From Verrucomicrobia bacterium Ga0077533 (GTDB taxonomy: Bacteria; Verrucomicrobiota; Verrucomicrobiia; Opitutales; Opitutaceae), in the NCBI GenBank assembly GCA_001464505.1, contig LNEH01000176.1:1-60389 (forward strand): a stretch of 60,389 bases of DNA, given 5' to 3'. The position numbers were made by a program, and so were the translations under genes. Positions 1 to 60,389 of this stretch are shown here, in pieces. The notes below the pieces were generated by a model. The model did not search any database, was not told where the DNA came from, and saw nothing but the letters and a program-made list of their open reading frames with translations. How positions within the stretch are numbered: the first letter of the stretch is position 1; the number at the start of each line of letters is the position of its first letter.

Positions 1-1
1 C

Positions 2-727
2 AAGCAGAAGGATCCCGTCACGAAGAAAAAGGCCTTCGTCGACATCGTCCTCGACACCGCCGGCCAGAAGGGCACGGGCAAGTGGACCTCGACCAACGCC
101 CTCGACATGGGTGTGCCCGCCCCGACGATCGCCGAGGCGGTGTTCGCCCGCTGCATCTCCGCCATCAAGGACGAGCGCGTGGCCGCGTCCAAGATCCTCA
201 GGGGGCCGGGCAAGAAATACCGCGGATCGAAGAAAGCGCTCATCCAGGCCATCCACGACGCGCTCTACTGCTCGAAGATCTGCTCCTACGCGCAGGGTTT
301 CCAGCTCATGCGCGCCGCCCAGCAGGAATACGGCTGGAAGCTCAACTTCGGCGAGATCGCGCAGATCTTCCGCGGCGGCTGCATCATCCGCGCCGCGTTC
401 CTGCAAAAAATCACCGAGGCCTACGCCCGCCAGCCCGATCTCGCGAACCTGCTGCTCGACCCGTATTTCAACCGGACGGTGAAGAAGGCCCAGAGCAACT
501 GGCGCAAGGTGGTGTCGCTTGCCGCCGAGTGCGGCGTGCCGGCCCCGACGTTCTTCTCCGCGCTCAGCTACTACGACAGCTACCGCTCGGCCCGTCTGCC
601 CGCCAACCTGCTCCAGGCGCAGCGCGATTACTTCGGCGCCCACACTTACGAGCGGGTGGACCAGCCCCGCGGCAAATTTTTCCACGTTGATTGGCCTGAA
701 CCGACGCGGCCCCAGCTCAGCGTGTAA
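2..727 (+). CDS. gnd: 6-phosphogluconate dehydrogenase, decarboxylating (3' part)
   Basis: C-terminal half of the cytosolic oxidative pentose-phosphate enzyme that converts 6-phosphogluconate to ribulose 5-phosphate, CO2 and NAD(P)H. The frame is open from base 2, so the Rossmann N-terminal domain lies outside the window and about 241 of the usual 470-490 residues are present. The all-helical C-terminal domain is recognisable from the KGTGKWTS segment near the left edge, which belongs to the conserved substrate-binding region of the family, and from the tail [17 protein letters not shown], which is close to the standard 6PGDH terminus. No frameshift is visible. The next gene starts 65 bp downstream on the same strand but is functionally unrelated, and I see no clear hairpin between them. 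Identification is very secure; only cofactor preference cannot be judged. Confidence 0.96.
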
Positions 728-792
728 ACCGCCAGCCCGACGGGGTCCGGGTTTAATTTGAATATTCCCGGTTCCCGCGGCGTCTCACAGCC

Positions 793-1593
793 ATGAACCT
801 CAGCCGGCAATTTCCGCTCTTCTGCCTGTTGGCGGCGGTCGCCGCCGGACAATACCAGGCGCACGACCGGCGGGACGAGCGAGGCCCGGAACGCGGCCCC
901 GGGCGGGACCAATCACGGGGATACGATCACAGTCGCGGCCCCCGGGTGATTTTCTACCAGGACACGGATTTTCGCGGCGACGCCCTGGCGGTTTACCCGG
1001 GCGAGGCCCTGGAAAATCTCTCAGGCCTGAGTTTCCCGAACGGGGGCAAACTCAACGACCGCATCTCCTCCATCCGGGTCGAGGGCGGAGCCGAAGTCTA
1101 CGTCTATACCGATGCCCGGTTTCGCGGTGAGGTGATGCGCTTGACGGAGAACGTCCGCAACCTCACGGGCCGGCTGCTTCCCGGCGGCGTATCCGCCAGT
1201 TGGAACGATCGCATTTCCTCGCTGCGGGTGGAAATGCGCCGGCGCGATGAATCATGGGAGGAACCCAATGTGGTGATCAAGCGGGCCTACCTCGATCTCC
1301 TTGGGCGCGAACCGGACCCCAGCGGTATGCGGAATTATCGCGGACTGATGATCGACCAGGGCTGGACCGAGCGCATGGTGCGCGACCACATCCGGCGCAG
1401 CGACGAATTCCGCCACGAAGGCGCGGACCGCATCATCCGCCGGGCTTACCTCGACGTGCTCGGCCGCGAACCCGACCCGAGCGGCTTGAAACACCACCGG
1501 CACAACCTGCTGGAGAAGGACTGGACCGAGGGCGACGTGCGCGACGCCCTGCGGCAGAGCGACGAGTATCAGAAGAAAAACAGCGGCCGCTGA
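793..1593 (+). CDS. secreted beta/gamma-crystallin-like protein with two DUF4214-like repeats
   Basis: A 266-residue protein with an N-terminal hydrophobic signal sequence (about residues 1-20) and a charged Arg/Gly/Asp-rich linker (21-50). Residues 51-147 form a beta/gamma-crystallin-type region: two Greek-key-like halves each contain an Asp-x-x-Phe-Arg-Gly turn and end in the Ca2+-binding consensus (N/D)(N/D)xx(S/T)S, seen as NDRISS at 88-93 and 138-143. Residues 158-207 and 211-260 are two near-identical helical repeats around AYLDLLGREPDPSG and AYLDVLGREPDPSG, resembling DUF4214 modules of secreted and S-layer-like proteins. A Ca2+-binding, exported structural or adhesive role is inferred. 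No operon partner is evident: gnd lies upstream and xylH is convergent, its stop only 13 bp away. The exact function is unknown. Confidence 0.8.
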   Translation: MNLSRQFPLFCLLAAVAAGQYQAHDRRDERGPERGPGRDQSRGYDHSRGPRVIFYQDTDFRGDALAVYPGEALENLSGLSFPNGGKLNDRISSIRVEGGAEVYVYTDARFRGEVMRLTENVRNLTGRLLPGGVSASWNDRISSLRVEMRRRDESWEEPNVVIKRAYLDLLGREPDPSGMRNYRGLMIDQGWTERMVRDHIRRSDEFRHEGADRIIRRAYLDVLGREPDPSGLKHHRHNLLEKDWTEGDVRDALRQSDEYQKKNSGR

Positions 1594-1606
1594 GAAGCAG
1601 TGCGCG

Positions 1607-2734
1607 TCACGCCCGGCCGAGTTTCACGTCGAGCCAGACGGCGAGCGCGAGCACGGCGCCGCGGGCAATGAATTTCATCTCGGGGCTGACGGCGAGCAGC
1701 GTCATGCCGTTGAGCAGCACGGTCATGATCAGCGCACCGAGCAGCACGCCCCACACGGTGCCCCGCCCGCCCTTGAGCGCCGTGCCCCCGATCACGCACG
1801 CGGCGATGGCGTCGAGCTCCATGAGTTCGCCGACCGTCGTGGTGGAGGCGCCGGAGTAGGCCGTGGTCATGAAACCAGTCACGGCGACCATCGCGCCCAT
1901 GAAGGCGAAGGCGCCGATCAGCACGCGATCCACGCGGATGCCGGAGAGACGCGCGGCCTCCTCGTTGCCGCCGATCGCGTAAAGGTAGCGGCCGAACGGC
2001 GTGTGGCGTGTGAGAAAATAAACGAGTGCCGTCACCGCGCCGAGAATCACGAGTGCGAGCGGCACCCCGCGGAACCGGTTGCACACCAGGACGAGCGCCA
2101 CCAAAAGCACGGTGACCGTGACCGGGCCGGCAAGGTAGGACCGCAGGGCTTCGGCTGGCAGGCCGACACTCTGCCGCACGGCGCGCGCGCGCCAGCAGAG
2201 CGCCCACACCAGCAGGCTGGCTCCGCCAGCGAGTGCCAGGCCGGCGCCTTGCGGCAGGTAGTAGGTGGTGAGCAGCGAGTAGGCGTTATCCTCGTCGCCG
2301 CGCGACACGGGCACGGTGGAGCTCTGGATCACAAGCCAGAAGAGTCCCTTGAAAATCAGCAGGCCGCCCAGCGTGATGATGAACGACGGGATGTGCTGCT
2401 TGACGATCAGCGCACCCATCAGGGTCCAAAGGAGCACCGCGACCGCCAGACCGGCACTCAACGCCGCGCCCGCGCCCCAAGCATGCCCCGTGACCAGCAC
2501 GGCCGCGATGCCGCCGATCAATCCCACGCCGCTGCCGACCGAGAGGTCGATGTTGCCGGTAAGGATGATGAGGAACATGCCCAGCGCGAGCGTGCCGACC
2601 ATGGCGAACTCGATGAGCAGCTGCGTGAGGTTGCGGGCGCCGAGAAACGCCGGCTCACGCACGGCGAAGAACACGGCCACCGCAATGAGCGCGGCGGGCA
2701 AGGCGAGGGATTTGAGGGCGGCGGGGGTTTTCAC
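1607..2734 (-). CDS. xylH: sugar ABC transporter permease, XylH-like
   Basis: Integral inner-membrane permease of a carbohydrate-uptake-2 (CUT2) ABC importer. The 375 residues contain roughly ten hydrophobic segments. The family signature region is present, with GNIDLSVGSGVGLIGG near residues 60-75 and the conserved YAIGGNEEAARLSGI motif in the C-terminal half, which interacts with the ATPase in ribose/xylose permeases. It overlaps the stop of xylG by four bases (2731-2734), implying translational coupling. The length and a long periplasmic insertion around residues 140-180 fit XylH better than the shorter RbsC. Substrate assignment comes mainly from the adjacent XylF-type binding protein. 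Family certain, D-xylose likely. Confidence 0.9.
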   Translation of the reverse strand: MKTPAALKSLALPAALIAVAVFFAVREPAFLGARNLTQLLIEFAMVGTLALGMFLIILTGNIDLSVGSGVGLIGGIAAVLVTGHAWGAGAALSAGLAVAVLLWTLMGALIVKQHIPSFIITLGGLLIFKGLFWLVIQSSTVPVSRGDEDNAYSLLTTYYLPQGAGLALAGGASLLVWALCWRARAVRQSVGLPAEALRSYLAGPVTVTVLLVALVLVCNRFRGVPLALVILGAVTALVYFLTRHTPFGRYLYAIGGNEEAARLSGIRVDRVLIGAFAFMGAMVAVTGFMTTAYSGASTTTVGELMELDAIAACVIGGTALKGGRGTVWGVLLGALIMTVLLNGMTLLAVSPEMKFIARGAVLALAVWLDVKLGRA

Positions 2735-4257
2735 GAGAAGGCGTTGGCGGACATGGCGGCGGCGAGGAGTTTTTCCTGGGAGAAATCGGCGCGGGAAAAC
2801 ACGCCGCCGATCCGGCCGGCGGACAGCATGATGATGCGGTCGCTCATGCCCATCAACTCGGGCAGCTCGCTCGAAACGAGCAGCACGGCCCGGCCCTCGG
2901 CCGTGAGGGTGTTGATCAGCTCATAGACCTCGACCTTGGCGCCGACATCGATGCCGCGCGTGGGTTCGTCGAGCAGCACGACGCGCGGATTGGTCATCAT
3001 GGCCTTGCCGAGCACGACCTTCTGCTGGCCGCCGCCCGAGAGGGTGCCCGCGACGACGCGCTGATGTCCGGCCTTGATGCGCATGGCGTCAAAGTAGTGC
3101 TGGTTGCGCTTTTCCTCGCGGGCCTGGGCGATGACGCCGGCCTTGGTGAACTGGCGCAGGCTGGAGAGCGAGAGATTGAAACCAATGCTCTCCTCCAGCA
3201 CGAGGCCGTAGCGGCGGCGGTCCTCACTGGCCAGCACGAGGCCTTGCGCAATCGCATCGACGGGTGAGACCGGAACACACGGATTGTTCCCCAGCGTGAC
3301 GGTGCCGCCGAGGCGATGGCCCCAGGCGCCGAACAGATGCATGAGCAGTTCCGTGCGGCCTGCGCCCATCAGACCGCCGATGCCGAGCACCTCGCCGGCG
3401 CGCAATTCGAAGGAGATGTCGCGCAGAAAGGCCGGTCCGCCGGCCGTGCGCGCGACGGACAGGTTTTCCACCTGCAATTGCACCGGGCCGGCGGCGTGCG
3501 GGGCGGCGCGGGGAAACAGATCGCCGAGTTCGCGGCCGACCATGTCGCGAATTACGGTGGCCACAGTGTGCTCCTTGGCCGGGCGGGTGCTGACGCTTTT
3601 CCCGTCACGCAGCACCGTGATGCGGTCGGCGATGGCGAAGACCTCGTCGAGCTTGTGGGAGATGTAGATGCAGGCCGTGCCGCGCGCGCGCAACCGCCGG
3701 AGGTGATCGAGCAGCACAGCGACCTCGTGTTCCGGCAGGGCGGCGGTCGGTTCGTCGAGCACGAGGACGCGCGATTGCTTGTCGAGGGCGCGCAGGATTT
3801 CGAGCAGCTGCTTCTGGCCGACGCCAAGCGTGCCGACCGGCGCGCCGGGATCAAGGTGCAGGCCGAATTCGGCCAAGAGGGCGGCGGCCCGCTGGTGCAT
3901 CGCGGGCCAATCAATCAGACCGGAACGCAAAGGCTCGCGACCGAGAAACAGATTCTCGGCGATGGACAACTCATCGACGAGGGCGAACTCCTGCGTGATG
4001 ACGGCGATGCCCGCCGCGCCGGCCTCGCGGATGCTGGCGAAGCGGGCAGACTGTCCATCCAAGAGGATCTCTCCCTCGTAGCTGCCGTGCGGATGGATGC
4101 CGGAGAGGAGCTTGATGAGGGTGGACTTGCCGGCGCCGTTTTCGCCGCACAGCGCGTGAATCTCGCCCGCCCGCAGATCGAAGGTGACTTCACTGAGCGC
4201 CAAGACGCCCGGGAAGCGCTTGGTCAACCGGCGAACTTCCAGCAGCGGGGCGGTCAT
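2731..4257 (-). CDS. xylG: sugar ABC transporter ATPase with two nucleotide-binding domains, XylG-like
   Basis: Cytoplasmic ATPase of the CUT2 importer, 508 residues, made of two tandem nucleotide-binding domains as in XylG/RbsA/MglA. The first domain has a canonical Walker A (GENGAGKST), a Q-loop and a Walker B ending in LDEPTAAL. The second has the degenerate Walker A typical of this class (GLMGAGRTELL), the LSGGGQQK signature and LDEPTRGIDVG. One intact and one degenerate site is normal for the family. The gene lies 12 bp downstream of xylF and overlaps xylH by four bases, so xylF-xylG-xylH form one transcription unit in the classical order. No frameshift is visible. Substrate is inferred from the partner binding protein. 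Confidence 0.93.
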   Translation of the reverse strand: MTAPLLEVRRLTKRFPGVLALSEVTFDLRAGEIHALCGENGAGKSTLIKLLSGIHPHGSYEGEILLDGQSARFASIREAGAAGIAVITQEFALVDELSIAENLFLGREPLRSGLIDWPAMHQRAAALLAEFGLHLDPGAPVGTLGVGQKQLLEILRALDKQSRVLVLDEPTAALPEHEVAVLLDHLRRLRARGTACIYISHKLDEVFAIADRITVLRDGKSVSTRPAKEHTVATVIRDMVGRELGDLFPRAAPHAAGPVQLQVENLSVARTAGGPAFLRDISFELRAGEVLGIGGLMGAGRTELLMHLFGAWGHRLGGTVTLGNNPCVPVSPVDAIAQGLVLASEDRRRYGLVLEESIGFNLSLSSLRQFTKAGVIAQAREEKRNQHYFDAMRIKAGHQRVVAGTLSGGGQQKVVLGKAMMTNPRVVLLDEPTRGIDVGAKVEVYELINTLTAEGRAVLLVSSELPELMGMSDRIIMLSAGRIGGVFSRADFSQEKLLAAAMSANAFS

Positions 4258-4269
4258 GCAGACGGGCGG

Positions 4270-5277
4270 CTATTTGAGTTTGTCAGCGGAATGAAAGCCG
4301 GCGGCAACGACCGTGTCCATCATGTTGGTTTTGTCGACGGCCACAATCTCCTCGAACAGGCAGGGCACATCCTTGAAACCGTTGTTGAGACTCAAGGTGG
4401 CGGCGGGTTTCTCGCCGCGGGCCACGGCCACCGCGGTGCGCGCGGCCAACATGGCGAGTCGGGCGACGGGCTTGAAAACGGTCATGCCCTGCGTGCCGCG
4501 CATGATGCGCTGGCAGGCGGCGAGGTCGGCGTCCTGGCCGGTGACAAGGATCTTGCCCGCCAGGCCCTCTTCAATCAGCGCCTGGATGGCGCCGCCGGCG
4601 GTGCCGTCGTTGGCCGCCAGCACGGCGTCGAAGCCGTGGCCGGACTTGGTGAGGGCGGCGTTCATGATCTTTTTCGCATTTTCCGGTTTCCAATCGAGGG
4701 TCCAGTCCTCGGCGACGACGGTAACGCGGCCGGACCTGATGAGCGGGCCGAGGATGTTGTCCTGGCCCTGCTTGAAGAGCTTGGCGTTGTTGTCGGTGGG
4801 TGCGCCGTAGATGCGGACGAGGCGAAGGGGTTTGTCGGCCGGCCAGCGGTCGAGCACCCATTTCGCCTGCAGCTCGCCGACCTTTACGTTGTCGAAGGAG
4901 AGGTAGAGGGCGATGTCGCTGTTGAGGATCAATCGGTCGTAGGAAATGACTGGAATACCCGCCTCCTTGGCGGACTTCATCGCGCGCGTGAGGGCGGCGC
5001 CGTTGTGCGGGGCGACCACCAGCACATCAACCCCGCGGCTGATCAGGGATTCGATGTCGCGGTTCTGGCGGGTGTCGTCGGAGTTGGCGGCCTGCACGAT
5101 GACCTTGGCGCCGAGCTTCTCGGCTTCGGCGACGAAGAGGTCGCGGTCGCGCTGCCAGCGCTCCTCCTTGAGGGTGTCGAGCGACAAGCCGATGACCGGC
5201 TGGTCCCTGGAGGCGAAGGCCGGGACCGCAAGGAGGGCGGCAATGAACAGGGCGGATAAACGGCGGGCGGGTTGCAT
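4270..5277 (-). CDS. xylF: periplasmic D-xylose-binding protein of ABC importer, XylF-like
   Basis: Type I periplasmic sugar-binding protein, 335 residues. A signal peptide occupies about residues 1-22 (basic start, hydrophobic core, cleavage near AFAS). The mature part follows the XylF pattern: an IGLSLDTLKEERW opening, a RDIESLISRGVDVLVVAPH segment, a SYDRLI motif, AANDGTAGGAIQAL and VTGQDADLAA, the last two lining the sugar pocket in D-xylose-binding proteins. It is the first gene of the xylFGH unit. The 183 bp upstream show no recognisable regulator gene. A broader pentose or other aldose specificity cannot be excluded. Confidence 0.9.
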   Translation of the reverse strand: MQPARRLSALFIAALLAVPAFASRDQPVIGLSLDTLKEERWQRDRDLFVAEAEKLGAKVIVQAANSDDTRQNRDIESLISRGVDVLVVAPHNGAALTRAMKSAKEAGIPVISYDRLILNSDIALYLSFDNVKVGELQAKWVLDRWPADKPLRLVRIYGAPTDNNAKLFKQGQDNILGPLIRSGRVTVVAEDWTLDWKPENAKKIMNAALTKSGHGFDAVLAANDGTAGGAIQALIEEGLAGKILVTGQDADLAACQRIMRGTQGMTVFKPVARLAMLAARTAVAVARGEKPAATLSLNNGFKDVPCLFEEIVAVDKTNMMDTVVAAGFHSADKLK

Positions 5278-5460
5278 GAGGTTCAGAGATAGAGGAGGAA
5301 GATGGGCGGAGAGTCGAATGGATCGCGACCAAAATTCAGATCGGCGGCAGTTTCACGGTCAAGGGCCCGAGCTTCACGCCGGCGCCCAGCTCGACCGTGT
5401 AGCAACCCGGCGAAGCGCGGACTCCGGCAACGCGGGAATACGAGCATGGTAGAAAACGAC
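5278..5460 (-). other. intergenic stretch upstream of xylF, possible coding remnant
   Basis: 183 bp between the amylase-esterase stop and the xylF start, expected to hold the xylF promoter and leader. On the minus strand one frame reads without stops through the tail CYTVELGAGVKLGPLTV and ends at 5336, which looks more like a beta-strand-rich protein end than random sequence. It is in a different frame from the esterase and has no start of its own. It may be the stump of a deleted gene or chance; I cannot assign it. No convincing terminator is seen. Confidence 0.25.
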
Positions 5461-8400
5461 CTAGGGGGGACCGAGCAGATACGCCAGCGGCTGGTCCACG
5501 CGCTGGCGCCAGGATACTTCGTTGTGCTCCGCCCCCTCGAATTTGCGCGTGATCCAATCGCGGCCTGGGGTGTAGCCGGCGGCCTTCATCACCGCGTCCA
5601 TCCGCCGCTGGTAGGGTTCGTAGTGGGCGTCGAGCGTCGCCGTGCCGAAATCGAACCAAAACCTGTTCGCGCCGGGCTTGGGCAGGTGGCGGGCGAGATA
5701 GTCGATCCCCGCGCCGTCGCCCGCGGGCCAGTGCGTCGAGACGCAACCGGCCCCGCCAAAGACCTGCGGATACTCGGCCAAGGCGTAAGCGGAGATCAGT
5801 CCGCCCATGCTTGAGCCCATGACCAGGGTGTGGGCCCGTTCCGGGCGCGTGCGATAGGTGCGGTCGAGGAAGGGCTTCAGTTCCTCGACCAAGAACTTCA
5901 GATAAGCGTCGGACCGGATGTCGGTGGTGGACACGGTGGGACCGCCCTTGAGCAGGGAGATGGATTCACCGGCCACGGCCTTTTGCGGCATGTATTCTGG
6001 CAAGCGACCCATACCGGTGTTCCAAATGCCGACGATGATGGCCGGGCGCGCCGCGCCCGTAGTGAGCAATTGCTGCATCGCACGATCCACCTCCCAGGTG
6101 TTGCCGCCGTAGCCGGTGCCGTTGGTGAACACATTCTGGCCGTCGTGCATGTAGAGCACCGGGTAGCGGGTGGAGGGTTTTTCGTCGTAGCCCGGCGGCA
6201 GCCAGACCTCGACCCGGCGGGGCGGGACGAGGTTTGAGGGGAAATCCGGGTGCGACTCAATCCGGCCGAAGGCAGGCAAGAGCGCAACATCCGCCGACTG
6301 GCTCAGGGTGGTGCCGGCGCGGTTGCGGACGAGCACGCGGTAGGAACCGGCGGTGAAGGGCGAAGCCTTGAAGGTCAAGGTGGCGTTGGCGGCGCCGGCG
6401 ATTTCCTCGTCGTTGCGCAGCCACTGGTATTCGAGCGGGCCGGTGCCTTCGGCCGCGACTTGCAGGGTGACGCTCTCGTCCACGCGCGCCGTGACCGCGG
6501 CCGGCGCCGCAGTGATCAGGGGCACCCTGGCACCGACGATGCCGGTCGGGACCTCCTTGGAGGCGATGGTGAGATCGGCGAGCGACGCGCTGCTGCGATT
6601 ACCCCGAAGATCGTTGAGCGTTGCGGTCAGGGTTAATTTCTCGCCCGACCCCAGATCGTTGGGCGGACGCCAGAAGATGCGGTAGGGCGGCGCGTCATCG
6701 GTGCCGAGATACTCGGATTGGCCGGGACGCGAGGCGCGGTTGAGGGTGAACGTGACTTCGCCGAAGCCGTCCCCGCCGTTGATTTCGGCGCGCAACTCGA
6801 CGCGCGACGGGAACACGAGGCCGTCGATCTCGCGCTTGGTGAACTTGAGGGCGGCACCGGCAGCCGGGTTAACGAGCGCGAGGCGGGCCTCCCCCGCCGG
6901 CCCGAGGGGATTTTCCGCGCGCCAGACGGCAAATTGCAGCGGCGCGAGCGTGACAGTGGCGCGGCCTTCGGCGTCGATGCTGGAGAGTCCGGGCGCCGGT
7001 TCGCCGGTGGAGGCAAAAATCTGGCGCAGCGCGGCGCCTGGTTTCTGGCTGGTGGGCACGGCGGCGGTGAGGAACTGCGTGCGGGAGTTGTTGAAGACGG
7101 CGAGGTATTCCACGCGTTCGCGGCGTTCGATCCGCGAAAAGGCGAAGACATCCTGATTGGCGGTCACACGCGGCAGCATGGAACCGGTGCGCAGCGCGGG
7201 ATGCGCGGCGCGCAAGGCGGTGAGGCGCGCGATGAAGCGGTAAAAAGGGTGCGTCTCGTCGAATTTGTCGTCGGCGCCCGTGCGGGTGGTGCCAAGGAGC
7301 GGCGCCGTTTTGAAATCGGGCGCCTGCGCGGCAAACATGCTTTCGCGGGCCTGCATGTCGTGGCCGCCGCGGCCGATCATGCCCTGCTCGTCGCCGTAGT
7401 AGAGGACCGGCTGGCCGCGGGAGAGCAGAAGCAGGCCGTGGCCGAGCCGGGTCAGGTTCGCGAGCAGCTCGGGCGCGGCCCCGGGATTGTCCTGTTGGAG
7501 GAAATAACCGAAGCGCCCGGCGTCGTGGTTGCCCAAGAAAACTGTGGCCGAGTGGACGTTGCTGTCGTGGTCGGTGTAGTAATCGTCGCGCAGGAAAAAG
7601 TCGGCGAGCGCGGCGCCGGAGCCGGCCTGGGAAACAAAACGGCGGGCGGCGGCGAAGAAACCAAAGTCCAGGGTGGTGTCGAGGGTGAGGCCGCCGGTGG
7701 AAAATTCGCTCAGCACGGCGGGGTCGCCGGCGTCGTTATAGACTTCGCCGAACTGGAGAAAATCCGGGCGGCCCAGCTCCCGGGCGCGGGCGCGGATGGC
7801 GGGGATGAAGGCCTGCCAGAACTCGTTGTTCACGTGCCGGGTGGTGTCGATACGGTAGCCGTCCACCCCCGTCTCCAGCCACGTGCTGAAAATATCGACC
7901 AAGCCCTGCACGACGCGCGGGTGTTCGGTGAACAGATCGTCGAGCCCGACGAAGTCGCCGTGGACGGAGTTCTCCCCGGCAAAGGTGGTGTTGCCGCGGT
8001 TGTGGTAGAGCGTGACATCGTTCAGCCAGGCCGGGTTCTTGATGTTTTTCTCGGCCGCGGGCACGAAGGGCCGGTAGGCGAAACTCCTGGCGGCGGACAA
8101 CGCCGGGAAGGCGGCGGAATCGTTGAGGCCGTTGAAGGCGACGGCGCGCTCGTCGAAAGATGTGCCGGTGGCGTCGCGGTAGGGCGCGGCTGATTTGGGC
8201 ACATAAGCGTGGTCCCCTCCCGCGTATTGGATGACATCGGCCGTGTGGTTGGTGATGATGTCCATGTAAACCTTCATGCCCCGGGCATGGGCCTGGCGGA
8301 CGAGCTCGCGGAACTCGTCGTTCGAGCCGAGGTGCGGATCCATCTGGAGGAAGTCGGTGATCCAGTAGCCGTGATAGCCGGCGGTGCCGCTTTGCACGGG

Positions 8401-8733
8401 CTTGTTCTTGAAGGGGGGTGTGAGCCAGACGGCGGTGACACCCAGCTTTTGCAGGTAATCGAGCTTCGAGGTGAGACCGGCGAAGTCGCCGCCATGGTAG
8501 TGGCTGATTTTGGCCGGGTTGAAGCCGTGGTCGTCCGGACCTCCGGGGTAGCCGCCGGTGTCATTGGCGGTGGAGCCGTTGGCGAAACGGTCGGTCAGCA
8601 CGAAATAAAAGGTCTGGCCGGCGCCGGGATGGGTGAAGCGCGGCACGACGACGGGGACGGGTTCCGCCTGAGCGGCGAGGAGGGAGAGAAAACCGGCCAG
8701 CAGGCACGAGAAAGGACGGAGCTTCGGAATCAT
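5461..8733 (-). CDS. secreted GH13 alpha-amylase fused to Ig-like domains and a C-terminal esterase
   Basis: A multidomain exported protein of 1090 residues. Residues 1-22 are a signal peptide. About 30-520 form a GH13 (alpha/beta)8 barrel with the complete catalytic triad: nucleophile D296 in GYRIDTTRH, acid/base E330 in FGEVYND and D404 in FLGNHDAGRF. A beta-rich GH13 C-terminal domain follows, then two Ig-like modules (about 610-720 and 735-815). The last ~265 residues are an alpha/beta-hydrolase of the putative esterase (EstD/Fes-like) type, with nucleophile S975 in MGSSMGG and a His in GAEHNEV. The start was chosen at the ATG in front of the signal peptide; the frame is open for 268 more codons upstream but that part has no protein character. 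The gene diverges from the TonB receptor and belongs to the starch locus. The esterase may remove acyl groups from decorated polysaccharide or act on a separate ester. Confidence 0.88.
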   Translation of the reverse strand: MIPKLRPFSCLLAGFLSLLAAQAEPVPVVVPRFTHPGAGQTFYFVLTDRFANGSTANDTGGYPGGPDDHGFNPAKISHYHGGDFAGLTSKLDYLQKLGVTAVWLTPPFKNKPVQSGTAGYHGYWITDFLQMDPHLGSNDEFRELVRQAHARGMKVYMDIITNHTADVIQYAGGDHAYVPKSAAPYRDATGTSFDERAVAFNGLNDSAAFPALSAARSFAYRPFVPAAEKNIKNPAWLNDVTLYHNRGNTTFAGENSVHGDFVGLDDLFTEHPRVVQGLVDIFSTWLETGVDGYRIDTTRHVNNEFWQAFIPAIRARARELGRPDFLQFGEVYNDAGDPAVLSEFSTGGLTLDTTLDFGFFAAARRFVSQAGSGAALADFFLRDDYYTDHDSNVHSATVFLGNHDAGRFGYFLQQDNPGAAPELLANLTRLGHGLLLLSRGQPVLYYGDEQGMIGRGGHDMQARESMFAAQAPDFKTAPLLGTTRTGADDKFDETHPFYRFIARLTALRAAHPALRTGSMLPRVTANQDVFAFSRIERRERVEYLAVFNNSRTQFLTAAVPTSQKPGAALRQIFASTGEPAPGLSSIDAEGRATVTLAPLQFAVWRAENPLGPAGEARLALVNPAAGAALKFTKREIDGLVFPSRVELRAEINGGDGFGEVTFTLNRASRPGQSEYLGTDDAPPYRIFWRPPNDLGSGEKLTLTATLNDLRGNRSSASLADLTIASKEVPTGIVGARVPLITAAPAAVTARVDESVTLQVAAEGTGPLEYQWLRNDEEIAGAANATLTFKASPFTAGSYRVLVRNRAGTTLSQSADVALLPAFGRIESHPDFPSNLVPPRRVEVWLPPGYDEKPSTRYPVLYMHDGQNVFTNGTGYGGNTWEVDRAMQQLLTTGAARPAIIVGIWNTGMGRLPEYMPQKAVAGESISLLKGGPTVSTTDIRSDAYLKFLVEELKPFLDRTYRTRPERAHTLVMGSSMGGLISAYALAEYPQVFGGAGCVSTHWPAGDGAGIDYLARHLPKPGANRFWFDFGTATLDAHYEPYQRRMDAVMKAAGYTPGRDWITRKFEGAEHNEVSWRQRVDQPLAYLLGPP

Positions 8734-9109
8734 GGGGTGCCCCACGCTACGGCCGGGGGCGCGCTGGTCAAACCGCGCCCCGGGGAGAAGTCTTGCAAGG
8801 CCGGGAAAAAACCTAGGTTTCGGCCAGGCAAAAGGTGGAGCGCGCTGCCCCCAACGCGCCGAAAGACATTCGCAGCGGGCGAAGCGCCTTGAGGGCAAGG
8901 CGCTCCACCGCCCCAAGGCATCGTTCCGGCCAGAACCTAAGACTTGTCCGAGCCATCGCGGTTTTTTGAGACCTTTGCCATTCGCCCTGTCCTGGGTGCG
9001 GCTGGATTGTGGTGGCACTGACGGGGCAGTCCCAACCGCCCCTCGGTGACCCATCCACCCCCATCGACCTCGGGCCGGCACACCTCCGGCCAATAGTTGC
9101 TTTACCACC
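8734..9109. promoter_or_regulatory. divergent control region between amylase-esterase and TonB receptor
   Basis: 376 bp without a gene, separating two divergent starch-locus genes, so it must hold both promoters. I see no convincing -35/-10 pair or known operator. The middle part (about 8808-8945) is an imperfect inverted structure whose outer arms read CCTAGGTTTCGGCC and, inverted, CTTAGGTTCTGGCC. The dispersed repeat at 8834-8909 sits inside it. Confidence 0.5.
8834..8909. repeat. dispersed palindrome, GGTGGAGCGC family
   Basis: Perfect 10-bp terminal arms GGTGGAGCGC and GCGCTCCACC enclose two smaller hairpins (a GCGCG/CGCGC pair around CCCCAA, and GCGCCTT/AAGGCGC). Related copies occur at 28128-28204, 39859-39921, 40253-40317 and, as a half copy, 42647-42674. 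Those at 28128 and 39859 lie inside genes. Confidence 0.75.
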
Positions 9110-11908
9110 ATGAACACACCAACGACCCCCCTTAACAACGTGCGCCGGTTCCTCACCCGAGGTCTGGTCACCGGCCTGCTGTTTACGCAGTCGGCCCTTA
9201 TGCTGTCCGCCCAAACCACCGCGGACGCCGCGGATCCGTCCAAGAATCCGGACGGCACCGGCGAAGTGGTGGTTCTGGAAACATTCACGGTCAAGGCCGG
9301 TTTCAGCGGCAGCTTGGCGGCCGCCGCCGACATGAAGCAGAAACAGACGCTGATCAGCGAAGTGATCGCGGCCGAGGACATCGGCAAGCTGCCCGACATC
9401 TCGATCGCCGAGGCGCTCACGCGCCTTCCCGGGGTCACGACCCAGCGCCTCAACGGCCGCGCCCAGGCCATCGTCATTCGCGGCATGAACGGCGACTTCA
9501 GCACCGCGCTGTTGAACGGCCGCGCGCAGGTAAGCACGAGTTCCGGCCGCGCGGTGGAGTTCGACCAATACCCCGCCGAACTGCTGAGCAGCGTGGTGGT
9601 TTACAAGTCCACGGACGCCTCCCTCGTCGGTCAGGGCCTGGCTGGCACGGTGGATCTCCAGACGGTGCGGCCCCTGAGCAGCAGCATGCGCACGCTCGCC
9701 ACCAACTTCTTCTACGAGTGGACCGGCATGCCGGCGCGGAATGCCGGCGCCGACAATTCCGGCACCCGCGCCACCTTCTCCTACATCGACCAGTTCAACG
9801 ACGGCAAGCTGGGGATCGCGCTCGGCGTCTCGATCTCGGACCGTCCCGGCCAGGGCGAGCAATTCAACGCCTGGGGTTACGACAACACGCCGGCCGGCGC
9901 CCTCCTGGGCGGAGCCAAGCCGTTCGTCCGCACGAGCCAGATCAAGCGCAACGGCACCATGGCGACGATCGAATACGCGCCGAACGCTAACTTCCGCTCG
10001 ACGCTTGACCTCTTCTACTCGAAGTTCAAGGAAACCCAGCTGCTCCGCGGCATCGAGCTGCCGCTCAGCCCGAACTGGGGCACCTACACGACCCTGCAGC
10101 CCGGCTTCACGGCGGACAGAGGCCTGATCACCAAGGCCACGCTGTCGAACTTCTTCGGCGTGCTGCGCAACGACTTTGTCCAGCGCGATAACACCCTCTT
10201 CTCCGGCGGCTGGAACCTTGCCTTCGGCGAAGAGAATGACTGGAAGACAAATTTTGACGCGAGCTACTCGAGCATCAAACGCACCGACTTCGTGCTCGAG
10301 ACCTATTCCGGTTTCGGCGTCAACGGCGTCGGCACGCCCGACACGATCACCTACACGCTCTCGCCCGATGGCAGCGCCGGGGCCGTCTTCAGGCCCACGC
10401 TCGACTACTCAAACGCTTCGCTCATCCGCCTCGGGATGCCGCAGGGCTGGGGCATGTCGTCCGACCGCCCCTTCGGGCAGCACGGCTTCCTCAAAGGTCC
10501 GATCGCCAAGGACCAGATCGCGCAATACCGGCTGGAAACGCATAAAGACTTCACCGGTTTCTTCAGCCGGTTCCAGGCCGGCGTCGTCTTCAATCGCCGG
10601 GCCAAGACCGAATACGAGTCCGGCCCCAACGGCATGGAGGGCTACTTTCTCCAGCTCAAGAACGGCGCCGCCAGCGCCCCGCTGCCGGCCTCCGTCGGTC
10701 TCACCGACCTCAGTTTCATCGGCATGGGCAAGCTCTATAGCTATGACCCGATGGTCCTCTACAACAGCGGATTCTACAACCAGATCGCCAACAACGACCC
10801 GGCCCGCCGCGCCGCCAACTTCGACATCGTCGAGTCCGTCTGGACCAGCTTCGTGAAGCTCGACATCGACCGCAAGCTGGGCTCCCGGCCCCTCACCGGC
10901 AGCCTCGGCGCCCAGGTCATCCGCACCAGCCAGAAGAGCAGCGGCATTTCGGTCTCCAACAACAACGCCAACCTCACGGTGCCCGTCACCGAAACCTACA
11001 GCTACACGGACTTCGTGCCCACGCTGAACCTGAACCTCAAGCTGAACGACCGCCAGATGATCCGCCTGAGCGTGGCCCGGCAGTTGGCCCGGCAGACGAT
11101 GAACGACATGCGCGCCGGCAACAACTACAGCTTCGATGCCAGCAGGATCTCCTCCACCGACCCGCTGAACAGCCCGTGGTCCGCCGACGGTGGCAACCCC
11201 AAGCTTGAGCCGTGGCGCGCCAACACCGTCGACCTCGCCTTTGAGCACTACTTCAAGGACCGCATGGGCTATTGGGCCGTCTCCGCCTTCAACAAGGATC
11301 TGGTGTCCTACACCTACAACCAGCGCACCCTCGTCAGCTTCGCGGGTTATCTGCCCGGCACCACCGGCACCCCCGCCATCTTCACGGGCTTCAACAATGT
11401 GCCCGCCAACGGGCAGGGCGGCTACGTCCGCGGCCTGGAGTTCGCGCTCTCGCTCCCGGGCGAGAAGTTAACCCCGATGCTCAAGGGCTTCGGCTTCGTC
11501 GGCAGCGTCTCGTTCTTCAAGAGTTCGATCCAGCCCGACCTGGGCAATCCGTCGACCCCGCTCGTTGGCCTCTCCGACCAGGTGCGCAGCGGCACGGTTT
11601 ACTACGAGCGCTACGGCTTCTCGGCCCGCATCAGCGGCCGCTACCGTTCCGAGTATCGTGGCGACATCGCCACCTTTGGTCCCCGCGGAGCGGTGTATCG
11701 CAACCTGCAGCCCGAAACTGTTTACGACGCCCAGATCAGCTATGCCTTCCCGAAGGACAGCAGGCTGAAAGGCCTGACCGTGATCGGCCAGGCTTACAAT
11801 CTGACGGATGAGCCGCTCGTCGCGAGCTCCGGTTCCGACATCCGCTACCTCCAGGACTACCAGCGCTACGGCGCCACCTACTCGTTGGGCGCCTCCTATA
11901 AGTTCTAG
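9110..11908 (+). CDS. TonB-dependent receptor, probable maltodextrin/oligosaccharide uptake
   Basis: Outer-membrane gated channel of 932 residues. A signal peptide (about 1-36, ending near LSAQ) precedes a short TonB-box-containing region (VVVLETFTVKA), then the plug domain with LPDISIAEALTRLPGV and VIRGMNGDFS, and a large C-terminal 22-stranded barrel ending in aromatic YSLGASYKF. The plug resembles the sugar-type TonB receptors common in Caulobacter and Opitutaceae. It is divergent from the amylase-esterase and followed by a strong terminator and then GH31, so it most likely imports alpha-glucan oligosaccharides released outside the cell. No SusD-like partner is present, as usual outside Bacteroidota. 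Family certain; substrate inferred from context. Confidence 0.92.
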   Translation: MNTPTTPLNNVRRFLTRGLVTGLLFTQSALMLSAQTTADAADPSKNPDGTGEVVVLETFTVKAGFSGSLAAAADMKQKQTLISEVIAAEDIGKLPDISIAEALTRLPGVTTQRLNGRAQAIVIRGMNGDFSTALLNGRAQVSTSSGRAVEFDQYPAELLSSVVVYKSTDASLVGQGLAGTVDLQTVRPLSSSMRTLATNFFYEWTGMPARNAGADNSGTRATFSYIDQFNDGKLGIALGVSISDRPGQGEQFNAWGYDNTPAGALLGGAKPFVRTSQIKRNGTMATIEYAPNANFRSTLDLFYSKFKETQLLRGIELPLSPNWGTYTTLQPGFTADRGLITKATLSNFFGVLRNDFVQRDNTLFSGGWNLAFGEENDWKTNFDASYSSIKRTDFVLETYSGFGVNGVGTPDTITYTLSPDGSAGAVFRPTLDYSNASLIRLGMPQGWGMSSDRPFGQHGFLKGPIAKDQIAQYRLETHKDFTGFFSRFQAGVVFNRRAKTEYESGPNGMEGYFLQLKNGAASAPLPASVGLTDLSFIGMGKLYSYDPMVLYNSGFYNQIANNDPARRAANFDIVESVWTSFVKLDIDRKLGSRPLTGSLGAQVIRTSQKSSGISVSNNNANLTVPVTETYSYTDFVPTLNLNLKLNDRQMIRLSVARQLARQTMNDMRAGNNYSFDASRISSTDPLNSPWSADGGNPKLEPWRANTVDLAFEHYFKDRMGYWAVSAFNKDLVSYTYNQRTLVSFAGYLPGTTGTPAIFTGFNNVPANGQGGYVRGLEFALSLPGEKLTPMLKGFGFVGSVSFFKSSIQPDLGNPSTPLVGLSDQVRSGTVYYERYGFSARISGRYRSEYRGDIATFGPRGAVYRNLQPETVYDAQISYAFPKDSRLKGLTVIGQAYNLTDEPLVASSGSDIRYLQDYQRYGATYSLGASYKF

Positions 11909-11940
11909 GCGGCCGGGAAACCCTTCCCGTCCGGTCACTC

Positions 11941-11969
11941 GCGGCCACCAGCACAACACTGGTGGCCGC
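11941..11969 (+). terminator. hairpin terminator after TonB receptor
   Basis: An 11-bp perfect stem (GCGGCCACCAG / CTGGTGGCCGC) with a 7-base loop starts 32 bp after the receptor stop and is followed by TTTA. It overlaps an upstream in-frame ATG of the GH31 gene, which supports the later GTG start for that gene. Confidence 0.75.
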
Positions 11970-12003
11970 TTTATCTCCCGCGTTCGACAAACCACCCCAC
12001 CCC

Positions 12004-14517
12004 GTGCGTTTTCCCGCCTATCTTGCTGCCAGTATGCTGCTCGCCGCCCCGGCCCTCGATGGGGCGGGCCTCCAGCCCATCGGCGCCGTCGAGCGCGTCA
12101 CCCGCACCGAACGAGGCCTTGAGCTGGCCTGCGCGCAGGGTGGCGCCGTCACTGTCACGGTGCTCGCGCCCGACCTCGTGCGCGTCCGCGCGAAATTTCC
12201 CGGCCAGACCCTCGCGCTCGACCATTCCTGGGCCATCGCGAAGACGGACTGGCCGGCCACCCCGTGGCAGCTCGCGGAGTCGCCCACCCACGTCACCCTC
12301 AGCACCGCCGAGCTCCAAGTCGTGATCCAGCGCAACCCGCTGCTGATCGAATTCCGCGATGCGGCCACCGGCCGGATCCTCAACGCCGACCACCGGCCGG
12401 CCGCGCGCGACCCGCAGAGCGGCCGGGTCACGGCCGCCAAGAAACTCGGCTACGAAGAGCATTTCTACGGCCTTGGCGAAAAAGCCGCCCGCCTCGACAA
12501 GCGCCGCGGCAAGTTCGTCATGTGGAACTCCGACACGCCCGGCTACGAGGAAGGCAGGGATCCCATCTATCAAAGCATCCCCTTCTATCTCGGCCTGGAA
12601 AACGGCGCGGCCTACGGCCTGTTTTACGACAACGCCCACCGCAGCACCTTCGAGTTTGGCCATCTCACCCAGGACAGCGCCGACTGGTCCGCCACCGGCG
12701 GCGAGCTGAACTATTACTATTTTCACGGCCCGGCGCTGAAAAAAATCGTCTCCCGCTACACCGAGCTCACCGGCCGCATGCCGATGCAGCCCCTCTGGGC
12801 GCTCGGCCACCAGCAGAGCCGCTACAGCTATTATCCCGACAAGCTCGTCGAGCACATCGCCGCCGAATACCGCGCGCGCCAGCTCCCGCTCGACGTGCTC
12901 TACCTCGACATCCACCACATGGACGCCTACCGCGTCTTCACGTGGGACCGGTCCCGCTTCCCCGATCCCGACGGCCTGATGCGCCGGCTCGATGCGCAGG
13001 GGCTCAAGGTCGTCACCATCGTCGACCCCGGCGTCAAATACCAGCCGCCGGCCAACGGCGCGAAAGACGCGGTCAAGGACCGCGACCTCGCCCCGCAGGA
13101 CGACAGCTACTTTGTTTACAACGAGGGCCTGGCCGCCGACCACTTCCTCCGCCAGGTGGACGGCAGCCTCTACATCGGCGAGGTCTGGCCGGGCAAATCG
13201 GTCTTTGTTGACTACACCAAGGAGAGCGCCCGCCGCTGGTGGGGCGACCTCCAGCACGAGACGCTCTCCGCCCGCGGCATCGCCGGCATCTGGACCGACA
13301 TGAACGAGCCGGCCGACTTCCTCGACCAGACCGGCCAGCGCCATGAGAATATCATCTTCGACGACCTGGGCCAGAAATCCGCCTATGCCGGCCACCGCAA
13401 TCTCTTCGCGCTGAACATGGCCCGCGCCACCTACGAGGGGCTCGAGCGCCTGCAGCCCGACCGCCGCCCCTTCGTCATCACCCGGGCCGGCTATGCCGGC
13501 ATCCAGCGCTACGCCGTCAAATGGACCGGCGACAACAACGCCACCTTCGCCGCGCTCTCGCTCAACATCCCGATGTTCGCCTCGCTCGGCATCTCCGGCC
13601 AGGCCTTTGTCGGCGCCGACGTGCCGGGCTTCATCGGCCGCGGCGACGGCGAGCTGCTGGCCCGCGCCTACCAGGTCGCCGCCTTCGCGCCCTTCCTGCG
13701 CAACCACACCGCCATCGACCAATACGACAAGGAGCCGTGGCGCTTCGGCCCGCACTACGAGGCCATCGTCCGCAAGTTCCTCGAACTGCGCTACCGCCTC
13801 CTGCCCTTCCTCTACACCACGCTCGAGGAGGCGCACCGCACCGGCGTGCCGCTTTTCCGTCCGCTGGTCCTGAACTTCCAGGAAGACGCCGCCACCCACA
13901 ACCTCGACGACCAGTTCATGGTCGGCGACGCACTCCTGGCTGCGCCCATCACCCGCGCCGCCCAGCGCGAGCGCGAGGTCTATTTCCCCGCCGGCCTCTG
14001 GTATGACCACTGGACCGGCGCCGTCATCTCCACGGGCGGCGAGACGCAAACGGTCAAGGCGCCCATCGACCACCTCCCGCTTTATGTGCGGGGCGGCAGC
14101 ATCGTGCCCTCGACCCTCGTCATGCAGCACACCGGGGAGAAACCGTGGAACCCGCTGCGCTTCGACATTTATCCCGACGCCCGGGGCGCCGCCACCGGTT
14201 CGCTCTATGAGGACGATGGCGCCAGTCCCGCCTACAAGACCGGCGTGTTCCGCCGCACCGTCGTTGCGCTCAATCAGGCCGACCACACCGCGCGCCTCAC
14301 CGTTGCCGCGCCCGTCGGCCGCCACCAGCCGCCCGCGCGCAACCTTGAATTCATCTTCCACGGCGGCACCGTCCGCTCGTCCGTCACGGTGGACGGCCAG
14401 GCCCTCGCCGCCATTCAGGAAGAGGACAGCTCGACCGGCTGGTTCCGCCGCCGCGACGGCGCCACCGTGGTGCGGCTGGTCGACAATTCCACCGCCCGGC
14501 AGATCAACCTTCGCTGA
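12004..14517 (+). CDS. GH31 alpha-glucosidase, exported
   Basis: Glycoside hydrolase family 31 enzyme of about 837 residues that removes glucose from the non-reducing end of maltodextrins. From the chosen GTG the N-terminus is a compact signal peptide (VRFPAYLAASMLLAAPALDG). An ATG 42 bp earlier lies within the receptor terminator and is less likely. The N-terminal beta-sandwich is followed by the (beta/alpha)8 barrel with nucleophile D432 in WTDMNEP and acid/base D510 in KWTGDNNATF; the FYGLGEK and YRSAFEFG-like (here HRSTFEFG) motifs are also in place. The C-terminal beta domains are complete. It precedes malQ by 9 bp and so is probably cotranscribed with malQ and the MFS gene. Periplasmic location is inferred from the signal peptide. 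Confidence 0.92.
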   Translation: MRFPAYLAASMLLAAPALDGAGLQPIGAVERVTRTERGLELACAQGGAVTVTVLAPDLVRVRAKFPGQTLALDHSWAIAKTDWPATPWQLAESPTHVTLSTAELQVVIQRNPLLIEFRDAATGRILNADHRPAARDPQSGRVTAAKKLGYEEHFYGLGEKAARLDKRRGKFVMWNSDTPGYEEGRDPIYQSIPFYLGLENGAAYGLFYDNAHRSTFEFGHLTQDSADWSATGGELNYYYFHGPALKKIVSRYTELTGRMPMQPLWALGHQQSRYSYYPDKLVEHIAAEYRARQLPLDVLYLDIHHMDAYRVFTWDRSRFPDPDGLMRRLDAQGLKVVTIVDPGVKYQPPANGAKDAVKDRDLAPQDDSYFVYNEGLAADHFLRQVDGSLYIGEVWPGKSVFVDYTKESARRWWGDLQHETLSARGIAGIWTDMNEPADFLDQTGQRHENIIFDDLGQKSAYAGHRNLFALNMARATYEGLERLQPDRRPFVITRAGYAGIQRYAVKWTGDNNATFAALSLNIPMFASLGISGQAFVGADVPGFIGRGDGELLARAYQVAAFAPFLRNHTAIDQYDKEPWRFGPHYEAIVRKFLELRYRLLPFLYTTLEEAHRTGVPLFRPLVLNFQEDAATHNLDDQFMVGDALLAAPITRAAQREREVYFPAGLWYDHWTGAVISTGGETQTVKAPIDHLPLYVRGGSIVPSTLVMQHTGEKPWNPLRFDIYPDARGAATGSLYEDDGASPAYKTGVFRRTVVALNQADHTARLTVAAPVGRHQPPARNLEFIFHGGTVRSSVTVDGQALAAIQEEDSSTGWFRRRDGATVVRLVDNSTARQINLR

Positions 14518-14526
14518 TCTGCGACC

Positions 14527-16095
14527 ATGGAACCCTCCCAACCCCGATGGCTGGATACCCGCACGGCGGGCGTGTTGGCCCACATTTCCTCCCTGCCGGG
14601 ATCCTATGGCATCGGCAACCTGGGCCCCGGGGCGCGCGCCTTCGTGGATTTTCTGGCCGAGGCCGGCGTGCACTGGTGGCAGATCTGCCCGCTCGGCCCC
14701 ACCGGCTACGGCGACTCGCCCTACCAGTCCTTCTCCTCCTGCGCCGGCAATCCCTACTTCATCGACCTCGGCGAACTGGTGGCCGCCGGCCTGCTGACCC
14801 AGGCCGAGGTGGCGCCGCTCGGACGGCTGCCGGCGGAGCGGGTCGATTACGGCGCGCTCTACCGTGAATTCCGGCCCGTGCTCCGGCTCGCGCACCAGCG
14901 CTTCGCGGCCTCGGGCGCGGACGAAGTGGCCGGACTCGGCTCGCTGGCGGAGTTCCGCCGCGAGCACGAGGACTGGCTGCGGCCCTACGGCGAATTCATG
15001 GCGCTGAAGGAGCAGTTTGGCGGCCGGGCCTGGACCCAGTGGCCGCTGGAATTCCGCGCCTGGTCCCCCGCCGTGCGCGCCACGATGCCCGCCGCGGCGC
15101 TGACCGAGGCCGAGCGGCATGTTTTCTACCAGTATCTGTTTTTCGCCCAGTGGCGGCGGCTGCGGGATTACGCGCGGGCGAAGGGCGTGGGCGTCATCGG
15201 CGACGTGCCGATTTTTGTCGCGATGGACAGCGCCGACACCTGGCATCACCGCGAGGTCTTCCGCCTCAACGCCCAGGGCGAACCTTCCGTGGTGGCGGGC
15301 GTGCCGCCGGATTATTTCTCCGTCCTCGGCCAGCTGTGGGGCAACCCGCTCTACAACTGGGAGCACCTGGCCCGCACCGGTTACACGTGGTGGATCGACC
15401 GGCTCCGCGCGGCGTTCGAACTCTACGACATCATCCGGCTCGATCACTTCCGGGGTTTCGACACCTTCTGGGAAATACCCGCCGGGGCCCCCGACGCCCG
15501 CACCGGCCGCTGGCAACGCGGACCCGGGCTGGCGTTTTTCCAAGCCGTGCAACGCGCGCTGCCCGAGGCCCGGATCATCGCGGAGGATCTGGGCTACATC
15601 GGACCCGAGGTCGTGGCGCTCCGCCGCGCCGCCGGCCTGCCCGGAATGAAGATCCTCCAGTTCAGCTTCGGACACGACGCCAACAACGCCAACCTGCCCC
15701 ACGTCTATCCGCCCGGCAGCGTGGCCTACACCGGCACCCATGACAACATCCCCACCCGCGGCTGGCTGGAGGCATTGCCGCCGGATTATGCCGGCATGAT
15801 CCGCGACTACTACCAGCTGAACGGCACCAATTCCGCGTGGCCCATGATCCGGGTGGCGCTTGCCACCGTCTCCCGGCTGGCGGTCATCCCCATGCAGGAT
15901 CTGCTCGATCTGCCTGCCAGCGCCGCGCTCAACCGGCCCGGCACCGCCGACGGCAACTGGCAATGGCGCTTCACCCCGACGCAACTGGCCGGCCTCCGCG
16001 AACTACGGCTCGCCACCCTGCGGGAATGGATCAGGCTCTTCGATCGCACCGGCCGCCGCCCCTTCCGCGATTACAGCGAACCCCCCGCCCCGTGA
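14527..16095 (+). CDS. malQ: 4-alpha-glucanotransferase (amylomaltase), GH77
   Basis: Cytosolic GH77 enzyme, 522 residues, that disproportionates maltodextrins by moving alpha-1,4-glucan chains to acceptor glucose. All catalytic residues are visible: nucleophile D306 in IIRLDHFRGF, acid/base E353 in IIAEDLGYI and transition-state stabiliser D406 in GTHDN. The N-terminal GVLAHISSLPGSYGIGNLG and WWQICPLGPTGYGDSPY motifs are canonical. No signal peptide is present, which fits the cytosolic role, in contrast to the preceding GH31. The stop overlaps the GTG start of the transporter gene by four bases, showing translational coupling of import and intracellular processing. Confidence 0.95.
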   Translation: MEPSQPRWLDTRTAGVLAHISSLPGSYGIGNLGPGARAFVDFLAEAGVHWWQICPLGPTGYGDSPYQSFSSCAGNPYFIDLGELVAAGLLTQAEVAPLGRLPAERVDYGALYREFRPVLRLAHQRFAASGADEVAGLGSLAEFRREHEDWLRPYGEFMALKEQFGGRAWTQWPLEFRAWSPAVRATMPAAALTEAERHVFYQYLFFAQWRRLRDYARAKGVGVIGDVPIFVAMDSADTWHHREVFRLNAQGEPSVVAGVPPDYFSVLGQLWGNPLYNWEHLARTGYTWWIDRLRAAFELYDIIRLDHFRGFDTFWEIPAGAPDARTGRWQRGPGLAFFQAVQRALPEARIIAEDLGYIGPEVVALRRAAGLPGMKILQFSFGHDANNANLPHVYPPGSVAYTGTHDNIPTRGWLEALPPDYAGMIRDYYQLNGTNSAWPMIRVALATVSRLAVIPMQDLLDLPASAALNRPGTADGNWQWRFTPTQLAGLRELRLATLREWIRLFDRTGRRPFRDYSEPPAP

Positions 16096-17390
16096 GCCCC
16101 CCCGCCCCCCAGCTTTCCCTGCCCGCCATCTGGAACATGAGCTTCGGCTTCCTCGGCATCCAGTTCGGCTGGGGGCTGCAGATGGCCAACATGAGCGCCA
16201 TCTACCAATACCTTGGCGCCAGCGAGAGCGAGATTCCCCTCCTCTGGCTCGCCGCCCCCGTCACCGGCCTGCTCGTGCAACCCATCGTCGGTTACTGCAG
16301 CGACCGCACGTGGACGCGCCTCGGCCGCCGCCGCCCGTATTTTCTTGTCGGCGCGATCTGCGCCAGCCTCGCGCTCATCGCCATGCCCAACTCCTCCTCG
16401 CTCTGGATGGCGGCGGGCCTGCTCTGGGTGCTTGATGCGTCGGTCAACGTCAGCATGGAGCCGTTCCGCGCCTTCGTCGGCGACCTGCTGCCGCCCGCCC
16501 AGCGCCAGGTCGGTTTCGCCATGCAGAGCCTGCTCATCGGCCTCGGCGCCGTGCTCTCGTCCGCGTTGCCGTGGCTGCTCACCCGTTTCGGTCTCGCCAG
16601 CGGGGACGCCGCGGCCGGCACGATCCCGCAGTCGGTCCACCTCGCGTTCTACGTCGGGGCCGCCGTGTTCATCAGCTGCGTCCTCTGGACGATCATCAGC
16701 ACCAAGGAGTATCCGCCCGCGCCCGGCGCCCCCCAGGCCGTCGGTCCGGGCCAGGCGTTCACCGAGATTTTTGCCGGCGTGCGGGCCATGCCGCGCACGA
16801 TGCGCCGGCTCGCGGTTGTGCAGTTTTTCAGCTGGCTCGGGCTGTTCTGCATGTGGATCTATTTCACGCCGGCGATCGCGCACAGCCTCTTCGGCGGCAT
16901 CCCCGGTTCGCCGGAATACCAGCGCGGCGTCGAGTGGGGCGGCGTGTGTTTCGCCGTCTACAACGGGGTGGCCTTCGCCGTCGCCTTCGGGCTCGTCGCC
17001 CTCGCCCGGCGCGGCGTGCCGGCCAAGACCTTGCACCGCACCGGCCTGCTTTGCGCCGGCGCCGGTCTGCTCACGGTGGCCGTATGGCCGACGCCGGAGC
17101 TGCTGCTGATCTCCATGGTCGGCGTCGGCATCGGCTGGGCGACGATCCTCTCGATGCCCTACGCGCTGCTGGCGAATTCGATTCCCGCCACCCAGATGGG
17201 TTTCTACATGGGCGTGTTCAATTTCTTCATCGTCCTCCCGCAGATCCTGGCCGCCACCGTGCTGGGTTTCGTGGTCAAGCACCTGCTCGGCGGCAGCGCC
17301 CTCACCGTCGTCGTGGCCGGCGGCCTCTGCATGGTGATCGCCGCCGCCGCCCTCCACTGGGTGCCGGAGGGCGACGAGGCCAAGGCCTGA
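16092..17390 (+). CDS. MFS sugar transporter, maltose/sucrose type
   Basis: Inner-membrane transporter of 432 residues with about twelve membrane helices, of the MFS/GPH-like group that includes sucrose and maltose permeases. Typical features are FGIQFGWGL-like helix 1 (here LGIQFGWGLQMANMS), the loop-2/3 motif SDRTWTRLGRRRPYF and the helix-4/5 segment EPFRAFVGDLLP. The GTG start overlaps the malQ stop (GTGA), giving a length normal for the family. Its place between a periplasmic glucosidase, cytosolic MalQ and a GH13 enzyme suggests proton-coupled uptake of maltose or maltodextrin. Which sugar is carried cannot be read from sequence. Confidence 0.88.
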   Translation: MSPPAPQLSLPAIWNMSFGFLGIQFGWGLQMANMSAIYQYLGASESEIPLLWLAAPVTGLLVQPIVGYCSDRTWTRLGRRRPYFLVGAICASLALIAMPNSSSLWMAAGLLWVLDASVNVSMEPFRAFVGDLLPPAQRQVGFAMQSLLIGLGAVLSSALPWLLTRFGLASGDAAAGTIPQSVHLAFYVGAAVFISCVLWTIISTKEYPPAPGAPQAVGPGQAFTEIFAGVRAMPRTMRRLAVVQFFSWLGLFCMWIYFTPAIAHSLFGGIPGSPEYQRGVEWGGVCFAVYNGVAFAVAFGLVALARRGVPAKTLHRTGLLCAGAGLLTVAVWPTPELLLISMVGVGIGWATILSMPYALLANSIPATQMGFYMGVFNFFIVLPQILAATVLGFVVKHLLGGSALTVVVAGGLCMVIAAAALHWVPEGDEAKA

Positions 17391-17396
17391 TGAACA

Positions 17397-17659
17397 AAGG
17401 GCTGAAGGGGCGAAAAACCGAAAGGCTGAAAAACCCGCCATCGCCCGCCCCGCAATCCGACCACAGATGAACACGGATAAACACAGATTTTCAGATGGGA
17501 AATCCATGCTTGTTGCGCCCTTGTCCGGTGCCCGCCAATCAGCGGCATGTGTTTTGCCAGACCATCCGGCCCAGACGTTTGATCCGTGTGCCTTTGTGCC
17601 CATCTGTGGTTAACTCCGGCGGGCTTTTTCCACCCCAGCCTTTCAGCCCTTCAGTTTTT
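17397..17659. repeat. nested palindromic repeats between MFS and GH13 genes
   Basis: Outer arms are rich in GGCTGAAGGGG and GGCTGAAAAAC and return inverted as CCAGCCTTTCAGCCCTTCAG just before the amylase start. An unrelated palindrome lies inside: CCACAGATGAACACGGAT near 17461, inverted near 17580-17612 as ATCCGTGTG and CCCATCTGTGG. One repeat appears to have inserted into another. The right outer arm forms the immediate 5' leader of the downstream gene. Confidence 0.7.
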
Positions 17660-19054
17660 ATGAAAAGCGTCCGCTTCCATTCACGCGTTCTTCGGTGGCT
17701 AGCCTTCGCCGGGCTTTGCACCTCCGTCGCCGCCGCCCCCGCGCCCGAGCGCGAGAAGGCCCAACCCAGTGCCCACGAGCGCGCGCTTGGCCAGCCCGCC
17801 TGGGTGCGCACCGGCACCATCTACGAGATCAATGTCCGCCAATATTCCGCCAGCGGCCAGTTCGACGCCGTCACCGCCGACCTCCCGCGCCTCAAAGCCC
17901 TTGGGGTCAACATCCTCTGGTTGATGCCGATCCACCCCATCGGTGAACTCCACCGCAAGGGCACGCTCGGCAGCTACTACGCGATCAAGGACTACTTTGC
18001 GGTTAACCCCGAGTTCGGCACCGAGGAGGATTTCCGCGAGTTCGTCACCGCCGCGCACGCCCACGGCATGAAGGTGATTCTCGACTGGGTGGGCAACCAC
18101 GTCTCGCCGGACAATCCGCTGACCAGGACCAACCCCGGATTTTTCTGGCGCGACGACAAGGGCAGCCTCTCGCCGCCCCACGGCACCGACTGGACCGACG
18201 TCGTGCAGTTCGACTTCAACGCCCCCGGCCTCCTCGACTACCAGGCCTCCGCGCTCCTCCACTGGATTCGGAAGTTCAACATCGACGGCTACCGTTGCGA
18301 CGTCGCCTGGGGCCTGCCCACGCCGTTCTGGGACGAGCTCGTCAAGCGCGTGCTCGCCGTGAAGCCCGACACCTACTTCCTCGCCGAGGCCGAGCTGCCG
18401 CAGCAGCAGGTCCGCGCCTTCCACACCTCCTACGGCTTCGATCTGCATCACGTGATGAACTCCGTCGCGCAGGGCAAAAAAGGGGTGTCCGCCATCGATG
18501 ACGCGCTGGCGAAGTTCCGCGCGCACTTCCCGCGCGGCGGTTCGCTGATGATCTTCACCAGCAGCCACGACGAAAACACCTGGGCCGGCACCGAGTTCGA
18601 GCGCCTGGGCGCGGGCTGGGCGCCCTTTGCCGTGCTCACCTTCCTCCTCGACGGCGTGCCCATGATCTACAACGGCCAGGAGGCCGGCCTCGACCGCCGC
18701 CTCGAATTCTTCGAGCGCGACCCCATCGTCTGGCCGAAGGAGGCGCACCCCGCCGCCAAGCTCTACCAGACGCTCACGGCGCTCCGCCGCACGCACCCCG
18801 CGCTGCACACCGGCGCCGCCCTGCGCCGCCTCGACACGACCGAGAATGGCTCGATCTATGCCGTGCTGCGCGAGGCCGGCGGCAAGCAGGTCGTCGGCTT
18901 CCTCAATCTCACCGCCAAGGACGTCAAGGCCGACGCCTTCGATCCCGCGCTCGCCGGCCAGTGGCGCGACGCCTTCACCGGCGAGACCGTCACGCTGAAC
19001 GCCCTCGTGCCCCTCGACCTCAAGGCCTGGCGCTATCGCGTGTTCGTGCAATAG
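17660..19054 (+). CDS. GH13 alpha-amylase family enzyme, exported
   Basis: A 464-residue GH13 enzyme with a signal peptide (about residues 1-26). The barrel carries the triad D214 in GYRCDVAWG, E243 in FLAEAEL and D304 in SSHDEN, plus the YEINVRQYSASG opening and the DWVGNHVS motif. A small C-terminal beta domain ends at a normal position. The sequence type resembles single-domain periplasmic amylases that act on maltodextrins rather than raw starch. It is separated from the MFS gene by nested palindromic repeats, so it may have its own promoter or be the last gene of the plus-strand locus. Downstream the minus-strand Vsr-like gene converges. Family certain, precise product range unknown. Confidence 0.92.
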   Translation: MKSVRFHSRVLRWLAFAGLCTSVAAAPAPEREKAQPSAHERALGQPAWVRTGTIYEINVRQYSASGQFDAVTADLPRLKALGVNILWLMPIHPIGELHRKGTLGSYYAIKDYFAVNPEFGTEEDFREFVTAAHAHGMKVILDWVGNHVSPDNPLTRTNPGFFWRDDKGSLSPPHGTDWTDVVQFDFNAPGLLDYQASALLHWIRKFNIDGYRCDVAWGLPTPFWDELVKRVLAVKPDTYFLAEAELPQQQVRAFHTSYGFDLHHVMNSVAQGKKGVSAIDDALAKFRAHFPRGGSLMIFTSSHDENTWAGTEFERLGAGWAPFAVLTFLLDGVPMIYNGQEAGLDRRLEFFERDPIVWPKEAHPAAKLYQTLTALRRTHPALHTGAALRRLDTTENGSIYAVLREAGGKQVVGFLNLTAKDVKADAFDPALAGQWRDAFTGETVTLNALVPLDLKAWRYRVFVQ

Positions 19055-19088
19055 TCTCAAAAAGCCCGCCCAGCCCGAGTGTCACTTA

Positions 19089-19514
19089 TTACCGGCCGCC
19101 CGGTTTGAGCGCCGCGCACAGACGCGCCACTGTCCGCAAGTGGAACTTGGGCGCAAGCTGGTGTTCCCAGATTCGCAGCACCCGCCAGCCTAGCTGCCGC
19201 AGGGCACGGTTCACCCGCCGGTCCCTCGAGCGGTTGCGGTTGATCTTCGCGCGCCAATACGCGCGATGTGTCTTTGGCAACCTACCGCGCCGGGGGTGGC
19301 CATGCCAGAATTCCCCGTCCACAAACACCGCTAGTTTTATGGCTGGAAAAACAAAGTCGGGCCGCCCGAACAGCGCGCTTTTCCGCCGCCATCCGGTGAT
19401 GCGCTCCCGTCGCAACAACTTGGCCAACTCCAACTCCGTGCTCCGGTTGCCCCGGCTCCGGATGCGCGCCATCACCTCCGAGCGGCGCCGTTTGCTCAAC
19501 GGGTCGGACCGCAT
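19089..19514 (-). CDS. vsr: very-short-patch-repair (Vsr)-like endonuclease
   Basis: A 141-residue nuclease of the Vsr/PD-(D/E)XK-related family; classical Vsr nicks at T:G mismatches produced by deamination of 5-methylcytosine. The N-terminal RSEVMARIRSRGNRSTEL motif, catalytic Asp D53 in GRPDFV and the FWHGH and GWRVLRIWEHQL motifs fit. The usual zinc site is altered: the Cys in the GCFWHGC-like motif is Glu (E68), and its second Cys is His (H73). The start was set at the ATG four bases after the upstream stop, which gives the normal family length. It is the last gene of a tight minus-strand cassette with the DUF4928-like and winged-helix genes. No cytosine methyltransferase is adjacent, so a role as the nuclease of the cassette is as likely as mismatch repair. 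Confidence 0.82.
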   Translation of the reverse strand: MRSDPLSKRRRSEVMARIRSRGNRSTELELAKLLRRERITGWRRKSALFGRPDFVFPAIKLAVFVDGEFWHGHPRRGRLPKTHRAYWRAKINRNRSRDRRVNRALRQLGWRVLRIWEHQLAPKFHLRTVARLCAALKPGGR

Positions 19515-19518
19515 CGCC

Positions 19519-20577
19519 TCAGGCCAGGTCGATGGACAGGGACGGGTCGGTCTCCACTTCAAGCAGCCGCCGGTTGTAGCGCACGATGATCGCCGCCAAC
19601 TTGGCGCGGAAAGCCCGCTGGTCCCCGGCTGTCATCTCGATGATGTTGAGCGCGAGAAAATCCTCGATGGCAATGACGGTGATGCGCGCACCAAGCTCTT
19701 CGTTTTCTGCGCGCAAGATGGTTTGAGGCACCAGCGTCTTGGGCACCAACAGCACCGGATGCACCCCGGCGGCGAGGTTGGACGCGCAGCGCTGGATGAC
19801 CTCCCGCGCCGGGGCGGCGGTGACATGGTAGGCCGTGCTGCCAACGACGAAGTCTCCTGCGCGTCCGGTTTGCTTGTCTCCGGCATTGGCCGGGTGGTTG
19901 GGGATTTTGATGCCCGGATGCCGCTCCTCCAGCTTGGCCCCGACCAGGTGCTGTTCGACCTTGCCGCCGGATCGCTCCCGCGATTGCTCAAGAATCGACT
20001 CAATCCATGCCGCCGGCGAGTGCCCGACATCGCATTGGACTTTGATGTGCTGCCGGGCCAGCCAACGAGTGGCATGGGAAGTCAATTCCTTGGCGGCTTG
20101 CGCGAGCACCAGCGGCGGTTCGAGAGCATGATGCTGTTGGAAGGACAACTGGTCACGGGGAGCCCGACCCAACCGAACCTCCAGTTCGGCAATATCGTCG
20201 CCCAGTTGATGTTCAAAACATCCGCGCACAGCGCATTTTTCAATCGACCAGACGATTATCGTTTCGGCCCAGAATGTTGAAGATTCAGAACTCGAATCGC
20301 AGTTTATTATGAATCCATCAAGTCCGCCATTTTGGAAAACCTCCGCCTCGGCATCATTGGTCTGCCGCCAAGATGCGAGCGAAAGGCGCTTCAGACGAAC
20401 GGCTTTGCATTCAACGCAGTAGATGTATCTTCCATATTCGGCCGCGACCAGCGGTGAGGCAGTTAGGCTGAGGCCATCATCGTCGTAGTTTGCCAACGTC
20501 TTGTTGAAGACATCAAAGCGGCGATCGCTGCCGTGAAAACCAAGAAACGATGCGAAGATTGCATCGGCGGCACGCAT
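19519..20577 (-). CDS. restriction-island protein: possible ADP-ribosyltransferase-like N-terminus fused to DUF4928-like domain
   Basis: A 352-residue protein. Residues about 165-352 match my recollection of DUF4928, a domain found in restriction-modification islands and suspected to be an endonuclease: conserved-looking blocks include GGKVEQHLVGAKLE, GRAGDFVVGSTAYHV, HPVLLVP, IAIEDFLALNI and the terminal VETDPSLSI. The first ~115 residues are different. FHGS (14-17), SLTASPLVAAEYG (37-49), a YIYCVE strand and DGFIIN followed by ETIIVWSIEK look like the compact ADP-ribosyltransferase folds of toxins. That assignment is a pattern judgement, not a proven homology. The gene lies between a winged-helix gene (5 bp gap) and vsr (4 bp gap). 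The 5' part is visibly less GC-rich than its surroundings, suggesting transfer. Confidence 0.65.
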   Translation of the reverse strand: MRAADAIFASFLGFHGSDRRFDVFNKTLANYDDDGLSLTASPLVAAEYGRYIYCVECKAVRLKRLSLASWRQTNDAEAEVFQNGGLDGFIINCDSSSESSTFWAETIIVWSIEKCAVRGCFEHQLGDDIAELEVRLGRAPRDQLSFQQHHALEPPLVLAQAAKELTSHATRWLARQHIKVQCDVGHSPAAWIESILEQSRERSGGKVEQHLVGAKLEERHPGIKIPNHPANAGDKQTGRAGDFVVGSTAYHVTAAPAREVIQRCASNLAAGVHPVLLVPKTLVPQTILRAENEELGARITVIAIEDFLALNIIEMTAGDQRAFRAKLAAIIVRYNRRLLEVETDPSLSIDLA

Positions 20578-20582
20578 CGCTG

Positions 20583-20834
20583 TTAGGATTTCTTCAAGTG
20601 ATAATAGCGGTGGCGCCCCTTGACGGTCGTGGTCAGCTTACCTTCGTCCATGAGTATGTGCAGAACAGTGTAGGTCAGGTAATTTTTATGGCTGCCTGAA
20701 AACGAAGTGCGCAGTCCCAGCGCGTCCGCAATTTCGGCGTTTGTCATACCATCGGCTGCTTTGGCCAACGCTCTCAGGGTCGCTGACTTTATCTTTTCTA
20801 ACCCCGTTTGCGCGTCTTCGAAGGGAGTGCTCAT
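20583..20834 (-). CDS. small winged-helix DNA-binding protein
   Basis: An 83-residue protein with a helix-turn-helix core (MTNAEIADALGLRTSFSG) followed by a helix and a beta-wing rich in basic residues (KGRHRYYHLKK). It is the first gene of the minus-strand cassette, with only five bases before the DUF4928-like gene. Such small winged-helix proteins next to nucleases commonly act as autoregulators or control proteins, which is the inferred role here. It could also be a structural DNA-binding subunit of the system. No other domain is present. Confidence 0.7.
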   Translation of the reverse strand: MSTPFEDAQTGLEKIKSATLRALAKAADGMTNAEIADALGLRTSFSGSHKNYLTYTVLHILMDEGKLTTTVKGRHRYYHLKKS

Positions 20835-21109
20835 TTACAGAATAGTGGGGCTCAAGGTTTCAGGGGCAATTGCGTTCTGAGGGGAATGCGCCGCCGCGCT
20901 CCAACCCAAGGCGCATAAGGCCAATGCCGGCGAAAAACTCCAGAAAGGTCTTTTTCAATCAACGCAGGATTAAGCGTCCCATCAGCCGTGGCAAGCGCGC
21001 ACACGGCCAAGCCACAACCGGGGCTGTTATCATGGCGAAATTGAACGACCCTGAGGTGGGCGGGCTCACCCTGGCCACTGCCTGGCAGACGTTTCCTGCC
21101 GGGCCGCGG

Positions 21110-22129
21110 CTACTGATCCGTCACCGGCGCGGTCTTGCCCGCGGGCACGCCGTGGGTGAAATCGAGCCGGTCGTGGTAGACGGTCTTGGGCTGCACCTCG
21201 ACCTGGCTGCGCTGTTCCTCGAGCCGGTTGCGGTATTCCTGCGGCGTCGCCCCTTTGTGCTGCTTGAAGACCCGGGCAAAATAAGCCGGGTCGGAAAACC
21301 CGCTGGCGTAGGCGATCTCGGAGATCGTCAGGGCGGAGGTTTCCAGGGCGAGGAGGGCGCCCTCGATCCGGATGCGCTGGATGTAATGCGTCAGCCGCTC
21401 CTTCGTCTCCGTGTGGAAAAGATGCGAGAGGTAGTCGGGGGAGCAGGCGAGCAGCTCGGCGATGTGCTGCACCCCGAGATCCGGATTGGCGAATTGTTCG
21501 CGCACCAGGCATTTCGCCTGAAATACCTTGCCGATGTCGCTGTTGAGCTGGCCCGTGCCGGTCTCGACGATGTTGCGGAACAGGCCGAGCAGCGCGAGGA
21601 GCAGGCCCTTGAGCACGGTGTCGCGCGCCGGCCCCTGCATGTTGTGCGTCTGGGCGGCGGAGTTCGCGAGGGTGAGAAATACCTCGAGGTTGGGCGCGTC
21701 GAAAAACTCGATCACCTCGATGTCGGGCTTGCCCGGCCGCGCCTCGTGCGCGAAGTGCAGGCTGAGCGTGTTGTTGTAGAACCCGGCGACCAGGTTGCGG
21801 AAGGGTTTGTCCGGCCCCGGCGAGACGACCTCGCCGTGCGGCACCCCGGCCGGGATGATGCAGAATTCCTCGGGTCCGAGTCGGAAACTCTCGCGGGGAA
21901 AACTGAAGTTGGTCGTGCCCTGCAGGCCGAGAAAAATTTCGGGACGGTAGTGGTAATGCATGCCACGCTTGTTTTGCACGGTCTTGACTTCGTGCGGCAC
22001 GCGCAGCGTGAGGCGGTTGCGCTCGGCCAGTTTCAGCGCGTGATCAAGGGCCGCGCGCATCTCGGCGCGGTTGTGTGCGCCCATGGAGCGGGCGGTGAAA
22101 AGGGCGTGGGGAACGCCAGGTGCGGTCAT
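21110..22129 (-). CDS. AraC-family transcriptional regulator with cupin sensor domain
   Basis: A 339-residue regulator. The N-terminal ~200 residues hold a cupin-like sensor (MHYHYRPEIFLGLQG, then IIPAGVPHGE, the two metal/ligand-binding cupin motifs). The last ~100 residues are a double helix-turn-helix AraC DNA-binding domain: LLACSPDYLSHLFHTET in the first helix pair and ISEIAYASGFSDPAYFARVFKQHKGATPQEYR in the second (quoted in part as the GFSDPAYFARVFK signature). The ATG chosen lies six bases inside a TTG that could also start. Upstream, 534 bp are gene-free and contain an unusual structured repeat, so control may be complex. Its target is unknown; the sugar-responsive members of this family make the starch or xylose loci plausible. 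Confidence 0.87.
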   Translation of the reverse strand: MTAPGVPHALFTARSMGAHNRAEMRAALDHALKLAERNRLTLRVPHEVKTVQNKRGMHYHYRPEIFLGLQGTTNFSFPRESFRLGPEEFCIIPAGVPHGEVVSPGPDKPFRNLVAGFYNNTLSLHFAHEARPGKPDIEVIEFFDAPNLEVFLTLANSAAQTHNMQGPARDTVLKGLLLALLGLFRNIVETGTGQLNSDIGKVFQAKCLVREQFANPDLGVQHIAELLACSPDYLSHLFHTETKERLTHYIQRIRIEGALLALETSALTISEIAYASGFSDPAYFARVFKQHKGATPQEYRNRLEEQRSQVEVQPKTVYHDRLDFTHGVPAGKTAPVTDQ

Positions 22130-22663
22130 GGGCAATAGGCCGGGCCGGGGTGTGCGAGCCGGCTGGGGTTAGGGTTGTCCGGAAGCAATGCCCCCAAAGG
22201 CCACAAACTCAAACGGGAAATGGGCGGTCAACCGGGGCGCAGCTCACTTTCCCGCTACAAAAACAAAGAGGGTTTCTTGCTGCTTTCAATGGAACGCCTG
22301 AAACCCGGCCCCCGAAGTTGAGGCAACCACTAATGAGTTTCGCCAAAGGCGAAACTTTGGGCAACCCCTCCGACTAATCGTTTCCGGTCCAGGCACTGGG
22401 GGTCAGCTAATCGCTGACCGGGAAAACTTCGCTGGCGATTAGCCGGCTCCCCGGAGCTCCCCGGCGACGACGATTAGTCGGCGCACACCATCAAGGATTC
22501 ATCCTTTGATGAATCCATTAGTGGTCCAAACTCCCTGAGATGGGGGCGCTGGACTAATCGCTACCCACTAAAAACAGCGAAGAACCACAAAGAGACTATC
22601 GCCCGCGAGTTCTTGGGCAGGACCGGTCTCTGACCGGTCAGTCGTGTGCGATGGGATTTGCAG
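22130..22663. other. 534-bp gene-free region upstream of araC
   Basis: Holds the araC promoter side and the ~198-bp structured repeat at 22327-22524. A further CTAATCGC motif occurs at 22554-22561, possibly a degraded third unit. A direct repeat GACCGGTC, itself palindromic, lies at 22621-22640. No open frame with coding character is seen on either strand. Confidence 0.6.
22327..22524. repeat. two head-to-head ~97-bp units with conserved hairpins (dyad centred at 22425.5)
   Basis: CTAAT cores at 22330, 22374 and 22407 are mirrored by ATTAG cores at 22438, 22473 and 22517, with position sums equal within two bases. Each unit has the order CCACTAATG, a 9-bp hairpin with an AAA-containing loop, CCGACTAATCG, then a GCTAATCGC hairpin. 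The first hairpins (22336-22356 and about 22495-22516) differ at four stem positions, all compensated (C-G to T-A, G-C to A-T, T-A to A-T, A-T to G-C). A separate 7-bp stem GGTCAGC/GCTGACC lies at 22401-22419. Confidence 0.75.
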
Positions 22664-23656
22664 CTACCCCGGCGCAAGTAATCGCGTCTCGCCGAAAGCC
22701 AGCGTGGTGAAATCGGCGGCTGGCACCCCTTGCGCCGCGCAGGCGGCGGCCAGCCCATGCAGCGGGTCGTCGATCGGCTCGTTGGTCAGTTGAAACGTGC
22801 CGAAGTGCATGCCAATTGACAGACGGGCGCCGAGGGCGAGATGGGCCCGCACGGCCTCGTCGGGATTCATATGCACCGCTTCCATGAACCAGCGCGGCTC
22901 ATAGGCCCCGATGGGCAGCAGCGCCAGCGCGGGCGCGCCCAGCCGGGTTTTGATCTCCGCAAAATGCGCCGCCCAGCCGGAATCGCCCGCAAAGAAAACC
23001 CATCCCGCCGCGGTGCGCAGCATGAAGCCGCCCCACAGCGTCCGGCACCGGTCCCACGGCGTGCGGGCGGCAAAATGCTGGGCCGGGGTGCAGAAAACCT
23101 CCAGGTCCGGGGCCGGCTGATGGGACTGCCACCAATCGAGTTCGGTGACGCCACGCACTCCGCGCGCTTCGAGCCAGGGGCGGTTGCCGAGGGTCGTGAT
23201 GATGACGGGCCGGTGCTGTCGCGCCAACCAGCGCAAAGCCACCAGGTCGAGATGATCATAGTGATTGTGACTGAGCAAAACGACGTCGATGCGCGGCAAC
23301 TCGGGCAGCCGCAGGGCCGGTGGCCGCACCCGCCTGGGCCCCAACCAACCAAACGGCCCGGCCCGCGAGGCGAACACCGGGTCGGTCAGGATGTTCAGCC
23401 CGGAGAGCTGGAGCAGAAAGGTGGAGTGCCCGATAAAAGTGACCGCCAGTTGCCCCGCGGGAACGCCCTGGGGCAAGGCCGGTGCTCGAGGCGCGGGGGC
23501 CGTGTCCGGCCAAGGCGAACCCTGACGCAAAACCAGCCGCTGCCACCACCAGCGCGGCAGCGCGGAAAATCCAGGCGCCTGCAACCGGCCAGCCGGATTG
23601 CAGAAACGCTCACCATCACAGTGATCGCTGACCGGGAAGCAAGTCGCGCCAGCCAT
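22664..23656 (-). CDS. metallo-beta-lactamase-fold hydrolase, UlaG/NAPE-PLD-like
   Basis: A 330-residue metallo-hydrolase. The zinc-binding motif SHNHYDHLD (HxHxDH), the preceding FIGHSTFLLQ and NILTDPVFASRA strands, the AQHFAART segment, FAGDSGW and the C-terminal HFGTFQLTNEP are all present and follow the NAPE-hydrolysing phospholipase D / UlaG-like branch. Members act on phosphodiester or lactone substrates; the physiological substrate here is unknown. The N-terminal GERFCNPAGRLQAPG stretch is typical of the lipid-associated subgroup. It starts six bases after the stop of the DUF6930-like gene and is probably cotranscribed with it. A neighbouring function in membrane lipid turnover is only a guess. 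Confidence 0.85.
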   Translation of the reverse strand: MAGATCFPVSDHCDGERFCNPAGRLQAPGFSALPRWWWQRLVLRQGSPWPDTAPAPRAPALPQGVPAGQLAVTFIGHSTFLLQLSGLNILTDPVFASRAGPFGWLGPRRVRPPALRLPELPRIDVVLLSHNHYDHLDLVALRWLARQHRPVIITTLGNRPWLEARGVRGVTELDWWQSHQPAPDLEVFCTPAQHFAARTPWDRCRTLWGGFMLRTAAGWVFFAGDSGWAAHFAEIKTRLGAPALALLPIGAYEPRWFMEAVHMNPDEAVRAHLALGARLSIGMHFGTFQLTNEPIDDPLHGLAAACAAQGVPAADFTTLAFGETRLLAPG

Positions 23657-23662
23657 CGCAAA

Positions 23663-24724
23663 TCAAAGCCGTCCGCCGGGGTGAAACCGCTCAAGGGATT
23701 CGCGGGCCTCAGCCACAAAGGGCAGATCGTCTTGCAAAAGCAGCCGCATCCCGGCGGCGGCGGCGAGTGGTTGCAGCGCGAGAAACCATTCTTCGCGGGC
23801 GACCGAAACGAACTCCGGCCGGGTGCCGGCCCCTAGCAGGGCCTTGGTCCAGGTGGCGGTGACAAGATCTCCCCAGAATCTGTCGGGCGGGGCCATTTCC
23901 ATGGCGTGAATAAAACCGGTGTGTCCGTCCACCATCAGCGCTATGCGCGGAAAGTAAGGGCGCGCACCGTCGGCCACCGGCGCGATGAGATGGAAGACAT
24001 CGAACTGCATCTCCCGGCCTGTGGCCAAAGGGAGAGTCTTGAGTGCAGCCCAGCTATCCGGGGTGGATGGCGTTGCGGGAGTGACAGGTGTCGGCAATTG
24101 CCAGTGGCGCCACTCCACCTGCGCCGGGCGCAGCGGCCCGGCCAGGGCATCGCGCATCTGAACGGTCGGCAACAGGTCGTCCGCCGCCTCGCAGGGAGAG
24201 AAAAAATCCTGCTGCGACCGCGCAAGCTCGGCACACGCGACGGTGGCACGCAAACCGGCCGTCAGCGCGACCGCCTCAGCCTGTTCCAGAAACCAAGGGA
24301 ACCAACCGGGGCAATGGCTGCGGAAGCAGGGCCAGGCCTTGCGCTCCCGTGGAAGCGGGACATGACCCAGGCGCGCCAGCACGGCCAGATCCTCGGGCTG
24401 CAGGGATTTCTTCGCGCCCCAGTCCATGAGCAGCGCATCCTGCATAAAGGCGGCGTCCCGCGGGCACGCTTCAAGCGTCGGCACCGTCTCCAGCAGGAAA
24501 CGCAGGCCGGCCTCGCCGCGATAGAGCGCCACGCCAAAGACCTGGCCCGCTGCGCCCAGCACCGAGGGAAACCAAGGCCGCTGGGCTTCATCCACGAGCG
24601 CGAATACGTCCTGGTCATGCAGCCACTCCCACGGCTGCACCGCGCGGAAGGCGATGGCCGCGTCGAGCAATGACCGCCAGGTTTCCAGCGGAACTTCCGG
24701 GGCGGAGGGACGGACCGAGGCCAT
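23663..24724 (-). CDS. conserved hypothetical protein resembling DUF7309/DUF6930 proteins
   Basis: A 353-residue soluble protein without signal peptide or membrane segment. Visible conserved-looking features are PWFPSVLGAAGQVFGVALYRGEAGL in the first third (quoted for the YRGEAGL motif), the RERKAWPCFRSHCPGWFPWF block in the middle, and a C-terminal alpha/beta part with a hydrophobic strand then HAMEMAPPD. I recall this layout from plant-like and bacterial proteins annotated DUF7309 plus DUF6930, whose function is not known. It lies between gmk (18 bp gap) and the metallo-hydrolase on the same strand. Not recognised beyond family resemblance. Confidence 0.6.
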   Translation of the reverse strand: MASVRPSAPEVPLETWRSLLDAAIAFRAVQPWEWLHDQDVFALVDEAQRPWFPSVLGAAGQVFGVALYRGEAGLRFLLETVPTLEACPRDAAFMQDALLMDWGAKKSLQPEDLAVLARLGHVPLPRERKAWPCFRSHCPGWFPWFLEQAEAVALTAGLRATVACAELARSQQDFFSPCEAADDLLPTVQMRDALAGPLRPAQVEWRHWQLPTPVTPATPSTPDSWAALKTLPLATGREMQFDVFHLIAPVADGARPYFPRIALMVDGHTGFIHAMEMAPPDRFWGDLVTATWTKALLGAGTRPEFVSVAREEWFLALQPLAAAAGMRLLLQDDLPFVAEARESLERFHPGGRL

Positions 24725-24742
24725 GTGGAAATTGAGAGCCGC

Positions 24743-25342
24743 TCAGGCCAGTTTGCGCCGGGCCTGCTCCCAGAAAGCCAGCAGCGCCCGGAAGTCCTGC
24801 TCCTTGGTGCCGCTGTGGATCACGTAATCATAGGAATGGCGCTCGGCCATCTCAAGCTGCGCACTCTGCAACCGGCGCTCCAGTTCGTCCTCGCTCAGCG
24901 GGCCGCGCCCCAGCATCCGTTCGCGCAGCACTTCGATCGAGTCCGGCGCGACGAAAATCGTGACGATGCGACCGGCGAAGAGGGGATCTTTTGCGGCGGC
25001 GGCGCGGACGTTGCGCACCCCCTGCACGTCGATGTTGAGCACGAGATTGGCGTGGTCGAGCCGCTGGAGCACGGAGGACTTGGGCACGCCGGAGCGTTGT
25101 TTCTGATGGATCCGCGCCCACTCGAGGAAATCACCGGCCGCGAGGCGGCGATCAAATTCCGTCTCGGAGAGGAAGTGGTAGTCGCGCCCGTCGGCCTCAT
25201 TGGGGCGCGGGGGACGGGTCGTGGCGGTGATGACGCGTTCGAAGCCCGGCACCTCGGCCACCAGGCGGTCGCAGAGCGTGCTTTTGCCGACGCCGGCGGG
25301 TCCGGCCAGGATCAAGAGCACGGTCTTCATCGGCGCGGACAT
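24743..25342 (-). CDS. gmk: guanylate kinase
   Basis: Essential cytosolic enzyme phosphorylating GMP to GDP. The P-loop AGPAGVGKST begins near residue 14; the GMP-binding ITATTRPPRPNEADGRDYHF region, EWARIH and VLNIDVQGV motifs follow in canonical order, and the length (199 residues) is normal. The start was set at the ATG two bases after the upstream stop; an in-frame ATG four codons later (before KTVLLIL) is equally possible. It is in a minus-strand run miaB - membrane protein - gmk - hypothetical. Confidence in function is very high. Confidence 0.95.
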   Translation of the reverse strand: MSAPMKTVLLILAGPAGVGKSTLCDRLVAEVPGFERVITATTRPPRPNEADGRDYHFLSETEFDRRLAAGDFLEWARIHQKQRSGVPKSSVLQRLDHANLVLNIDVQGVRNVRAAAAKDPLFAGRIVTIFVAPDSIEVLRERMLGRGPLSEDELERRLQSAQLEMAERHSYDYVIHSGTKEQDFRALLAFWEQARRKLA

Positions 25343-25344
25343 GC

Positions 25345-25890
25345 TCAGTAGGTGAACGCCGCCGCCGCGGTGGCCAGGCCGTAGGACAGCAGGATGGTGC
25401 CGACCAGCCGGGGCCGCGAACGCTGGCGGAAAAGCCACTCAAAAAAATCGCGCAAGCGGTAGGGCGCCGCGGCCAGATACAGGGCCAGACCAAGGCCCAG
25501 GTAGACGGCCGTGACCATGAGCAGCCGCTGCGGGTGCTCGTATTCCATGTAGGCGGCGTAGAGCAAGGGCTCGGCCGCCAGCAGCATCAGCATGCACAGC
25601 CCGCGCACCGCCAGGAAGTCCGGCGTGTAGATGAAGGCGAGCACGGCCAGCACACCGAAGGCGATCATGACCCACCCCGGGGTCTTGAAGAAAATCAAGT
25701 CGGACTCATTCAGCTGCGCGCACCGCCAGATGAACCACAGGGCACCGGCCCCGAAGAACAGCCAGGCGCCCCGATTCGAGCGGGGCAAGGCCCTGGCCAT
25801 CGAGTCCACCAGGGAGTTGTTCCAGAGCAGGAGCGCTCCGAGCAGCGCGAGAAGCAGCCCGGGGATCAGTGTGGCGAGGAAGAGCGACAT
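25345..25890 (-). CDS. small polytopic membrane protein, function unknown
   Basis: About 181 residues, with roughly six hydrophobic segments: LIPGLLLALLGALLLW, WLFFGAGALWFIW, VMIAFGVLAVLAFIY, a leucine/methionine-rich segment, LLMVTAVYLGLGLALYL and a last helix ending AAAAFTY. No catalytic motif is visible. An upstream GTG at 25971 would overlap the miaB stop, but its first 27 codons read like intergenic repeat sequence, so the ATG at 25890 is preferred. The stop lies two bases before the gmk start, implying coupling. No function is proposed. Confidence 0.65.
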   Translation of the reverse strand: MSLFLATLIPGLLLALLGALLLWNNSLVDSMARALPRSNRGAWLFFGAGALWFIWRCAQLNESDLIFFKTPGWVMIAFGVLAVLAFIYTPDFLAVRGLCMLMLLAAEPLLYAAYMEYEHPQRLLMVTAVYLGLGLALYLAAAPYRLRDFFEWLFRQRSRPRLVGTILLSYGLATAAAAFTY

Positions 25891-25967
25891 CAGGAAAAGG
25901 ACATGTGATCTGTGGCGGGTGACGAGATAAAATCGACGGAGGGCCGGAATATAAGGCCTTTCGCCGG

Positions 25968-27335
25968 TCACTCATCACGGGTCACCCCGGCCAGGGACAA
26001 CTGGCCGTAAAGCACGGCGGTGGACGCGCGCCCGATCTTCACCGGCACCAGTTCGCCGATGAGGCGCTCGTCGGCGTCGAAATGGACGACGCGATTGCCG
26101 CGGGTGCGGCCCATAAATTTGCGGCCCTTCTTGTCCGGCCCCTCGACCAGCACCTCCTGTGTCGTGCCGAGCAGCGTGGCGTTGCGGCGGTCGGAGTTGG
26201 CGGCGAGCAGACCGAGCAGGATCTGGTTGCGCTCTTCCTTCACCTCGTCGGGCACCTGGTCGGCCAGCGTCGCGGCCGGCGTGCCGCTGCGGATGGAATA
26301 CTTGAAAATGTAGGCCATGTCATAGTTGCAGGCCTCGAACAGCTCGCGGGTTTGCGCGAAATCCTCCGCCGTTTCTCCGGGGAAGCCGACGATGACGTCG
26401 GTGGAGAAATACATGTCGGGCCGCACGGCGCGGAGCGCGGCCACGATTTCCAGGTAGCGCTCGCGCGAATAGGGGCGGTTCATCGCCTGCAGGATGCGGC
26501 TGGACCCCGATTGGAGCGGCAGGTGCACGTATTCGCAGAGCTTCTCGAGCCGGCCGTAGGCGGCGATCAGATCGACCTTGAAACCACGCGGATGCGGCGA
26601 GGTGAAGCGGATGCGCTGGATCCCGGGAATGGCGTCCACCTTTTCGAGCAGTTGCACGAAGGGGGTCACGCCGCCGGTGTGGGCATAGTCACGGCGGCCG
26701 TAGCTGGTGACGATCTGGCCGAGCAGGGTGACTTCCTTCACGCCGCGCTCGGCCAGTTCTGCGCACTCGCGCACAATCTCCTCCATCGGCCGCGAGCGCT
26801 CGTCGCCGCGGGTCTTGGGCACGATGCAAAAAGAACAGTCCATGTTGCAGCCCTGCTGGATGGAGACGAAAGCGGAAACCTGTCTCTCCTCCAGCACATG
26901 GTCGCGGATGGTGTTTTGTGAGCCGGCCTCCTCCGCGATGTCCACGATGGTTTCGCCAATGGGCACGCCGGCGGCCTGCGCGGCGCGGAGGTTGTCGAGG
27001 TAATCCGGCACCTGGTGGAACTTCTGCGTGCCAACGATAAGGTCCAGGTCCGGCAGGCGGTCGAGCAACCCGGCGCCGCGGTTTTGCGCCATGCAGCCGA
27101 GGATCCCGAGGATGAAGTCGGGTTGCTTTTTCTTGCGCGCGGCCAGGTGGCCCGCCTTGCCGATGGCCTTTTGCTCGGCGGCGTCGCGCACACTGCACGT
27201 GTTGAGCAGGAGGATGTCGCATTCGGCCTCGTCGGCCACGATCCGGTAACCCCGGCCGCGCAGCAGCGCCGCGACCGCCTCGCTGTCGCGCTCGTTCATC
27301 TGGCAACCATAAGTCTTGATATGGACGCGGTTCAT
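25968..27335 (-). CDS. miaB: tRNA-2-methylthio-N6-dimethylallyladenosine synthase MiaB
   Basis: Radical-SAM methylthiotransferase, 455 residues, that adds a methylthio group at position 2 of i6A37 in tRNAs. It has the three expected parts: an N-terminal UPF0004 domain with cluster cysteines in KTYGCQMNERDSE, NTCSVRDAAE and LGCMAQ; the radical-SAM core with CNMDCSFCIVPKTRG; and a C-terminal TRAM domain ending in GRTRGNRVVHFD-type strands. The ATG before NRVHIKTYGC was chosen; an open extension upstream has no protein character. It heads the minus-strand run toward gmk. Assignment to MiaB rather than RimO/MtaB rests on the length and the IVPKTRG motif. Confidence 0.94.
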   Translation of the reverse strand: MNRVHIKTYGCQMNERDSEAVAALLRGRGYRIVADEAECDILLLNTCSVRDAAEQKAIGKAGHLAARKKKQPDFILGILGCMAQNRGAGLLDRLPDLDLIVGTQKFHQVPDYLDNLRAAQAAGVPIGETIVDIAEEAGSQNTIRDHVLEERQVSAFVSIQQGCNMDCSFCIVPKTRGDERSRPMEEIVRECAELAERGVKEVTLLGQIVTSYGRRDYAHTGGVTPFVQLLEKVDAIPGIQRIRFTSPHPRGFKVDLIAAYGRLEKLCEYVHLPLQSGSSRILQAMNRPYSRERYLEIVAALRAVRPDMYFSTDVIVGFPGETAEDFAQTRELFEACNYDMAYIFKYSIRSGTPAATLADQVPDEVKEERNQILLGLLAANSDRRNATLLGTTQEVLVEGPDKKGRKFMGRTRGNRVVHFDADERLIGELVPVKIGRASTAVLYGQLSLAGVTRDE

Positions 27336-27362
27336 CGGGAGGGGCGAACACGGCACCGCCAG

Positions 27363-27463
27363 TCTCGCCGAAGCCTCGGCGAAGGCGGACAGACATGCGT
27401 TTTGATGTGATCCCGGTTCATGGCCTTGTCGCGCCGAAGCCCGGAAGGGCGAAGGCGGATGGA
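27363..27463. repeat. two copies of a GCCGAAG-n-CGAAGGCGG repeat
   Basis: TCGCCGAAGCCTCGGCGAAGGCGG near 27364-27387 and a longer copy near 27429-27459 share the ends GCCGAAG and CGAAGGCGG around a variable hairpin loop. A third copy lies at 30600-30640. They occupy most of the 220-bp gap between divergent miaB and the nucleotidase gene. Confidence 0.6.
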
Positions 27464-27555
27464 GGGGTCTAACTACCCTCCCTTTCCGCCGGGTCAACGC
27501 GGGAAAGGGAGCCCCGGTGCTTGCCTGAACTGCGGCGCCGAACCAGCATTCTGCC

Positions 27556-28989
27556 ATGCGAAAACTGGGGTGGATGCTTCCACTGGTTGGTGCCCTGGCC
27601 GGCGGCCCAGTCCGGGCGGCTGAACCTGAGGCACTCCTGATCATCGCCGGCGACCAGCACTCGGCCTACGAGCGCACCGCGCAAGTGGTCGCGACGGTTG
27701 ACCGGCTCAAAGCGGAGCACCCCGGCCTGCCGCTGGCCATTTTGCTCAATGGCGACACACTCGAATACGGCAATGTCGTCGCCCGCCGCAGCGCCGGCGC
27801 CGTGGATTTTGCGATGTTCGCCGCCCTCGCCCGCCGCGCGCCCACCATCGTCAACACCGGCAACCACGAGCCGGATTATTTTGATCTCACCGAAACCGTG
27901 GCACGGCTCCAAGCAACGGGTGTCACCGTGGTCAGCAACATCACCAACCGTGCCACCGGGGAGCCGTTTGCGCCCGCCTCGGCGAAAATCAAACTCGGTC
28001 GGGCGGAAGCCGTCGTGGTCGGCGTGGCGACGGACAACCTCGCCACCTACCGGGTGGCGGTCCGGCCCGCGCTTGATCTGGCGGACCCCGTGGTCTGGGC
28101 ACAACGGAACTTTCCAAAGCTATGGGAGGTGGAGCGACTTGACCCCAAGGCGCGGAACGATTCTCGCAGCGTGGAAAAGCGCGTTGAGGGCAACGCGCTT
28201 CACCCCGGACACCCCGCCCCGCTGCGGATCGTGCTCAGCCACGCCGGCCTCAAGGCTGACCGCGAAATGCTGCCGCTGGTGCCGGCCGGCACGCTCTTCG
28301 CCGGGGCGCACGACCATCAACGCTTCGTGCACCAGTTCGACCGCGGAGTGTATGTGCACTCCGGCTCGTGGAACGAACACCTCACGCTGGCTTGGCTGCA
28401 TCGCGATGCCGCCGGGGCTCCGCGCTGGGTGGTGGAGCAAGTGCGCGTTGCGAACGATGATCCGGCCGACCCAGAGCTTGCCGCGCTGATACGCGAGACC
28501 CGCCAGAGACATCTGACACCGGAAGATACGGCGGTGGTCGGTCACCTGCCGGCTGCGCTCGGACCGGCTGACGCCGCCCGGTTTGTCGTCAAAGCATTGC
28601 GCACGGCGGCCGGGGTGGATGCCGCCTTCATTGGCAACACGACCTTTGGGGCCGGACTGCCGGCGGGCGACGTGACCCGCGAGGAGTTCGATGCCTGCGT
28701 GCGTTTCGACGGGACGATCTGGACCGCGGAGGTGGACGGGGCGCGGCTGCGGCAACTGCTGGCCGCCGCCAACCTCGGGCCCGACACGCCGTTCGGACTG
28801 CGGCAAGGCGAATTCTCCTTTGCCGCCGGGCCAGACATCATCGATCCGAAAAAAACCTACCGCATCGCCACCACCGATTGGGGCGCGAAGAACACCGCGC
28901 GTTATTTCGGCGAGCCGGCGATCACCTGGCGGGAGCAACCCGCGCTGAAATTGAAGGCCGCCGTGCTGCCCGCCCTCGCGCCGCGTTGA
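27556..28989 (+). CDS. exported metallophosphoesterase of the 5'-nucleotidase (UshA-like) family
   Basis: A 477-residue periplasmic phosphoesterase with a signal peptide (1-21). The N-terminal calcineurin-like domain has AGDQHSAY at the usual D-x-H position, LLNGDTLEY, NTGNHEPDY, LSHAG and AGAHDHQ, which together supply the two-metal site. The C-terminal ~170 residues form the 5'-nucleotidase substrate domain (IGNTTFGAGLPAGDVTREE). The first motif is D-Q-H rather than the common D-x-H-G. Between the two, residues about 191-217 (VERLDPKARN to EGNALHP) are encoded by a dispersed palindrome (28128-28204) and look foreign to the fold, probably a surface loop. Likely substrates are extracellular nucleotides or other phosphate esters. 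Confidence 0.83.
   Translation: MRKLGWMLPLVGALAGGPVRAAEPEALLIIAGDQHSAYERTAQVVATVDRLKAEHPGLPLAILLNGDTLEYGNVVARRSAGAVDFAMFAALARRAPTIVNTGNHEPDYFDLTETVARLQATGVTVVSNITNRATGEPFAPASAKIKLGRAEAVVVGVATDNLATYRVAVRPALDLADPVVWAQRNFPKLWEVERLDPKARNDSRSVEKRVEGNALHPGHPAPLRIVLSHAGLKADREMLPLVPAGTLFAGAHDHQRFVHQFDRGVYVHSGSWNEHLTLAWLHRDAAGAPRWVVEQVRVANDDPADPELAALIRETRQRHLTPEDTAVVGHLPAALGPADAARFVVKALRTAAGVDAAFIGNTTFGAGLPAGDVTREEFDACVRFDGTIWTAEVDGARLRQLLAAANLGPDTPFGLRQGEFSFAAGPDIIDPKKTYRIATTDWGAKNTARYFGEPAITWREQPALKLKAAVLPALAPR
28128..28204. repeat. GGTGGAGCG-family palindrome inside the nucleotidase gene
   Basis: GGTGGAGCGACTTGACCCC opens and GTTGAGGGCAACGCGCTTCACC-like sequence closes the element; the second hairpin is GCGCGTTG/CAACGCGC. 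It is translated in frame without stops as about 26 residues. Confidence 0.75.
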
Positions 28990-29020
28990 TCCCCACCTGC
29001 GGGGCGCCGTCCCGGCCCCC

Positions 29021-29051
29021 GGCTGATGTCAACTATTGGTTGACATCAGCC
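29021..29051. repeat. 13-bp perfect hairpin downstream of the nucleotidase gene
   Basis: GGCTGATGTCAAC pairs exactly with GTTGACATCAGCC around the 5-base loop TATTG, 32 bp after the nucleotidase stop. It lacks a T-run, so it may be a Rho-independent-like attenuator, a transcript-end stabiliser or an operator for the next gene rather than a classical terminator. Confidence 0.6.
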
Positions 29052-29198
29052 CAAGACGCACCGGGTTGGCGGTCAAGCAGTCGTTCCAGCGGCGGCCGCG
29101 TTTTTCAGGCGGCGGTCCTCCCCGCGTTGATGCCCGGCGGCGGTTCTTTCTGCAAAACCGCCTCGCTTCGGGAGCCGGGATGCGTTTGCTGGCAGCCC

Positions 29199-30551
29199 AT
29201 GGGATTCTTCGACCGCAAGCCTGCCGACCAACCTGAAGCCTCGCCGGTCGCATCCGCCGGGGGGCAGCAAGCCAGCACCGCCGGCGGCGTCCTGCCACAG
29301 CTGGCGGCGGCGCGGGAAAAACTGAAGACCAAGGATGTGCCGGGCGCCATGGCCATCTACGAAACCGTGCTGGCCGGGGCCGGCGACCGGGCGGATGTGC
29401 TCGTCACCATCTCGGGCGACCTCGGCACCACCGGTCACGTTAAGGAGCTGATCGACCTGATTGCGCCGCGTTACGATGCGCAGCGGCATGGCGCCGCCGC
29501 CGGCATCAACCTGCTCCAGGCCTATCTCGTCACGCGCAACGCCGAGGCCGCGCAACATCTGCTCGATCTGCTTTTTGAGCTGCAACGGCCTGAACTGGAG
29601 GCGCGACTCAACGGCTTTTCCAATGCCGTGGCCGAGCTGTTTGTCACCGAGCAAGAAATGGCGGACGTGCCGATGCCGGCGGAAGCCACCAAGGTCAGCC
29701 TGGCGAGCATCAGCAAACCGGTCTGGTTCTACGGGCTCGAGAATTTCGCGTCGCACCTGTTGCCGCGCAAGGAGGGCAAGCGCCGCCGCGTGGCGTTCGC
29801 ACAGTGCGCGCTGCCGGGACTCGAGGACGCCGCGGCGCGCTCGGCGCAGCCCGAGGAGGCGCTCGGCCGGCTGAGCCGCGGGCTGGCGCTGTGGTTTGCG
29901 GAGACTTTTGCCTATGGGGCGGGCTACGAGGCGGTCGCGGCCGTGGGCACGGCCGATCGCAAACACTATGCGCTTTTCTCCTCCGAATGGGTCGCGGAAA
30001 ACGTCCGCCAGTTGAACGACAGCGTGGAGGGCGGGCTCGATTACGTCATCACCGGCGCCTTGCGGAACCGCAGCGAAGACTACGAACTCACCTTGCGCAT
30101 CTGGGAGGTGAAAAAATACCGCGAACTGAAGGGGTTCACGACCCGCTGGACGCCGTCCAATGCGGACGAGGAGCTGCGGAAATTTCACGAGCTGCTGCGC
30201 GGCTATATGGAATGGTCGGCCCTGCCGGCGGGCACCGGTCTCGCTTACGCGGCACCGGTTGCGCCGTTGTCCTACGCGCACGCCCTGGGCGCGGCGCTCA
30301 CCCTCTTTCTCGGGGAAAAAGGCGTGCTGGCGCCCGAGCAGGTGCCGGCCGATCTGGACGTTTTGCTGCAATCTGCACGGGCCAATCCCGACGATGCGCG
30401 CGCTCAGCTGACCCTGGTGGCCGCATTGCTGCGGCTCAAGGCGCAGGGTCGCACGCCCGAGCCGGCCGCTCAGCAGCACGCCGGCGCCTGGCTGGCCTCC
30501 CCCGGTGCGCAGGCCGCCGATGTGGCCGCGCTGATCATGAAGCTGGCGTGA
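29199..30551 (+). CDS. hypothetical protein, cytosolic, 450 residues
   Basis: Not recognised. The ATG at 29199 was chosen because the upstream open frame has no protein character. The N-terminus (GFFDRKPADQ) is followed by a low-complexity Gln/Ala stretch to about residue 30, then by an alpha-helical region with TPR-like appearance (AREKLKTKDVPGAMAIYETV). The middle third is alpha/beta with several Trp/Tyr-rich strands (KPVWFYGLENFASHL, LALWFAETFAYG). The last third, around RKFHELLRGYMEW, is helical and leucine/alanine-rich. No signal peptide, membrane segment or catalytic motif is visible. It is convergent with ompH and followed by a hairpin. A scaffold or TPR-mediated binding role is possible but unsupported. 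Confidence 0.55.
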   Translation: MGFFDRKPADQPEASPVASAGGQQASTAGGVLPQLAAAREKLKTKDVPGAMAIYETVLAGAGDRADVLVTISGDLGTTGHVKELIDLIAPRYDAQRHGAAAGINLLQAYLVTRNAEAAQHLLDLLFELQRPELEARLNGFSNAVAELFVTEQEMADVPMPAEATKVSLASISKPVWFYGLENFASHLLPRKEGKRRRVAFAQCALPGLEDAAARSAQPEEALGRLSRGLALWFAETFAYGAGYEAVAAVGTADRKHYALFSSEWVAENVRQLNDSVEGGLDYVITGALRNRSEDYELTLRIWEVKKYRELKGFTTRWTPSNADEELRKFHELLRGYMEWSALPAGTGLAYAAPVAPLSYAHALGAALTLFLGEKGVLAPEQVPADLDVLLQSARANPDDARAQLTLVAALLRLKAQGRTPEPAAQQHAGAWLASPGAQAADVAALIMKLA

Positions 30552-30564
30552 GCGCCCAATAAAA

Positions 30565-30586
30565 AAGCCCGGCGCGTGCCGGGCTT
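30565..30586 (-). terminator. terminator shared by hypothetical gene and ompH
   Basis: A 9-bp stem (AAGCCCGGC / GCCGGGCTT) with loop GCGT. Read on the minus strand it is followed by a run of T (complement of AAAAAA at 30561-30566), so it best terminates ompH. Confidence 0.8.
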
Positions 30587-30599
30587 GAGAGAGGAGGCG

Positions 30600-30640
30600 C
30601 CTTGCCGCGCCGAAGTTCCGCCGCGGCGGAACGAAGGCGG
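30600..30640. repeat. third copy of the GCCGAAG-n-CGAAGGCGG repeat
   Basis: CGCGCCGAAG and CGAAGGCGGG bracket a TTCCGCCGCGGCGGAA hairpin in the short gap between the shared terminator and the ompH stop. See 27363-27463. Confidence 0.65.
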
Positions 30641-30641
30641 G

Positions 30642-31214
30642 TTACGGGTGCCTGGCGTTGAAGTAAGCGATGAAGTCGGAGGTCAGATCGAGCTCGGGTT
30701 TGGCGTCGAGCAGGGCGTCACCGAGCTTGGCGATGTCAAAAACCATCGAGAGATCGCGCTCGTGGGCAAACAGGCGCAGTTCCTTGCCCAGCTCGGCGCT
30801 GACCGGACCCTGGACCTCCTGCTGGCGTTTGGCAAAGGCCTGTTGGGCGGCCTGCTGCTTGGTCTGCAATTCCTGCTGGAGGGCGACGCCAGCGGCCTGC
30901 TTTTCCTCGATGGCCTTGGCGTTGGCGGCCGGGTCGGAGCGCAGTTTATTCAACTCGCCCACGATCGTGCGCAGCTTTTCGCCCAGCAGCGAAAGCTCGC
31001 TCTGTTGGGAGCTGAACTCCAGTTCGAGTGACTGGAAGACCTTCACCAGCTGCTTGATGCCCGTGGCGGGCTCCAGAAAGGCGTTGCTGTTCACATAGGC
31101 CAAGCGGGCGGGCTCGGTGGCCTTGATGACGGGTGTTTTGACGGGCTGGGCCGGCAGCGAAACGGTCAGGGCGGTGGCCAGCAGGGGCAGAATCAATGGG
31201 CGCAAGAATTTCAT
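30642..31214 (-). CDS. periplasmic OmpH/Skp-family chaperone
   Basis: A 190-residue exported protein with a signal peptide (about 1-22). The core is the long helical hairpin of Skp: a coiled-coil stretch (about residues 60-140, rich in Glu, Lys, Gln and Ala, with LRTIVGELNKLRSDPAANAKAIEEKQ-type heptads) flanked by short beta-strand-forming ends (ARLAYVNSNAFLE and LSMVFDIAKLGDALLDAKPELDLT). Skp trimers hold unfolded outer-membrane proteins in the periplasm. The ATG before KFLRPLIL was chosen. It is not next to bamA or lpxD here, unlike in many genomes. It ends at a clear terminator. Confidence 0.82.
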   Translation of the reverse strand: MKFLRPLILPLLATALTVSLPAQPVKTPVIKATEPARLAYVNSNAFLEPATGIKQLVKVFQSLELEFSSQQSELSLLGEKLRTIVGELNKLRSDPAANAKAIEEKQAAGVALQQELQTKQQAAQQAFAKRQQEVQGPVSAELGKELRLFAHERDLSMVFDIAKLGDALLDAKPELDLTSDFIAYFNARHP

Positions 31215-31260
31215 GGGTGGCTGACACGTAGAGGTCTGGCGCGCTTTGGCAAAGGTTAAA

Positions 31261-32331
31261 TCACCGGGTGGTGGCGAGCTGGCCGCACCCCGCGGCAATG
31301 TCGATACCCCGGCGTTGGCGGACCGTGCTGGGCAGACCGTATTCGGCCAGGATTTGCTGGAAACGCCGGGCCGCCTCCTGGCCGGTAGGGGTGCCACCGT
31401 AGCCGGTGGTCGGATTCAAAGGGATCAGGTTCACCTGCGCCGCCTGGCCCTTGAGCAACCGGCCGACGGCGTGGGCACTCTCCGGCAAATCGTTTTTTCC
31501 CGCGATCAGGGTCCATTCGTAGAATATCCGGCGCTGCAATTTGTCACTGTAGTAACGGCAGGCCGCCATCAGCTCGTCGAGCGGCCACTTTTTCGCCACC
31601 GGCACGAGCGCGGCACGCTCCTCCTGGGTGGCGCCGTGCAGCGACACGGCGAGATGAATGGGCCGGGCCTCGTCAGCGAGGCGGATGATGCCCGGCACCA
31701 CCCCCACGGTGCTGAGCGTAATCTGCTTGGTCCCCAGGGAAAGGCCGGCCGTGTCGCACAGGATGTCCGTGGCGGTCATCACGGCGTCGTAGTTGTGCAA
31801 CGGCTCGCCCATGCCCATGAGCACGATGTTGCGCAGGCGCTCGCCCGCGCCTTTGTAACCTATTAGGTTACAAGTTGCCGGGCGCAGCTCGCGGTCGACA
31901 TGCAGGGCTTGCGCCACGATCTCCCCGGCGGTGAGGTGGCGCGCAAAGCCCATCTGCCCGGTGGCGCAGAACACGCAGCCCATGGCGCAACCGGCCTGGC
32001 TGCTGATGCAGGCGGTCACGCGGCCGGTGAAGCGCATGAGCACGGTCTCAATCCGGCGGTCGTCGTCGAGCGACAGGAGGTATTTGCGGGTGAAACCGTC
32101 GCGACTGCGGGTTTCGGCGGCCACCGGCAGCCGCGTGAAGGTGAGTTCCTTTTCCGCGCGGGCCCGGAAGCGCGCCGGCAATTCCGGCATGGCGGCCCAG
32201 GTCTCCGCGCGCTCGAGGTAGACGTAGGCCCACAACCGCGCCGCATGAACCGGGCTGAACCCCCAGCGCACGACCCGCAGGCGCAGCGCCTCGCGGGTGA
32301 GGTCGTGGAAACTGGCGGCAGCGTCTGACAC
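31261..32331 (-). CDS. rlmN: RlmN-type 23S rRNA / tRNA adenine-C2 methyltransferase
   Basis: Radical-SAM enzyme of 356 residues that methylates A2503 of 23S rRNA and A37 of some tRNAs. The CAMGCVFCATGQMGF motif supplies the cluster cysteines; LMGMGEPLHNYDAVM, STVGVVPGI, LAVSLHGA and the C-terminal AAGCGQL cysteine needed for methyl transfer are present. A short palindrome-derived insert (ATCNLIGYKG) precedes NIVLMGMGEP, a place where relatives have a variable loop. The start codon is GTG. It is not in an obvious operon; ompH follows on the same strand with a 46-bp gap. RlmN is favoured over the related Cfr by the overall motif set and housekeeping context. Confidence 0.92.
   Translation of the reverse strand: MSDAAASFHDLTREALRLRVVRWGFSPVHAARLWAYVYLERAETWAAMPELPARFRARAEKELTFTRLPVAAETRSRDGFTRKYLLSLDDDRRIETVLMRFTGRVTACISSQAGCAMGCVFCATGQMGFARHLTAGEIVAQALHVDRELRPATCNLIGYKGAGERLRNIVLMGMGEPLHNYDAVMTATDILCDTAGLSLGTKQITLSTVGVVPGIIRLADEARPIHLAVSLHGATQEERAALVPVAKKWPLDELMAACRYYSDKLQRRIFYEWTLIAGKNDLPESAHAVGRLLKGQAAQVNLIPLNPTTGYGGTPTGQEAARRFQQILAEYGLPSTVRQRRGIDIAAGCGQLATTR
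31853..31873. repeat. short palindrome inside rlmN
   Basis: Arms TTGTAACCTA and TAGGTTACAA around one central base (10-bp stem). It is read through in frame and encodes CNLIGYK. Confidence 0.7.
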
Positions 32332-32347
32332 GGTGAATTAATTAAGG

Positions 32348-32396
32348 CGGGAGCGACTTTAGGCCGCGGCAAGTCGGGGCCTAAAGCCCCTCCCAC
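32348..32396. repeat. palindrome GGGAGCGACTTTAGGCC / GGCCTAAAGCCCCTCCC
   Basis: Imperfect stem in the 119-bp gap between divergent rlmN and the epimerase gene. Another family from those described above. Confidence 0.6.
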
Positions 32397-32450
32397 ACAA
32401 GGCCAGACGGAGGTTTGCCAAACAGCAAGGGGCCCGCCAGTTTCCGGTCC

Positions 32451-33374
32451 ATGGCAAAAGTCATTCTGGCCGGGGGCAGCGGATTTCTCGGGCAGGCGCT
32501 CGCCTGCGCCTTGGCCGCCCAGGAGTGGGAGGTCGTGGTGCTGGGCCGCAATCCCCGGGAGGGGGCGGCGTTTCGCGAGGTGCTGTGGAACGGCGAGACC
32601 GGCGGCGCGTGGGCGGCGGAGCTGACGGGCGCGGCGGCGCTGGTGAATCTGGCGGGCCGGAGCATCAACTGCATCCATTCGCTGGAAAACAGCCGCGAGA
32701 TCCTCGAGTCGCGGCTCAACGCCCTGAAAGCGCTGGCCAAGGGTTACGCGCGGGCGAAAAATCCGCCGCCCGCGTGGGTGCAATGCAGCGCCACGGGGTT
32801 TTACGGCAACGCCGGCGACCGGTTCTGCGAGGAGACGCTGGCGCCCGGCCCGGGCTTTCTGGCCGAGGTGTGCCGGCGGTGGGAGGAGGCCTTCGCCGCG
32901 CTTGATCTGCCCGAAGTGCGCCGGGTGGTGCTGCGGCTCGGCCCGGTGCTGGACCGGAAAACCGGGCCGTTTCCGGCGATGCTCGGGTTGACCCGGAAAT
33001 TTCTCGGCGGGGCCGCCGGCAGCGGCCGGCAATTCATGAGCTGGATCCACCGCGACGATGCCGTGGCGGCGTTCGTCGCCGCCGTCACGCGGCCGGAGCT
33101 GGCCGGCGTCTACAATGTCTGCGCCCCCGGGGCGGTGACGAACGCGGAGTTCATGCGCGAGCTGCGCGCCGCCGTGGGCCGGCCGTGGTGCCCGCCGGCA
33201 CCGGAATTTGCCGTGCGTTTCCTGGCGAAGCATCATTTCCAGACCGACGGCAACCTGGTGTTGCACGGCCAGCGCTGCACCCCGCAGAAGCTGCTCGCGA
33301 CCGGTTTCAAATTCCAACAACCTGCGGTCGGCAGGGCGATCCGCGACCTGCTGACACCCCCGCTTTTGAAATGA
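32451..33374 (+). CDS. TIGR01777-family NAD-dependent epimerase/dehydratase-like protein
   Basis: A 307-residue extended short-chain dehydrogenase of the YfcH/SULA (TIGR01777) group. The dinucleotide-binding GGSGFLGQAL lies at the N-terminus; LVNLAGRSI, CSATGFYGNAGD and WEEAF motifs are typical of the family. The C-terminal DUF1731-like part has the MSWIHRDDAVAAF motif and ends in LLPEALK-like PPLLK. The enzymatic reaction is not established for the family. The TGA stop overlaps the ATG of the truncated marC gene, so the two were once coupled. No defect is seen in this gene itself. Confidence 0.85.
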   Translation: MAKVILAGGSGFLGQALACALAAQEWEVVVLGRNPREGAAFREVLWNGETGGAWAAELTGAAALVNLAGRSINCIHSLENSREILESRLNALKALAKGYARAKNPPPAWVQCSATGFYGNAGDRFCEETLAPGPGFLAEVCRRWEEAFAALDLPEVRRVVLRLGPVLDRKTGPFPAMLGLTRKFLGGAAGSGRQFMSWIHRDDAVAAFVAAVTRPELAGVYNVCAPGAVTNAEFMRELRAAVGRPWCPPAPEFAVRFLAKHHFQTDGNLVLHGQRCTPQKLLATGFKFQQPAVGRAIRDLLTPPLLK

Positions 33375-33487
33375 CTGAATGGCTGACCAGATTTTTGCAG
33401 GCGTTCATCCCGCTGTTCGTGGCCATCGACCCGATCGGACTGGCCGCCATCGCGGTCAGCATGATCCGGCAGGGGTGGAGAAGTTGA
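33371..33487 (+). pseudogene. truncated MarC-family membrane protein
   Basis: An ATG overlapping the epimerase stop opens a 38-codon frame starting MTEWLTRFLQAFIPLFVAI and containing DPIG, which is the N-terminal first helix of MarC/UPF0056 proteins (about 200 residues). The frame then ends at a TGA just before the next gene. The remaining ~165 residues are missing, so this is a deletion remnant rather than a small protein, although a single-helix peptide could still be made. Confidence 0.65.
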
Positions 33488-33488
33488 A

Positions 33489-34409
33489 GTGAACCATACC
33501 ACCGCCACCCTGCTTTTTGCCTTTTGCCTTGCGCCCGCCGCGGCGGGCCAGCCGCTGCAGACCGCCCTTGATCAAGCGGTCGCGAACACGCGGGCGGACT
33601 TCACCGCCCCCGCGTTGCTACCGGAACAACTCGCCGTCACCGTCATCGATCTGCGCGGGACCGCGCCGGTGCAGGCGCATTACCGCGGCGAAGCGCGCTT
33701 CTACCCCGCCAGCGTCATCAAGCTGTTCTTTCTGGCCGCCGCGCACCGCTGGCTGGAAGACGGCCGACTCACGGACTCTCCCGAACTGCGGCGCGGCCTG
33801 CACGACATGATCGTGGACTCATCCAATGACGCCACGAATTTCATCGTCGATCTGCTGACCGGCACGACCAGCGGCCCCGAACTTCCGCCCGACGAACTGA
33901 AAACCTGGAGCGAGAAACGCGGCGCCGTGACCCGGTATTTTGAATCGCTGGGCTACCGGAACGTGAACGCCAAGCGCAAGACCTGGGGCGACGGTCCGTT
34001 CGGCCGGGAGAGGCAGGACATGACGGCGCATCCCCCCGCCCGGAATTTCCTTTCGACCAACGACACCGCCCGGCTCCTCGGGGAGATTGCCGCCGGGCGT
34101 TGCGTCACCCCGGCCCGCTCGGCCGAGATGCTGGCGCTGATGGTGCGCGATCCGTTCACCCCGAAGGCCGATCCCGACGATCAAAGCATCGGCTTCAGCG
34201 GCCCGGCGCTGCCGCCGGGCGCGAAGCTGTGGTCCAAGGCCGGCTGGGTCAGCTGGGCCCGGCACGATGCCGCGCTCATTGAGCTGCCCGAGGGCGGGCG
34301 CCTCATCATTGTCACCTTTACCGACGGACGGGAGCACGCCAACAACCGCGCGATCATCCCGGCCGTGGGGCGGCGTATTTTGGAGAATTTGACGGTTGCG
34401 GCGCCATAA
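33489..34409 (+). CDS. exported serine hydrolase of the class A beta-lactamase / D-Ala-D-Ala peptidase superfamily
   Basis: A 306-residue protein with a signal peptide (about 1-20) and GTG start. The three active-site elements are visible: the S-x-x-K tetrad in PASVIKLFFL, an S-x-N-like element in SSNDATN, and a K-x-G-like triad in LWSKAGWVSWARHD. This is the beta-lactamase2 (PF13354-type) arrangement. Many environmental members are not proven beta-lactamases, so resistance should not be assumed. It starts one base after the truncated marC stop. A palindromic repeat follows. Acts in the periplasm, on beta-lactam or peptidoglycan-like amides by inference. Confidence 0.82.
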   Translation: MNHTTATLLFAFCLAPAAAGQPLQTALDQAVANTRADFTAPALLPEQLAVTVIDLRGTAPVQAHYRGEARFYPASVIKLFFLAAAHRWLEDGRLTDSPELRRGLHDMIVDSSNDATNFIVDLLTGTTSGPELPPDELKTWSEKRGAVTRYFESLGYRNVNAKRKTWGDGPFGRERQDMTAHPPARNFLSTNDTARLLGEIAAGRCVTPARSAEMLALMVRDPFTPKADPDDQSIGFSGPALPPGAKLWSKAGWVSWARHDAALIELPEGGRLIIVTFTDGREHANNRAIIPAVGRRILENLTVAAP

Positions 34410-34419
34410 GAGATGCCCC

Positions 34420-34479
34420 TGTAGCGGCGGTCTATGACCGCCGGGGTATGTTCGACGGCGGTCTATGACCGCCGCTACA
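34420..34479. repeat. double palindrome, TGTAGCGGCGGTC family
   Basis: TGTAGCGGCGGTCTATGACC and its mirror form an outer pair; each half is itself a hairpin (CGGCGGTC/GACCGCCG). It lies between convergent genes and may double as a transcription terminator. Related sequence occurs at 49536-49562 and, in part, near 43012-43028. Confidence 0.75.
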
Positions 34480-34486
34480 ACCGGGC

Positions 34487-35722
34487 TCAGCCCCGGAACG
34501 TCGTCAGCAGGTCGGCGTAGATTTTGGCCGAGTCGGTGAGATCCTTGAGCCGGGCGCGTTCATCCACGGCATGGTAGTCGCGGCCGCCGGGGCCGTAGCC
34601 GATCGTGGGGATTTTCAGCACCTGCGCGAAATAATGCATGTCGTTGAAGCCGGTCGAAACCATGAACCGCGCGGGCCGTCGGCGGACGCGGGCCACGCTG
34701 GCGCGCATGGCGCCGAACAGCGGGTGGGCCGGCGCGGTGTAGCACGAGTGGTTGTCGGAAATTTTTTCGATGGTGATCCGGCACTGCGGGATTTTTCCGA
34801 CCGCGGCCCGGAGAAAGGCGCGGAGCTCCCGCTCGGCGTCGCGGATGCTTTCGACGGGCAGCACCCGCCGGTCGATGGTGAAGCTGGCGGCGGCGGGCAC
34901 GGTGTTGACCTTGCCGCCCTCGCCGGCCGCGAAAACCCCGCCGAGGTTGAGGGTCGGGTGCAGACGGCGGCCGTCGGGCGAACGGAAGGTGCGCCGGGCG
35001 AGCTGCTGCTTGTAGCCGTTGAGCGCGAGCACCAGCGCGGACATTTTTTCCAGGGCGTTGATGCCGGCTTCGGGGGTGGAGCCGTGCGCGGCGCGGCCAT
35101 GCACGCGGACGTTGAGCCACACGACGCCGTTGTGGCCGCAGCACACCGCGTCGCCTTCGCCCCCCTCGCCCACCACGGCGTAATCGGCCCGCAGCCGGCC
35201 GTGGGCCGTCACCCAGCCGGTGCCGAGGGTGCTGTCCGTCTCCTCGTCGGCGACAAAGGAGACCTCGACGTTGAAGTCGGGCTTCACGCCGGTGGCGCGC
35301 AGGGCTTTCAGCGCAAAGACGAGGCTGGCGATGGCGCCTTTCATGTCGGCGGTGCCCCGGCCGTAAATCCAGCCCTTTTTCACCACCGGATTGAACGGGC
35401 TGCCGTGCCGCCAGGCGCCGGAGACAGGCACCACATCGTAATGGGCGTTGAAGTGCAGGGTCTTTTTCGCGCCCGTGTCCCAGAAGCCGATGACGTTGTA
35501 GCGCGGATAAGCGAGCAGTTGCGGCTGGTTTTTTTTCTGCAAGGCGCGGGGGACCGGCACCCGGCGCACCTGCAGCCCGAGCCCGCGCAGGGTGGCCGCG
35601 AGCAGCGTGGTGATCTCGCGGTAATTTTCCCCCGGCGGGTTGACCGTGCGCAGGCGGATGAGCTTTTGCAGGAAAGCGACGAGGGCGGCTTGGTGACGGT
35701 CGAGATAACGGGCGGGCGACAT
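34487..35722 (-). CDS. M20-family metallopeptidase / deacylase (ArgE/DapE-like)
   Basis: A 411-residue di-zinc amidohydrolase. Metal ligands are seen in HFNAHYDVVPV, GRGTADMKGA (the bridging Asp), VADEETDS (general base Glu and a ligand Glu) and near the end YHAVDE (His). The insertion domain with the AAHGSTPEAGINALEK dimerisation motif is intact. Members remove N-acyl groups from amino acids, such as acetylornithine or succinyl-diaminopimelate. Substrate cannot be decided, since no arginine or lysine pathway gene is nearby. No signal peptide, so cytosolic. Divergent from pdxH. Confidence 0.88.
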   Translation of the reverse strand: MSPARYLDRHQAALVAFLQKLIRLRTVNPPGENYREITTLLAATLRGLGLQVRRVPVPRALQKKNQPQLLAYPRYNVIGFWDTGAKKTLHFNAHYDVVPVSGAWRHGSPFNPVVKKGWIYGRGTADMKGAIASLVFALKALRATGVKPDFNVEVSFVADEETDSTLGTGWVTAHGRLRADYAVVGEGGEGDAVCCGHNGVVWLNVRVHGRAAHGSTPEAGINALEKMSALVLALNGYKQQLARRTFRSPDGRRLHPTLNLGGVFAAGEGGKVNTVPAAASFTIDRRVLPVESIRDAERELRAFLRAAVGKIPQCRITIEKISDNHSCYTAPAHPLFGAMRASVARVRRRPARFMVSTGFNDMHYFAQVLKIPTIGYGPGGRDYHAVDERARLKDLTDSAKIYADLLTTFRG

Positions 35723-35831
35723 GAAGCAGGAGGGTTATCCACGCGGAAGAAGGGCGTAAACCTGTTTCGGCGGGAGAACCGCCGTGCGGTTGATTTTGAC
35801 AGGACCGGGACGGGGGGCACGATGTCGCTCT

Positions 35832-36470
35832 ATGGCGCTGGCTGACATGCGGAAGGATTACAGTCTGGCGGGATTGCTCGAAAAGGATCTCGCCAATAAT
35901 CCTTTCCGCCAGTTCGAGCGGTGGTTTCAGGAGGCCGAGGCCGCCAAGATCCCCGAACCCAACGCCATGACGCTGGCCACGACCGGTCGCGAGGGCCGCC
36001 CGGCGGCCCGCACGATGCTGCTCAAGGGCTGCGACGGGCGCGGCTTTGTTTTCTACACCAACTACGAGAGCCGCAAGGGCCGCGAGCTCGACGCCAATCC
36101 CCGCGCCGCCCTGCTTTTCCCGTGGGTGGCGATGGAGCGGCAGATCACCGTCGAGGGCCCCGTGGCCCGCGTGACCCGCGAGGAGTCGGAGGCTTATTTC
36201 CACAGCCGGCCGCGGGCCAGCCAGCTGGCGGCGTGGGCCTCGCCGCAGAGCACCGCGGTCGCGGGCCGGGCGGTCATCGAGGAAAGCTACCGGGTGATTG
36301 AAAAAAAACACGAGGGTCGCGAGGTGCCGTTGCCGCCGAACTGGGGTGGATTCCGGCTGACCCCGGAGACAGTCGAGTTCTGGCAGGGCCGGCGCAGCCG
36401 GCTGCACGACCGTCTGCGCTACCGGCGCGAACCCGGCGGCGACTGGGTGATTGAAAGGCTCGCGCCCTGA
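35832..36470 (+). CDS. pdxH: pyridoxine/pyridoxamine 5'-phosphate oxidase
   Basis: FMN-dependent oxidase of 212 residues completing pyridoxal 5'-phosphate synthesis and salvage. N-terminal MRKDYSLAGLLE is the family start; FMN and PLP contacts follow in ARTMLLKGCDGRGFVFYTNYESRKG (quoted for the RTMLLKG motif), LLFPWVAMERQ, SRPRASQLAAWAS-type (SQLAAWAS) and the C-terminal WGGFRLTP and RLHDRLRYRR motifs, ending exactly at the expected ERLAP. The start four residues earlier than MRKDY (MALAD) was chosen. Next gene begins four bases after the stop, so pdxH may be cotranscribed with the kinase gene. Confidence 0.95.
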   Translation: MALADMRKDYSLAGLLEKDLANNPFRQFERWFQEAEAAKIPEPNAMTLATTGREGRPAARTMLLKGCDGRGFVFYTNYESRKGRELDANPRAALLFPWVAMERQITVEGPVARVTREESEAYFHSRPRASQLAAWASPQSTAVAGRAVIEESYRVIEKKHEGREVPLPPNWGGFRLTPETVEFWQGRRSRLHDRLRYRREPGGDWVIERLAP

Positions 36471-36474
36471 CCCG

Positions 36475-38043
36475 ATGCCCGCCAAGAAATCGCCCCCGCC
36501 CCCGGCGGCCGCCCCCGCGCCGGCTGTGCCCCCCGTCATTGTCGCCATGACCGGCACCCTCGCCGGTTTCGGCGATGCCGCCGTGGTCACCCGTGACCAA
36601 TGGCAGGGAGGCGGGGTGGAAATCGTGCGGGCCAATGAAAAATTCGCCGAACTTACCGGTTACCCGGTCAGCGCGCTGATCGGCCGGAACACCCGGCTGC
36701 TGCACGGGCCGCGCACCGACCTGGTGGTGCCGGGCGCGGCCAGCCACGGCCGGCTCGTCGCGGGTGAAGGCTGGCTCTACCGGCAAAACGGCCAGGAATT
36801 CTACGGCGCGTGGAATTTCTCCCCCATTTTTTCCCAGGGCGCTCCGAGCGGCTGTTTGCTGGGCATCTATCGGGACGTCTCCGAGGTCCGCCAGCTCCGC
36901 GAGGCGCTGCTCCAGTCGCAAAAACTCGGCACGGTTGGCCTGTTGGCGGGCGGAGTCGCGCATGATTTCAACAACCTGCTCTCCATCATCAACGGCTATT
37001 GCGAGATTCTCGCCACCAAGCTGGCCGGCACGCCGGCGGCGCTGAAGGACCTGCAGGAGATCCACCGCGCCGGCCTCAAGGCCGCGGGGCTGGCCCGGCA
37101 GATCCTGGAGTTCAGCCGCCGGCAGGAGACCGAGGTCAAGGTCGTCAACTTCAACACGCTTATCCGCGAGGTGGCCGAGATCATCCGCCGGGTGGCGGGG
37201 GAGGAGATCGCGGTGGAGCTGCGCCTGGCCTCCGGTCTGGGCAACACCCGCATCGACCCGACCCATTTCCAGCGGGTGCTGCTCAATCTCTGTTTCAACG
37301 CCCAGGAAGCCATGCCGCGCGGCGGCCGGCTCACCATCCGCACTTGGAATCACCGGGTGGCGGGCCCGGCCGATCGCCGGGTGCCGGAAATGGCCGACGG
37401 GCTTTATGCCGTCCTGCAGGTCACCGACTCCGGACACGGCATGGAGCCGGCCACCCTGAAAAAAATCTTCGCGCCTTATTTCACCACCAAGCGCCAAGGC
37501 ACCGGCCTCGGTCTGCCCACGGTTCTCGGGATCATCCGCGAAAATCGCGGGTATATCACGGCGCACAGCACCCGCGGGACCGGCACGACTTTTGAGGTTT
37601 ACCTCCCGGAAACCGCCGAGGCCGAGCAAACCTCCGTCACGCAGCTCGACGCCCTGCCTTCGGTGCGCGGTTCCGAGACCCTGCTGATTGTGGAGGAAGA
37701 CATGGTCTTGCGCAAAATGATCGCGGGCATCCTCGCCACCGACGGTTATTCGGTGACGGACGCCCCCACACCGGAGGCTGCGGTTGCGAAGGTGGCGCAG
37801 GGGCTGCGGCCGCACCTGGTGCTCATCCAAAGCTGCACCAAAGAGGGCGGGGAATTGGTGCGCCAGCTCCACGCGGCCAATGCCAAACTCCGTCTGATCT
37901 GCACGTCGGCGCAGGCTTTGCCGGTGAGCCTGCACGGGGTTCCGGCAACCGCCACGATCCATCTGCCCAAGCCTTTCGCGTTGAGCACGCTGGTGCGGGG
38001 CGTCCGCCGCCTGCTCGATACGACCGGCGCGGGCGGGCGCTAA
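36475..38043 (+). CDS. LOV-like PAS histidine kinase with a degenerate receiver domain
   Basis: A 522-residue soluble sensor kinase. Residues about 48-138 are a PAS domain with LOV-type motifs: ANEKFAELTGY, then GRNTRLLHGPRTD, then LYRQNGQEFYG and GIYRDVSE. The photo-adduct Cys of true LOV domains is Thr here (T73). HisKA with phospho-acceptor H163 in GGVAHDFNNLL and a complete HATPase domain (N-box LNLCFNAQEAM, G1 DSGHGM, G2 GTGLGL) follow. A C-terminal receiver (about 395-515) keeps the acidic EED pocket, the conserved Thr and PKPF Lys, but the phosphorylatable Asp is replaced in LVLIQSC. The kinase can therefore probably autophosphorylate but not pass phosphate to its own receiver. Flavin binding without photocycle, or redox sensing, is possible. 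No separate response regulator is adjacent. Confidence 0.85.
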   Translation: MPAKKSPPPPAAAPAPAVPPVIVAMTGTLAGFGDAAVVTRDQWQGGGVEIVRANEKFAELTGYPVSALIGRNTRLLHGPRTDLVVPGAASHGRLVAGEGWLYRQNGQEFYGAWNFSPIFSQGAPSGCLLGIYRDVSEVRQLREALLQSQKLGTVGLLAGGVAHDFNNLLSIINGYCEILATKLAGTPAALKDLQEIHRAGLKAAGLARQILEFSRRQETEVKVVNFNTLIREVAEIIRRVAGEEIAVELRLASGLGNTRIDPTHFQRVLLNLCFNAQEAMPRGGRLTIRTWNHRVAGPADRRVPEMADGLYAVLQVTDSGHGMEPATLKKIFAPYFTTKRQGTGLGLPTVLGIIRENRGYITAHSTRGTGTTFEVYLPETAEAEQTSVTQLDALPSVRGSETLLIVEEDMVLRKMIAGILATDGYSVTDAPTPEAAVAKVAQGLRPHLVLIQSCTKEGGELVRQLHAANAKLRLICTSAQALPVSLHGVPATATIHLPKPFALSTLVRGVRRLLDTTGAGGR

Positions 38044-38141
38044 GAAAATCCGGTTAAAGTGGCCGTGGGGGCGTGGGGGCCTCGGGCCGCCCGCATAGAC
38101 ATTGCACCAATCCCGGGAAAACTGCAGGGTAAGTCCGTTTC

Positions 38142-39470
38142 ATGGCACCCAGCACGGACAATCCACTCGGCCCGAGGAACCCCACCAGTCCCGGGCAGCG
38201 CTCGCTGGCCGCCATTGTCTTCACCGACGTCGTGAGCTTCAGCGCCCGCATGCAAACCGATGAGGAGGCAACCCTGACCCTGTTGCAGCGCGACTTCGAC
38301 ACCATCCGCGAGATCTGCACCCAGCACCAAGGCTCGGTGCTCAAGACCACCGGCGACGGACTGCTGCTTTATTTCTCCAGCGCCGTCCAGGCGGTCGCCT
38401 GCGCCCTGGCGATGCAGCGTTTTTTTGCCGAGCAGGCCAAGACCCGCCCTGCGACCCAGAGTCTCGTCCACCGCCTCGGCATCCACTTGGGCGACGTGTT
38501 CGTCAACGACCAGGACGTGATGGGCGATGGCGTGAACATTGCGGCCCGTTTGCAAGCCGAGGCCGAGCCCGGCGGCATCTGCATTTCCCAGACGGTCTAC
38601 GACGTCGTGAAGAACAAGCTGGCGTTGCACGTCACCCGATTGGGCCCGCGCGAACTGAAGAACATCTCGCAGCGCATCCCCATCTACAGGCTGCTGCTGG
38701 AGGCCTCCACGCTGGAGACCAAGGCCGGGGAATCGCAACCGGCCGAGCCGGGCCCGGCGGGCAAGGTGCCTCCCTGGGCACGCAGCCGGGGTTTGAGGAT
38801 CGCGCTCGCCACCGGTCTCGGCACGGGACTGGCCCTGCTCATCGGCCTGCTGATGCTCGCCCGGGTTCGGGAGAAAAGGGAAGCCGCCCGGGCCGAGGCC
38901 GCCCAAAGTGCGATCAAAACCGCCGTGGCCGAGCATTCTCCCGACACCACCAGCCGCGAGCAGATCGCGAACACCCTGCTGGCCTGGCGCGCCGAGTTGC
39001 GTGACCAGCGCTCAACGGCGGCGGAAGAATATAATTTTCCCGAACTGGCCCGTGGCGTGCGCGATCCCCGGTCCTTGGTCGCGGGCAAGCCCGAGGCCCA
39101 GATCCGCCTCACGGTTTTGGCCCAGATGCAGGGACTTTTCGGATGGCTGGCCACCACGCTGCAGCGTTACAGCCGGGAAAACCCGCTCGTCGTTCACGAA
39201 CTGTCCGGCACCGTTCCGAAGGAAATCAGGGTCTTCGTGGGCGCCGACCGGCGGCTTTATTACGCGGAAGGTGGCGCCACCCGGCAACGCAACTGGGCGG
39301 AGCTTCGGCCCGCGGTGATGGCGGCGATAATCGCCGGTGCCCTGCCCGAGGCCCAGCCGGTCCCGCCGCGCGAGGCGGTGCTGGGCGCCCAGGCGTTCGC
39401 GGGCTTCTACCAATTGCCCGAATTGATGGAAGCCCTGCATAAGGGCCGACCAAAGCGTCCCGCCAAGTGA
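38142..39470 (+). CDS. class III adenylate/guanylate cyclase with a C-terminal membrane-anchored domain
   Basis: A 442-residue protein. Residues about 20-180 are a class III cyclase catalytic domain with both metal Asp residues (D29 in FTDVVSFS and D72 in TTGDG), the purine-recognition Lys in VLKTTGDG, and the transition-state Asn and Arg in GVNIAARL. It therefore looks active as a homodimer and is more like adenylate than guanylate cyclase. A single membrane helix (about 209-232) follows, then a helical linker and a ~190-residue C-terminal domain on the other side of the membrane, possibly sensory. It lies downstream of the kinase gene with 98 bp between them, and its stop overlaps the next start. 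Confidence 0.85.
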   Translation: MAPSTDNPLGPRNPTSPGQRSLAAIVFTDVVSFSARMQTDEEATLTLLQRDFDTIREICTQHQGSVLKTTGDGLLLYFSSAVQAVACALAMQRFFAEQAKTRPATQSLVHRLGIHLGDVFVNDQDVMGDGVNIAARLQAEAEPGGICISQTVYDVVKNKLALHVTRLGPRELKNISQRIPIYRLLLEASTLETKAGESQPAEPGPAGKVPPWARSRGLRIALATGLGTGLALLIGLLMLARVREKREAARAEAAQSAIKTAVAEHSPDTTSREQIANTLLAWRAELRDQRSTAAEEYNFPELARGVRDPRSLVAGKPEAQIRLTVLAQMQGLFGWLATTLQRYSRENPLVVHELSGTVPKEIRVFVGADRRLYYAEGGATRQRNWAELRPAVMAAIIAGALPEAQPVPPREAVLGAQAFAGFYQLPELMEALHKGRPKRPAK

Positions 39471-40219
39471 ATCTGCACGTCCTGCCTGTCCGCGCCGGCG
39501 CCGCCGCTGAAAACATGGCGTTGGATTTCCTGCTCCTCCAGCGCTATCCGGAGCCGGCGGTCCCGCGCTTCCGGCATTATGAATGGCGCGGCCCGGCCTT
39601 CACTTTCGGCTTCAGTCAGAAAATCGGATTTGTCCGGGCCAATCTCCCGGCCGGTGAATCCCTCGACCTCTGCCGCCGGCCGACCGGAGGCGGCATCGTG
39701 GATCACCGCCACGACTGGACCTACATGCTGGTGCTGCCGCGAGGCCACGCGCTTTACGCCGAACGGGCGGCCCAATCCTACCGCGTCGTCCACGAGTGCC
39801 TGACCGCCGCCCTGGTCGCGCTCGGCCAGCCGGCCGCGGTGAAAATGCAATGCGACAAGGTGGAGCGCGTGGCCCCCAACGCGCTTTCAGGGGAAGCGTC
39901 TTGTGGGCAAGCCGCTCCACCCCCCGGCCTCTGCTTCCAACGCGCTGAGCTCTACGACGTCATCAACACCGCCACCGGCGCGAAAATCGCCGGCGCGGCG
40001 CAGAAGCGCAACAAACACGGCCTGCTCTTCCAGGGCTCGATCGAGAAAGCAGCGGTTGGATCCGTGGACTGGGATGATTTTTCGGCGCGGTTTTCCGCCG
40101 CCCTGGCGCGCACATTGGGCGGCGGGTCGCAGCTGACCCCCTGGCCCGACTTGAACGAGGCTGAAACCGGGGGGTTGACCGAACAATATTCCAGCCCGGA
40201 ATGGCTGGAATATCGCTAG
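39467..40219 (+). CDS. lipoate-protein ligase A-type protein
   Basis: A 250-residue member of the BPL_LplA_LipB fold that attaches lipoate (or a related acyl group) to carrier domains. Motifs present are RRPTGGGIVDH (substrate-binding loop), the GFSQK strand, and the KIAGAAQKRNKHGLLFQGSI stretch with the catalytic Lys. A segment of ~24 residues between MQCDK and CFQRAELYDV (VERVAPNALSGEASCG and on) is encoded by a dispersed palindrome and falls in a loop position. GTG start overlaps the cyclase stop by four bases. The stop codon itself lies inside the inverted repeat of a MITE-like element. Octanoyl- versus lipoyl-specificity is undecided. Confidence 0.82.
   Translation: MNLHVLPVRAGAAAENMALDFLLLQRYPEPAVPRFRHYEWRGPAFTFGFSQKIGFVRANLPAGESLDLCRRPTGGGIVDHRHDWTYMLVLPRGHALYAERAAQSYRVVHECLTAALVALGQPAAVKMQCDKVERVAPNALSGEASCGQAAPPPGLCFQRAELYDVINTATGAKIAGAAQKRNKHGLLFQGSIEKAAVGSVDWDDFSARFSAALARTLGGGSQLTPWPDLNEAETGGLTEQYSSPEWLEYR
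39859..39921. repeat. GGTGGAGCG-family palindrome inside the lipoate ligase gene
   Basis: GGTGGAGCGCG and CCCCCAACGCGCT open, and GCCGCTCCACC closes the element; terminal arms GGTGGAGC / GCTCCACC. Read in frame without stops. Confidence 0.75.
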
Positions 40220-40353
40220 AGCAGTTTAAGTTGAGTTGTAGCTGCTGGAAAAGGTGGAGCGTGCTGACCTCAGCGCGCTTGCCTTGGAAAAACGCCCTGA
40301 GGTCAGGGCGTTCCACCCAATATCTGGCCACACTATTATTTAAACTGCTCTAG
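40216..40353. mobile_element. MITE-like element with 14-bp perfect terminal inverted repeats
   Basis: CTAGAGCAGTTTAA at 40216-40229 is exactly inverted at 40340-40353. The 138-bp element has no reading frame and encloses a GGTGGAGC-family palindrome (40253-40317). The TAG stop of the lipoate ligase gene (40217-40219) is part of the left terminal repeat, so insertion may have set the gene's 3' end. No transposase is in the window. Confidence 0.7.
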
Positions 40354-40549
40354 CCTTACCCCCGGCAGATGCTGAACCGGGCGACGTGGCCCGCGGCCTC
40401 CGGGCGCGGATTCTGCCTCCTCCCGCCCTCGGAGCAGGCGGGCAGCCTGGTTTCCCCGGGATTATTTGCCGGCGAATCGAAACTGCCTGCTGAATTCCAC
40501 CCGCTGTGCCTTTGACATCGCCGGGGCGCCCGGCTCTGCTCTTCGGCCT
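40354..40549 (+). promoter_or_regulatory. leader region of the S9 peptidase gene
   Basis: 196 bp with the MITE-like element on its left. A TTGACA at 40512-40517 resembles a -35 box, but no good -10 is seen at the right distance. No hairpin of note. Confidence 0.25.
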
Positions 40550-42646
40550 ATGAATACTCGTCTTATCATGTGCGCACTAGGGGCCGGATTGTTCGCGGTG
40601 ATTTCATTCGCCGCCGACAAACGTCCGATCACCCCTCACGATGTCTGGGCCATGAAACGCGTCGGCTCGCCCGCGCTCTCGCCGGACGGCCAGCGGGTGG
40701 TTTTCACCCTGCAGGAGTGGTCGGTCGAGAAGAACACCAGCACGACGGGCCTCTGGCTGGTGGCGGCCGACGGGGGCGAACCGCGCCGGCTCACGACCGC
40801 CAAGGCCTCGGACGGCGCACCGGCTTGGAGTCCGGACGGCACGCGCATCGCCTTCACCTCGAAACGGGGCGACGACGAGGTCAGCGCCCTCTACGTGATC
40901 CGCGTCGATGGCGGCGAAGCCGAAGAGATGGTCGAGCTGCCCTTCGCCATCGCCACGCCCCGCTGGCTCGCCGACGGCCAGTCGCTCGTGTTCGCCACGC
41001 GCGTCTTTCCAGCCTTGGCTGGCAAACTCGGCAAGGACGACCTCACCGCCATCCGCAAGGAGGCAAAACGCCTCAAGGATTCCAAGATGACCGCCAAGGT
41101 CACCGAGGACCGCGTCTATCGCTTCTGGGACACCTGGCTGACCGACAACCACGCGCACCGCCTCGTCCGCCTCGACCTTGCGACCAAGACCCTCACCGAC
41201 CTCACGCCCGCCTGGGACCGCCTTTTCCAGCTCGACGGCACCGCGAACTTCGAGGTCTCCGATGACGGCAAGTGGGTCGCCTTCACCGCCAACTCCACGC
41301 CGCCGCCCTACCGCGCCGAGCCGAACAACGACGTCTGGCTCGTCCCCACCGACGCCTCGGCCGCGCCGCGCAACCTCACCGCCGACAACCCGGGCTCCGA
41401 CGGCAACGCCGCCTTCTCCCCCGACACCGCGTGGCTCGCCTACACGCGCACCGAATCGACCATCCACAACGGCGAGTTCCGCAAGCTCTGGCGCCACGAC
41501 CTCGCCACCGGCAAGAACACGCCGCTCACCGAGGCCATCGACCTCTCGTGGGACGAGATCAAATTCGCCGCCGACGGCCGCTCGCTCTGGCTCACGGCCG
41601 AGGACAAGGGCTTCGTGCCGCTCTTCCGCCTCAACGCCGACGGCACCGGGCTCACCCCCGTCCACGCCGCCGGCAGCAGCACCAGCCTGTCGGTCGCGGG
41701 TGGAAGGGTGGCGTTCCTCAATGACACCCTGAACCGGCCCAACGACATCTTTGTGTTCGCCGAGGGCGGCGCCCGCCAGCTCACGCGCGTCAACGCCGAC
41801 CTCCTGGCCCGGCTCGACCTCGGCAAGGTCGAGAGCTACTGGTTCACCGGCGCCGCGGGCGACCAGGTCCACGGCTGGCTGATTTTCCCCGCCGGTTTCG
41901 ACGCCGCGAAGAAATACCCCGTCCTCAACCTCATGCACGGCGGACCGCACACGATGGTGCGCGACTCCTGGAGCTACCGCTGGAACCCGCACGTCTTCGC
42001 CAGCCCCGGCTACGTCGTCACCTGGATCAACCGCCACGGCTCGACCGGCTTCGGCGAGAAGTTCGCCCAGTCCATCCTTAACGAGTGGGGCAAGAAGCCG
42101 CTCGAGGACATGATGAAGGGCCTCGATCACCTCCTCGCGCGGCACAAGAACCTCGACGGCGACCGCCTGGCCGCCGCCGGCGCCAGCTACGGCGGCTACA
42201 TGGCCGCGTGGGTCGCGGGGCACACCGACCGCTTCAAGGCCATCATCAACCATGCCGGCGTGAACAACAGCTACGCCCAATACGGCACCGACGTGCCGCA
42301 CGGCTTCACGCAGGTCATGGGCGGCCAGCCGTGGAATCCGCAGACGCTCGCGAGTTTCCTCGAGAACAGCCCGCTGTATCACGCCAAGAACTTCAAGACG
42401 CCCACGCTCATCACCTTCGGGATGCGCGACTACCGCGTGCCCTACGGCAATGGCATCGAGCTCTACGGCGTCCTGCAGTCGATGGGCGTTCCCTCGCGCC
42501 TCGTGCTCTTCCCCGACGAGAACCACTGGATCCTCACCCCGCAGAACTCGATCCACTGGAACTGGGAGTTTCAGAGCTGGCTCAGCCGCTACATCGGGGG
42601 CAAACCGGTGCTCGAAAAACCCGTCTTCGACACCGAAGCGAAGTAA
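40550..42646 (+). CDS. exported S9-family prolyl oligopeptidase / dipeptidyl peptidase
   Basis: A 698-residue serine peptidase with a signal peptide (about 1-20, MNTRLIMCALGAGLFAVIS). About residues 25-420 form a WD40-like beta-propeller (repeated SPDGTRIAFTS-type motifs) that gates access, and about 440-690 an alpha/beta-hydrolase domain with catalytic S546 in GASYGGYMAAW, D627 in GMRDYRV and H659 in DENHWIL. The architecture is that of acylaminoacyl-peptidase / DPP-like S9C enzymes in the periplasm, trimming peptides. The ATG chosen gives a clean signal peptide. It is followed by a half repeat and a strong terminator. Confidence 0.92.
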   Translation: MNTRLIMCALGAGLFAVISFAADKRPITPHDVWAMKRVGSPALSPDGQRVVFTLQEWSVEKNTSTTGLWLVAADGGEPRRLTTAKASDGAPAWSPDGTRIAFTSKRGDDEVSALYVIRVDGGEAEEMVELPFAIATPRWLADGQSLVFATRVFPALAGKLGKDDLTAIRKEAKRLKDSKMTAKVTEDRVYRFWDTWLTDNHAHRLVRLDLATKTLTDLTPAWDRLFQLDGTANFEVSDDGKWVAFTANSTPPPYRAEPNNDVWLVPTDASAAPRNLTADNPGSDGNAAFSPDTAWLAYTRTESTIHNGEFRKLWRHDLATGKNTPLTEAIDLSWDEIKFAADGRSLWLTAEDKGFVPLFRLNADGTGLTPVHAAGSSTSLSVAGGRVAFLNDTLNRPNDIFVFAEGGARQLTRVNADLLARLDLGKVESYWFTGAAGDQVHGWLIFPAGFDAAKKYPVLNLMHGGPHTMVRDSWSYRWNPHVFASPGYVVTWINRHGSTGFGEKFAQSILNEWGKKPLEDMMKGLDHLLARHKNLDGDRLAAAGASYGGYMAAWVAGHTDRFKAIINHAGVNNSYAQYGTDVPHGFTQVMGGQPWNPQTLASFLENSPLYHAKNFKTPTLITFGMRDYRVPYGNGIELYGVLQSMGVPSRLVLFPDENHWILTPQNSIHWNWEFQSWLSRYIGGKPVLEKPVFDTEAK

Positions 42647-42674
42647 GGTGGAGCGCGTTGACCCCAACGCGCTT
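42647..42674 (+). repeat. half copy of GGTGGAGCG-family palindrome
   Basis: GGTGGAGCGCGTTGACCCC then AACGCGCTT, beginning at the base after the S9 gene stop. Only one hairpin of the usual two is present. Confidence 0.65.
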
Positions 42675-42684
42675 TTCTAAAAGC

Positions 42685-42716
42685 AGGCGCCGGTGCGAAC
42701 ACCGGCGCCTTTTTCT
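42685..42716 (+). terminator. strong intrinsic terminator of the S9 peptidase gene
   Basis: An 11-bp perfect stem AGGCGCCGGTG / CACCGGCGCCT, tetraloop CGAA, followed by TTTTCTTT. Textbook Rho-independent form. Confidence 0.9.
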
Positions 42717-42929
42717 TTATGGGCCAGCGACCGCACGGGGCGGCCGGGGGTCGCAGCACTCAATGGTGCTGTTGTCTACGCGGTGCCGCGAGGCGGCAGA
42801 TCGCGCAAAGTGAACGGACCCGCTTCATGCGGGTAGTATCGCACATCTGCTGAAAAAAACCACCGATAGTTGTTCACCAGTCTTCGCCAAGGCTATGGCG
42901 GACAAGTCGGGCGGGTTTTTGTAGGGGCT

Positions 42930-43559
42930 TTACGCCCCGACCGGTGGAGTGGCTTGCCTGTCCGTCGAAGCTTGGCGAAGTCGGAACCCCAAGACGCTGG
43001 CTGAAAACGCGCTGTAGCGGCGGTCTGTGTTTGGCGCGGCCAGGCTGTAGATGTAATGATCCACGTGGTGGTCGTGGAGCCACTCGGCTTTTTTCAGCGT
43101 GCTGACCTGCTTGAAACCCAGCCGGAGCGGGATTTTCTGCGCGCGGAGATTGCCGGTGGCGACGGCGACCACCAGCTGCCGGAGCTTTAGCTCGGCAAAC
43201 GCGTGTTCGATCACAGCGCGACAGCATTGCGTCATGATACCCTGCCCCGCGCAGTCCGGTGCGATCCAGTAGGCGGGAAACCCGACCCGGTTCGCCCAGT
43301 CGATCCGGTTGTGGCCGATGACACCGGCCAGCCGCCCCATCGACCAGATGCCGCAGGTGAAGGCGCGCGTCTCTTTGTCGTCGCGCACCGTGCCCTCGAT
43401 GTAGGCCGCGCTGTCGGCGACGGTTTGCGTGGCATCCACCCACGGCAGCCATTCGCGCAAACTGGCCCGGTGGGCATCGACGACGGCAAACAGCGCCGCG
43501 GCATCGTCCGGCAGCAGCGGGCGCAGCTCGAGGCCGGGGTTTAATTTACGGGAGAACAC
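42930..43559 (-). CDS. GNAT-family N-acetyltransferase (RimJ/RimL type)
   Basis: About 209 residues. The acetyl-CoA-binding core is visible in YWIAPDCAGQGIMTQCC (motif A) and VAVATGNLRAQKIPLRLGF (motif B), and the N-terminus ELRPLLPDDAAALFAVVD is standard for RimJ/RimL-like enzymes that acetylate protein N-termini or small molecules. Two odd ends: a GTG at 43595 would add 12 residues read from a palindromic repeat, so the GTG at 43559 is preferred; and the C-terminal ~30 residues after SLAAPNTDRRY are also repeat-derived (CGGCGGTCTG and GGGGCTTTACGCCCC sequences) and exceed the usual domain end. No operon partner is evident. Substrate unknown. Confidence 0.78.
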   Translation of the reverse strand: MFSRKLNPGLELRPLLPDDAAALFAVVDAHRASLREWLPWVDATQTVADSAAYIEGTVRDDKETRAFTCGIWSMGRLAGVIGHNRIDWANRVGFPAYWIAPDCAGQGIMTQCCRAVIEHAFAELKLRQLVVAVATGNLRAQKIPLRLGFKQVSTLKKAEWLHDHHVDHYIYSLAAPNTDRRYSAFSASVLGFRLRQASTDRQATPPVGA

Positions 43560-43572
43560 GTGACGAACAGAA

Positions 43573-43645
43573 GGTTTTTTTAACGCGGAGGGCACTGAGA
43601 TCGCGGAGGGTTGGGAACTTCGCGTTCTCCGCGCCCTCCGCGTTT
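43573..43645. repeat. imperfect palindrome TAACGCGGAGGGC / GCCCTCCGCGTTTA
   Basis: AACGCGGAGGGC near 43582 is inverted as GCCCTCCGCGTT near 43634, with GAGATCGCGGAGG and CGCGTTCTCCGC inside. It occupies the gap between the GNAT start and the rlmD stop and reaches the rlmD stop codon. Confidence 0.65.
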
Positions 43646-44999
43646 AGATCGATTTGCCCTTCACCAGCGTGATCACGCACTCGAGGTGGCGCGTCTGCGG
43701 GAAAAGATCGAAGGGTTGCACCGCAGTGAGCCGGTAGCCGGCGGCGAGGAAGCCCTTGAGGTCGCGCATCTGCGTGGCCGGGTCGCACGACACATAGACC
43801 ACAGCGCGCGGGCCGAAGGCAAAGAGCTGGTTGAGAAAGGACTCGTCACAGCCCTTGCGGGGCGGATCGATGACGATCGCCGTGTCGGCGGACGGGAAAT
43901 CCAGCCCGGCGAAGATCTGCGCGGCGTCACCGGAGCGGAAAGTGGCGTTGGCGATGCCGTTGGCCGCTGCGTTCTCCGTGGCGAATTTCACCGAGGTGTC
44001 GCTCAGCTCGATGCCCGTCACCCGCTCGAAGGCCGGCGCGCAACTCAGGGCGAACAGCCCGCTGCCGCAGTAGGCATCGACCAGGAACTTGGCCCCGCTG
44101 CCGGCCGCCTGCTCGCGGACGTAGCTGGTGAACGCCGGCAGAATGAACGGGTTGTTCTGGAAAAAATCACGGGCGAGGAAGTGCAGCCGGAGCGGCTTCT
44201 TTGAACCTGGTTGTTGTGGGAGCGAGCTTGCTCGCGACATGAACCAGTCGCGAGCAAGCTCGCTCCCACATTCGGCAGCAGGCTCAATCACCTCGTGGAC
44301 CACGGCGTCGTAGTCGGTGACGACGCCCTCCTGGGCGTGGCGCAGGAGCAGGGTCGCATCGCGCTTGTATTCGCCCGCGGCGAGGCGCTGCCGGGTTTTT
44401 TCGCGGACTTCGGACAGCTTCGCATTGATCTCGGGTGTGGCGATCGGGCACTGCGGCACATCCACCAGCTCAAAGCGTGAGCTTTGTTTGAGAAACCCGA
44501 TGGGGAAAGTTTCCCCCGTCACTTGTCTCAGGTCACTGGTCACTTCTTTTCCGCGCGGCTGCGCGGAAAAGTGCGGCGTGAGTTTCGACCGATAGCCGAA
44601 CTCCCGCGGCGAGCCGATGACGGCGTTCACGGTAAATTCCACCCCGGCCATGTATTTCAGGAGCTCCTGGACCTGTTGGCGCTTCCACTTCAACTGCTCG
44701 GCGTAGGTCAGGTGCTGGTATTGGCAACCGCCACACTGGCCGAACAGAGGACACTTGGGGGCGATGCGGTGCGGCGAGGGCGCCAGCACCTCCAGCAGAT
44801 CGGCCTCGGAGTAGTTCTTGTGGTTGCGATAGACCCGGACGCGCACCCTCTCGCCCGGCAGGGTGAACGGCACCATCACAACCCATCCTTCGCCCCGCTC
44901 CGCTGGGCTTCGGAGGGCAGGCCCACCCGGCGAATTCACGGCATCCAGCCTCACGCGCCCCAGCCCCACGCCGAGGTTGGTCAGCGTCGCGATCTCCAT
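43644..44999 (-). CDS. rlmD: TrmA/RlmD-type 23S rRNA uracil-C5 methyltransferase
   Basis: A ~451-residue SAM-dependent methyltransferase making m5U in rRNA. An N-terminal TRAM domain (TLTNLGVGLGRV and FTLPGERVRVRVYRN), iron-sulfur cysteines (CPLFGQCGGCQYQHL), and a Rossmann domain with DAYCGSGLFAL, IDPPRKGCDE and catalytic Cys in VYVSCDPATQMRDL are complete. The protein carries repeat-derived inserts: PGGPALRSPAERGEGW within TRAM, FSAQPRGKEVTSD near 44546-44571, and ECGSELARDWFMSRASSLPQ at 44215-44270. ATG 44999 is preferred because the open frame further upstream is another repeat. RlmD versus RlmC-type specificity is not decided by sequence alone. Confidence 0.88.
   Translation of the reverse strand: MEIATLTNLGVGLGRVRLDAVNSPGGPALRSPAERGEGWVVMVPFTLPGERVRVRVYRNHKNYSEADLLEVLAPSPHRIAPKCPLFGQCGGCQYQHLTYAEQLKWKRQQVQELLKYMAGVEFTVNAVIGSPREFGYRSKLTPHFSAQPRGKEVTSDLRQVTGETFPIGFLKQSSRFELVDVPQCPIATPEINAKLSEVREKTRQRLAAGEYKRDATLLLRHAQEGVVTDYDAVVHEVIEPAAECGSELARDWFMSRASSLPQQPGSKKPLRLHFLARDFFQNNPFILPAFTSYVREQAAGSGAKFLVDAYCGSGLFALSCAPAFERVTGIELSDTSVKFATENAAANGIANATFRSGDAAQIFAGLDFPSADTAIVIDPPRKGCDESFLNQLFAFGPRAVVYVSCDPATQMRDLKGFLAAGYRLTAVQPFDLFPQTRHLECVITLVKGKSI
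44215..44270. repeat. 24-bp-arm palindrome inside rlmD
   Basis: TGTGGGAGCGAGCTTGCTCG continues to GCGAC and is inverted perfectly after an 8-base spacer. It is read through in frame. The GAGCTTGCTC core recurs at 46823-46870. Confidence 0.85.
44546..44571. repeat. 11-bp hairpin inside rlmD
   Basis: CTTTTCCGCGC / GCGCGGAAAAG around GGCT. It is preceded by CACTTGTCTCAGGTCACTGG-type direct repeats (GTCACT) and translated as part of an insert of about 20 residues. Confidence 0.7.
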
Positions 45000-45049
45000 C
45001 TCGAGCTCGTGATGGTAGGGAAAGGGTTGGTCGTTGAATATTTTCTTTT

Positions 45050-45132
45050 TCACCACGAAACACACGAAACACACGAAAAGGGGAAAACAGAAGAGATTTT
45101 ATTTCGTGTCTTTCGTGTGTTTAGTGGTGAAC
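45050..45132. repeat. inverted repeat ACCACGAAACACACGAAA between rlmD and trmH
   Basis: CACCACGAAACACACGAAAC on the left and TTTCGTGTGTTTAGTGGTG on the right flank a GAAAAC-rich centre. It forms the shared 5' region of the divergent rlmD and methyltransferase genes. A related element is at 53018-53092. Confidence 0.75.
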
Positions 45133-45140
45133 TTCTGCCC

Positions 45141-46028
45141 GTGCTTCCTGAAAAGATCACCAGCTTGCAGAATCCCCGCATCAAGCAGCTCGTGAGGCTG
45201 CGCGACCGGCGCGACCGCGACGATGCCGGGCTGTTCATGATCGAGGGCTACCGGGAGATCCGCCGGGCGCTGGAGAAGGGCGTGCGATTGAACGAACTTT
45301 ATTTCAGTCCTGATTGGTTCTTGGGTGAAAATGAACCGGCGTTGATCGAGCAAGCCAAGCAGGCCGGGGCCCAGCTGTTCGAGCTGTCAAAGGAGGCCTT
45401 TGCCAAGGTGGCCTATCGCGAGCGGCCCGACGGTCTGCTCGCCGTCGCGGCGCAGTGGAAACACAGTTTAAATGACCTTCTTGTAGGTCGGGCTTTACGC
45501 CCGACAGATGCGCCCGATGTCGGGGATCAGCCGTCGCTCTCCGAGCTATGGCCGACAGGTAAACCCCGACCTACAGACCCCTTCCTGCTGGTGGTCGAGT
45601 CCATCGAGAAGCCCGGCAATCTCGGCACCATTTTGCGCAGCGCGGACGCCGCCGGCTGCGACGCCGTGATCGTGTGCGATGCCGTGACCGACATTTTTAA
45701 TCCCAACGTCGTGCGCGCCTCGACCGGCGTGCTGTTCTCCGTGCCGATCGTGGTGTCCGACAGCATGGCGGTGCACACGTGGCTAAAAGAAAAAGGCATC
45801 CGCATCGTGGCGACCACACCCGACACGCCGAACCTCTACACCAAGGCCGACCTGCGCGGGCCGCTGGCGATCGTCATGGGCAGCGAGCAATACGGGCTCA
45901 GCCAGTTCTGGCTCAAGGAAAGCCATCAACTCGTCCGCATTCCGATGGCCGGCCAGGCCGACTCGCTCAACGTCGCCATGGCGGCGATCATCACGCTCTT
46001 CGAGGCCGTCCGGCAACGGAACGGCTAG
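45141..46028 (+). CDS. TrmH/SpoU-family RNA 2'-O-ribose methyltransferase
   Basis: A 295-residue SPOUT methyltransferase. The N-terminal substrate-binding domain (ITSLQNPRIKQLVRLRDRR, then FMIEGYREIRRAL) and the knotted catalytic domain with VVESIEKPGNLGTILRSADA (motif 1), IVMGSEQYGLSQFW (motif 2) and IPMAGQADSLNVAMAA (motif 3) are intact. About 30 residues between the domains (LLVGRALRPTDAP to TGKPRPTD) are encoded by a palindrome and lie in the natural linker. The GTG was chosen because upstream sequence is repeat. The target (tRNA or 23S rRNA) is unclear. Its stop overlaps the end of a duplicated oleD fragment on the other strand. Confidence 0.88.
   Translation: MLPEKITSLQNPRIKQLVRLRDRRDRDDAGLFMIEGYREIRRALEKGVRLNELYFSPDWFLGENEPALIEQAKQAGAQLFELSKEAFAKVAYRERPDGLLAVAAQWKHSLNDLLVGRALRPTDAPDVGDQPSLSELWPTGKPRPTDPFLLVVESIEKPGNLGTILRSADAAGCDAVIVCDAVTDIFNPNVVRASTGVLFSVPIVVSDSMAVHTWLKEKGIRIVATTPDTPNLYTKADLRGPLAIVMGSEQYGLSQFWLKESHQLVRIPMAGQADSLNVAMAAIITLFEAVRQRNG
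45482..45575. repeat. palindrome TGTAGGTCGGGCTTTA inside the TrmH-type gene
   Basis: TGTAGGTCGGGCTTTACGCCC on the left and GTAAACCCCGACCTACA (inverted, one mismatch) on the right. Read in frame, no stops. A GGGGCTTTACGCCCC relative lies near 42918-42935. The left sequence is cited for its first 20 bases only: TGTAGGTCGGGCTTTACGCC. Confidence 0.75.
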
Positions 46029-46199
46029 GCGGGTTCGCGTTTCAAGTGCTCGATGAGTTCAGCGGTGCCGACGGCCATGGTGACACGCGGCGTGTAGCCA
46101 AGGTCGCGGCGGGCGGCGGAGATGTCGAACCAGTGGTCGGTGGCCATCTCCTTGGCGACGAAACGGACCAGCCGGAGTTTGCGCTTGCTCAGAGTGAAG
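46025..46199 (-). pseudogene. duplicated 3' end of the oleD-like gene
   Basis: Bases 46046-46165 match 46885-47004 without gaps, with about nine differences in 120. The frame is still open and encodes KEMATDHWFDISAARRDLGY and a normal end (LIEHLKREPA). No 5' part exists, so it is a gene fragment. With the intact copy it brackets the mazEF pair. Confidence 0.8.
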
Positions 46200-46218
46200 A
46201 TGTAATTACTTTGTGGTC

Positions 46219-46473
46219 ATGCTCACTAAGATCGTGCCCATTGGAAACTCACGTGGCATTCGCATTCCCAAGGCGATGCTCGACCACTGCGGCTTTGGCC
46301 AGGAGGTCGAGATGGAAGCGAAAAACGGCGCGCTGATCCTGCGACCGGTGAACACGCCGCGAGCTGGCTGGGCGGAAATTTATAGCGGCATGGCGGCCGC
46401 CAAGGATGACTTGTTGGTGCATGAAGATCCGTCGTCCGGAACGCGGTTCGACGCGGAGGAATGGGAATGGTAG
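46219..46473 (+). CDS. MazE/AbrB-type antitoxin
   Basis: An 84-residue protein with the SpoVT/AbrB swapped-hairpin DNA-binding fold: MLTKIVPIGNSRGIRIPKAM, then GFGQEVEMEAKNGALILRPV. The C-terminal ~35 residues (WAEIYSGMAAAKDDLL and an acidic tail) are the flexible toxin-binding part. It overlaps the toxin gene by seven bases. Expected to neutralise the toxin by wrapping it and to repress the operon with it. The ATG was preferred over GTG two codons earlier. Confidence 0.9.
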   Translation: MLTKIVPIGNSRGIRIPKAMLDHCGFGQEVEMEAKNGALILRPVNTPRAGWAEIYSGMAAAKDDLLVHEDPSSGTRFDAEEWEW

Positions 46474-46790
46474 TCCGCCGCTTCGACGTCTGGCTGGTAA
46501 ATCTCGACCCGACCATTGGCAGCGAGATCAGGAAGACGCGTCCGGCCTTGGTGCTCTCGCCGGATGAAATGAACGCGCACATTGCCACCGTCATCATCGC
46601 GCCGATGACGACCAAGGGCCGTGATTACCCCACCCGCGTGCCTTGCACTTTCCAAGGGAAGTCCGGCCAGGTCGTGCTCGATCAGTTGCGCACCGTAGAC
46701 AAGGCGCGGCTCGTTAAGCGCCTCGGTGAAGTGGACACAGCAGTGGCCGATGCGGTGTTGGACGGGTTGGCGGAGATGTTTGCGAAGTGA
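46467..46790 (+). CDS. MazF/PemK-family endoribonuclease toxin
   Basis: A 107-residue mRNA interferase. The RRFDVWLVNLDPTIGSEIRK N-terminus with the catalytic-site Arg/Lys, RPALVLSPDEMN, VIIAPMTTKGRDYPTRV and VLDQLRTVDKARLVKRLG motifs are typical. The ATG at 46467 is preferred since GGAGGA at 46455-46460 sits six bases upstream; an ATG at 46461 would abut it. Gene order antitoxin-toxin with a short overlap is canonical. The pair lies between two copies of the same gene end. Confidence 0.92.
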   Translation: MVVRRFDVWLVNLDPTIGSEIRKTRPALVLSPDEMNAHIATVIIAPMTTKGRDYPTRVPCTFQGKSGQVVLDQLRTVDKARLVKRLGEVDTAVADAVLDGLAEMFAK

Positions 46791-46822
46791 AACCATCGGC
46801 CCGCAGCGACGCGGGCCCTCCG

Positions 46823-46870
46823 GTAGGTTGCGAGCTTGCTCGCAACGTGGCGAGCGCGCACGCCACCTAC
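46823..46870. repeat. palindrome GTAGGTTGCG / CGCCACCTAC
   Basis: An inner GCGAGCTTGCTCGC hairpin is related to the element in rlmD. The right arm overlaps the last bases of the oleD-like gene. Confidence 0.65.
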
Positions 46871-47931
46871 AGTTCGCGCCGCAGGTGCTCGATGAGTTCA
46901 GCCGTGCCGGCGGTCATGGTGACACGTGGTGCGTAGCCGAGGTCGCGGCGGGCGGCGGAGATGTCGAACCAGTGGTCGGTGGCCATTTCCTTGGCGACAA
47001 AACGCGTCATCGGCGGCTCGCCCTTGAGCGGCAGCACGCGCCACAAGGCCTCGAGCACGCCGCCAGTGGCGTAGGCGACGGACATGGGGAGGTGCCGGGT
47101 GATCGGAGGCTCGTTGAGCTCCGTCAGAAGATGGTTGATCCACTTCCACAGGTTCACGGGTTCGCCGTTGGTGATGAAGTAGGCCTTGCCGCCAGGATAG
47201 GATGGAGGGCGGACGCCCTCGTCCGCCAACCCGCGGGGTGAGGGCACCCCGCCTCCAGCAATCAAGGCCTGCTCGGCGAGCAGGTGCGCGTCCACGACGT
47301 TGGTGATGTGCGTCACGTCCACCTGATTGTCGCCCGGGCCGATGATCCGCAGCCGGCCGGCCCGGGCGAGGGCGAGCACGCGCGGCACGACGTTCTTGTC
47401 GCCGGGCCCCCAAACAAGATGCGGGCGCAGCGACACCGTGGCCAGTTCGGCCGAGTGCGCCTTGCGCACGAGCTGCTCGGCGGCGGCTTTGCTCGTCGGA
47501 TAGGCGCAGGGTGCCGAGGTGCAGAGCGGCGCGGACTCGTCCACGCCGGTGAGGTCGCCGCCGTTATAGACGACACTGGGCGAGCTGGTGTAGATGAGCC
47601 GCGACACGTCCGCCTCGCGGCAGGCGTTGATGACATTTTGCGTGCCGCCGACGTTAACATCGAAAAATTCTTTGCGCGAACCCCACACCCCAACGCGCCC
47701 GGCCACGTGGAAGACCGTGGCGGCGCCCGCGCAGCCGCGTTGCAGCGCGGCGGTGTTGTCCAGGTCGCCCAAAACGATCTCCGCGCCAAGTTTTTCCAAC
47801 TCCGGCAGCGGCCGGCGGGCCAGCACCCGCACGCGCCGACCGTCGGCGAGCAGGCGTTTGGCGATCTTGCCGCCGATGAAGCCGCTGGCACCGGTGATAA
47901 AGACAGGGAAATTCCTGGCGACGGAGTGCAT
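46867..47931 (-). CDS. oleD: NAD-dependent 3-beta-HSD-type dehydrogenase, OleD-like
   Basis: A 354-residue extended short-chain dehydrogenase. N-terminal NAD(P)-binding ITGASGFIGGKIA, catalytic YPTSKAAAEQ (Y-x-x-x-K), HVAGRVGVWG and RPHLVWGPGD motifs are present. Adjacent oleC-type gene 13 bp upstream on the same strand indicates it is OleD, which reduces 2-alkyl-3-ketoacids to beta-hydroxy acids in long-chain olefin biosynthesis. Residues around GGGVPSPRGLADEGVRPPSY are encoded by palindromes (47203-47257) and look inserted before KAYFITNGEPVNLW. OleA and OleB are not in the window. A generic sterol-dehydrogenase-like role is the alternative. Confidence 0.8.
   Translation of the reverse strand: MHSVARNFPVFITGASGFIGGKIAKRLLADGRRVRVLARRPLPELEKLGAEIVLGDLDNTAALQRGCAGAATVFHVAGRVGVWGSRKEFFDVNVGGTQNVINACREADVSRLIYTSSPSVVYNGGDLTGVDESAPLCTSAPCAYPTSKAAAEQLVRKAHSAELATVSLRPHLVWGPGDKNVVPRVLALARAGRLRIIGPGDNQVDVTHITNVVDAHLLAEQALIAGGGVPSPRGLADEGVRPPSYPGGKAYFITNGEPVNLWKWINHLLTELNEPPITRHLPMSVAYATGGVLEALWRVLPLKGEPPMTRFVAKEMATDHWFDISAARRDLGYAPRVTMTAGTAELIEHLRREL
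47203..47257. repeat. two hairpins inside oleD
   Basis: GGCGGACG/CGTCCGCC and GCGGGGTG/CACCCCGC, framed by TGGAGG and CCTCCA. Read in frame without stops. Confidence 0.75.
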
Positions 47932-47944
47932 GGGGAGAGGCAGG

Positions 47945-49529
47945 TTACCGGTGGGCCGCCCAGCGGGCGAGCGCAAGTCGGTGGATCTTGGCGTTATGCC
48001 GGACATCGACCGGCAGGGACGGATGAAAAAGGATCCGGCTGATAGCAGTCGTGTGCGGGTGCCGCCGGGCCAAGGCACGCAATTCCTCCGCCAGTCGGGC
48101 TTCGTCGGTGACGGTGAAGGTCTTTACCGCCTGCACCACCAGCGCAGGCTGCTGGTTGCCCGGTTCGCCGATTCCGACGAGGGCGCAGCGCTCCACCCGG
48201 GGGTGGCTGCGGAATACCTGCTCTGACACGCTCGGCAATCCGGCCGCAGAACCAAAGACGGCCCGAGGCATCGACGTAGCCGGCGTCGCCCATGCGGTGC
48301 CAGACGGGGGTTGAGCCAATCTTTGCGGCGGCGGTGGCCTCAGGCAGCGCATCATAAACCCTGGTGGCGGTGGGGCCGGTGACGATGATCTCGCCGATTT
48401 CGCCCGGTGGAAGTTCGTGGGCGGCGGCAAGTGAAGCCAGGGGGCCATCATGCAGGGCGATGATTTTAACCTGATTCCCGGGCAAAGGTCGGCCGATGAG
48501 CGATCCGTTCACCGCGCCCGTGGTTACCTCGGCACCCGACACCGTGGCGACGGGCAGAACCTCGGTCGCGCCGTAGGGGCTGTGCAAAGTGCCGTTGACC
48601 AGAACCCGGGGAGCGTCGGCCCACAGCGAGGCGGGCACGGCGGCTCCGGCGCAGAGCACGCGGCGCAGAGTGGGCAGCGTGAGGTTGTGCGCGAGACAGT
48701 GGTCGAAGATCTTCCGCCAAAGCGTCGGAGAGCCGAAGGAGTTCGTCACTTTTTCCTGCAGGATGGCCCTGACTATCTTCTCCGGGTCAACCGTCGCCGG
48801 GCAGCTGGGGTCAAGCTCCGGCACGATGGTGGTCATCCCGAGTGCGGGGTTGAAGAGCGCGAAGATCGGCAGCATCGGCAGGTCCACCTCGCCGGGTTCA
48901 ATGCCGTAGGTGTCGCGGACGAGCCGCACCTGCGCCTCGAACATGCCGTGCTCGTAGCACACGCCCTTGGGCGCACCGGTGGAGCCCGAGGTGAAGAGAA
49001 TGGCGGCGAGGTCGGTGGCGGCGACTTCGCAACACACCCCGGCGCTGCGCGCCACCCCTATCGAGAGGGGGTTTTTTAGCAGTTGGGCGGTGGCTGAGCC
49101 GCTGACCCAGATACGGAGCGCCACGGAATTGAAGGCTGAACGGAAAACGTGGCTCATCACCTGGGCCAGGGGGATGCCCAGCAGCACGCGGGGCCGCGAA
49201 CGGGCAACACAGGCGAGATAATTTTTCCGGCCCATGCCCGGGTCGATAATGACCGGCACGGCGCCGAGCTTGAAGAGGGCGAAGGCCGCGGCGATGAGTG
49301 GCAGCCCCTGGCGGACCATCACGAGCACGCGGTCGCCGGGCCGCACCCCGCGGGCGGAAAGTTTGGCCACCCACGCGTCCACTTCGCCGTCGAGCTCGGC
49401 GAAGGTGAGAACGAGATAATCAATCCGGCCATCCGCCGTGCGTCCGCGCGGCACCTTGACGGCGGCCCGCTCCGGCTGGAGCGCGGCCATCAAGGGCAGG
49501 TGGCGGGCGATGTTGGCGGAGTCGGACAC
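47945..49529 (-). pseudogene. oleC: OleC-like beta-lactone synthetase (AMP-ligase family), frameshifted
   Basis: Acyl-adenylate-forming enzyme of about 525 residues over two frames. OleC converts the OleD product to a beta-lactone using ATP. The first frame, from a GTG, holds LFTSGSTGAPKGV (P-loop), the OleC-type LPIFALFNPALGMTT, SPYGATEVLP and MGDAGYVDASGRLWFCGR. Near 48225 the sequence shifts: the next frame gives SEQVFRSHPRVERCALVGIG and the correct end FHPSLPVDVRHNAKIHR. Compared with the family, about a dozen residues are missing at the junction. A probable repeat-derived stretch (LLKNPLSIGVARSAGV) lies at 49042-49074. If the shift is real the product is truncated before the C-terminal domain and likely inactive; a sequencing or assembly error is the alternative. 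Confidence 0.8.
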
Positions 49530-49535
49530 AACAAG

Positions 49536-49562
49536 GCACGGCGGTCACAGACCGCCGCTACA
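49536..49562. repeat. single hairpin of the CGGCGGTC / GACCGCCG family
   Basis: CGGCGGTCACAGACCGCCGC followed by TACAG, between RNase D stop and oleC start. Same family as 34420-34479. Confidence 0.7.
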
Positions 49563-49565
49563 GGT

Positions 49566-50705
49566 TCAGCTTTTCCAGGCGGGTTCGGCTTTGAGCAGTT
49601 TCGCCTGCCAGGGCAGGAGCACGGCATCGATGCTGGTGGGATCACGGGCGATCAGCGCGAGCTGTGAGCGGGTGGCGATGAGCGTGGGATCGAGGTTGAG
49701 GCTGGCGGCCAGCCGGTCGCGGCCGGCCTTGATGCGGTCCTGCCGGGCGAGTTCGTCGGGGTTCATCGGGGAAAATTCCCGGCGGCGTTCCCGGCGCGGC
49801 AAGGTGTGCGGGTCGGTCGCAAACCCCTTCCGCACCGCCTCGGCCAGCGAGGGGAACAGCCGGTCGTGACGGCGGCCGAGGTGGAAGTTCAGCACCTCGT
49901 GGATGGACCGGTCTTCCTCCGCGGCGCGGGCGATCCGGCCGAGCATTTCGTTGCCCACCACCTTGAAGGGCGGGGTGTTGAGCTTCTCGGCCCAGCCCTC
50001 GCGCCAGTGCCAGATGGCATGGAGCACACCCAGACCGCGGCCGCGCAACCGTTCGGAGCCGTTCACGCGCCAGTCGTTTTCGTCGGGCGCGGTGAACCCC
50101 TCCCGGGCCACTTCAATCTGCCAGCGGCATTTTTGCTCCATCCACTCCACGCGGCCGAGCCGCTCCAGCCCGGCGTTCAGCCGGTCGCGCAACGCGGGCA
50201 GGTAATAGACGTCGGTGGCGGCGTAATCGAGCATGTCGTGGTCGAGCGGACGCTGCGACCAGTTGGCTTTCTGGTGGTCCTTGTCCACTTGCGCGCCAAA
50301 GTTTTGCTCCAGCAGGGCGGCGAGACCAAAACGCGGGATGCTCAGCAGTTGGGCGGCGAACATCGTGTCAAAAAGGCGGTGCGGCTGGAAGCGGCACAGC
50401 TCCCACAGCAGGCGCAGGTCGTAGTCGCTGCCATGCATGATCAGCGGCTTGGCGGCGAGGCGCGACCACAGGGCGTCGAGCGGCAGGTCGGCGAGCAGGT
50501 CCACCAGGTAAATCTCGTCTGCCGCGAGGATTTGCAACAAGCAGACCTTGGTTTTGTAGCGGAAAAGATTGTCCGCTTCGGTATCGAGCGCGATCTCGGT
50601 GCAGCGGTCGAGCGCGGCGTAAAGCGCCGGCAATTGCGCGGGTTGGTCGATGAACTGGTAGTGGAGCGTCGGATTCAAACGGATGAAGGGGTCTGGTTCT
50701 CCCAT
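49566..50705 (-). CDS. rnd: ribonuclease D
   Basis: A 379-residue 3'-5' exoribonuclease acting on tRNA precursors. The DEDD catalytic residues are in IALDTEADN (D and E), MHGSDYDLRLL (D) and LDYAATDVYYLPAL (Y and D, the DEDDy type). An HRDC-like helical region is seen around GLGVLHAIWHWRE and EEDRSIHEV. The start overlaps the downstream end of the HDAC-family gene by 31 bases on the same strand. No defect seen. Confidence 0.92.
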   Translation of the reverse strand: MGEPDPFIRLNPTLHYQFIDQPAQLPALYAALDRCTEIALDTEADNLFRYKTKVCLLQILAADEIYLVDLLADLPLDALWSRLAAKPLIMHGSDYDLRLLWELCRFQPHRLFDTMFAAQLLSIPRFGLAALLEQNFGAQVDKDHQKANWSQRPLDHDMLDYAATDVYYLPALRDRLNAGLERLGRVEWMEQKCRWQIEVAREGFTAPDENDWRVNGSERLRGRGLGVLHAIWHWREGWAEKLNTPPFKVVGNEMLGRIARAAEEDRSIHEVLNFHLGRRHDRLFPSLAEAVRKGFATDPHTLPRRERRREFSPMNPDELARQDRIKAGRDRLAASLNLDPTLIATRSQLALIARDPTSIDAVLLPWQAKLLKAEPAWKS

Positions 50706-51544
50706 GCGGATAGAAAGCCGTCAATCAGCACCGGCAGGTCGGGGCTGTAACCGCCCTCGAGGATCGCGGCGACGGGGAGGTTAGACTGACGGAGCCAGCG
50801 GCCGAGCCTGGCAAAGTCTTCCGCCTCGAGCGTCATCTCGGTGATCGGGTCGCGCGCGTAGGCGTCGAAACCGGCGGACACGAGCACGAGGTCGGGCTTG
50901 AAATCGAACACCACCTCCAACGATAGCGCCAGCGTCAAGAGGTGCGCTTCGCGCAGGCTGTGCGGGTCGACGGGGAAGTTATAGCAGTTGGCAAAATTAG
51001 CCGTGCCTGTGCCGGGATAGCCGGGATACTGGTGGACCGACACGTAGAGCAACCCCGGCCGACCCTCGAGGATGTCCTCGGTGCCGTTGCCGTGGTGAGC
51101 GTCGAAATCCCACACCGCCACGCGCCGGCCGGCCGCCGCGGCGTGCAGCGCGGCGATGGCGATCTGGTTGAGGTAACAAAAACCCATCGCCTGAGTGTGC
51201 GTGCAGTGATGGCCGGGCGGGCGCATCAGCGAAAAAGCCCGTTCACCAGCCAGCGCGGCTTCGGCGGCATCGAGCGCGGCACCCACGGCGCGCCGGGCAT
51301 GGTCGTAGATGCCGGGGAAATGCGGCGTGTCATCATCAATGTCGCCCGGCTGCTGGAGACGTTTGAGCAACACCGGGGTGTGCGCGGTCAGAAGGACGGC
51401 TTCGTTGGCGAGATGGGGCCGCCGCCATTCCCAGTCCGGGTGTGCCGACTGCAGGTGCGCGACGCTGCGAGTGATGCGGGCCGGCTGCTCGGGTCGCAGG
51501 TGCGAACCATACTCGGCGCAGGAAGGGTCGTGAAAAATGATCAT
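50675..51544 (-). CDS. histone deacetylase-family (class II-like) amidohydrolase
   Basis: A 289-residue zinc deacylase. Zinc and charge-relay residues are visible in RPPGHHCTHTQAMGFCYLN (His-His), VWDFDAHHGNGTEDI (Asp and His) and VSAGFDAYARDP (Asp), plus the LEGGYSPD end motif. Bacterial members deacetylate polyamines, acetoin-related compounds or acetyl-lysine; the substrate is unknown here. The start, ATG before IIFHDPSC, gives the normal family N-terminus. It overlaps the rnd start and is in the same direction, so the two are coupled. Confidence 0.88.
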   Translation of the reverse strand: MIIFHDPSCAEYGSHLRPEQPARITRSVAHLQSAHPDWEWRRPHLANEAVLLTAHTPVLLKRLQQPGDIDDDTPHFPGIYDHARRAVGAALDAAEAALAGERAFSLMRPPGHHCTHTQAMGFCYLNQIAIAALHAAAAGRRVAVWDFDAHHGNGTEDILEGRPGLLYVSVHQYPGYPGTGTANFANCYNFPVDPHSLREAHLLTLALSLEVVFDFKPDLVLVSAGFDAYARDPITEMTLEAEDFARLGRWLRQSNLPVAAILEGGYSPDLPVLIDGFLSAWENQTPSSV

Positions 51545-51587
51545 CGGTCCGGTCCGCCTACGGACCACTGGGAGGCACAGAAAAAAC

Positions 51588-52277
51588 CTAAACCGCGCTT
51601 TGCAGCAAGACGGGATTATCGCCCAGCAGCGCGTCCACGCCCCACCCGGCCAGCCGCCGGGCGGTGGTCGCGTCATTGACGGTCCAGCACCAAAGCGCGG
51701 CACCACCGGCGTGGATGGTCTCGACCATCGCGCGGTTGCGCACCGCCTGATGATGCAGACTCAGACCGCTCGCGCTGGCGGCCGCCATCTGGCGCAGCAG
51801 TTTTTTTGGCCCGCCGCGGCCCTCAGCAATGAGCATGCGGGGAATTTCCGGCGCCAGTCTGGCTGCTTCACCAACCAGCGGGGCCTCGAAGGAGGCGAGA
51901 ATGACCCAAGGGCCGGCGCCCGCGTGTCGGACAACACGCACGATCGGGGCGACCGAGGCGCCGCGCTTCAATTCGATCTGCACGACCGCCCGGCCGCGGA
52001 CCAGTGACAAAACGTCGGCCAGCCGGGGAATGAGCTCGGTGCCGGCGACGCGGAGTTTTTTCAGATTCCGCCAGGTCTGGTTCACCAGGCGCCCCGGCCG
52101 GCCGGTCAGCCGGCGCAGGCTGGCGTCGTGAAACACCACCGGCACACCGTCGGCGGTGAGCTGCACATCGAGCTCGATGCCATCCACCTTCAGCGCCAGG
52201 GCCCGCCGGAAGGCCGCGAGGGTGTTTTCCGGTTTTTCCGCCGAGGCGCCGCGGTGGGCGATGACTAATGTGGCCAC
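51588..52277 (-). CDS. glycerophosphodiester phosphodiesterase
   Basis: A 229-residue GDPD-family enzyme releasing glycerol 3-phosphate from deacylated phospholipids. The IAHRGASAEKPENTLAAF motif holds catalytic His and metal Glu, VDGIELDVQLTADGVPVVFHD supplies further metal ligands and the second catalytic His, and LWCWTVND is the typical C-terminal motif. No signal peptide, so a cytosolic (UgpQ-like) form. The GTG at 52277 was chosen; a TTG 12 codons upstream lies close to the queC start. Divergent from queC. Confidence 0.9.
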   Translation of the reverse strand: MATLVIAHRGASAEKPENTLAAFRRALALKVDGIELDVQLTADGVPVVFHDASLRRLTGRPGRLVNQTWRNLKKLRVAGTELIPRLADVLSLVRGRAVVQIELKRGASVAPIVRVVRHAGAGPWVILASFEAPLVGEAARLAPEIPRMLIAEGRGGPKKLLRQMAAASASGLSLHHQAVRNRAMVETIHAGGAALWCWTVNDATTARRLAGWGVDALLGDNPVLLQSAV

Positions 52278-52327
52278 AGGCTTGTTTTTCCTTGGCCAGC
52301 GCCGCAGAGCCAATGCTAAATGCAGGC

Positions 52328-53017
52328 ATGAAAGTCGTCGTGCTCTGCTCCGGTGGCATGGATTCGGTGACCGCGCTCCACTGGGCGCGGGCGCACCATG
52401 AGGTCCAAGCCGTGCTAAGCTTTGAATACGGGGCTAGGCACAACCACAGGGAGATTCCGTTTGCCGCTGAACACGCGAAACAGATCGGCGCACCGCACCA
52501 AGTCATCCCGCTGGATTTCATCGGCAAACTGTTCGCCTCCAATCTGTTGAAGGGCGGTGGCGACATCCCGGAGGGGCATTACGCGGACGAAAACATGAAG
52601 CGCACGGTCGTGCCATTCCGCAACGGCATCATGCTGGCGGCAGCCTCGGGTTTGGCCGAGAGCACAGGTGCCGGGGGGCTCGTCATCGCCGCGCACACCG
52701 GCGATCACACGATCTACCCGGACTGCCGCGAGGATTTCATGCGCGCCATGGGCGACGCGATGCGGCTCGGCACCTACGCGGGCATCGAACTGCTGCGGCC
52801 GTTCATCGCCCTGACCAAGGGCCAGATCGCCGCTGAGGGCGCGCGATTGGGCGTGGATTTCGCCCGCACCTGGTCCTGCTACAAGGGCGGCGCCATCCAT
52901 TGCGGCAAATGCGGCACCTGCGTCGAGCGCCGTGAAGCGATGCTGGAGGCCGGGCTGCCCGACCCCACAGCCTACGAATCCACCCCGCCGCTGCCGAAAC
53001 GACCCGGGGCCAATTAA
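52328..53017 (+). CDS. queC: 7-cyano-7-deazaguanine synthase QueC
   Basis: ATP-dependent enzyme converting 7-carboxy-7-deazaguanine to preQ0 in queuosine biosynthesis, 229 residues. The PP-loop VVVLCSGGMDSVTAL, FEYGARHNHRE, VPFRNGIML and the zinc-binding cysteines in WSCYKGGAIHCGKCGTCVER are all present. It is followed, across a repeat, by queE, which makes its substrate. QueD is not in the window. ATG start close to the canonical MKVVVLCSGG. Confidence 0.96.
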   Translation: MKVVVLCSGGMDSVTALHWARAHHEVQAVLSFEYGARHNHREIPFAAEHAKQIGAPHQVIPLDFIGKLFASNLLKGGGDIPEGHYADENMKRTVVPFRNGIMLAAASGLAESTGAGGLVIAAHTGDHTIYPDCREDFMRAMGDAMRLGTYAGIELLRPFIALTKGQIAAEGARLGVDFARTWSCYKGGAIHCGKCGTCVERREAMLEAGLPDPTAYESTPPLPKRPGAN

Positions 53018-53092
53018 CCACGAAGGAAACAAAGAGCACGAGGGCCAGAGAGGTTTTGTCTTCGTGCCCTCCCTGTGTTTCGTGGTGAACAA
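53018..53092. repeat. inverted repeat between queC and queE
   Basis: TTAACCACGAAGGAAACAAAG on the left (first 20 bases are the arm) and TGTGTTTCGTGGTGAA on the right, with inner GAGCACGAGGG and CTTCGTGCCCTC. The element begins at the queC stop and ends at the queE leader. Related to 45050-45132. Confidence 0.7.
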
Positions 53093-53095
53093 GAC

Positions 53096-53788
53096 ATGCT
53101 GATTTCCGAGATATTTTATTCGCTGCAGGGTGAGGGCGAGCTGACTGGCGTGCCGTCGGTTTTTGTGCGCACCAGCGGCTGCAACCTGCGTTGCAACTGG
53201 TGCGACACGCCCTATGCCTCGTGGTCGCCCGAAGGCGTGCAGATGAGTGTTCCGGAAATCATTGCGGCGGTGCGCCAACATCCCGCCCGGCACGTCGTGG
53301 TGACGGGCGGCGAGCCGATGATTGCGCCTGAAATCAAGGCCCTCGCCGCCCGGCTCAAGGAACTCGGCCACCATATCACGATCGAAACGGCGGCGACCAT
53401 CGCGCCCGAGGGCATCGCGTGCGATCTGGCCTCACTCAGCCCGAAACTGAAGAACTCCGCCCCCGATGCGCGGCTTGATGACGCGTGGCGCAGGAAACAT
53501 GAGGCGCTCCGCTGGCAGCCGGAGGTGGTGCGCGCGTGGCTGGACGGTTATGGCTGCCAATTGAAGTTTGTCGTCGCGCAGCCGGCGGATGTGGACGAGA
53601 TTGAGGCGATGCTAGTGCAACTGGGCGGCGAGATTCCACGGGCCAAAGTGCTGCTGATGCCCGAGGGCGTGACGGTGGAGGCGTTGCGGGCGAAAGCCGG
53701 CTGGTTGGGCGAGCTGTGCAAGGCGCGCGGCTACCGCTACGCCCCGCGGTTGCACATCGAGCTCTACGGCCACAAGCGCGGCACATGA
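53096..53788 (+). CDS. queE: 7-carboxy-7-deazaguanine synthase QueE
   Basis: Radical-SAM enzyme of 230 residues that contracts 6-carboxytetrahydropterin to 7-carboxy-7-deazaguanine. EIFYSLQGEGELTGVPSVFV, the cluster motif CNLRCNWCDTPYAS, VVVTGGEP and the ETAATIAP segment are characteristic. The enzyme supplies QueC, encoded just upstream. Its stop overlaps the exoD-like start (ATGA). No frameshift. Confidence 0.95.
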   Translation: MLISEIFYSLQGEGELTGVPSVFVRTSGCNLRCNWCDTPYASWSPEGVQMSVPEIIAAVRQHPARHVVVTGGEPMIAPEIKALAARLKELGHHITIETAATIAPEGIACDLASLSPKLKNSAPDARLDDAWRRKHEALRWQPEVVRAWLDGYGCQLKFVVAQPADVDEIEAMLVQLGGEIPRAKVLLMPEGVTVEALRAKAGWLGELCKARGYRYAPRLHIELYGHKRGT

Positions 53789-54429
53789 AAATTCCGCTGA
53801 TCGCCGCCCTGCCGCCACCGCCCAAGCTCTCTGTGGAGCTGGCGAGATTGCGTGATCAGGCGGCGGAGCGGGCCGTGACGTTGCGCGAAGTCATCTACAT
53901 ATTGCAAGGCCGGGCCTACCTGCTGCTCGTGCTGCTGCTCGCGCTGCCGTTCCTCACGCCGATCCCGTTGCCCGGCCTCTCGACGCCCTTTGGGCTGGCA
54001 ATCCTGCTGATCGCGCTGCGGCTCTCCTTCGGTCAGCGCCCCTGGCTGCCGATGAAGCTCCAGCGCAAGGAGCTGCCGGCGGGATTCCTGCGGAAGCTGT
54101 TCGCGGTGGCGGAGCGCGTGCTCCGGTTTTTCGAGAAATTCCTGCGCCCGCGGCTCACCTTTATCACGGACACTCCGCTGCTGGCGCAGTTGCACGCCGT
54201 GCTGATGCTCGTGGCCGCGCTGGTCCTGCTGCTGCCGCTGCCGATCCCGTTCACCAACTCGTTTCCCGCGTGGACGATCCTCCTGCTGGCCGCCGGGTTG
54301 CTGGAGCGCGACGGCCTGTTCATCCTCGCCGGCTATGTGGTGTTCGCCGCCGGGGTGCTGTATTTCATCTTCCTCGGCGAAGCCACCGCCACGCTGCTGC
54401 ACGAACTGGTGCGGTGGCTGAAAGGCTAG
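53785..54429 (+). CDS. ExoD-like membrane protein
   Basis: A 214-residue inner-membrane protein of the exopolysaccharide-synthesis ExoD family. The N-terminal LRDQAAERAVTLREVIYILQ, then LLALPFLTPIPLPGLSTPFG and LIALRLSFGQRPWLP match the family; three or four hydrophobic segments follow (LHAVLMLVAALVLLLPLP, PAWTILLLAAGLLERDGLF, GVLYFIFLGE). Function is poorly defined; in rhizobia ExoD affects exopolysaccharide and stress tolerance. It is coupled to queE by overlap. Its stop overlaps the sbtB remnant stop on the other strand. Confidence 0.82.
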   Translation: MKIPLIAALPPPPKLSVELARLRDQAAERAVTLREVIYILQGRAYLLLVLLLALPFLTPIPLPGLSTPFGLAILLIALRLSFGQRPWLPMKLQRKELPAGFLRKLFAVAERVLRFFEKFLRPRLTFITDTPLLAQLHAVLMLVAALVLLLPLPIPFTNSFPAWTILLLAAGLLERDGLFILAGYVVFAAGVLYFIFLGEATATLLHELVRWLKG

Positions 54430-54667
54430 AACTTGTCCTTGCGCAGCACTTGGACATCGCCGACGAAGGCGATCATGCCGTAGCGGGGAAACAGCTCGCG
54501 CTCCAGGCGTTCGAAAATGGCGGCCACCAGTTCGGCGCGCACGACGACCTCGATCTGGATGTTGGCAAACTCCGGGATGTCCCCCGGCCGGCCGCCCCGA
54601 CTTCACAGAGCAAGCCGGTCACGGCGGCTTGCGCATAGGCCTCGCAGACGATGGGCACCAGTTTCAT
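54426..54667 (-). pseudogene. SbtB-like PII-family protein, deletion and frameshift
   Basis: Frame one begins MKLVPIVCEAYAQAAVTGLL and CEVGA; the second frame continues GRPGDIPEFANIQIEVVV and FPRYGMIAFVGDVQVL to a stop at 54426. Together they cover the ends of an SbtB-type PII-like regulator of bicarbonate uptake, but about 14 residues of the T-loop are missing and the frames do not join. It directly follows the sbtA remnant, the normal SbtA-SbtB order. Confidence 0.75.
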
Positions 54668-54880
54668 GGCGTGGCAAAACGGAATGCCCCGGGTGAGGTT
54701 GAACGGAAAGGTGATGGCCAGCGACGAGGTCAGGTAAAGCGCCGGATTGGCTTCGGGCAAGGACTGGCGAATCGCGGCGGGGCGGCGATGTAGGAGGCGC
54801 TGGCGACCAGCACCCCCAGCGCGAAAAAACAGCAGGGCCGGGGAGAGCAGGTTGGTGCGGACGGCGTCGAGGATATCCAT
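54668..54880 (-). pseudogene. SbtA-like sodium/bicarbonate symporter remnant
   Basis: The N-terminal helix MDILDAVRTNLLSPALLFF continues in a second frame with ALGVLVASASYIAAP, then the C-terminal part AAIRQSLPEANPALYLTSSL and FPFNLTRGIP returns to the first frame. This equals the first ~25 and last ~45 residues of SbtA with the middle (some 250 residues) deleted. The ATG overlaps the stop of the ion channel gene (TGATG), so the genes were coupled. Confidence 0.75.
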
Positions 54881-55758
54881 CAGTTGGAGCCGGTTTCCGG
54901 GGAGGCCGGCGCCGATTGACCAGCCGATCTTGCGGGCGGGGCGGCGGCGGCGAGACAGACGCGAACGCGCCGGATCTTTTCACGCAGGGCGGAAACTTCC
55001 TGCTCAAGCGCCGCCAGATCCGCCTCCGGGCCGGACAAGGCGGGGCTGCGCCGCTCCTCCAGCTCCTTGTGCATCTCCGCCATGCTGTTCATGACGACGC
55101 CGATGAAGAGGTTCAGGATGATCATGGTGCCGAGCACAATGAAGGTGACGAAGTAGAGCGATACGAGCAGCGGAGGCGCGTGTTCAACCGCGCGATTGAA
55201 GAAGTCGCCCCAGTTGTCGAGCGTCACGACGCGAAAAAGGGTCAACAACGCGACGGGCAGGGAACCGAAATCGGTGGGAGCGGTGGCGCCGAAAAGATGC
55301 ACCCCCGCCACGGCGTAGATGTAGAACAGCAGGGCGAGCAGGAGGCTGACGTAGCCCATGGCCGACAGGCTTTTCAGCAGCGCCCCGACGAGCAACTGGA
55401 GCTTGGGCAGCGCATGCACGAGCCGCAAGAGACGGAAAACCCGGGCGAGCCGCAGCACCGAGGCGAACGGCCCGCCGACCGGCAGGAAACAGAGCGCGAC
55501 GACGAGAAAATCGAAGAAGTTCCACCCATCGGCGAAATAGCGCCAGGGCTGGCGGCCGCAGGCGAGAAACTTGAGCCCCAACTCGACCACGAAGACGGCG
55601 AGCACCACGCGGTCGAGCAAGCGCAGCAGCGGACCGTGCGCCGCGACGAGCGACGCGCTGGTCTCCACTCCGGCCAGAACGCCAGCGAGGAGAATGACCG
55701 CGATGACGGCAACCTGAAATGGCCGCCCGGCCACCAAGCGTTGCGCAAAGCCGACCAT
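54880..55758 (-). CDS. voltage-gated-like cation channel (NavBac type)
   Basis: A 292-residue six-helix channel subunit. The S4 voltage sensor RLARVFRLLRLVHALPKL (101-120) has Arg at regular intervals, the pore loop has filter TLDNW (179-183), where classical NaChBac has TLESW, and S6 ends in LNLFIGVVMNSM. The filter position Glu is Asp, so selectivity could differ. A C-terminal coiled coil (about 230-265) follows, as in NavBac tetramers. It lies between terC and the sbtA remnant; coupling to sodium-dependent transport is attractive but inferred. Confidence 0.83.
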   Translation of the reverse strand: MVGFAQRLVAGRPFQVAVIAVILLAGVLAGVETSASLVAAHGPLLRLLDRVVLAVFVVELGLKFLACGRQPWRYFADGWNFFDFLVVALCFLPVGGPFASVLRLARVFRLLRLVHALPKLQLLVGALLKSLSAMGYVSLLLALLFYIYAVAGVHLFGATAPTDFGSLPVALLTLFRVVTLDNWGDFFNRAVEHAPPLLVSLYFVTFIVLGTMIILNLFIGVVMNSMAEMHKELEERRSPALSGPEADLAALEQEVSALREKIRRVRVCLAAAAPPARSAGQSAPASPETGSN

Positions 55759-55764
55759 GAGGAC

Positions 55765-56778
55765 TCAGGCCTTGGCCACCGCAGGCTTGGGTGGCACGAG
55801 CAGCGAGACCACAATGGACACAGCAATGATGCCGCTGATGATGCCGAGCGACCAACTGATGGGAAACTTGCCGCCGAAGGCATCGTTGAGCCACACCATC
55901 TTGAGGCCGACGAAGACCAGCACGAGCCCGAGGCCGTATTTCAGGAAGCGGAATTTGTGCATGACGCCGGCCAGCATGAAGAACATGGCGCGCAGGCCGA
56001 GGATGGCGAAGACGTTTGAGGTGAACACAATCAACGGCTCCTTGGTGATTGCGAAGATGGCCGGCACGCTGTCCACGGCGAACACGATGTCGGTCAGTTC
56101 CATGAACACGAGGCAGATGAAAAGCGGCGTGGCGTGCAGGACGCCATCGTGGCGCACGAAGAATTTCTGCCCCTCGATCTTCGGCGTGACGGGCAGCAGC
56201 CTGCGGAGCAGGCGGATGACGGGGTTCTTCTCCGGGTCGATCGGCTTGCCCGGGATAAAGAGCAGCTTGATGCCGGTCAGGATCAGGAACACTCCGAAGA
56301 CCCAGATGACCCAGTGAAACTGCATCAGCACCGCGCCGAGGCTGATGAAGATGATGCGGAAAACCAGGGCGCCTATGATGCCGTAGAACAGGACGCGGTG
56401 CTGGTATTTCGCCGGAATGGCGAAATAAGTGAAGATCACGACGAACACGAAGATGTTGTCCACCGAGAGCGATTTCTCGACGACGTAGCCGGTCAGGTAT
56501 TCGAGCCCCGTCTGGGTCGCCAGCGCGGCGTGATCGAGCCCGGCCAGCCGCGGGTCGAGGGGAAACTTCCACAGCGCATACTGGTGGAGCCCGTAGCCGA
56601 AAATCAGGGCGAGCGTGACCCATACGACGCTCCAGCCAAGCGCCTCCTTGAACCGGACTTCGTGGGCCTCGCGGTGAAACACGCCGAGGTCCAGGGCGAG
56701 CATGCCAAGGACAAACAGGGTGAAGAGGCCGTAGAACCACCAGTAGTCGGCAAAGGGGAAAAGAGGGATGTAATCCAT
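55765..56778 (-). CDS. TerC/Alx-family membrane protein
   Basis: A 337-residue protein with about nine membrane helices. The TerC signature is clear: LEYLTGYVVEKSLSVDNIFV and FMELTDIVFAVDSVPAIFAI, each with conserved acidic residues in the membrane. Relatives export Mn2+ or mediate tellurite or alkaline-pH responses. No yybP-ykoY-like hairpin is recognisable upstream. ATG at 56778 was preferred to a TTG five codons earlier. It is followed by the ion channel gene six bases downstream. Confidence 0.92.
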   Translation of the reverse strand: MDYIPLFPFADYWWFYGLFTLFVLGMLALDLGVFHREAHEVRFKEALGWSVVWVTLALIFGYGLHQYALWKFPLDPRLAGLDHAALATQTGLEYLTGYVVEKSLSVDNIFVFVVIFTYFAIPAKYQHRVLFYGIIGALVFRIIFISLGAVLMQFHWVIWVFGVFLILTGIKLLFIPGKPIDPEKNPVIRLLRRLLPVTPKIEGQKFFVRHDGVLHATPLFICLVFMELTDIVFAVDSVPAIFAITKEPLIVFTSNVFAILGLRAMFFMLAGVMHKFRFLKYGLGLVLVFVGLKMVWLNDAFGGKFPISWSLGIISGIIAVSIVVSLLVPPKPAVAKA

Positions 56779-56852
56779 GAAACCGGTCAGCAAACCGACG
56801 GTTGGGCCCGACGCAAGACAGACTGACTAGAATAATCCACCGTATTTCTACC

Positions 56853-57851
56853 CTAGCCTGTGGTCAGGCAGATTTTGCCGAATTGGGCGGCGGCCTCCAT
56901 GTGGCGCAGCGCGGCGTCGGCCTGGTCGAGCGGGAACACTTTGTCCACGACCGGCACGATTTTGTGCTGCCCGACAAACCCGGTCATCCCGGCGAAGTCG
57001 GCCGGAGAGCCCATGGTGGTGCCAAGAAGAGTGATCTGCCGGAAAAAACATTTGCGCAGGTCAAGCCCCTTGGGGTTGCCGGTGGTGGCGCCGAAGAAAA
57101 CGATGCGGCCACCGGGAGCGGTCAGATCGATGAGTTTGGCGAAACCTTCCCCACCCGCGCTGTCCACAATCACGTCGAAACGGCCCGCTTGTTTTTGCAA
57201 AGTCTCCGCCCAATCGGCGTCGCGGTAGCTGACGCCACCGCGCGCTCCGAAGGTTTGGGCTCGGGCGATTTTCTCAGGCGAGCCCGAAGTGACCCAGACC
57301 TCGGCGCCGGCCGCCACGGCAAACTGCAACGCGAATAACGCCGCACCGCCACCCACTCCCGTGACGAGCACGCGCTCGCCAGACTGAAGCCGGGCGCGGG
57401 TGAAGAGCGCCCGCCAAGCGGTCAGCCCGGCCAGCGGCAAAGCGGCCGCCTGCTCCCAAGAGAGGCGGGTGGGTTTCGGAGCGAGATTGGCGACGGGTAT
57501 AGCGACTTGCTCGGCGAAAGTGCCGTGGTCGGGCAGGCCGAGGATGCGATAATTCGGGCCCTGCGCGCGCGAGTCGGAACCCCAGTCAAGCGACGGATTG
57601 ATGATAACTTCCCGCCCCACCCACGTCTTGTCGGCATCACTGCCGACGGAGATTACGACGCCCGCCCCATCCGAACCGAGGGTGATGGGCAGCTTGATGT
57701 TCGGGTATAACCCAAGCTGCGTCCAGAGATCGCGATGATTGAGCGCGGCGGCCTTGAGCTGCACGACAGCGTGGCCGGGCGAGGCCACAAGATCGGGCGC
57801 TTGCATGACGGCGAGCGGCTTTTTGACCTCGGTGAGAACGGTGGCTTTCAT
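56853..57851 (-). CDS. medium-chain zinc-type/quinone oxidoreductase-like dehydrogenase
   Basis: A 332-residue MDR-superfamily NAD(P)H-dependent oxidoreductase. The N-terminal GroES-like domain has ALNHRDLW and LGSDGAGVV; the Rossmann domain has VLVTGVGGGAALFALQ and VDSAGGEGF. The catalytic-zinc cysteine of alcohol dehydrogenases is not at its normal position (NHRDLW has no Cys or adjacent ligand set), so a zinc-independent quinone oxidoreductase-like activity is more likely. It is eleven bases downstream of the small feo gene on the same strand but probably not functionally linked. Confidence 0.85.
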   Translation of the reverse strand: MKATVLTEVKKPLAVMQAPDLVASPGHAVVQLKAAALNHRDLWTQLGLYPNIKLPITLGSDGAGVVISVGSDADKTWVGREVIINPSLDWGSDSRAQGPNYRILGLPDHGTFAEQVAIPVANLAPKPTRLSWEQAAALPLAGLTAWRALFTRARLQSGERVLVTGVGGGAALFALQFAVAAGAEVWVTSGSPEKIARAQTFGARGGVSYRDADWAETLQKQAGRFDVIVDSAGGEGFAKLIDLTAPGGRIVFFGATTGNPKGLDLRKCFFRQITLLGTTMGSPADFAGMTGFVGQHKIVPVVDKVFPLDQADAALRHMEAAAQFGKICLTTG

Positions 57852-57861
57852 GTCCGTGGCG

Positions 57862-58032
57862 TTAGGGTTTGCGCAGTTTTGCCTGGATTTTCTTTATCTC
57901 CGGGCTGACGGCGGAACAGCTTTCACTGCCGCAGCCGGGCTGGTGGCGCTTCTTCAACCAGGAGCGGAGCAGCAGGATCGCGGCGAGGGCGACAATGCCG
58001 AGGGCGACGGCGGTCTGGAGCGTGGCGGACAT
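57862..58032 (-). CDS. FeoB-associated Cys-rich membrane protein
   Basis: A 56-residue protein with one membrane helix (VALGIVALAAILLLRSW) and a cysteine-bearing tail (GCGSESCSA). Proteins of this form follow feoB in many genomes and may assist iron handling at the membrane. It starts three bases after the feoB stop. Confidence 0.85.
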   Translation of the reverse strand: MSATLQTAVALGIVALAAILLLRSWLKKRHQPGCGSESCSAVSPEIKKIQAKLRKP

Positions 58033-58034
58033 GG

Positions 58035-60128
58035 TCAGTAGCCGAGCGCGCGGCCGGCTTGGTAGAAAATGAGGCACACAAGCCACGCGGTGCCGGTCAT
58101 GTAGGCGAGTTGGAACAGCGGCCAGCGCCACGAGTTGGTCTCGCGCTGCACGACGGCGAGGGTGCTCATGCATTGCATGGCGAAAACATAGAACACCATG
58201 AGCGTTAAGCAAACGAGCGGAGTGAACAGCGGTGCGCCCCCGGGCCAGTGGGCGGCCCGCAGGGCGTCGCGCAGCGGCGTGGGGTCATCGTCCGCGCCCT
58301 CAACGCCAAAGATGACACCCATTGAGCTGACAAAGACCTCGCGGGCGGCAAAGGACGTGATGAGGCCGATGCCGATGCGCCAGTCGAAACCGAGCGGCTT
58401 GATGACCGGCTCGAGGGCGTGGCCGGCCCGCCCGGCAAAGCTTTGCGCAATCTGCTCGGTGGGGGTGGCGTCGGGATGGGGGTGCTTCGGGTAGGTGGTC
58501 AGGAACCAGAGCACGATGGAGATGCCGAGGATGATGGTGCCGGCGTTTTTCAGGAACAACCAGCCGCGCTCGATCATGTGGCGGAGGATTTCCTGGAAGC
58601 GCGGCGGCTGGTAGGGCGGCAGCTCCATGATCATGTGCTGCGGCGAGCCCTTGAAGAGGGTGCGCTTGAACAGCCAGGCAAAGAAAAACACGCCGCCGGT
58701 GCCGAGGACATACATGGACAGCATGAGACCGGCCTTGGTGGTCGCCGGGACGGTATCGCCCGGCAGCAGGGTGGCGATCATCAGCAGGTAAACCGGCAGG
58801 CGGGCGGAGCAACTCATCAGCGGGGCGACGAGGATGGTGACGAGCCGGTCGCGGGCATTTTCGATGGTCCGCGTGGCCATGATGCCCGGGATGGCACAAG
58901 CGTAGGAACCGAGCAGCGGGATGAACGAGCGACCGTTGAGCCCCACCCGGCTCATGGGACGGTCCATGATGAAGGCGGCGCGCGCCATGTAACCGGTGCT
59001 CTCCAGCAGGCCGACGAAGAAAAACAGAATAAGGATCTGCGGCAGGAAGATGACGATGCCCCCCACCCCGCCGATGACGCCGTCGGTCAAGAGGTCGCGC
59101 AGGTCGCCGGGAGGCATCACGCCTTTCACCCAGCCGCCGAAGGCCGCAACCTGTCCGTCAATGAAGTTCATCGGCGATTCGGCGAGGGAGAAAATCGAGA
59201 AGAACAGCGCGCCCATGATCACGCCGAAGATCGCCCAGCCCCAGACGGAATGGCAGAGCACGGCGTCGATGCGGTCGGAGCGCGAAGGGCCCAAGTCGCG
59301 GGTGCGGCGAACGACATCGCGACAGAGCAATCCGATGGCGTCGTAACGGCTGCGGATGAGCGCGGCGGACCAGTCGGCGGCGTCAGCCGTCCAACGCTGG
59401 CGCCAGTGATTGAGAATGTCGTGCGTGCGACTGCTGAGCGGCCTGGAACCGGCGACGCGCACGGTGTCGAAATCGGTCAACAGCAGGAGCGCCTCGGCGC
59501 GGGCGATGAGCGGCGGGCGGGCGTCGTGGTCGGTGAGGGAGGCCTGAAGCTCGGCGACCGCGGGGGCGATCGGGCCGGGCACATCCCAGCGATGGCGCGC
59601 CAGCGGCAGCTCAATGCGGCTCATGGCGAGTTTCAGCGCGACCAGGCCTTTGCCGTGGACGGCTTCGCAGGGGATGACCGGCACGCCCAGCGCGCGTTCA
59701 AGCTCGGGGGCGGCCACCTTCATCCCGGCGGCGGCGGCCATGTCCATCATGTTGAGCGCGATGATGACGGGCCGGCCGAGATCGAGGATCTGGTGGACGA
59801 GGTAGAGGTTGCGCTCGAGATTGGCGGCGTCCACGACGCAGATGATGCGGTCGGGTTGCGGGGTGTCTTCGCGGCGGCCGAGGAGCACGTCGCGCAGGAC
59901 GGCTTCGTCGGGGGAACGGGCGGCGAGCGAATAGGCCCCGGGGAGATCAATGATCTGGATGGGCCGGCCATGCTGCGACCAGGTGATGCCGATTTTCTTT
60001 TCGACGGTGACGCCCGGGTAGTTGCCGACTTTCTGGCGGAGGCCGGTGATGGCATAGACCGGAGGCCGTTCGGGCGCGGGCGTCGCACGCTTGCGCCCGG
60101 TCAGGGCGATGTGGGCCGGGAGCTTCAC
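58035..60128 (-). CDS. feoB: ferrous iron transporter FeoB with altered P-loop
   Basis: A 697-residue GTPase-permease for Fe2+. Switch and G motifs after G1 are in place: GNYPGVTVE (G2 Thr), DLPG (G3), NMMD (G4). The membrane part has both gate repeats with GSYACAIPGIMATR and LMSCSARLPVYLL. The expected G1 loop, GNPNSGKTTLFN in relatives, is missing: IALTG is followed by RKRATPAPERPPVY and then AITGLRQKVG. The substitute is encoded over 60065-60103 and contains 7-bp palindromic arms CGGGCGC/GCGCCCG. Without G1, GTP binding should be lost or greatly changed. The GTG start gives the normal N-terminus. The rest of the operon (feoA upstream, Cys-rich protein downstream) is intact. Confidence 0.88.
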   Translation of the reverse strand: MKLPAHIALTGRKRATPAPERPPVYAITGLRQKVGNYPGVTVEKKIGITWSQHGRPIQIIDLPGAYSLAARSPDEAVLRDVLLGRREDTPQPDRIICVVDAANLERNLYLVHQILDLGRPVIIALNMMDMAAAAGMKVAAPELERALGVPVIPCEAVHGKGLVALKLAMSRIELPLARHRWDVPGPIAPAVAELQASLTDHDARPPLIARAEALLLLTDFDTVRVAGSRPLSSRTHDILNHWRQRWTADAADWSAALIRSRYDAIGLLCRDVVRRTRDLGPSRSDRIDAVLCHSVWGWAIFGVIMGALFFSIFSLAESPMNFIDGQVAAFGGWVKGVMPPGDLRDLLTDGVIGGVGGIVIFLPQILILFFFVGLLESTGYMARAAFIMDRPMSRVGLNGRSFIPLLGSYACAIPGIMATRTIENARDRLVTILVAPLMSCSARLPVYLLMIATLLPGDTVPATTKAGLMLSMYVLGTGGVFFFAWLFKRTLFKGSPQHMIMELPPYQPPRFQEILRHMIERGWLFLKNAGTIILGISIVLWFLTTYPKHPHPDATPTEQIAQSFAGRAGHALEPVIKPLGFDWRIGIGLITSFAAREVFVSSMGVIFGVEGADDDPTPLRDALRAAHWPGGAPLFTPLVCLTLMVFYVFAMQCMSTLAVVQRETNSWRWPLFQLAYMTGTAWLVCLIFYQAGRALGY

Positions 60129-60129
60129 G

Positions 60130-60312
60130 GGAAGGACTGAAAGGCTGAATAGCTGAAGGGCTGAATCCAGCTTGTCATTCTGAACGTGGTGAAGAATCCC
60201 GTGGAATAAGCGCCGGGGGCTGTGCTGGCGGATCCCTTGTTACACTCAGGATGACAGGATGGGGTGATCGATCTCAGTTTTTCAGCCATTCCGTCCTTCA
60301 GCCTTTCGCCCG
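60130..60312. repeat. nested repeats between feoA and feoB
   Basis: Outer arms of GGCTGAA/GACTGAA units (60136-60165) return inverted (CAGCCATTCC and CCTTCAGCCTTTCG near 60290-60306). An inner pair, GTCATTCTGAACG and CACTCAGGATGACA, lies at about 60174-60258. Same nesting pattern as 17397-17659. Confidence 0.65.
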
Positions 60313-60313
60313 T

Positions 60314-60389
60314 TCAGCGGGCGCCGGCGGGGAGCTGCTCGACGAGAATGCTCATGGCGGCCCGGTGGTTGAGGGCGATCCGGGTGCCA
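60314..60389 (-). CDS. feoA: FeoA-like protein (3' end)
   Basis: The last 25 residues, GTRIALNHRAAMSILVEQLP and a short tail, match the end of the SH3-like FeoA domain that assists FeoB. Its start lies beyond the window. Same strand as feoB, 185 bp upstream. Confidence 0.75.
   Translation of the reverse strand, partial: GTRIALNHRAAMSILVEQLPAGAR

Follow-up and report, generated by a model that had tools for sequence, protein, structure and literature searches.

The window, meaning the whole 60,389-nt stretch analysed here, comprises positions 1-60,389 of the forward strand of contig LNEH01000176.1 in assembly GCA_001464505.1 of Verrucomicrobia bacterium Ga0077533 (Opitutaceae), a 2.93-Mb genome that is 83% complete. 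An initial annotation reported eight palindromes read through in frame inside its genes. Inverted repeats are present at these places, and six of the eight are repeat copies that add residues absent from same-genus orthologues. On the plus strand, a 5'-nucleotidase-type gene (27556-28986; Pfam Metallophos and 5_nucleotid_C matches, orthologues) contains an in-frame pair of family A REPs at 28128-28204, for a net gain of 84 nt (28 codons) over orthologues without the repeat, and a lipoate ligase-type gene (39467-40216; Pfam LplA-B_cat) contains another such pair at 39859-39921, adding 51 nt relative to orthologues without the repeat. Both of these copies have imperfect arms and were identified through family membership. 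A TrmH/SpoU-type rRNA methylase gene (45147-46025, plus strand; Pfam, orthologues) has an in-frame pair of family C REPs at 45482-45575, adding 84 nt by orthologue comparison. On the minus strand, rlmN (31264-32331), in which the Radical_SAM Pfam match extends across the insert, contains an in-frame 21-bp hairpin centred on TATTA at 31853-31873, which encodes CNLIGYK and adds 24 nt relative to orthologues. The rlmD-type gene (open frame 43647-45074, minus strand; Pfam tRNA_U5-meth_tr), the real start of which probably lies further inside the frame, contains an in-frame pair of family B REPs (CGSELARDWFMSRASSLPQ) at 44215-44270, a net addition of 87 nt (29 codons) over orthologues. The oleD-type dehydrogenase gene (46870-47934, minus strand; Pfam 3Beta_HSD, the name oleD being that of the initial annotation) contains a REP-like palindrome at 47203-47257, recognized from repeat copies and orthologues, in a loop that is a hot spot for such elements; with it, the protein is 16 to 19 codons longer than its shortest relatives.

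The other two palindromes do not add residues in this way. The second one in rlmD (44546-44571, minus strand) was rejected as an inserted repeat: it is palindromic, yet it is the sole copy in 0.63 Mb of sequence from the same genome, and three relatives (G018, G016 and G003) have exactly the same number of residues as the window at this position, so that it is native to the gene. The repeat at 49042-49074 (minus strand) in the oleC-type AMP-binding gene (47997-49529, minus strand; identified by Pfam, with the name again from the initial annotation) resembles GGTGGCGCGCAGCGCCGGGGTGTG and is multi-copy, with eight matches. It lies in a variable linker that is nearly equal in length in relatives, and for this reason it looks, from sequence comparison, like mostly a linker replacement and no clean insertion.

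The elements at the six sites are 77, 63, 56, 94, 21 and 55 nt long and thus not all multiples of three, but the net inserts are, and the reading frame is kept, as initially proposed. Relative to the element, the net insert ranges from 31 nt longer to 12 nt shorter; therefore, either bases are gained or lost at the junctions, or the loops were variable beforehand. The sites are variable loops or linkers, in agreement with their proposed placement; at the one site examined by structure prediction, residues 133-156 of the lipoate ligase have a predicted pLDDT below 50. The AlphaFold model of rlmD (mean pLDDT 38.7) was unusable.

Related repeats are found between the genes of the window. These include a TATTG-centred hairpin of the ATGTCAAC subtype at 29021-29051, belonging to the same hairpin family as the rlmN palindrome; a pair of family H REPs at 34420-34479, the same repeat flanking a RAYT-type gene on contig C138; an intergenic pair of family A REPs at 40253-40317; and a single family A REP at 42647-42677, immediately past the end of an open frame. 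Hairpins with arms of at least 18 number seven in the window against a mean of 0.35 in 20 dinucleotide shuffles, and those with arms of at least 12 number 19 against 10.6. One of the seven is the in-gene site at 44215-44270, and most of the others are intergenic. No Rfam family was found at gathering score in an RNA-family scan of the window.

The REP families are present in many copies, often as inverted pairs: family A has 170 matches in the genome (reversed-pattern control, 7), family B has 83 (control, 0) and family C has 69 (control, 0). Families C and H carry GTAG at one end, and A and B carry GTGG after one base, in conformity with REP palindromes of about 20-40 bp. Four of the six RAYT-type (PF01797) genes have inverted REPs on both sides: family B at L009, family H at L012, TGTGGGAGGGGCTTTACGCCCCGAC at L013 and GTAGGGCGGACC-type repeats at L011, the last two resembling family C and the oleD repeat. 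A cognate RAYT for family A or for family C itself was not found, the genome being 83% complete. Assignment of families A, B, C, H and others to REP/BIME elements is very probable, and the RAYT transposases would be the enzymes that copy them.

Across the genome sequence examined, 208 distinct repeat sites were compared. At 39 of them the coding-like flanks share one reading frame that runs across the element without a stop, although at least three of these (two at L003 and L166:1360) seem to match the pattern by chance. Outside the window, ten sites of the genome each sit inside a single Pfam match. Another 13 of the 208 are open and frame-shifted, all of them gene junctions when inspected by eye, and no gene-breaking copy was seen among the sites inspected. 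Such copies are possible among the 79 sites with a weak flank signal and the 13 at contig ends. In-frame copies are denser in the window (five of the 39, in 60 kb of 2.93 Mb), a finding that was chosen for them and for which family A places are sampled incompletely.

The same loops hold different elements in different species. The lipoate ligase loop that holds family A in the window is occupied by family B in G014, G004 and G018. Of 20 TrmH orthologues, a set that includes the window, four have a filled loop, with family C in G011, G017 and the window and another REP in G004, and the loop of the other 16 is empty. Sequences with a filled TrmH loop form no common group on either tree, concatenated or TrmH gene, the latter having several weak branches, and parsimony requires four changes; recombination between species confined to the loop could mimic independent insertion. 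The oleD loop holds as many as three tandem hairpins, all in frame.

Taken together, the in-gene palindromes very likely represent copies of two kinds of short, non-autonomous mobile element, REP families and TATTA-centred hairpins, in line with the earlier suggestion that several unrelated repeat families enter genes. Copies probably insert widely across the genome; those that break genes would be purged, and those that fall in flexible loops, preserve the frame and introduce no stop would survive and, judging from the open frames, be translated as extra residues. The same loops would be filled repeatedly, across species and families, because few loops tolerate insertion.

The initial annotation missed that the palindrome in rlmN is a member of a family separate from the REPs. 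These 21-bp hairpins have a TATTA centre and covarying arms; the rlmN hairpin is symmetric, has no one-sided GTAG or CGTC tag, does not conform to the REP pattern, and has many copies elsewhere in the genome (control, 0). Among 145 Verrucomicrobiota genomes, TATTA hairpins are almost confined to Opitutaceae. A literature search found no paper on them, and they appear to be new, with symmetry that appears to be kept even within genes. Rows of the covariance-model alignment (A3) were chosen for palindromes, which biases its pair counts; the reliable tests of symmetry are a one-arm test, in which G-T pairs occupy only 5 of 623 cells, so that symmetry is at the DNA level, and a peptide-anchored test in oleD, in which compensated changes preserve the stem. 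On balance, the evidence leans slightly towards a family of mobile DNA hairpins in Opitutaceae that is new to the literature, at least 21 bp long with a TATTA centre and arms that are subfamily-specific yet complementary, which would enter coding sequences in frame, recurrently at loops of oleD, oleC, rlmD and rlmN and at times two or three in tandem per gene, under a symmetry so strict that the DNA makes pairs of amino acids covary (Asn with Tyr; His or Gln with Asp). If so, TATTA hairpins would constitute a separate kind of element.

The perfect dyad symmetry at the DNA level would also suit immobile sites bound by a dimeric protein, as would a palindrome in GspE/PilB-like frames that overlaps an apparent motif of native length. 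Gene orientation around the hairpins is divided. With one way of delimiting the flanks, 7 of 93 hairpins lie between divergent and 4 between convergent genes, a count that slightly lowers the odds of a mobile family; in contrast, the 57 hairpin places of the genome include 14 convergent, 13 tandem and no divergent ones, and the 150 hairpins across all sequence examined include 16 convergent, 35 tandem and 2 divergent, with 46 in genes. One subtype, TGTCAAC, makes up most of the convergent cases. Because the rlmN copies also add codons and oleD can carry three hairpins in tandem, binding sites are an unlikely explanation. Retention of in-gene hairpins as functional mRNA structures, acting in attenuation or pausing, would be consistent with the preserved stem in oleD, but the one-sided G-U variants expected of RNA are rare (as they also are in the palindrome-biased A3 alignment), the window has no Rfam match at gathering score and many orthologues lack the hairpin, making this improbable. 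Both explanations rank below mobile hairpins.

Ordinary hypervariable linkers that resemble repeats by chance or slippage are a highly improbable source of the inserts. In relatives, some of these loops do contain other linkers or the simple-repeat peptides SQPSTLNSQ and SKIENQKSK, and the native rlmD palindrome is a case of this type, but copies of the rlmN palindrome and of families A, B and C far exceed their controls and the residues are wholly missing in many orthologues. This largely refutes such an origin at the five sites of the window whose elements belong to multi-copy families; the oleD repeat, with only three copies in 0.63 Mb, is less secure. An assembly artefact is also unlikely, because the inserts recur in other assemblies, including the one-contig genome G012, which has family A in lplA and a hairpin in rlmN.

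The REP kind, which covers most of the in-gene palindromes, is already known from a relative. The initial annotation knew of no description for Verrucomicrobiota, but this fails because Di Nocera et al. 2013 (PMC3733652), in the portion drawn on here, report the highest number of intragenic GTAG repeats in Opitutus terrae, a member of Verrucomicrobia and, like the source bacterium, of Opitutaceae. That account of GTAG REPs and RAYTs shares with the present case short GTAG/GTGG-tagged palindromes (GTGG being present in most O. terrae GTAG-20 elements), inverted dimers and intragenic copies encoding 20-30 residues; a uvrA gene has two inserts, as L294 here carries families A and C, and REP ends provide stop codons, as at L204, L216 and L223. 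That part of the report notes one shared insertion site, in Xanthomonas recB, whereas here comparison of orthologues reveals sites without an insert and loops that have been filled more than once, and links REP families to RAYT-type genes within one genome. Rickettsia palindromic elements, proposed earlier as the parallel, share the habit of in-frame palindromes in unrelated genes, but as described in PMC10969869 they are about 150 bp long, against 21-94 bp here, where RAYT-type genes carry REPs; families A, B and C find their closest parallel in REP/RAYT. Small mobile sequences of enterobacteria also enter genes and encode peptides; they measure 103-168 bp, and their abstract-level account (PMC2759123, PMC2229807) does not mention TATTA hairpins. 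Opitutaceae thus offer a bacterial family in which short mobile DNA is seen to have lengthened housekeeping enzymes many times over, and in which orthologues with and without the insert can be compared. Whether palindromic elements give rise to new segments of proteins, a long-standing question, can be put to a direct test there.

The palindromes located by the initial annotation were found at their coordinates in the window sequence, among them GTAG/GTGG REP elements of family A in a 5'-nucleotidase gene (28128-28204) and lplA (39859-39921), of family B in rlmD (44215-44270) and of family C in a TrmH-type gene (45482-45575), and the TATTA-centred 21-bp hairpin of family E in rlmN (31853-31873). 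The window contains seven hairpins with arms of length 18 or more (0.35 in shuffles), of which only 44215-44270 is among the in-gene sites of that annotation. Further copies were sought in the Ga0077533 genome, a 2.93 Mb draft of 226 contigs (82.75% complete) in which the window is all of contig C176.

Orthologues lacking the inserts exist for all five genes. Measured as DNA length between fixed protein anchors, in those relatives that gave a reading, the empty state is present in 7 of 18 relatives for rlmD (72 nt), 16 of 19 for the TrmH-type gene (75 nt), 7 of 19 for rlmN (75 nt), 6 of 10 for lplA (78 nt) and 4 of 6 for the nucleotidase (81 nt), the last being empty in 9 of 13 by protein alignment. 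The net inserts of the window are, in the same order, +87, +84, +24, +51 and +84 nt, and the elements themselves measure 56, 94, 21, 63 and 77 bp; it is therefore the complete insert, and not the length of the element, that preserves the reading frame. The RlmD protein has matches in 56 of 57 genomes (its own included), many of them split around the insert, and the named records that match it best, all metagenome genomes, bear the labels Oleiharenicola, Opitutia, Lacunisphaera and Opitutus. One rlmD relative (L037 8163-9461, genome G010) contains one stop codon within the best-match stretch. Two other inverted repeats adjoin rlmD in the window, one of AACGCGGAGGGC immediately 3' of its stop codon (43582-43644) and one, ACCACGAAACACACGAAA-type, where rlmD begins and in the gap to the TrmH-type gene (45049-45131). 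Since rlmD of relatives starts with residues resembling those of the latter repeat (VCFVCFVV), the listed rlmD start in the window probably falls within it.

The same loop is filled in separate lineages and by different elements. At the TrmH loop, the window, G011 and G017 have family C and G004 has a GTAG REP of another type, whereas the other 16 relatives have no insert. On a concatenated tree (21 rows, 2222 columns), TrmH-empty genomes are sisters of the window (G018), G017 (G010) and G004 (G012), the sister of G011 (G007) having given no TrmH reading, and at least four changes are required; in the TrmH gene tree, computed after removal of the loop, the filled rows do not cluster, several branches of this tree being weak. 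With loop states assigned by hand, as for TrmH, the least number of changes is 6 for lplA and 10 for rlmD, both raised because other linkers were scored as a separate state. It is 2 for the nucleotidase and likewise 2 for rlmN, the latter leaving aside the variant seen in G014 as well as G007 and species that carry a different linker. The lplA loop holds family A in the window and G012, and family B in G018, G014 and G004; in the predicted structure, pLDDT is below 50 at residues 133-156, which lie between strands 123-125 and 165-167, as would be expected of a disordered loop. Loops that carry palindromes in some species are occupied in others by simple-repeat peptides, SQPSTLNSQ and SKIENQKSK among them (the rlmD loops of loci L025 and L030, the oleD loop of L035, and the oleC linkers of several loci). 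In several Opitutaceae, the TrmH, rlmD or oleD loop is occupied by another GTAG-type repeat, which encodes a VAGLGEPG...SATPAT-like peptide (L028, L030, L088, L095, L106, L131, L140, L150).

Pattern searches of the Ga0077533 genome, each set against a control search with the reversed pattern, found 170 matches to family A (GGTGGAGCGNGNTGNCCNCA, at most two mismatches) versus 7 in the control, 83 to family B (TGTGGGAGCGAGCTTGCTCGC, at most three) versus 0, 69 to family C (GTAGGTCGGGCTTTACGCCCGAC, at most three) versus 0, and 32 strand matches at 16 places to family E (TTGTAACCTNNTAGGTTACAA, at most two) versus 0. The tag is GTGG, one base in, for families A and B, and GTAG at the start for family C. 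Six genes match the Y1 transposase family PF01797 above cut-off, the sixth only when its neighbours in the frame are included. Inverted REPs lie on both sides of four of the six: family B at locus L009, family H (the repeat of 34420-34479) at L012, TGTGGGAGGGGCTTTACGCCCCGAC repeats at L013, and GTAGGGCGGACC-type repeats (three mismatches) at L011. None of the tested REP families lies alongside the other two (L010 and L014), and families A and C proper are without a cognate gene among the PF01797 matches of this 82.75%-complete genome. Their Pfam family and flanking REPs suggest that these genes are REP-associated Y1 transposases (RAYTs).

Placement relative to genes was assessed at 208 distinct sites of families A, B, C, E or H (family A from the first 100 of its 170 places), with frames called by a codon model trained on orthologues from relatives. 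A single open frame runs through the element at 31 sites by strict calls and 39 by lenient ones (A 20, B 8, C 7, E 4); at least three of the 39 resemble chance pattern matches, and one (L055) is close to the frame start and may precede the true start. The rest have the same frame with a stop (18), a shifted but open frame (13), a shift and a stop (21), genes on opposite strands (25), weak coding calls (79) or contig ends (13). Inspection by eye found gene junctions, the upstream gene ending first, at all 13 frame-shifted open sites and likewise at 24 of 26 strict stop or shift cases; the other two, a REP in mnmA and a likely chance match, keep the frame, and a natural stop follows further downstream. 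Thus no broken gene was seen among the inspected sites, which excluded the weak and contig-end ones. A Pfam scan of 29 frames outside the window (two of the same gene; hand counts, with domain names from Pfam or derived from it) placed 10 sites within one domain match (SNF2 helicase, leuS, tilS, LysE, mnmA twice, M20 peptidase, queA and P-type ATPase twice). At least 11 sites separate two matches of one protein, including a site in an SNF2 helicase frame on the contig of the SNF2 site above, menC, Mur ligase, aceF type, DinG type, ABC-F and uvrA (twice). Many of the genes with in-frame sites resemble RNA-modifying or tRNA enzymes (rlmN, rlmD, TrmH, mnmA, tilS, queA, dus and leuS).

The rlmN loop reads TTGTAACC-TATTA-GGTTACAA in the window, G018 and G012 (the centre differing by one base in G012) and TGGTAGTC-TATTA-GACTACCA in G014, where the neighbouring bases are nearly the same as in the window type; G007, of another clade, has a third hairpin type. 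In the 2.66 Mb examined (overlaps included, contexts deduplicated), at least six perfect pairs directly flank 67 of 653 TATTA pentamers, versus none for six of eight control pentamers, with 15 for the near relative TATTG and 4 for CATTA. At sites picked by the left arm only (NGTNANN-TATTA, n=99), the right arm has at least five of seven matching bases in 89 cases and at most two in 10, counts that are not independent events because copies of one subfamily are related; the fourth pair is A-T in 55, C-G in 32 and mixed in 2. Sites picked by the encoded oleD peptide alone (n=24) have at least five of seven pairs in 22, with Asn accompanying Tyr in 7 and His or Gln accompanying Asp in 15. G-T pairs occupy only 5 of 623 cells of the one-arm test, and this rarity speaks for a symmetry that would act at the DNA level.

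The exact rlmN type (at most one mismatch) occurs in 9 of 54 genomes searched, Ga0077533 included, and a covariance model matched 13 of 145 Verrucomicrobiota genomes. Eleven of the 13 belong to the family of the window, nine of them with at least 15 to at least 54 matches (lower bounds, 56 candidates being scored per genome); four other genomes of the family gave no match to the model, and two genomes outside it gave a single weak match each. The hairpins may instead be protein-binding sites, but two of the three counts below, which show them to be scarce between divergent genes, and their occurrence as extra codons both argue against this. In Ga0077533 (93 strand matches), the sequence examined contains 57 distinct hairpins (TATTA 39, TATTG 17, CATTA 1). 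Of these, 8 lie within genes in frame (one of them probably by chance), 14 between convergent genes, 13 between tandem genes and 0 between divergent genes; 14 have a single coding side, 6 are unclear and 2 are at ends. Across all sequence examined, 150 hairpins at the same cut include 46 in genes, 16 between convergent genes, 35 between tandem genes and 2 between divergent genes, and 93 at another cut include 4 convergent and 7 divergent; copies in genes are over-represented here, as many loci were centred on rlmD. In-frame places number 32 of 93. They include the oleD loop of nine loci, in four of which two or three hairpins are spaced by 45 to 66 nt, the oleC linker (L088, L094, L095, L111) and the rlmD loop (L096, L108). 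In a survey covering 101 loci, strict hairpins were present in 12 of the 45 distinct oleD loops read, the corresponding counts being 2 of 48 for rlmD, 4 of 51 for oleC and 0 of 49 for TrmH. One P-type ATPase frame (contig C183, 34959 and 35092) contains two different TATTA hairpins, both in frame and 133 bp apart. In GspE/PilB-like frames (L360, L375 and contig C21 near 14665), a TATTA hairpin overlaps the stretch CNLLGYKGR, presumably a native motif, with apparently no added length.

Most likely, REPs and TATTA hairpins both copy themselves to many places, the REPs presumably through RAYTs. Within genes, copies that break the gene would be purged and only those leaving it readable would persist, to be translated as part of the protein, so that the same few tolerant loops would be hit repeatedly. 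No report of TATTA hairpins was found in the literature with five sequence spellings or, among the records listed, with palindromes combined with Verrucomicrobia, Opitutaceae or in-frame insertion, subscription journals being mostly outside this coverage. The REPs of families A, B and C, like REP elements generally, are found singly and as inverted pairs. In Opitutus terrae, also classified in Opitutaceae, inserts are described in PMC3733652 as encoding 20 to 30 residues, with double inserts in both uvrA genes; in Ga0077533, a 1618-residue frame with a UvrA domain has one A and one C insert. Given these matches, the REP part of the present set consists of new members of a kind already reported in O. 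terrae.
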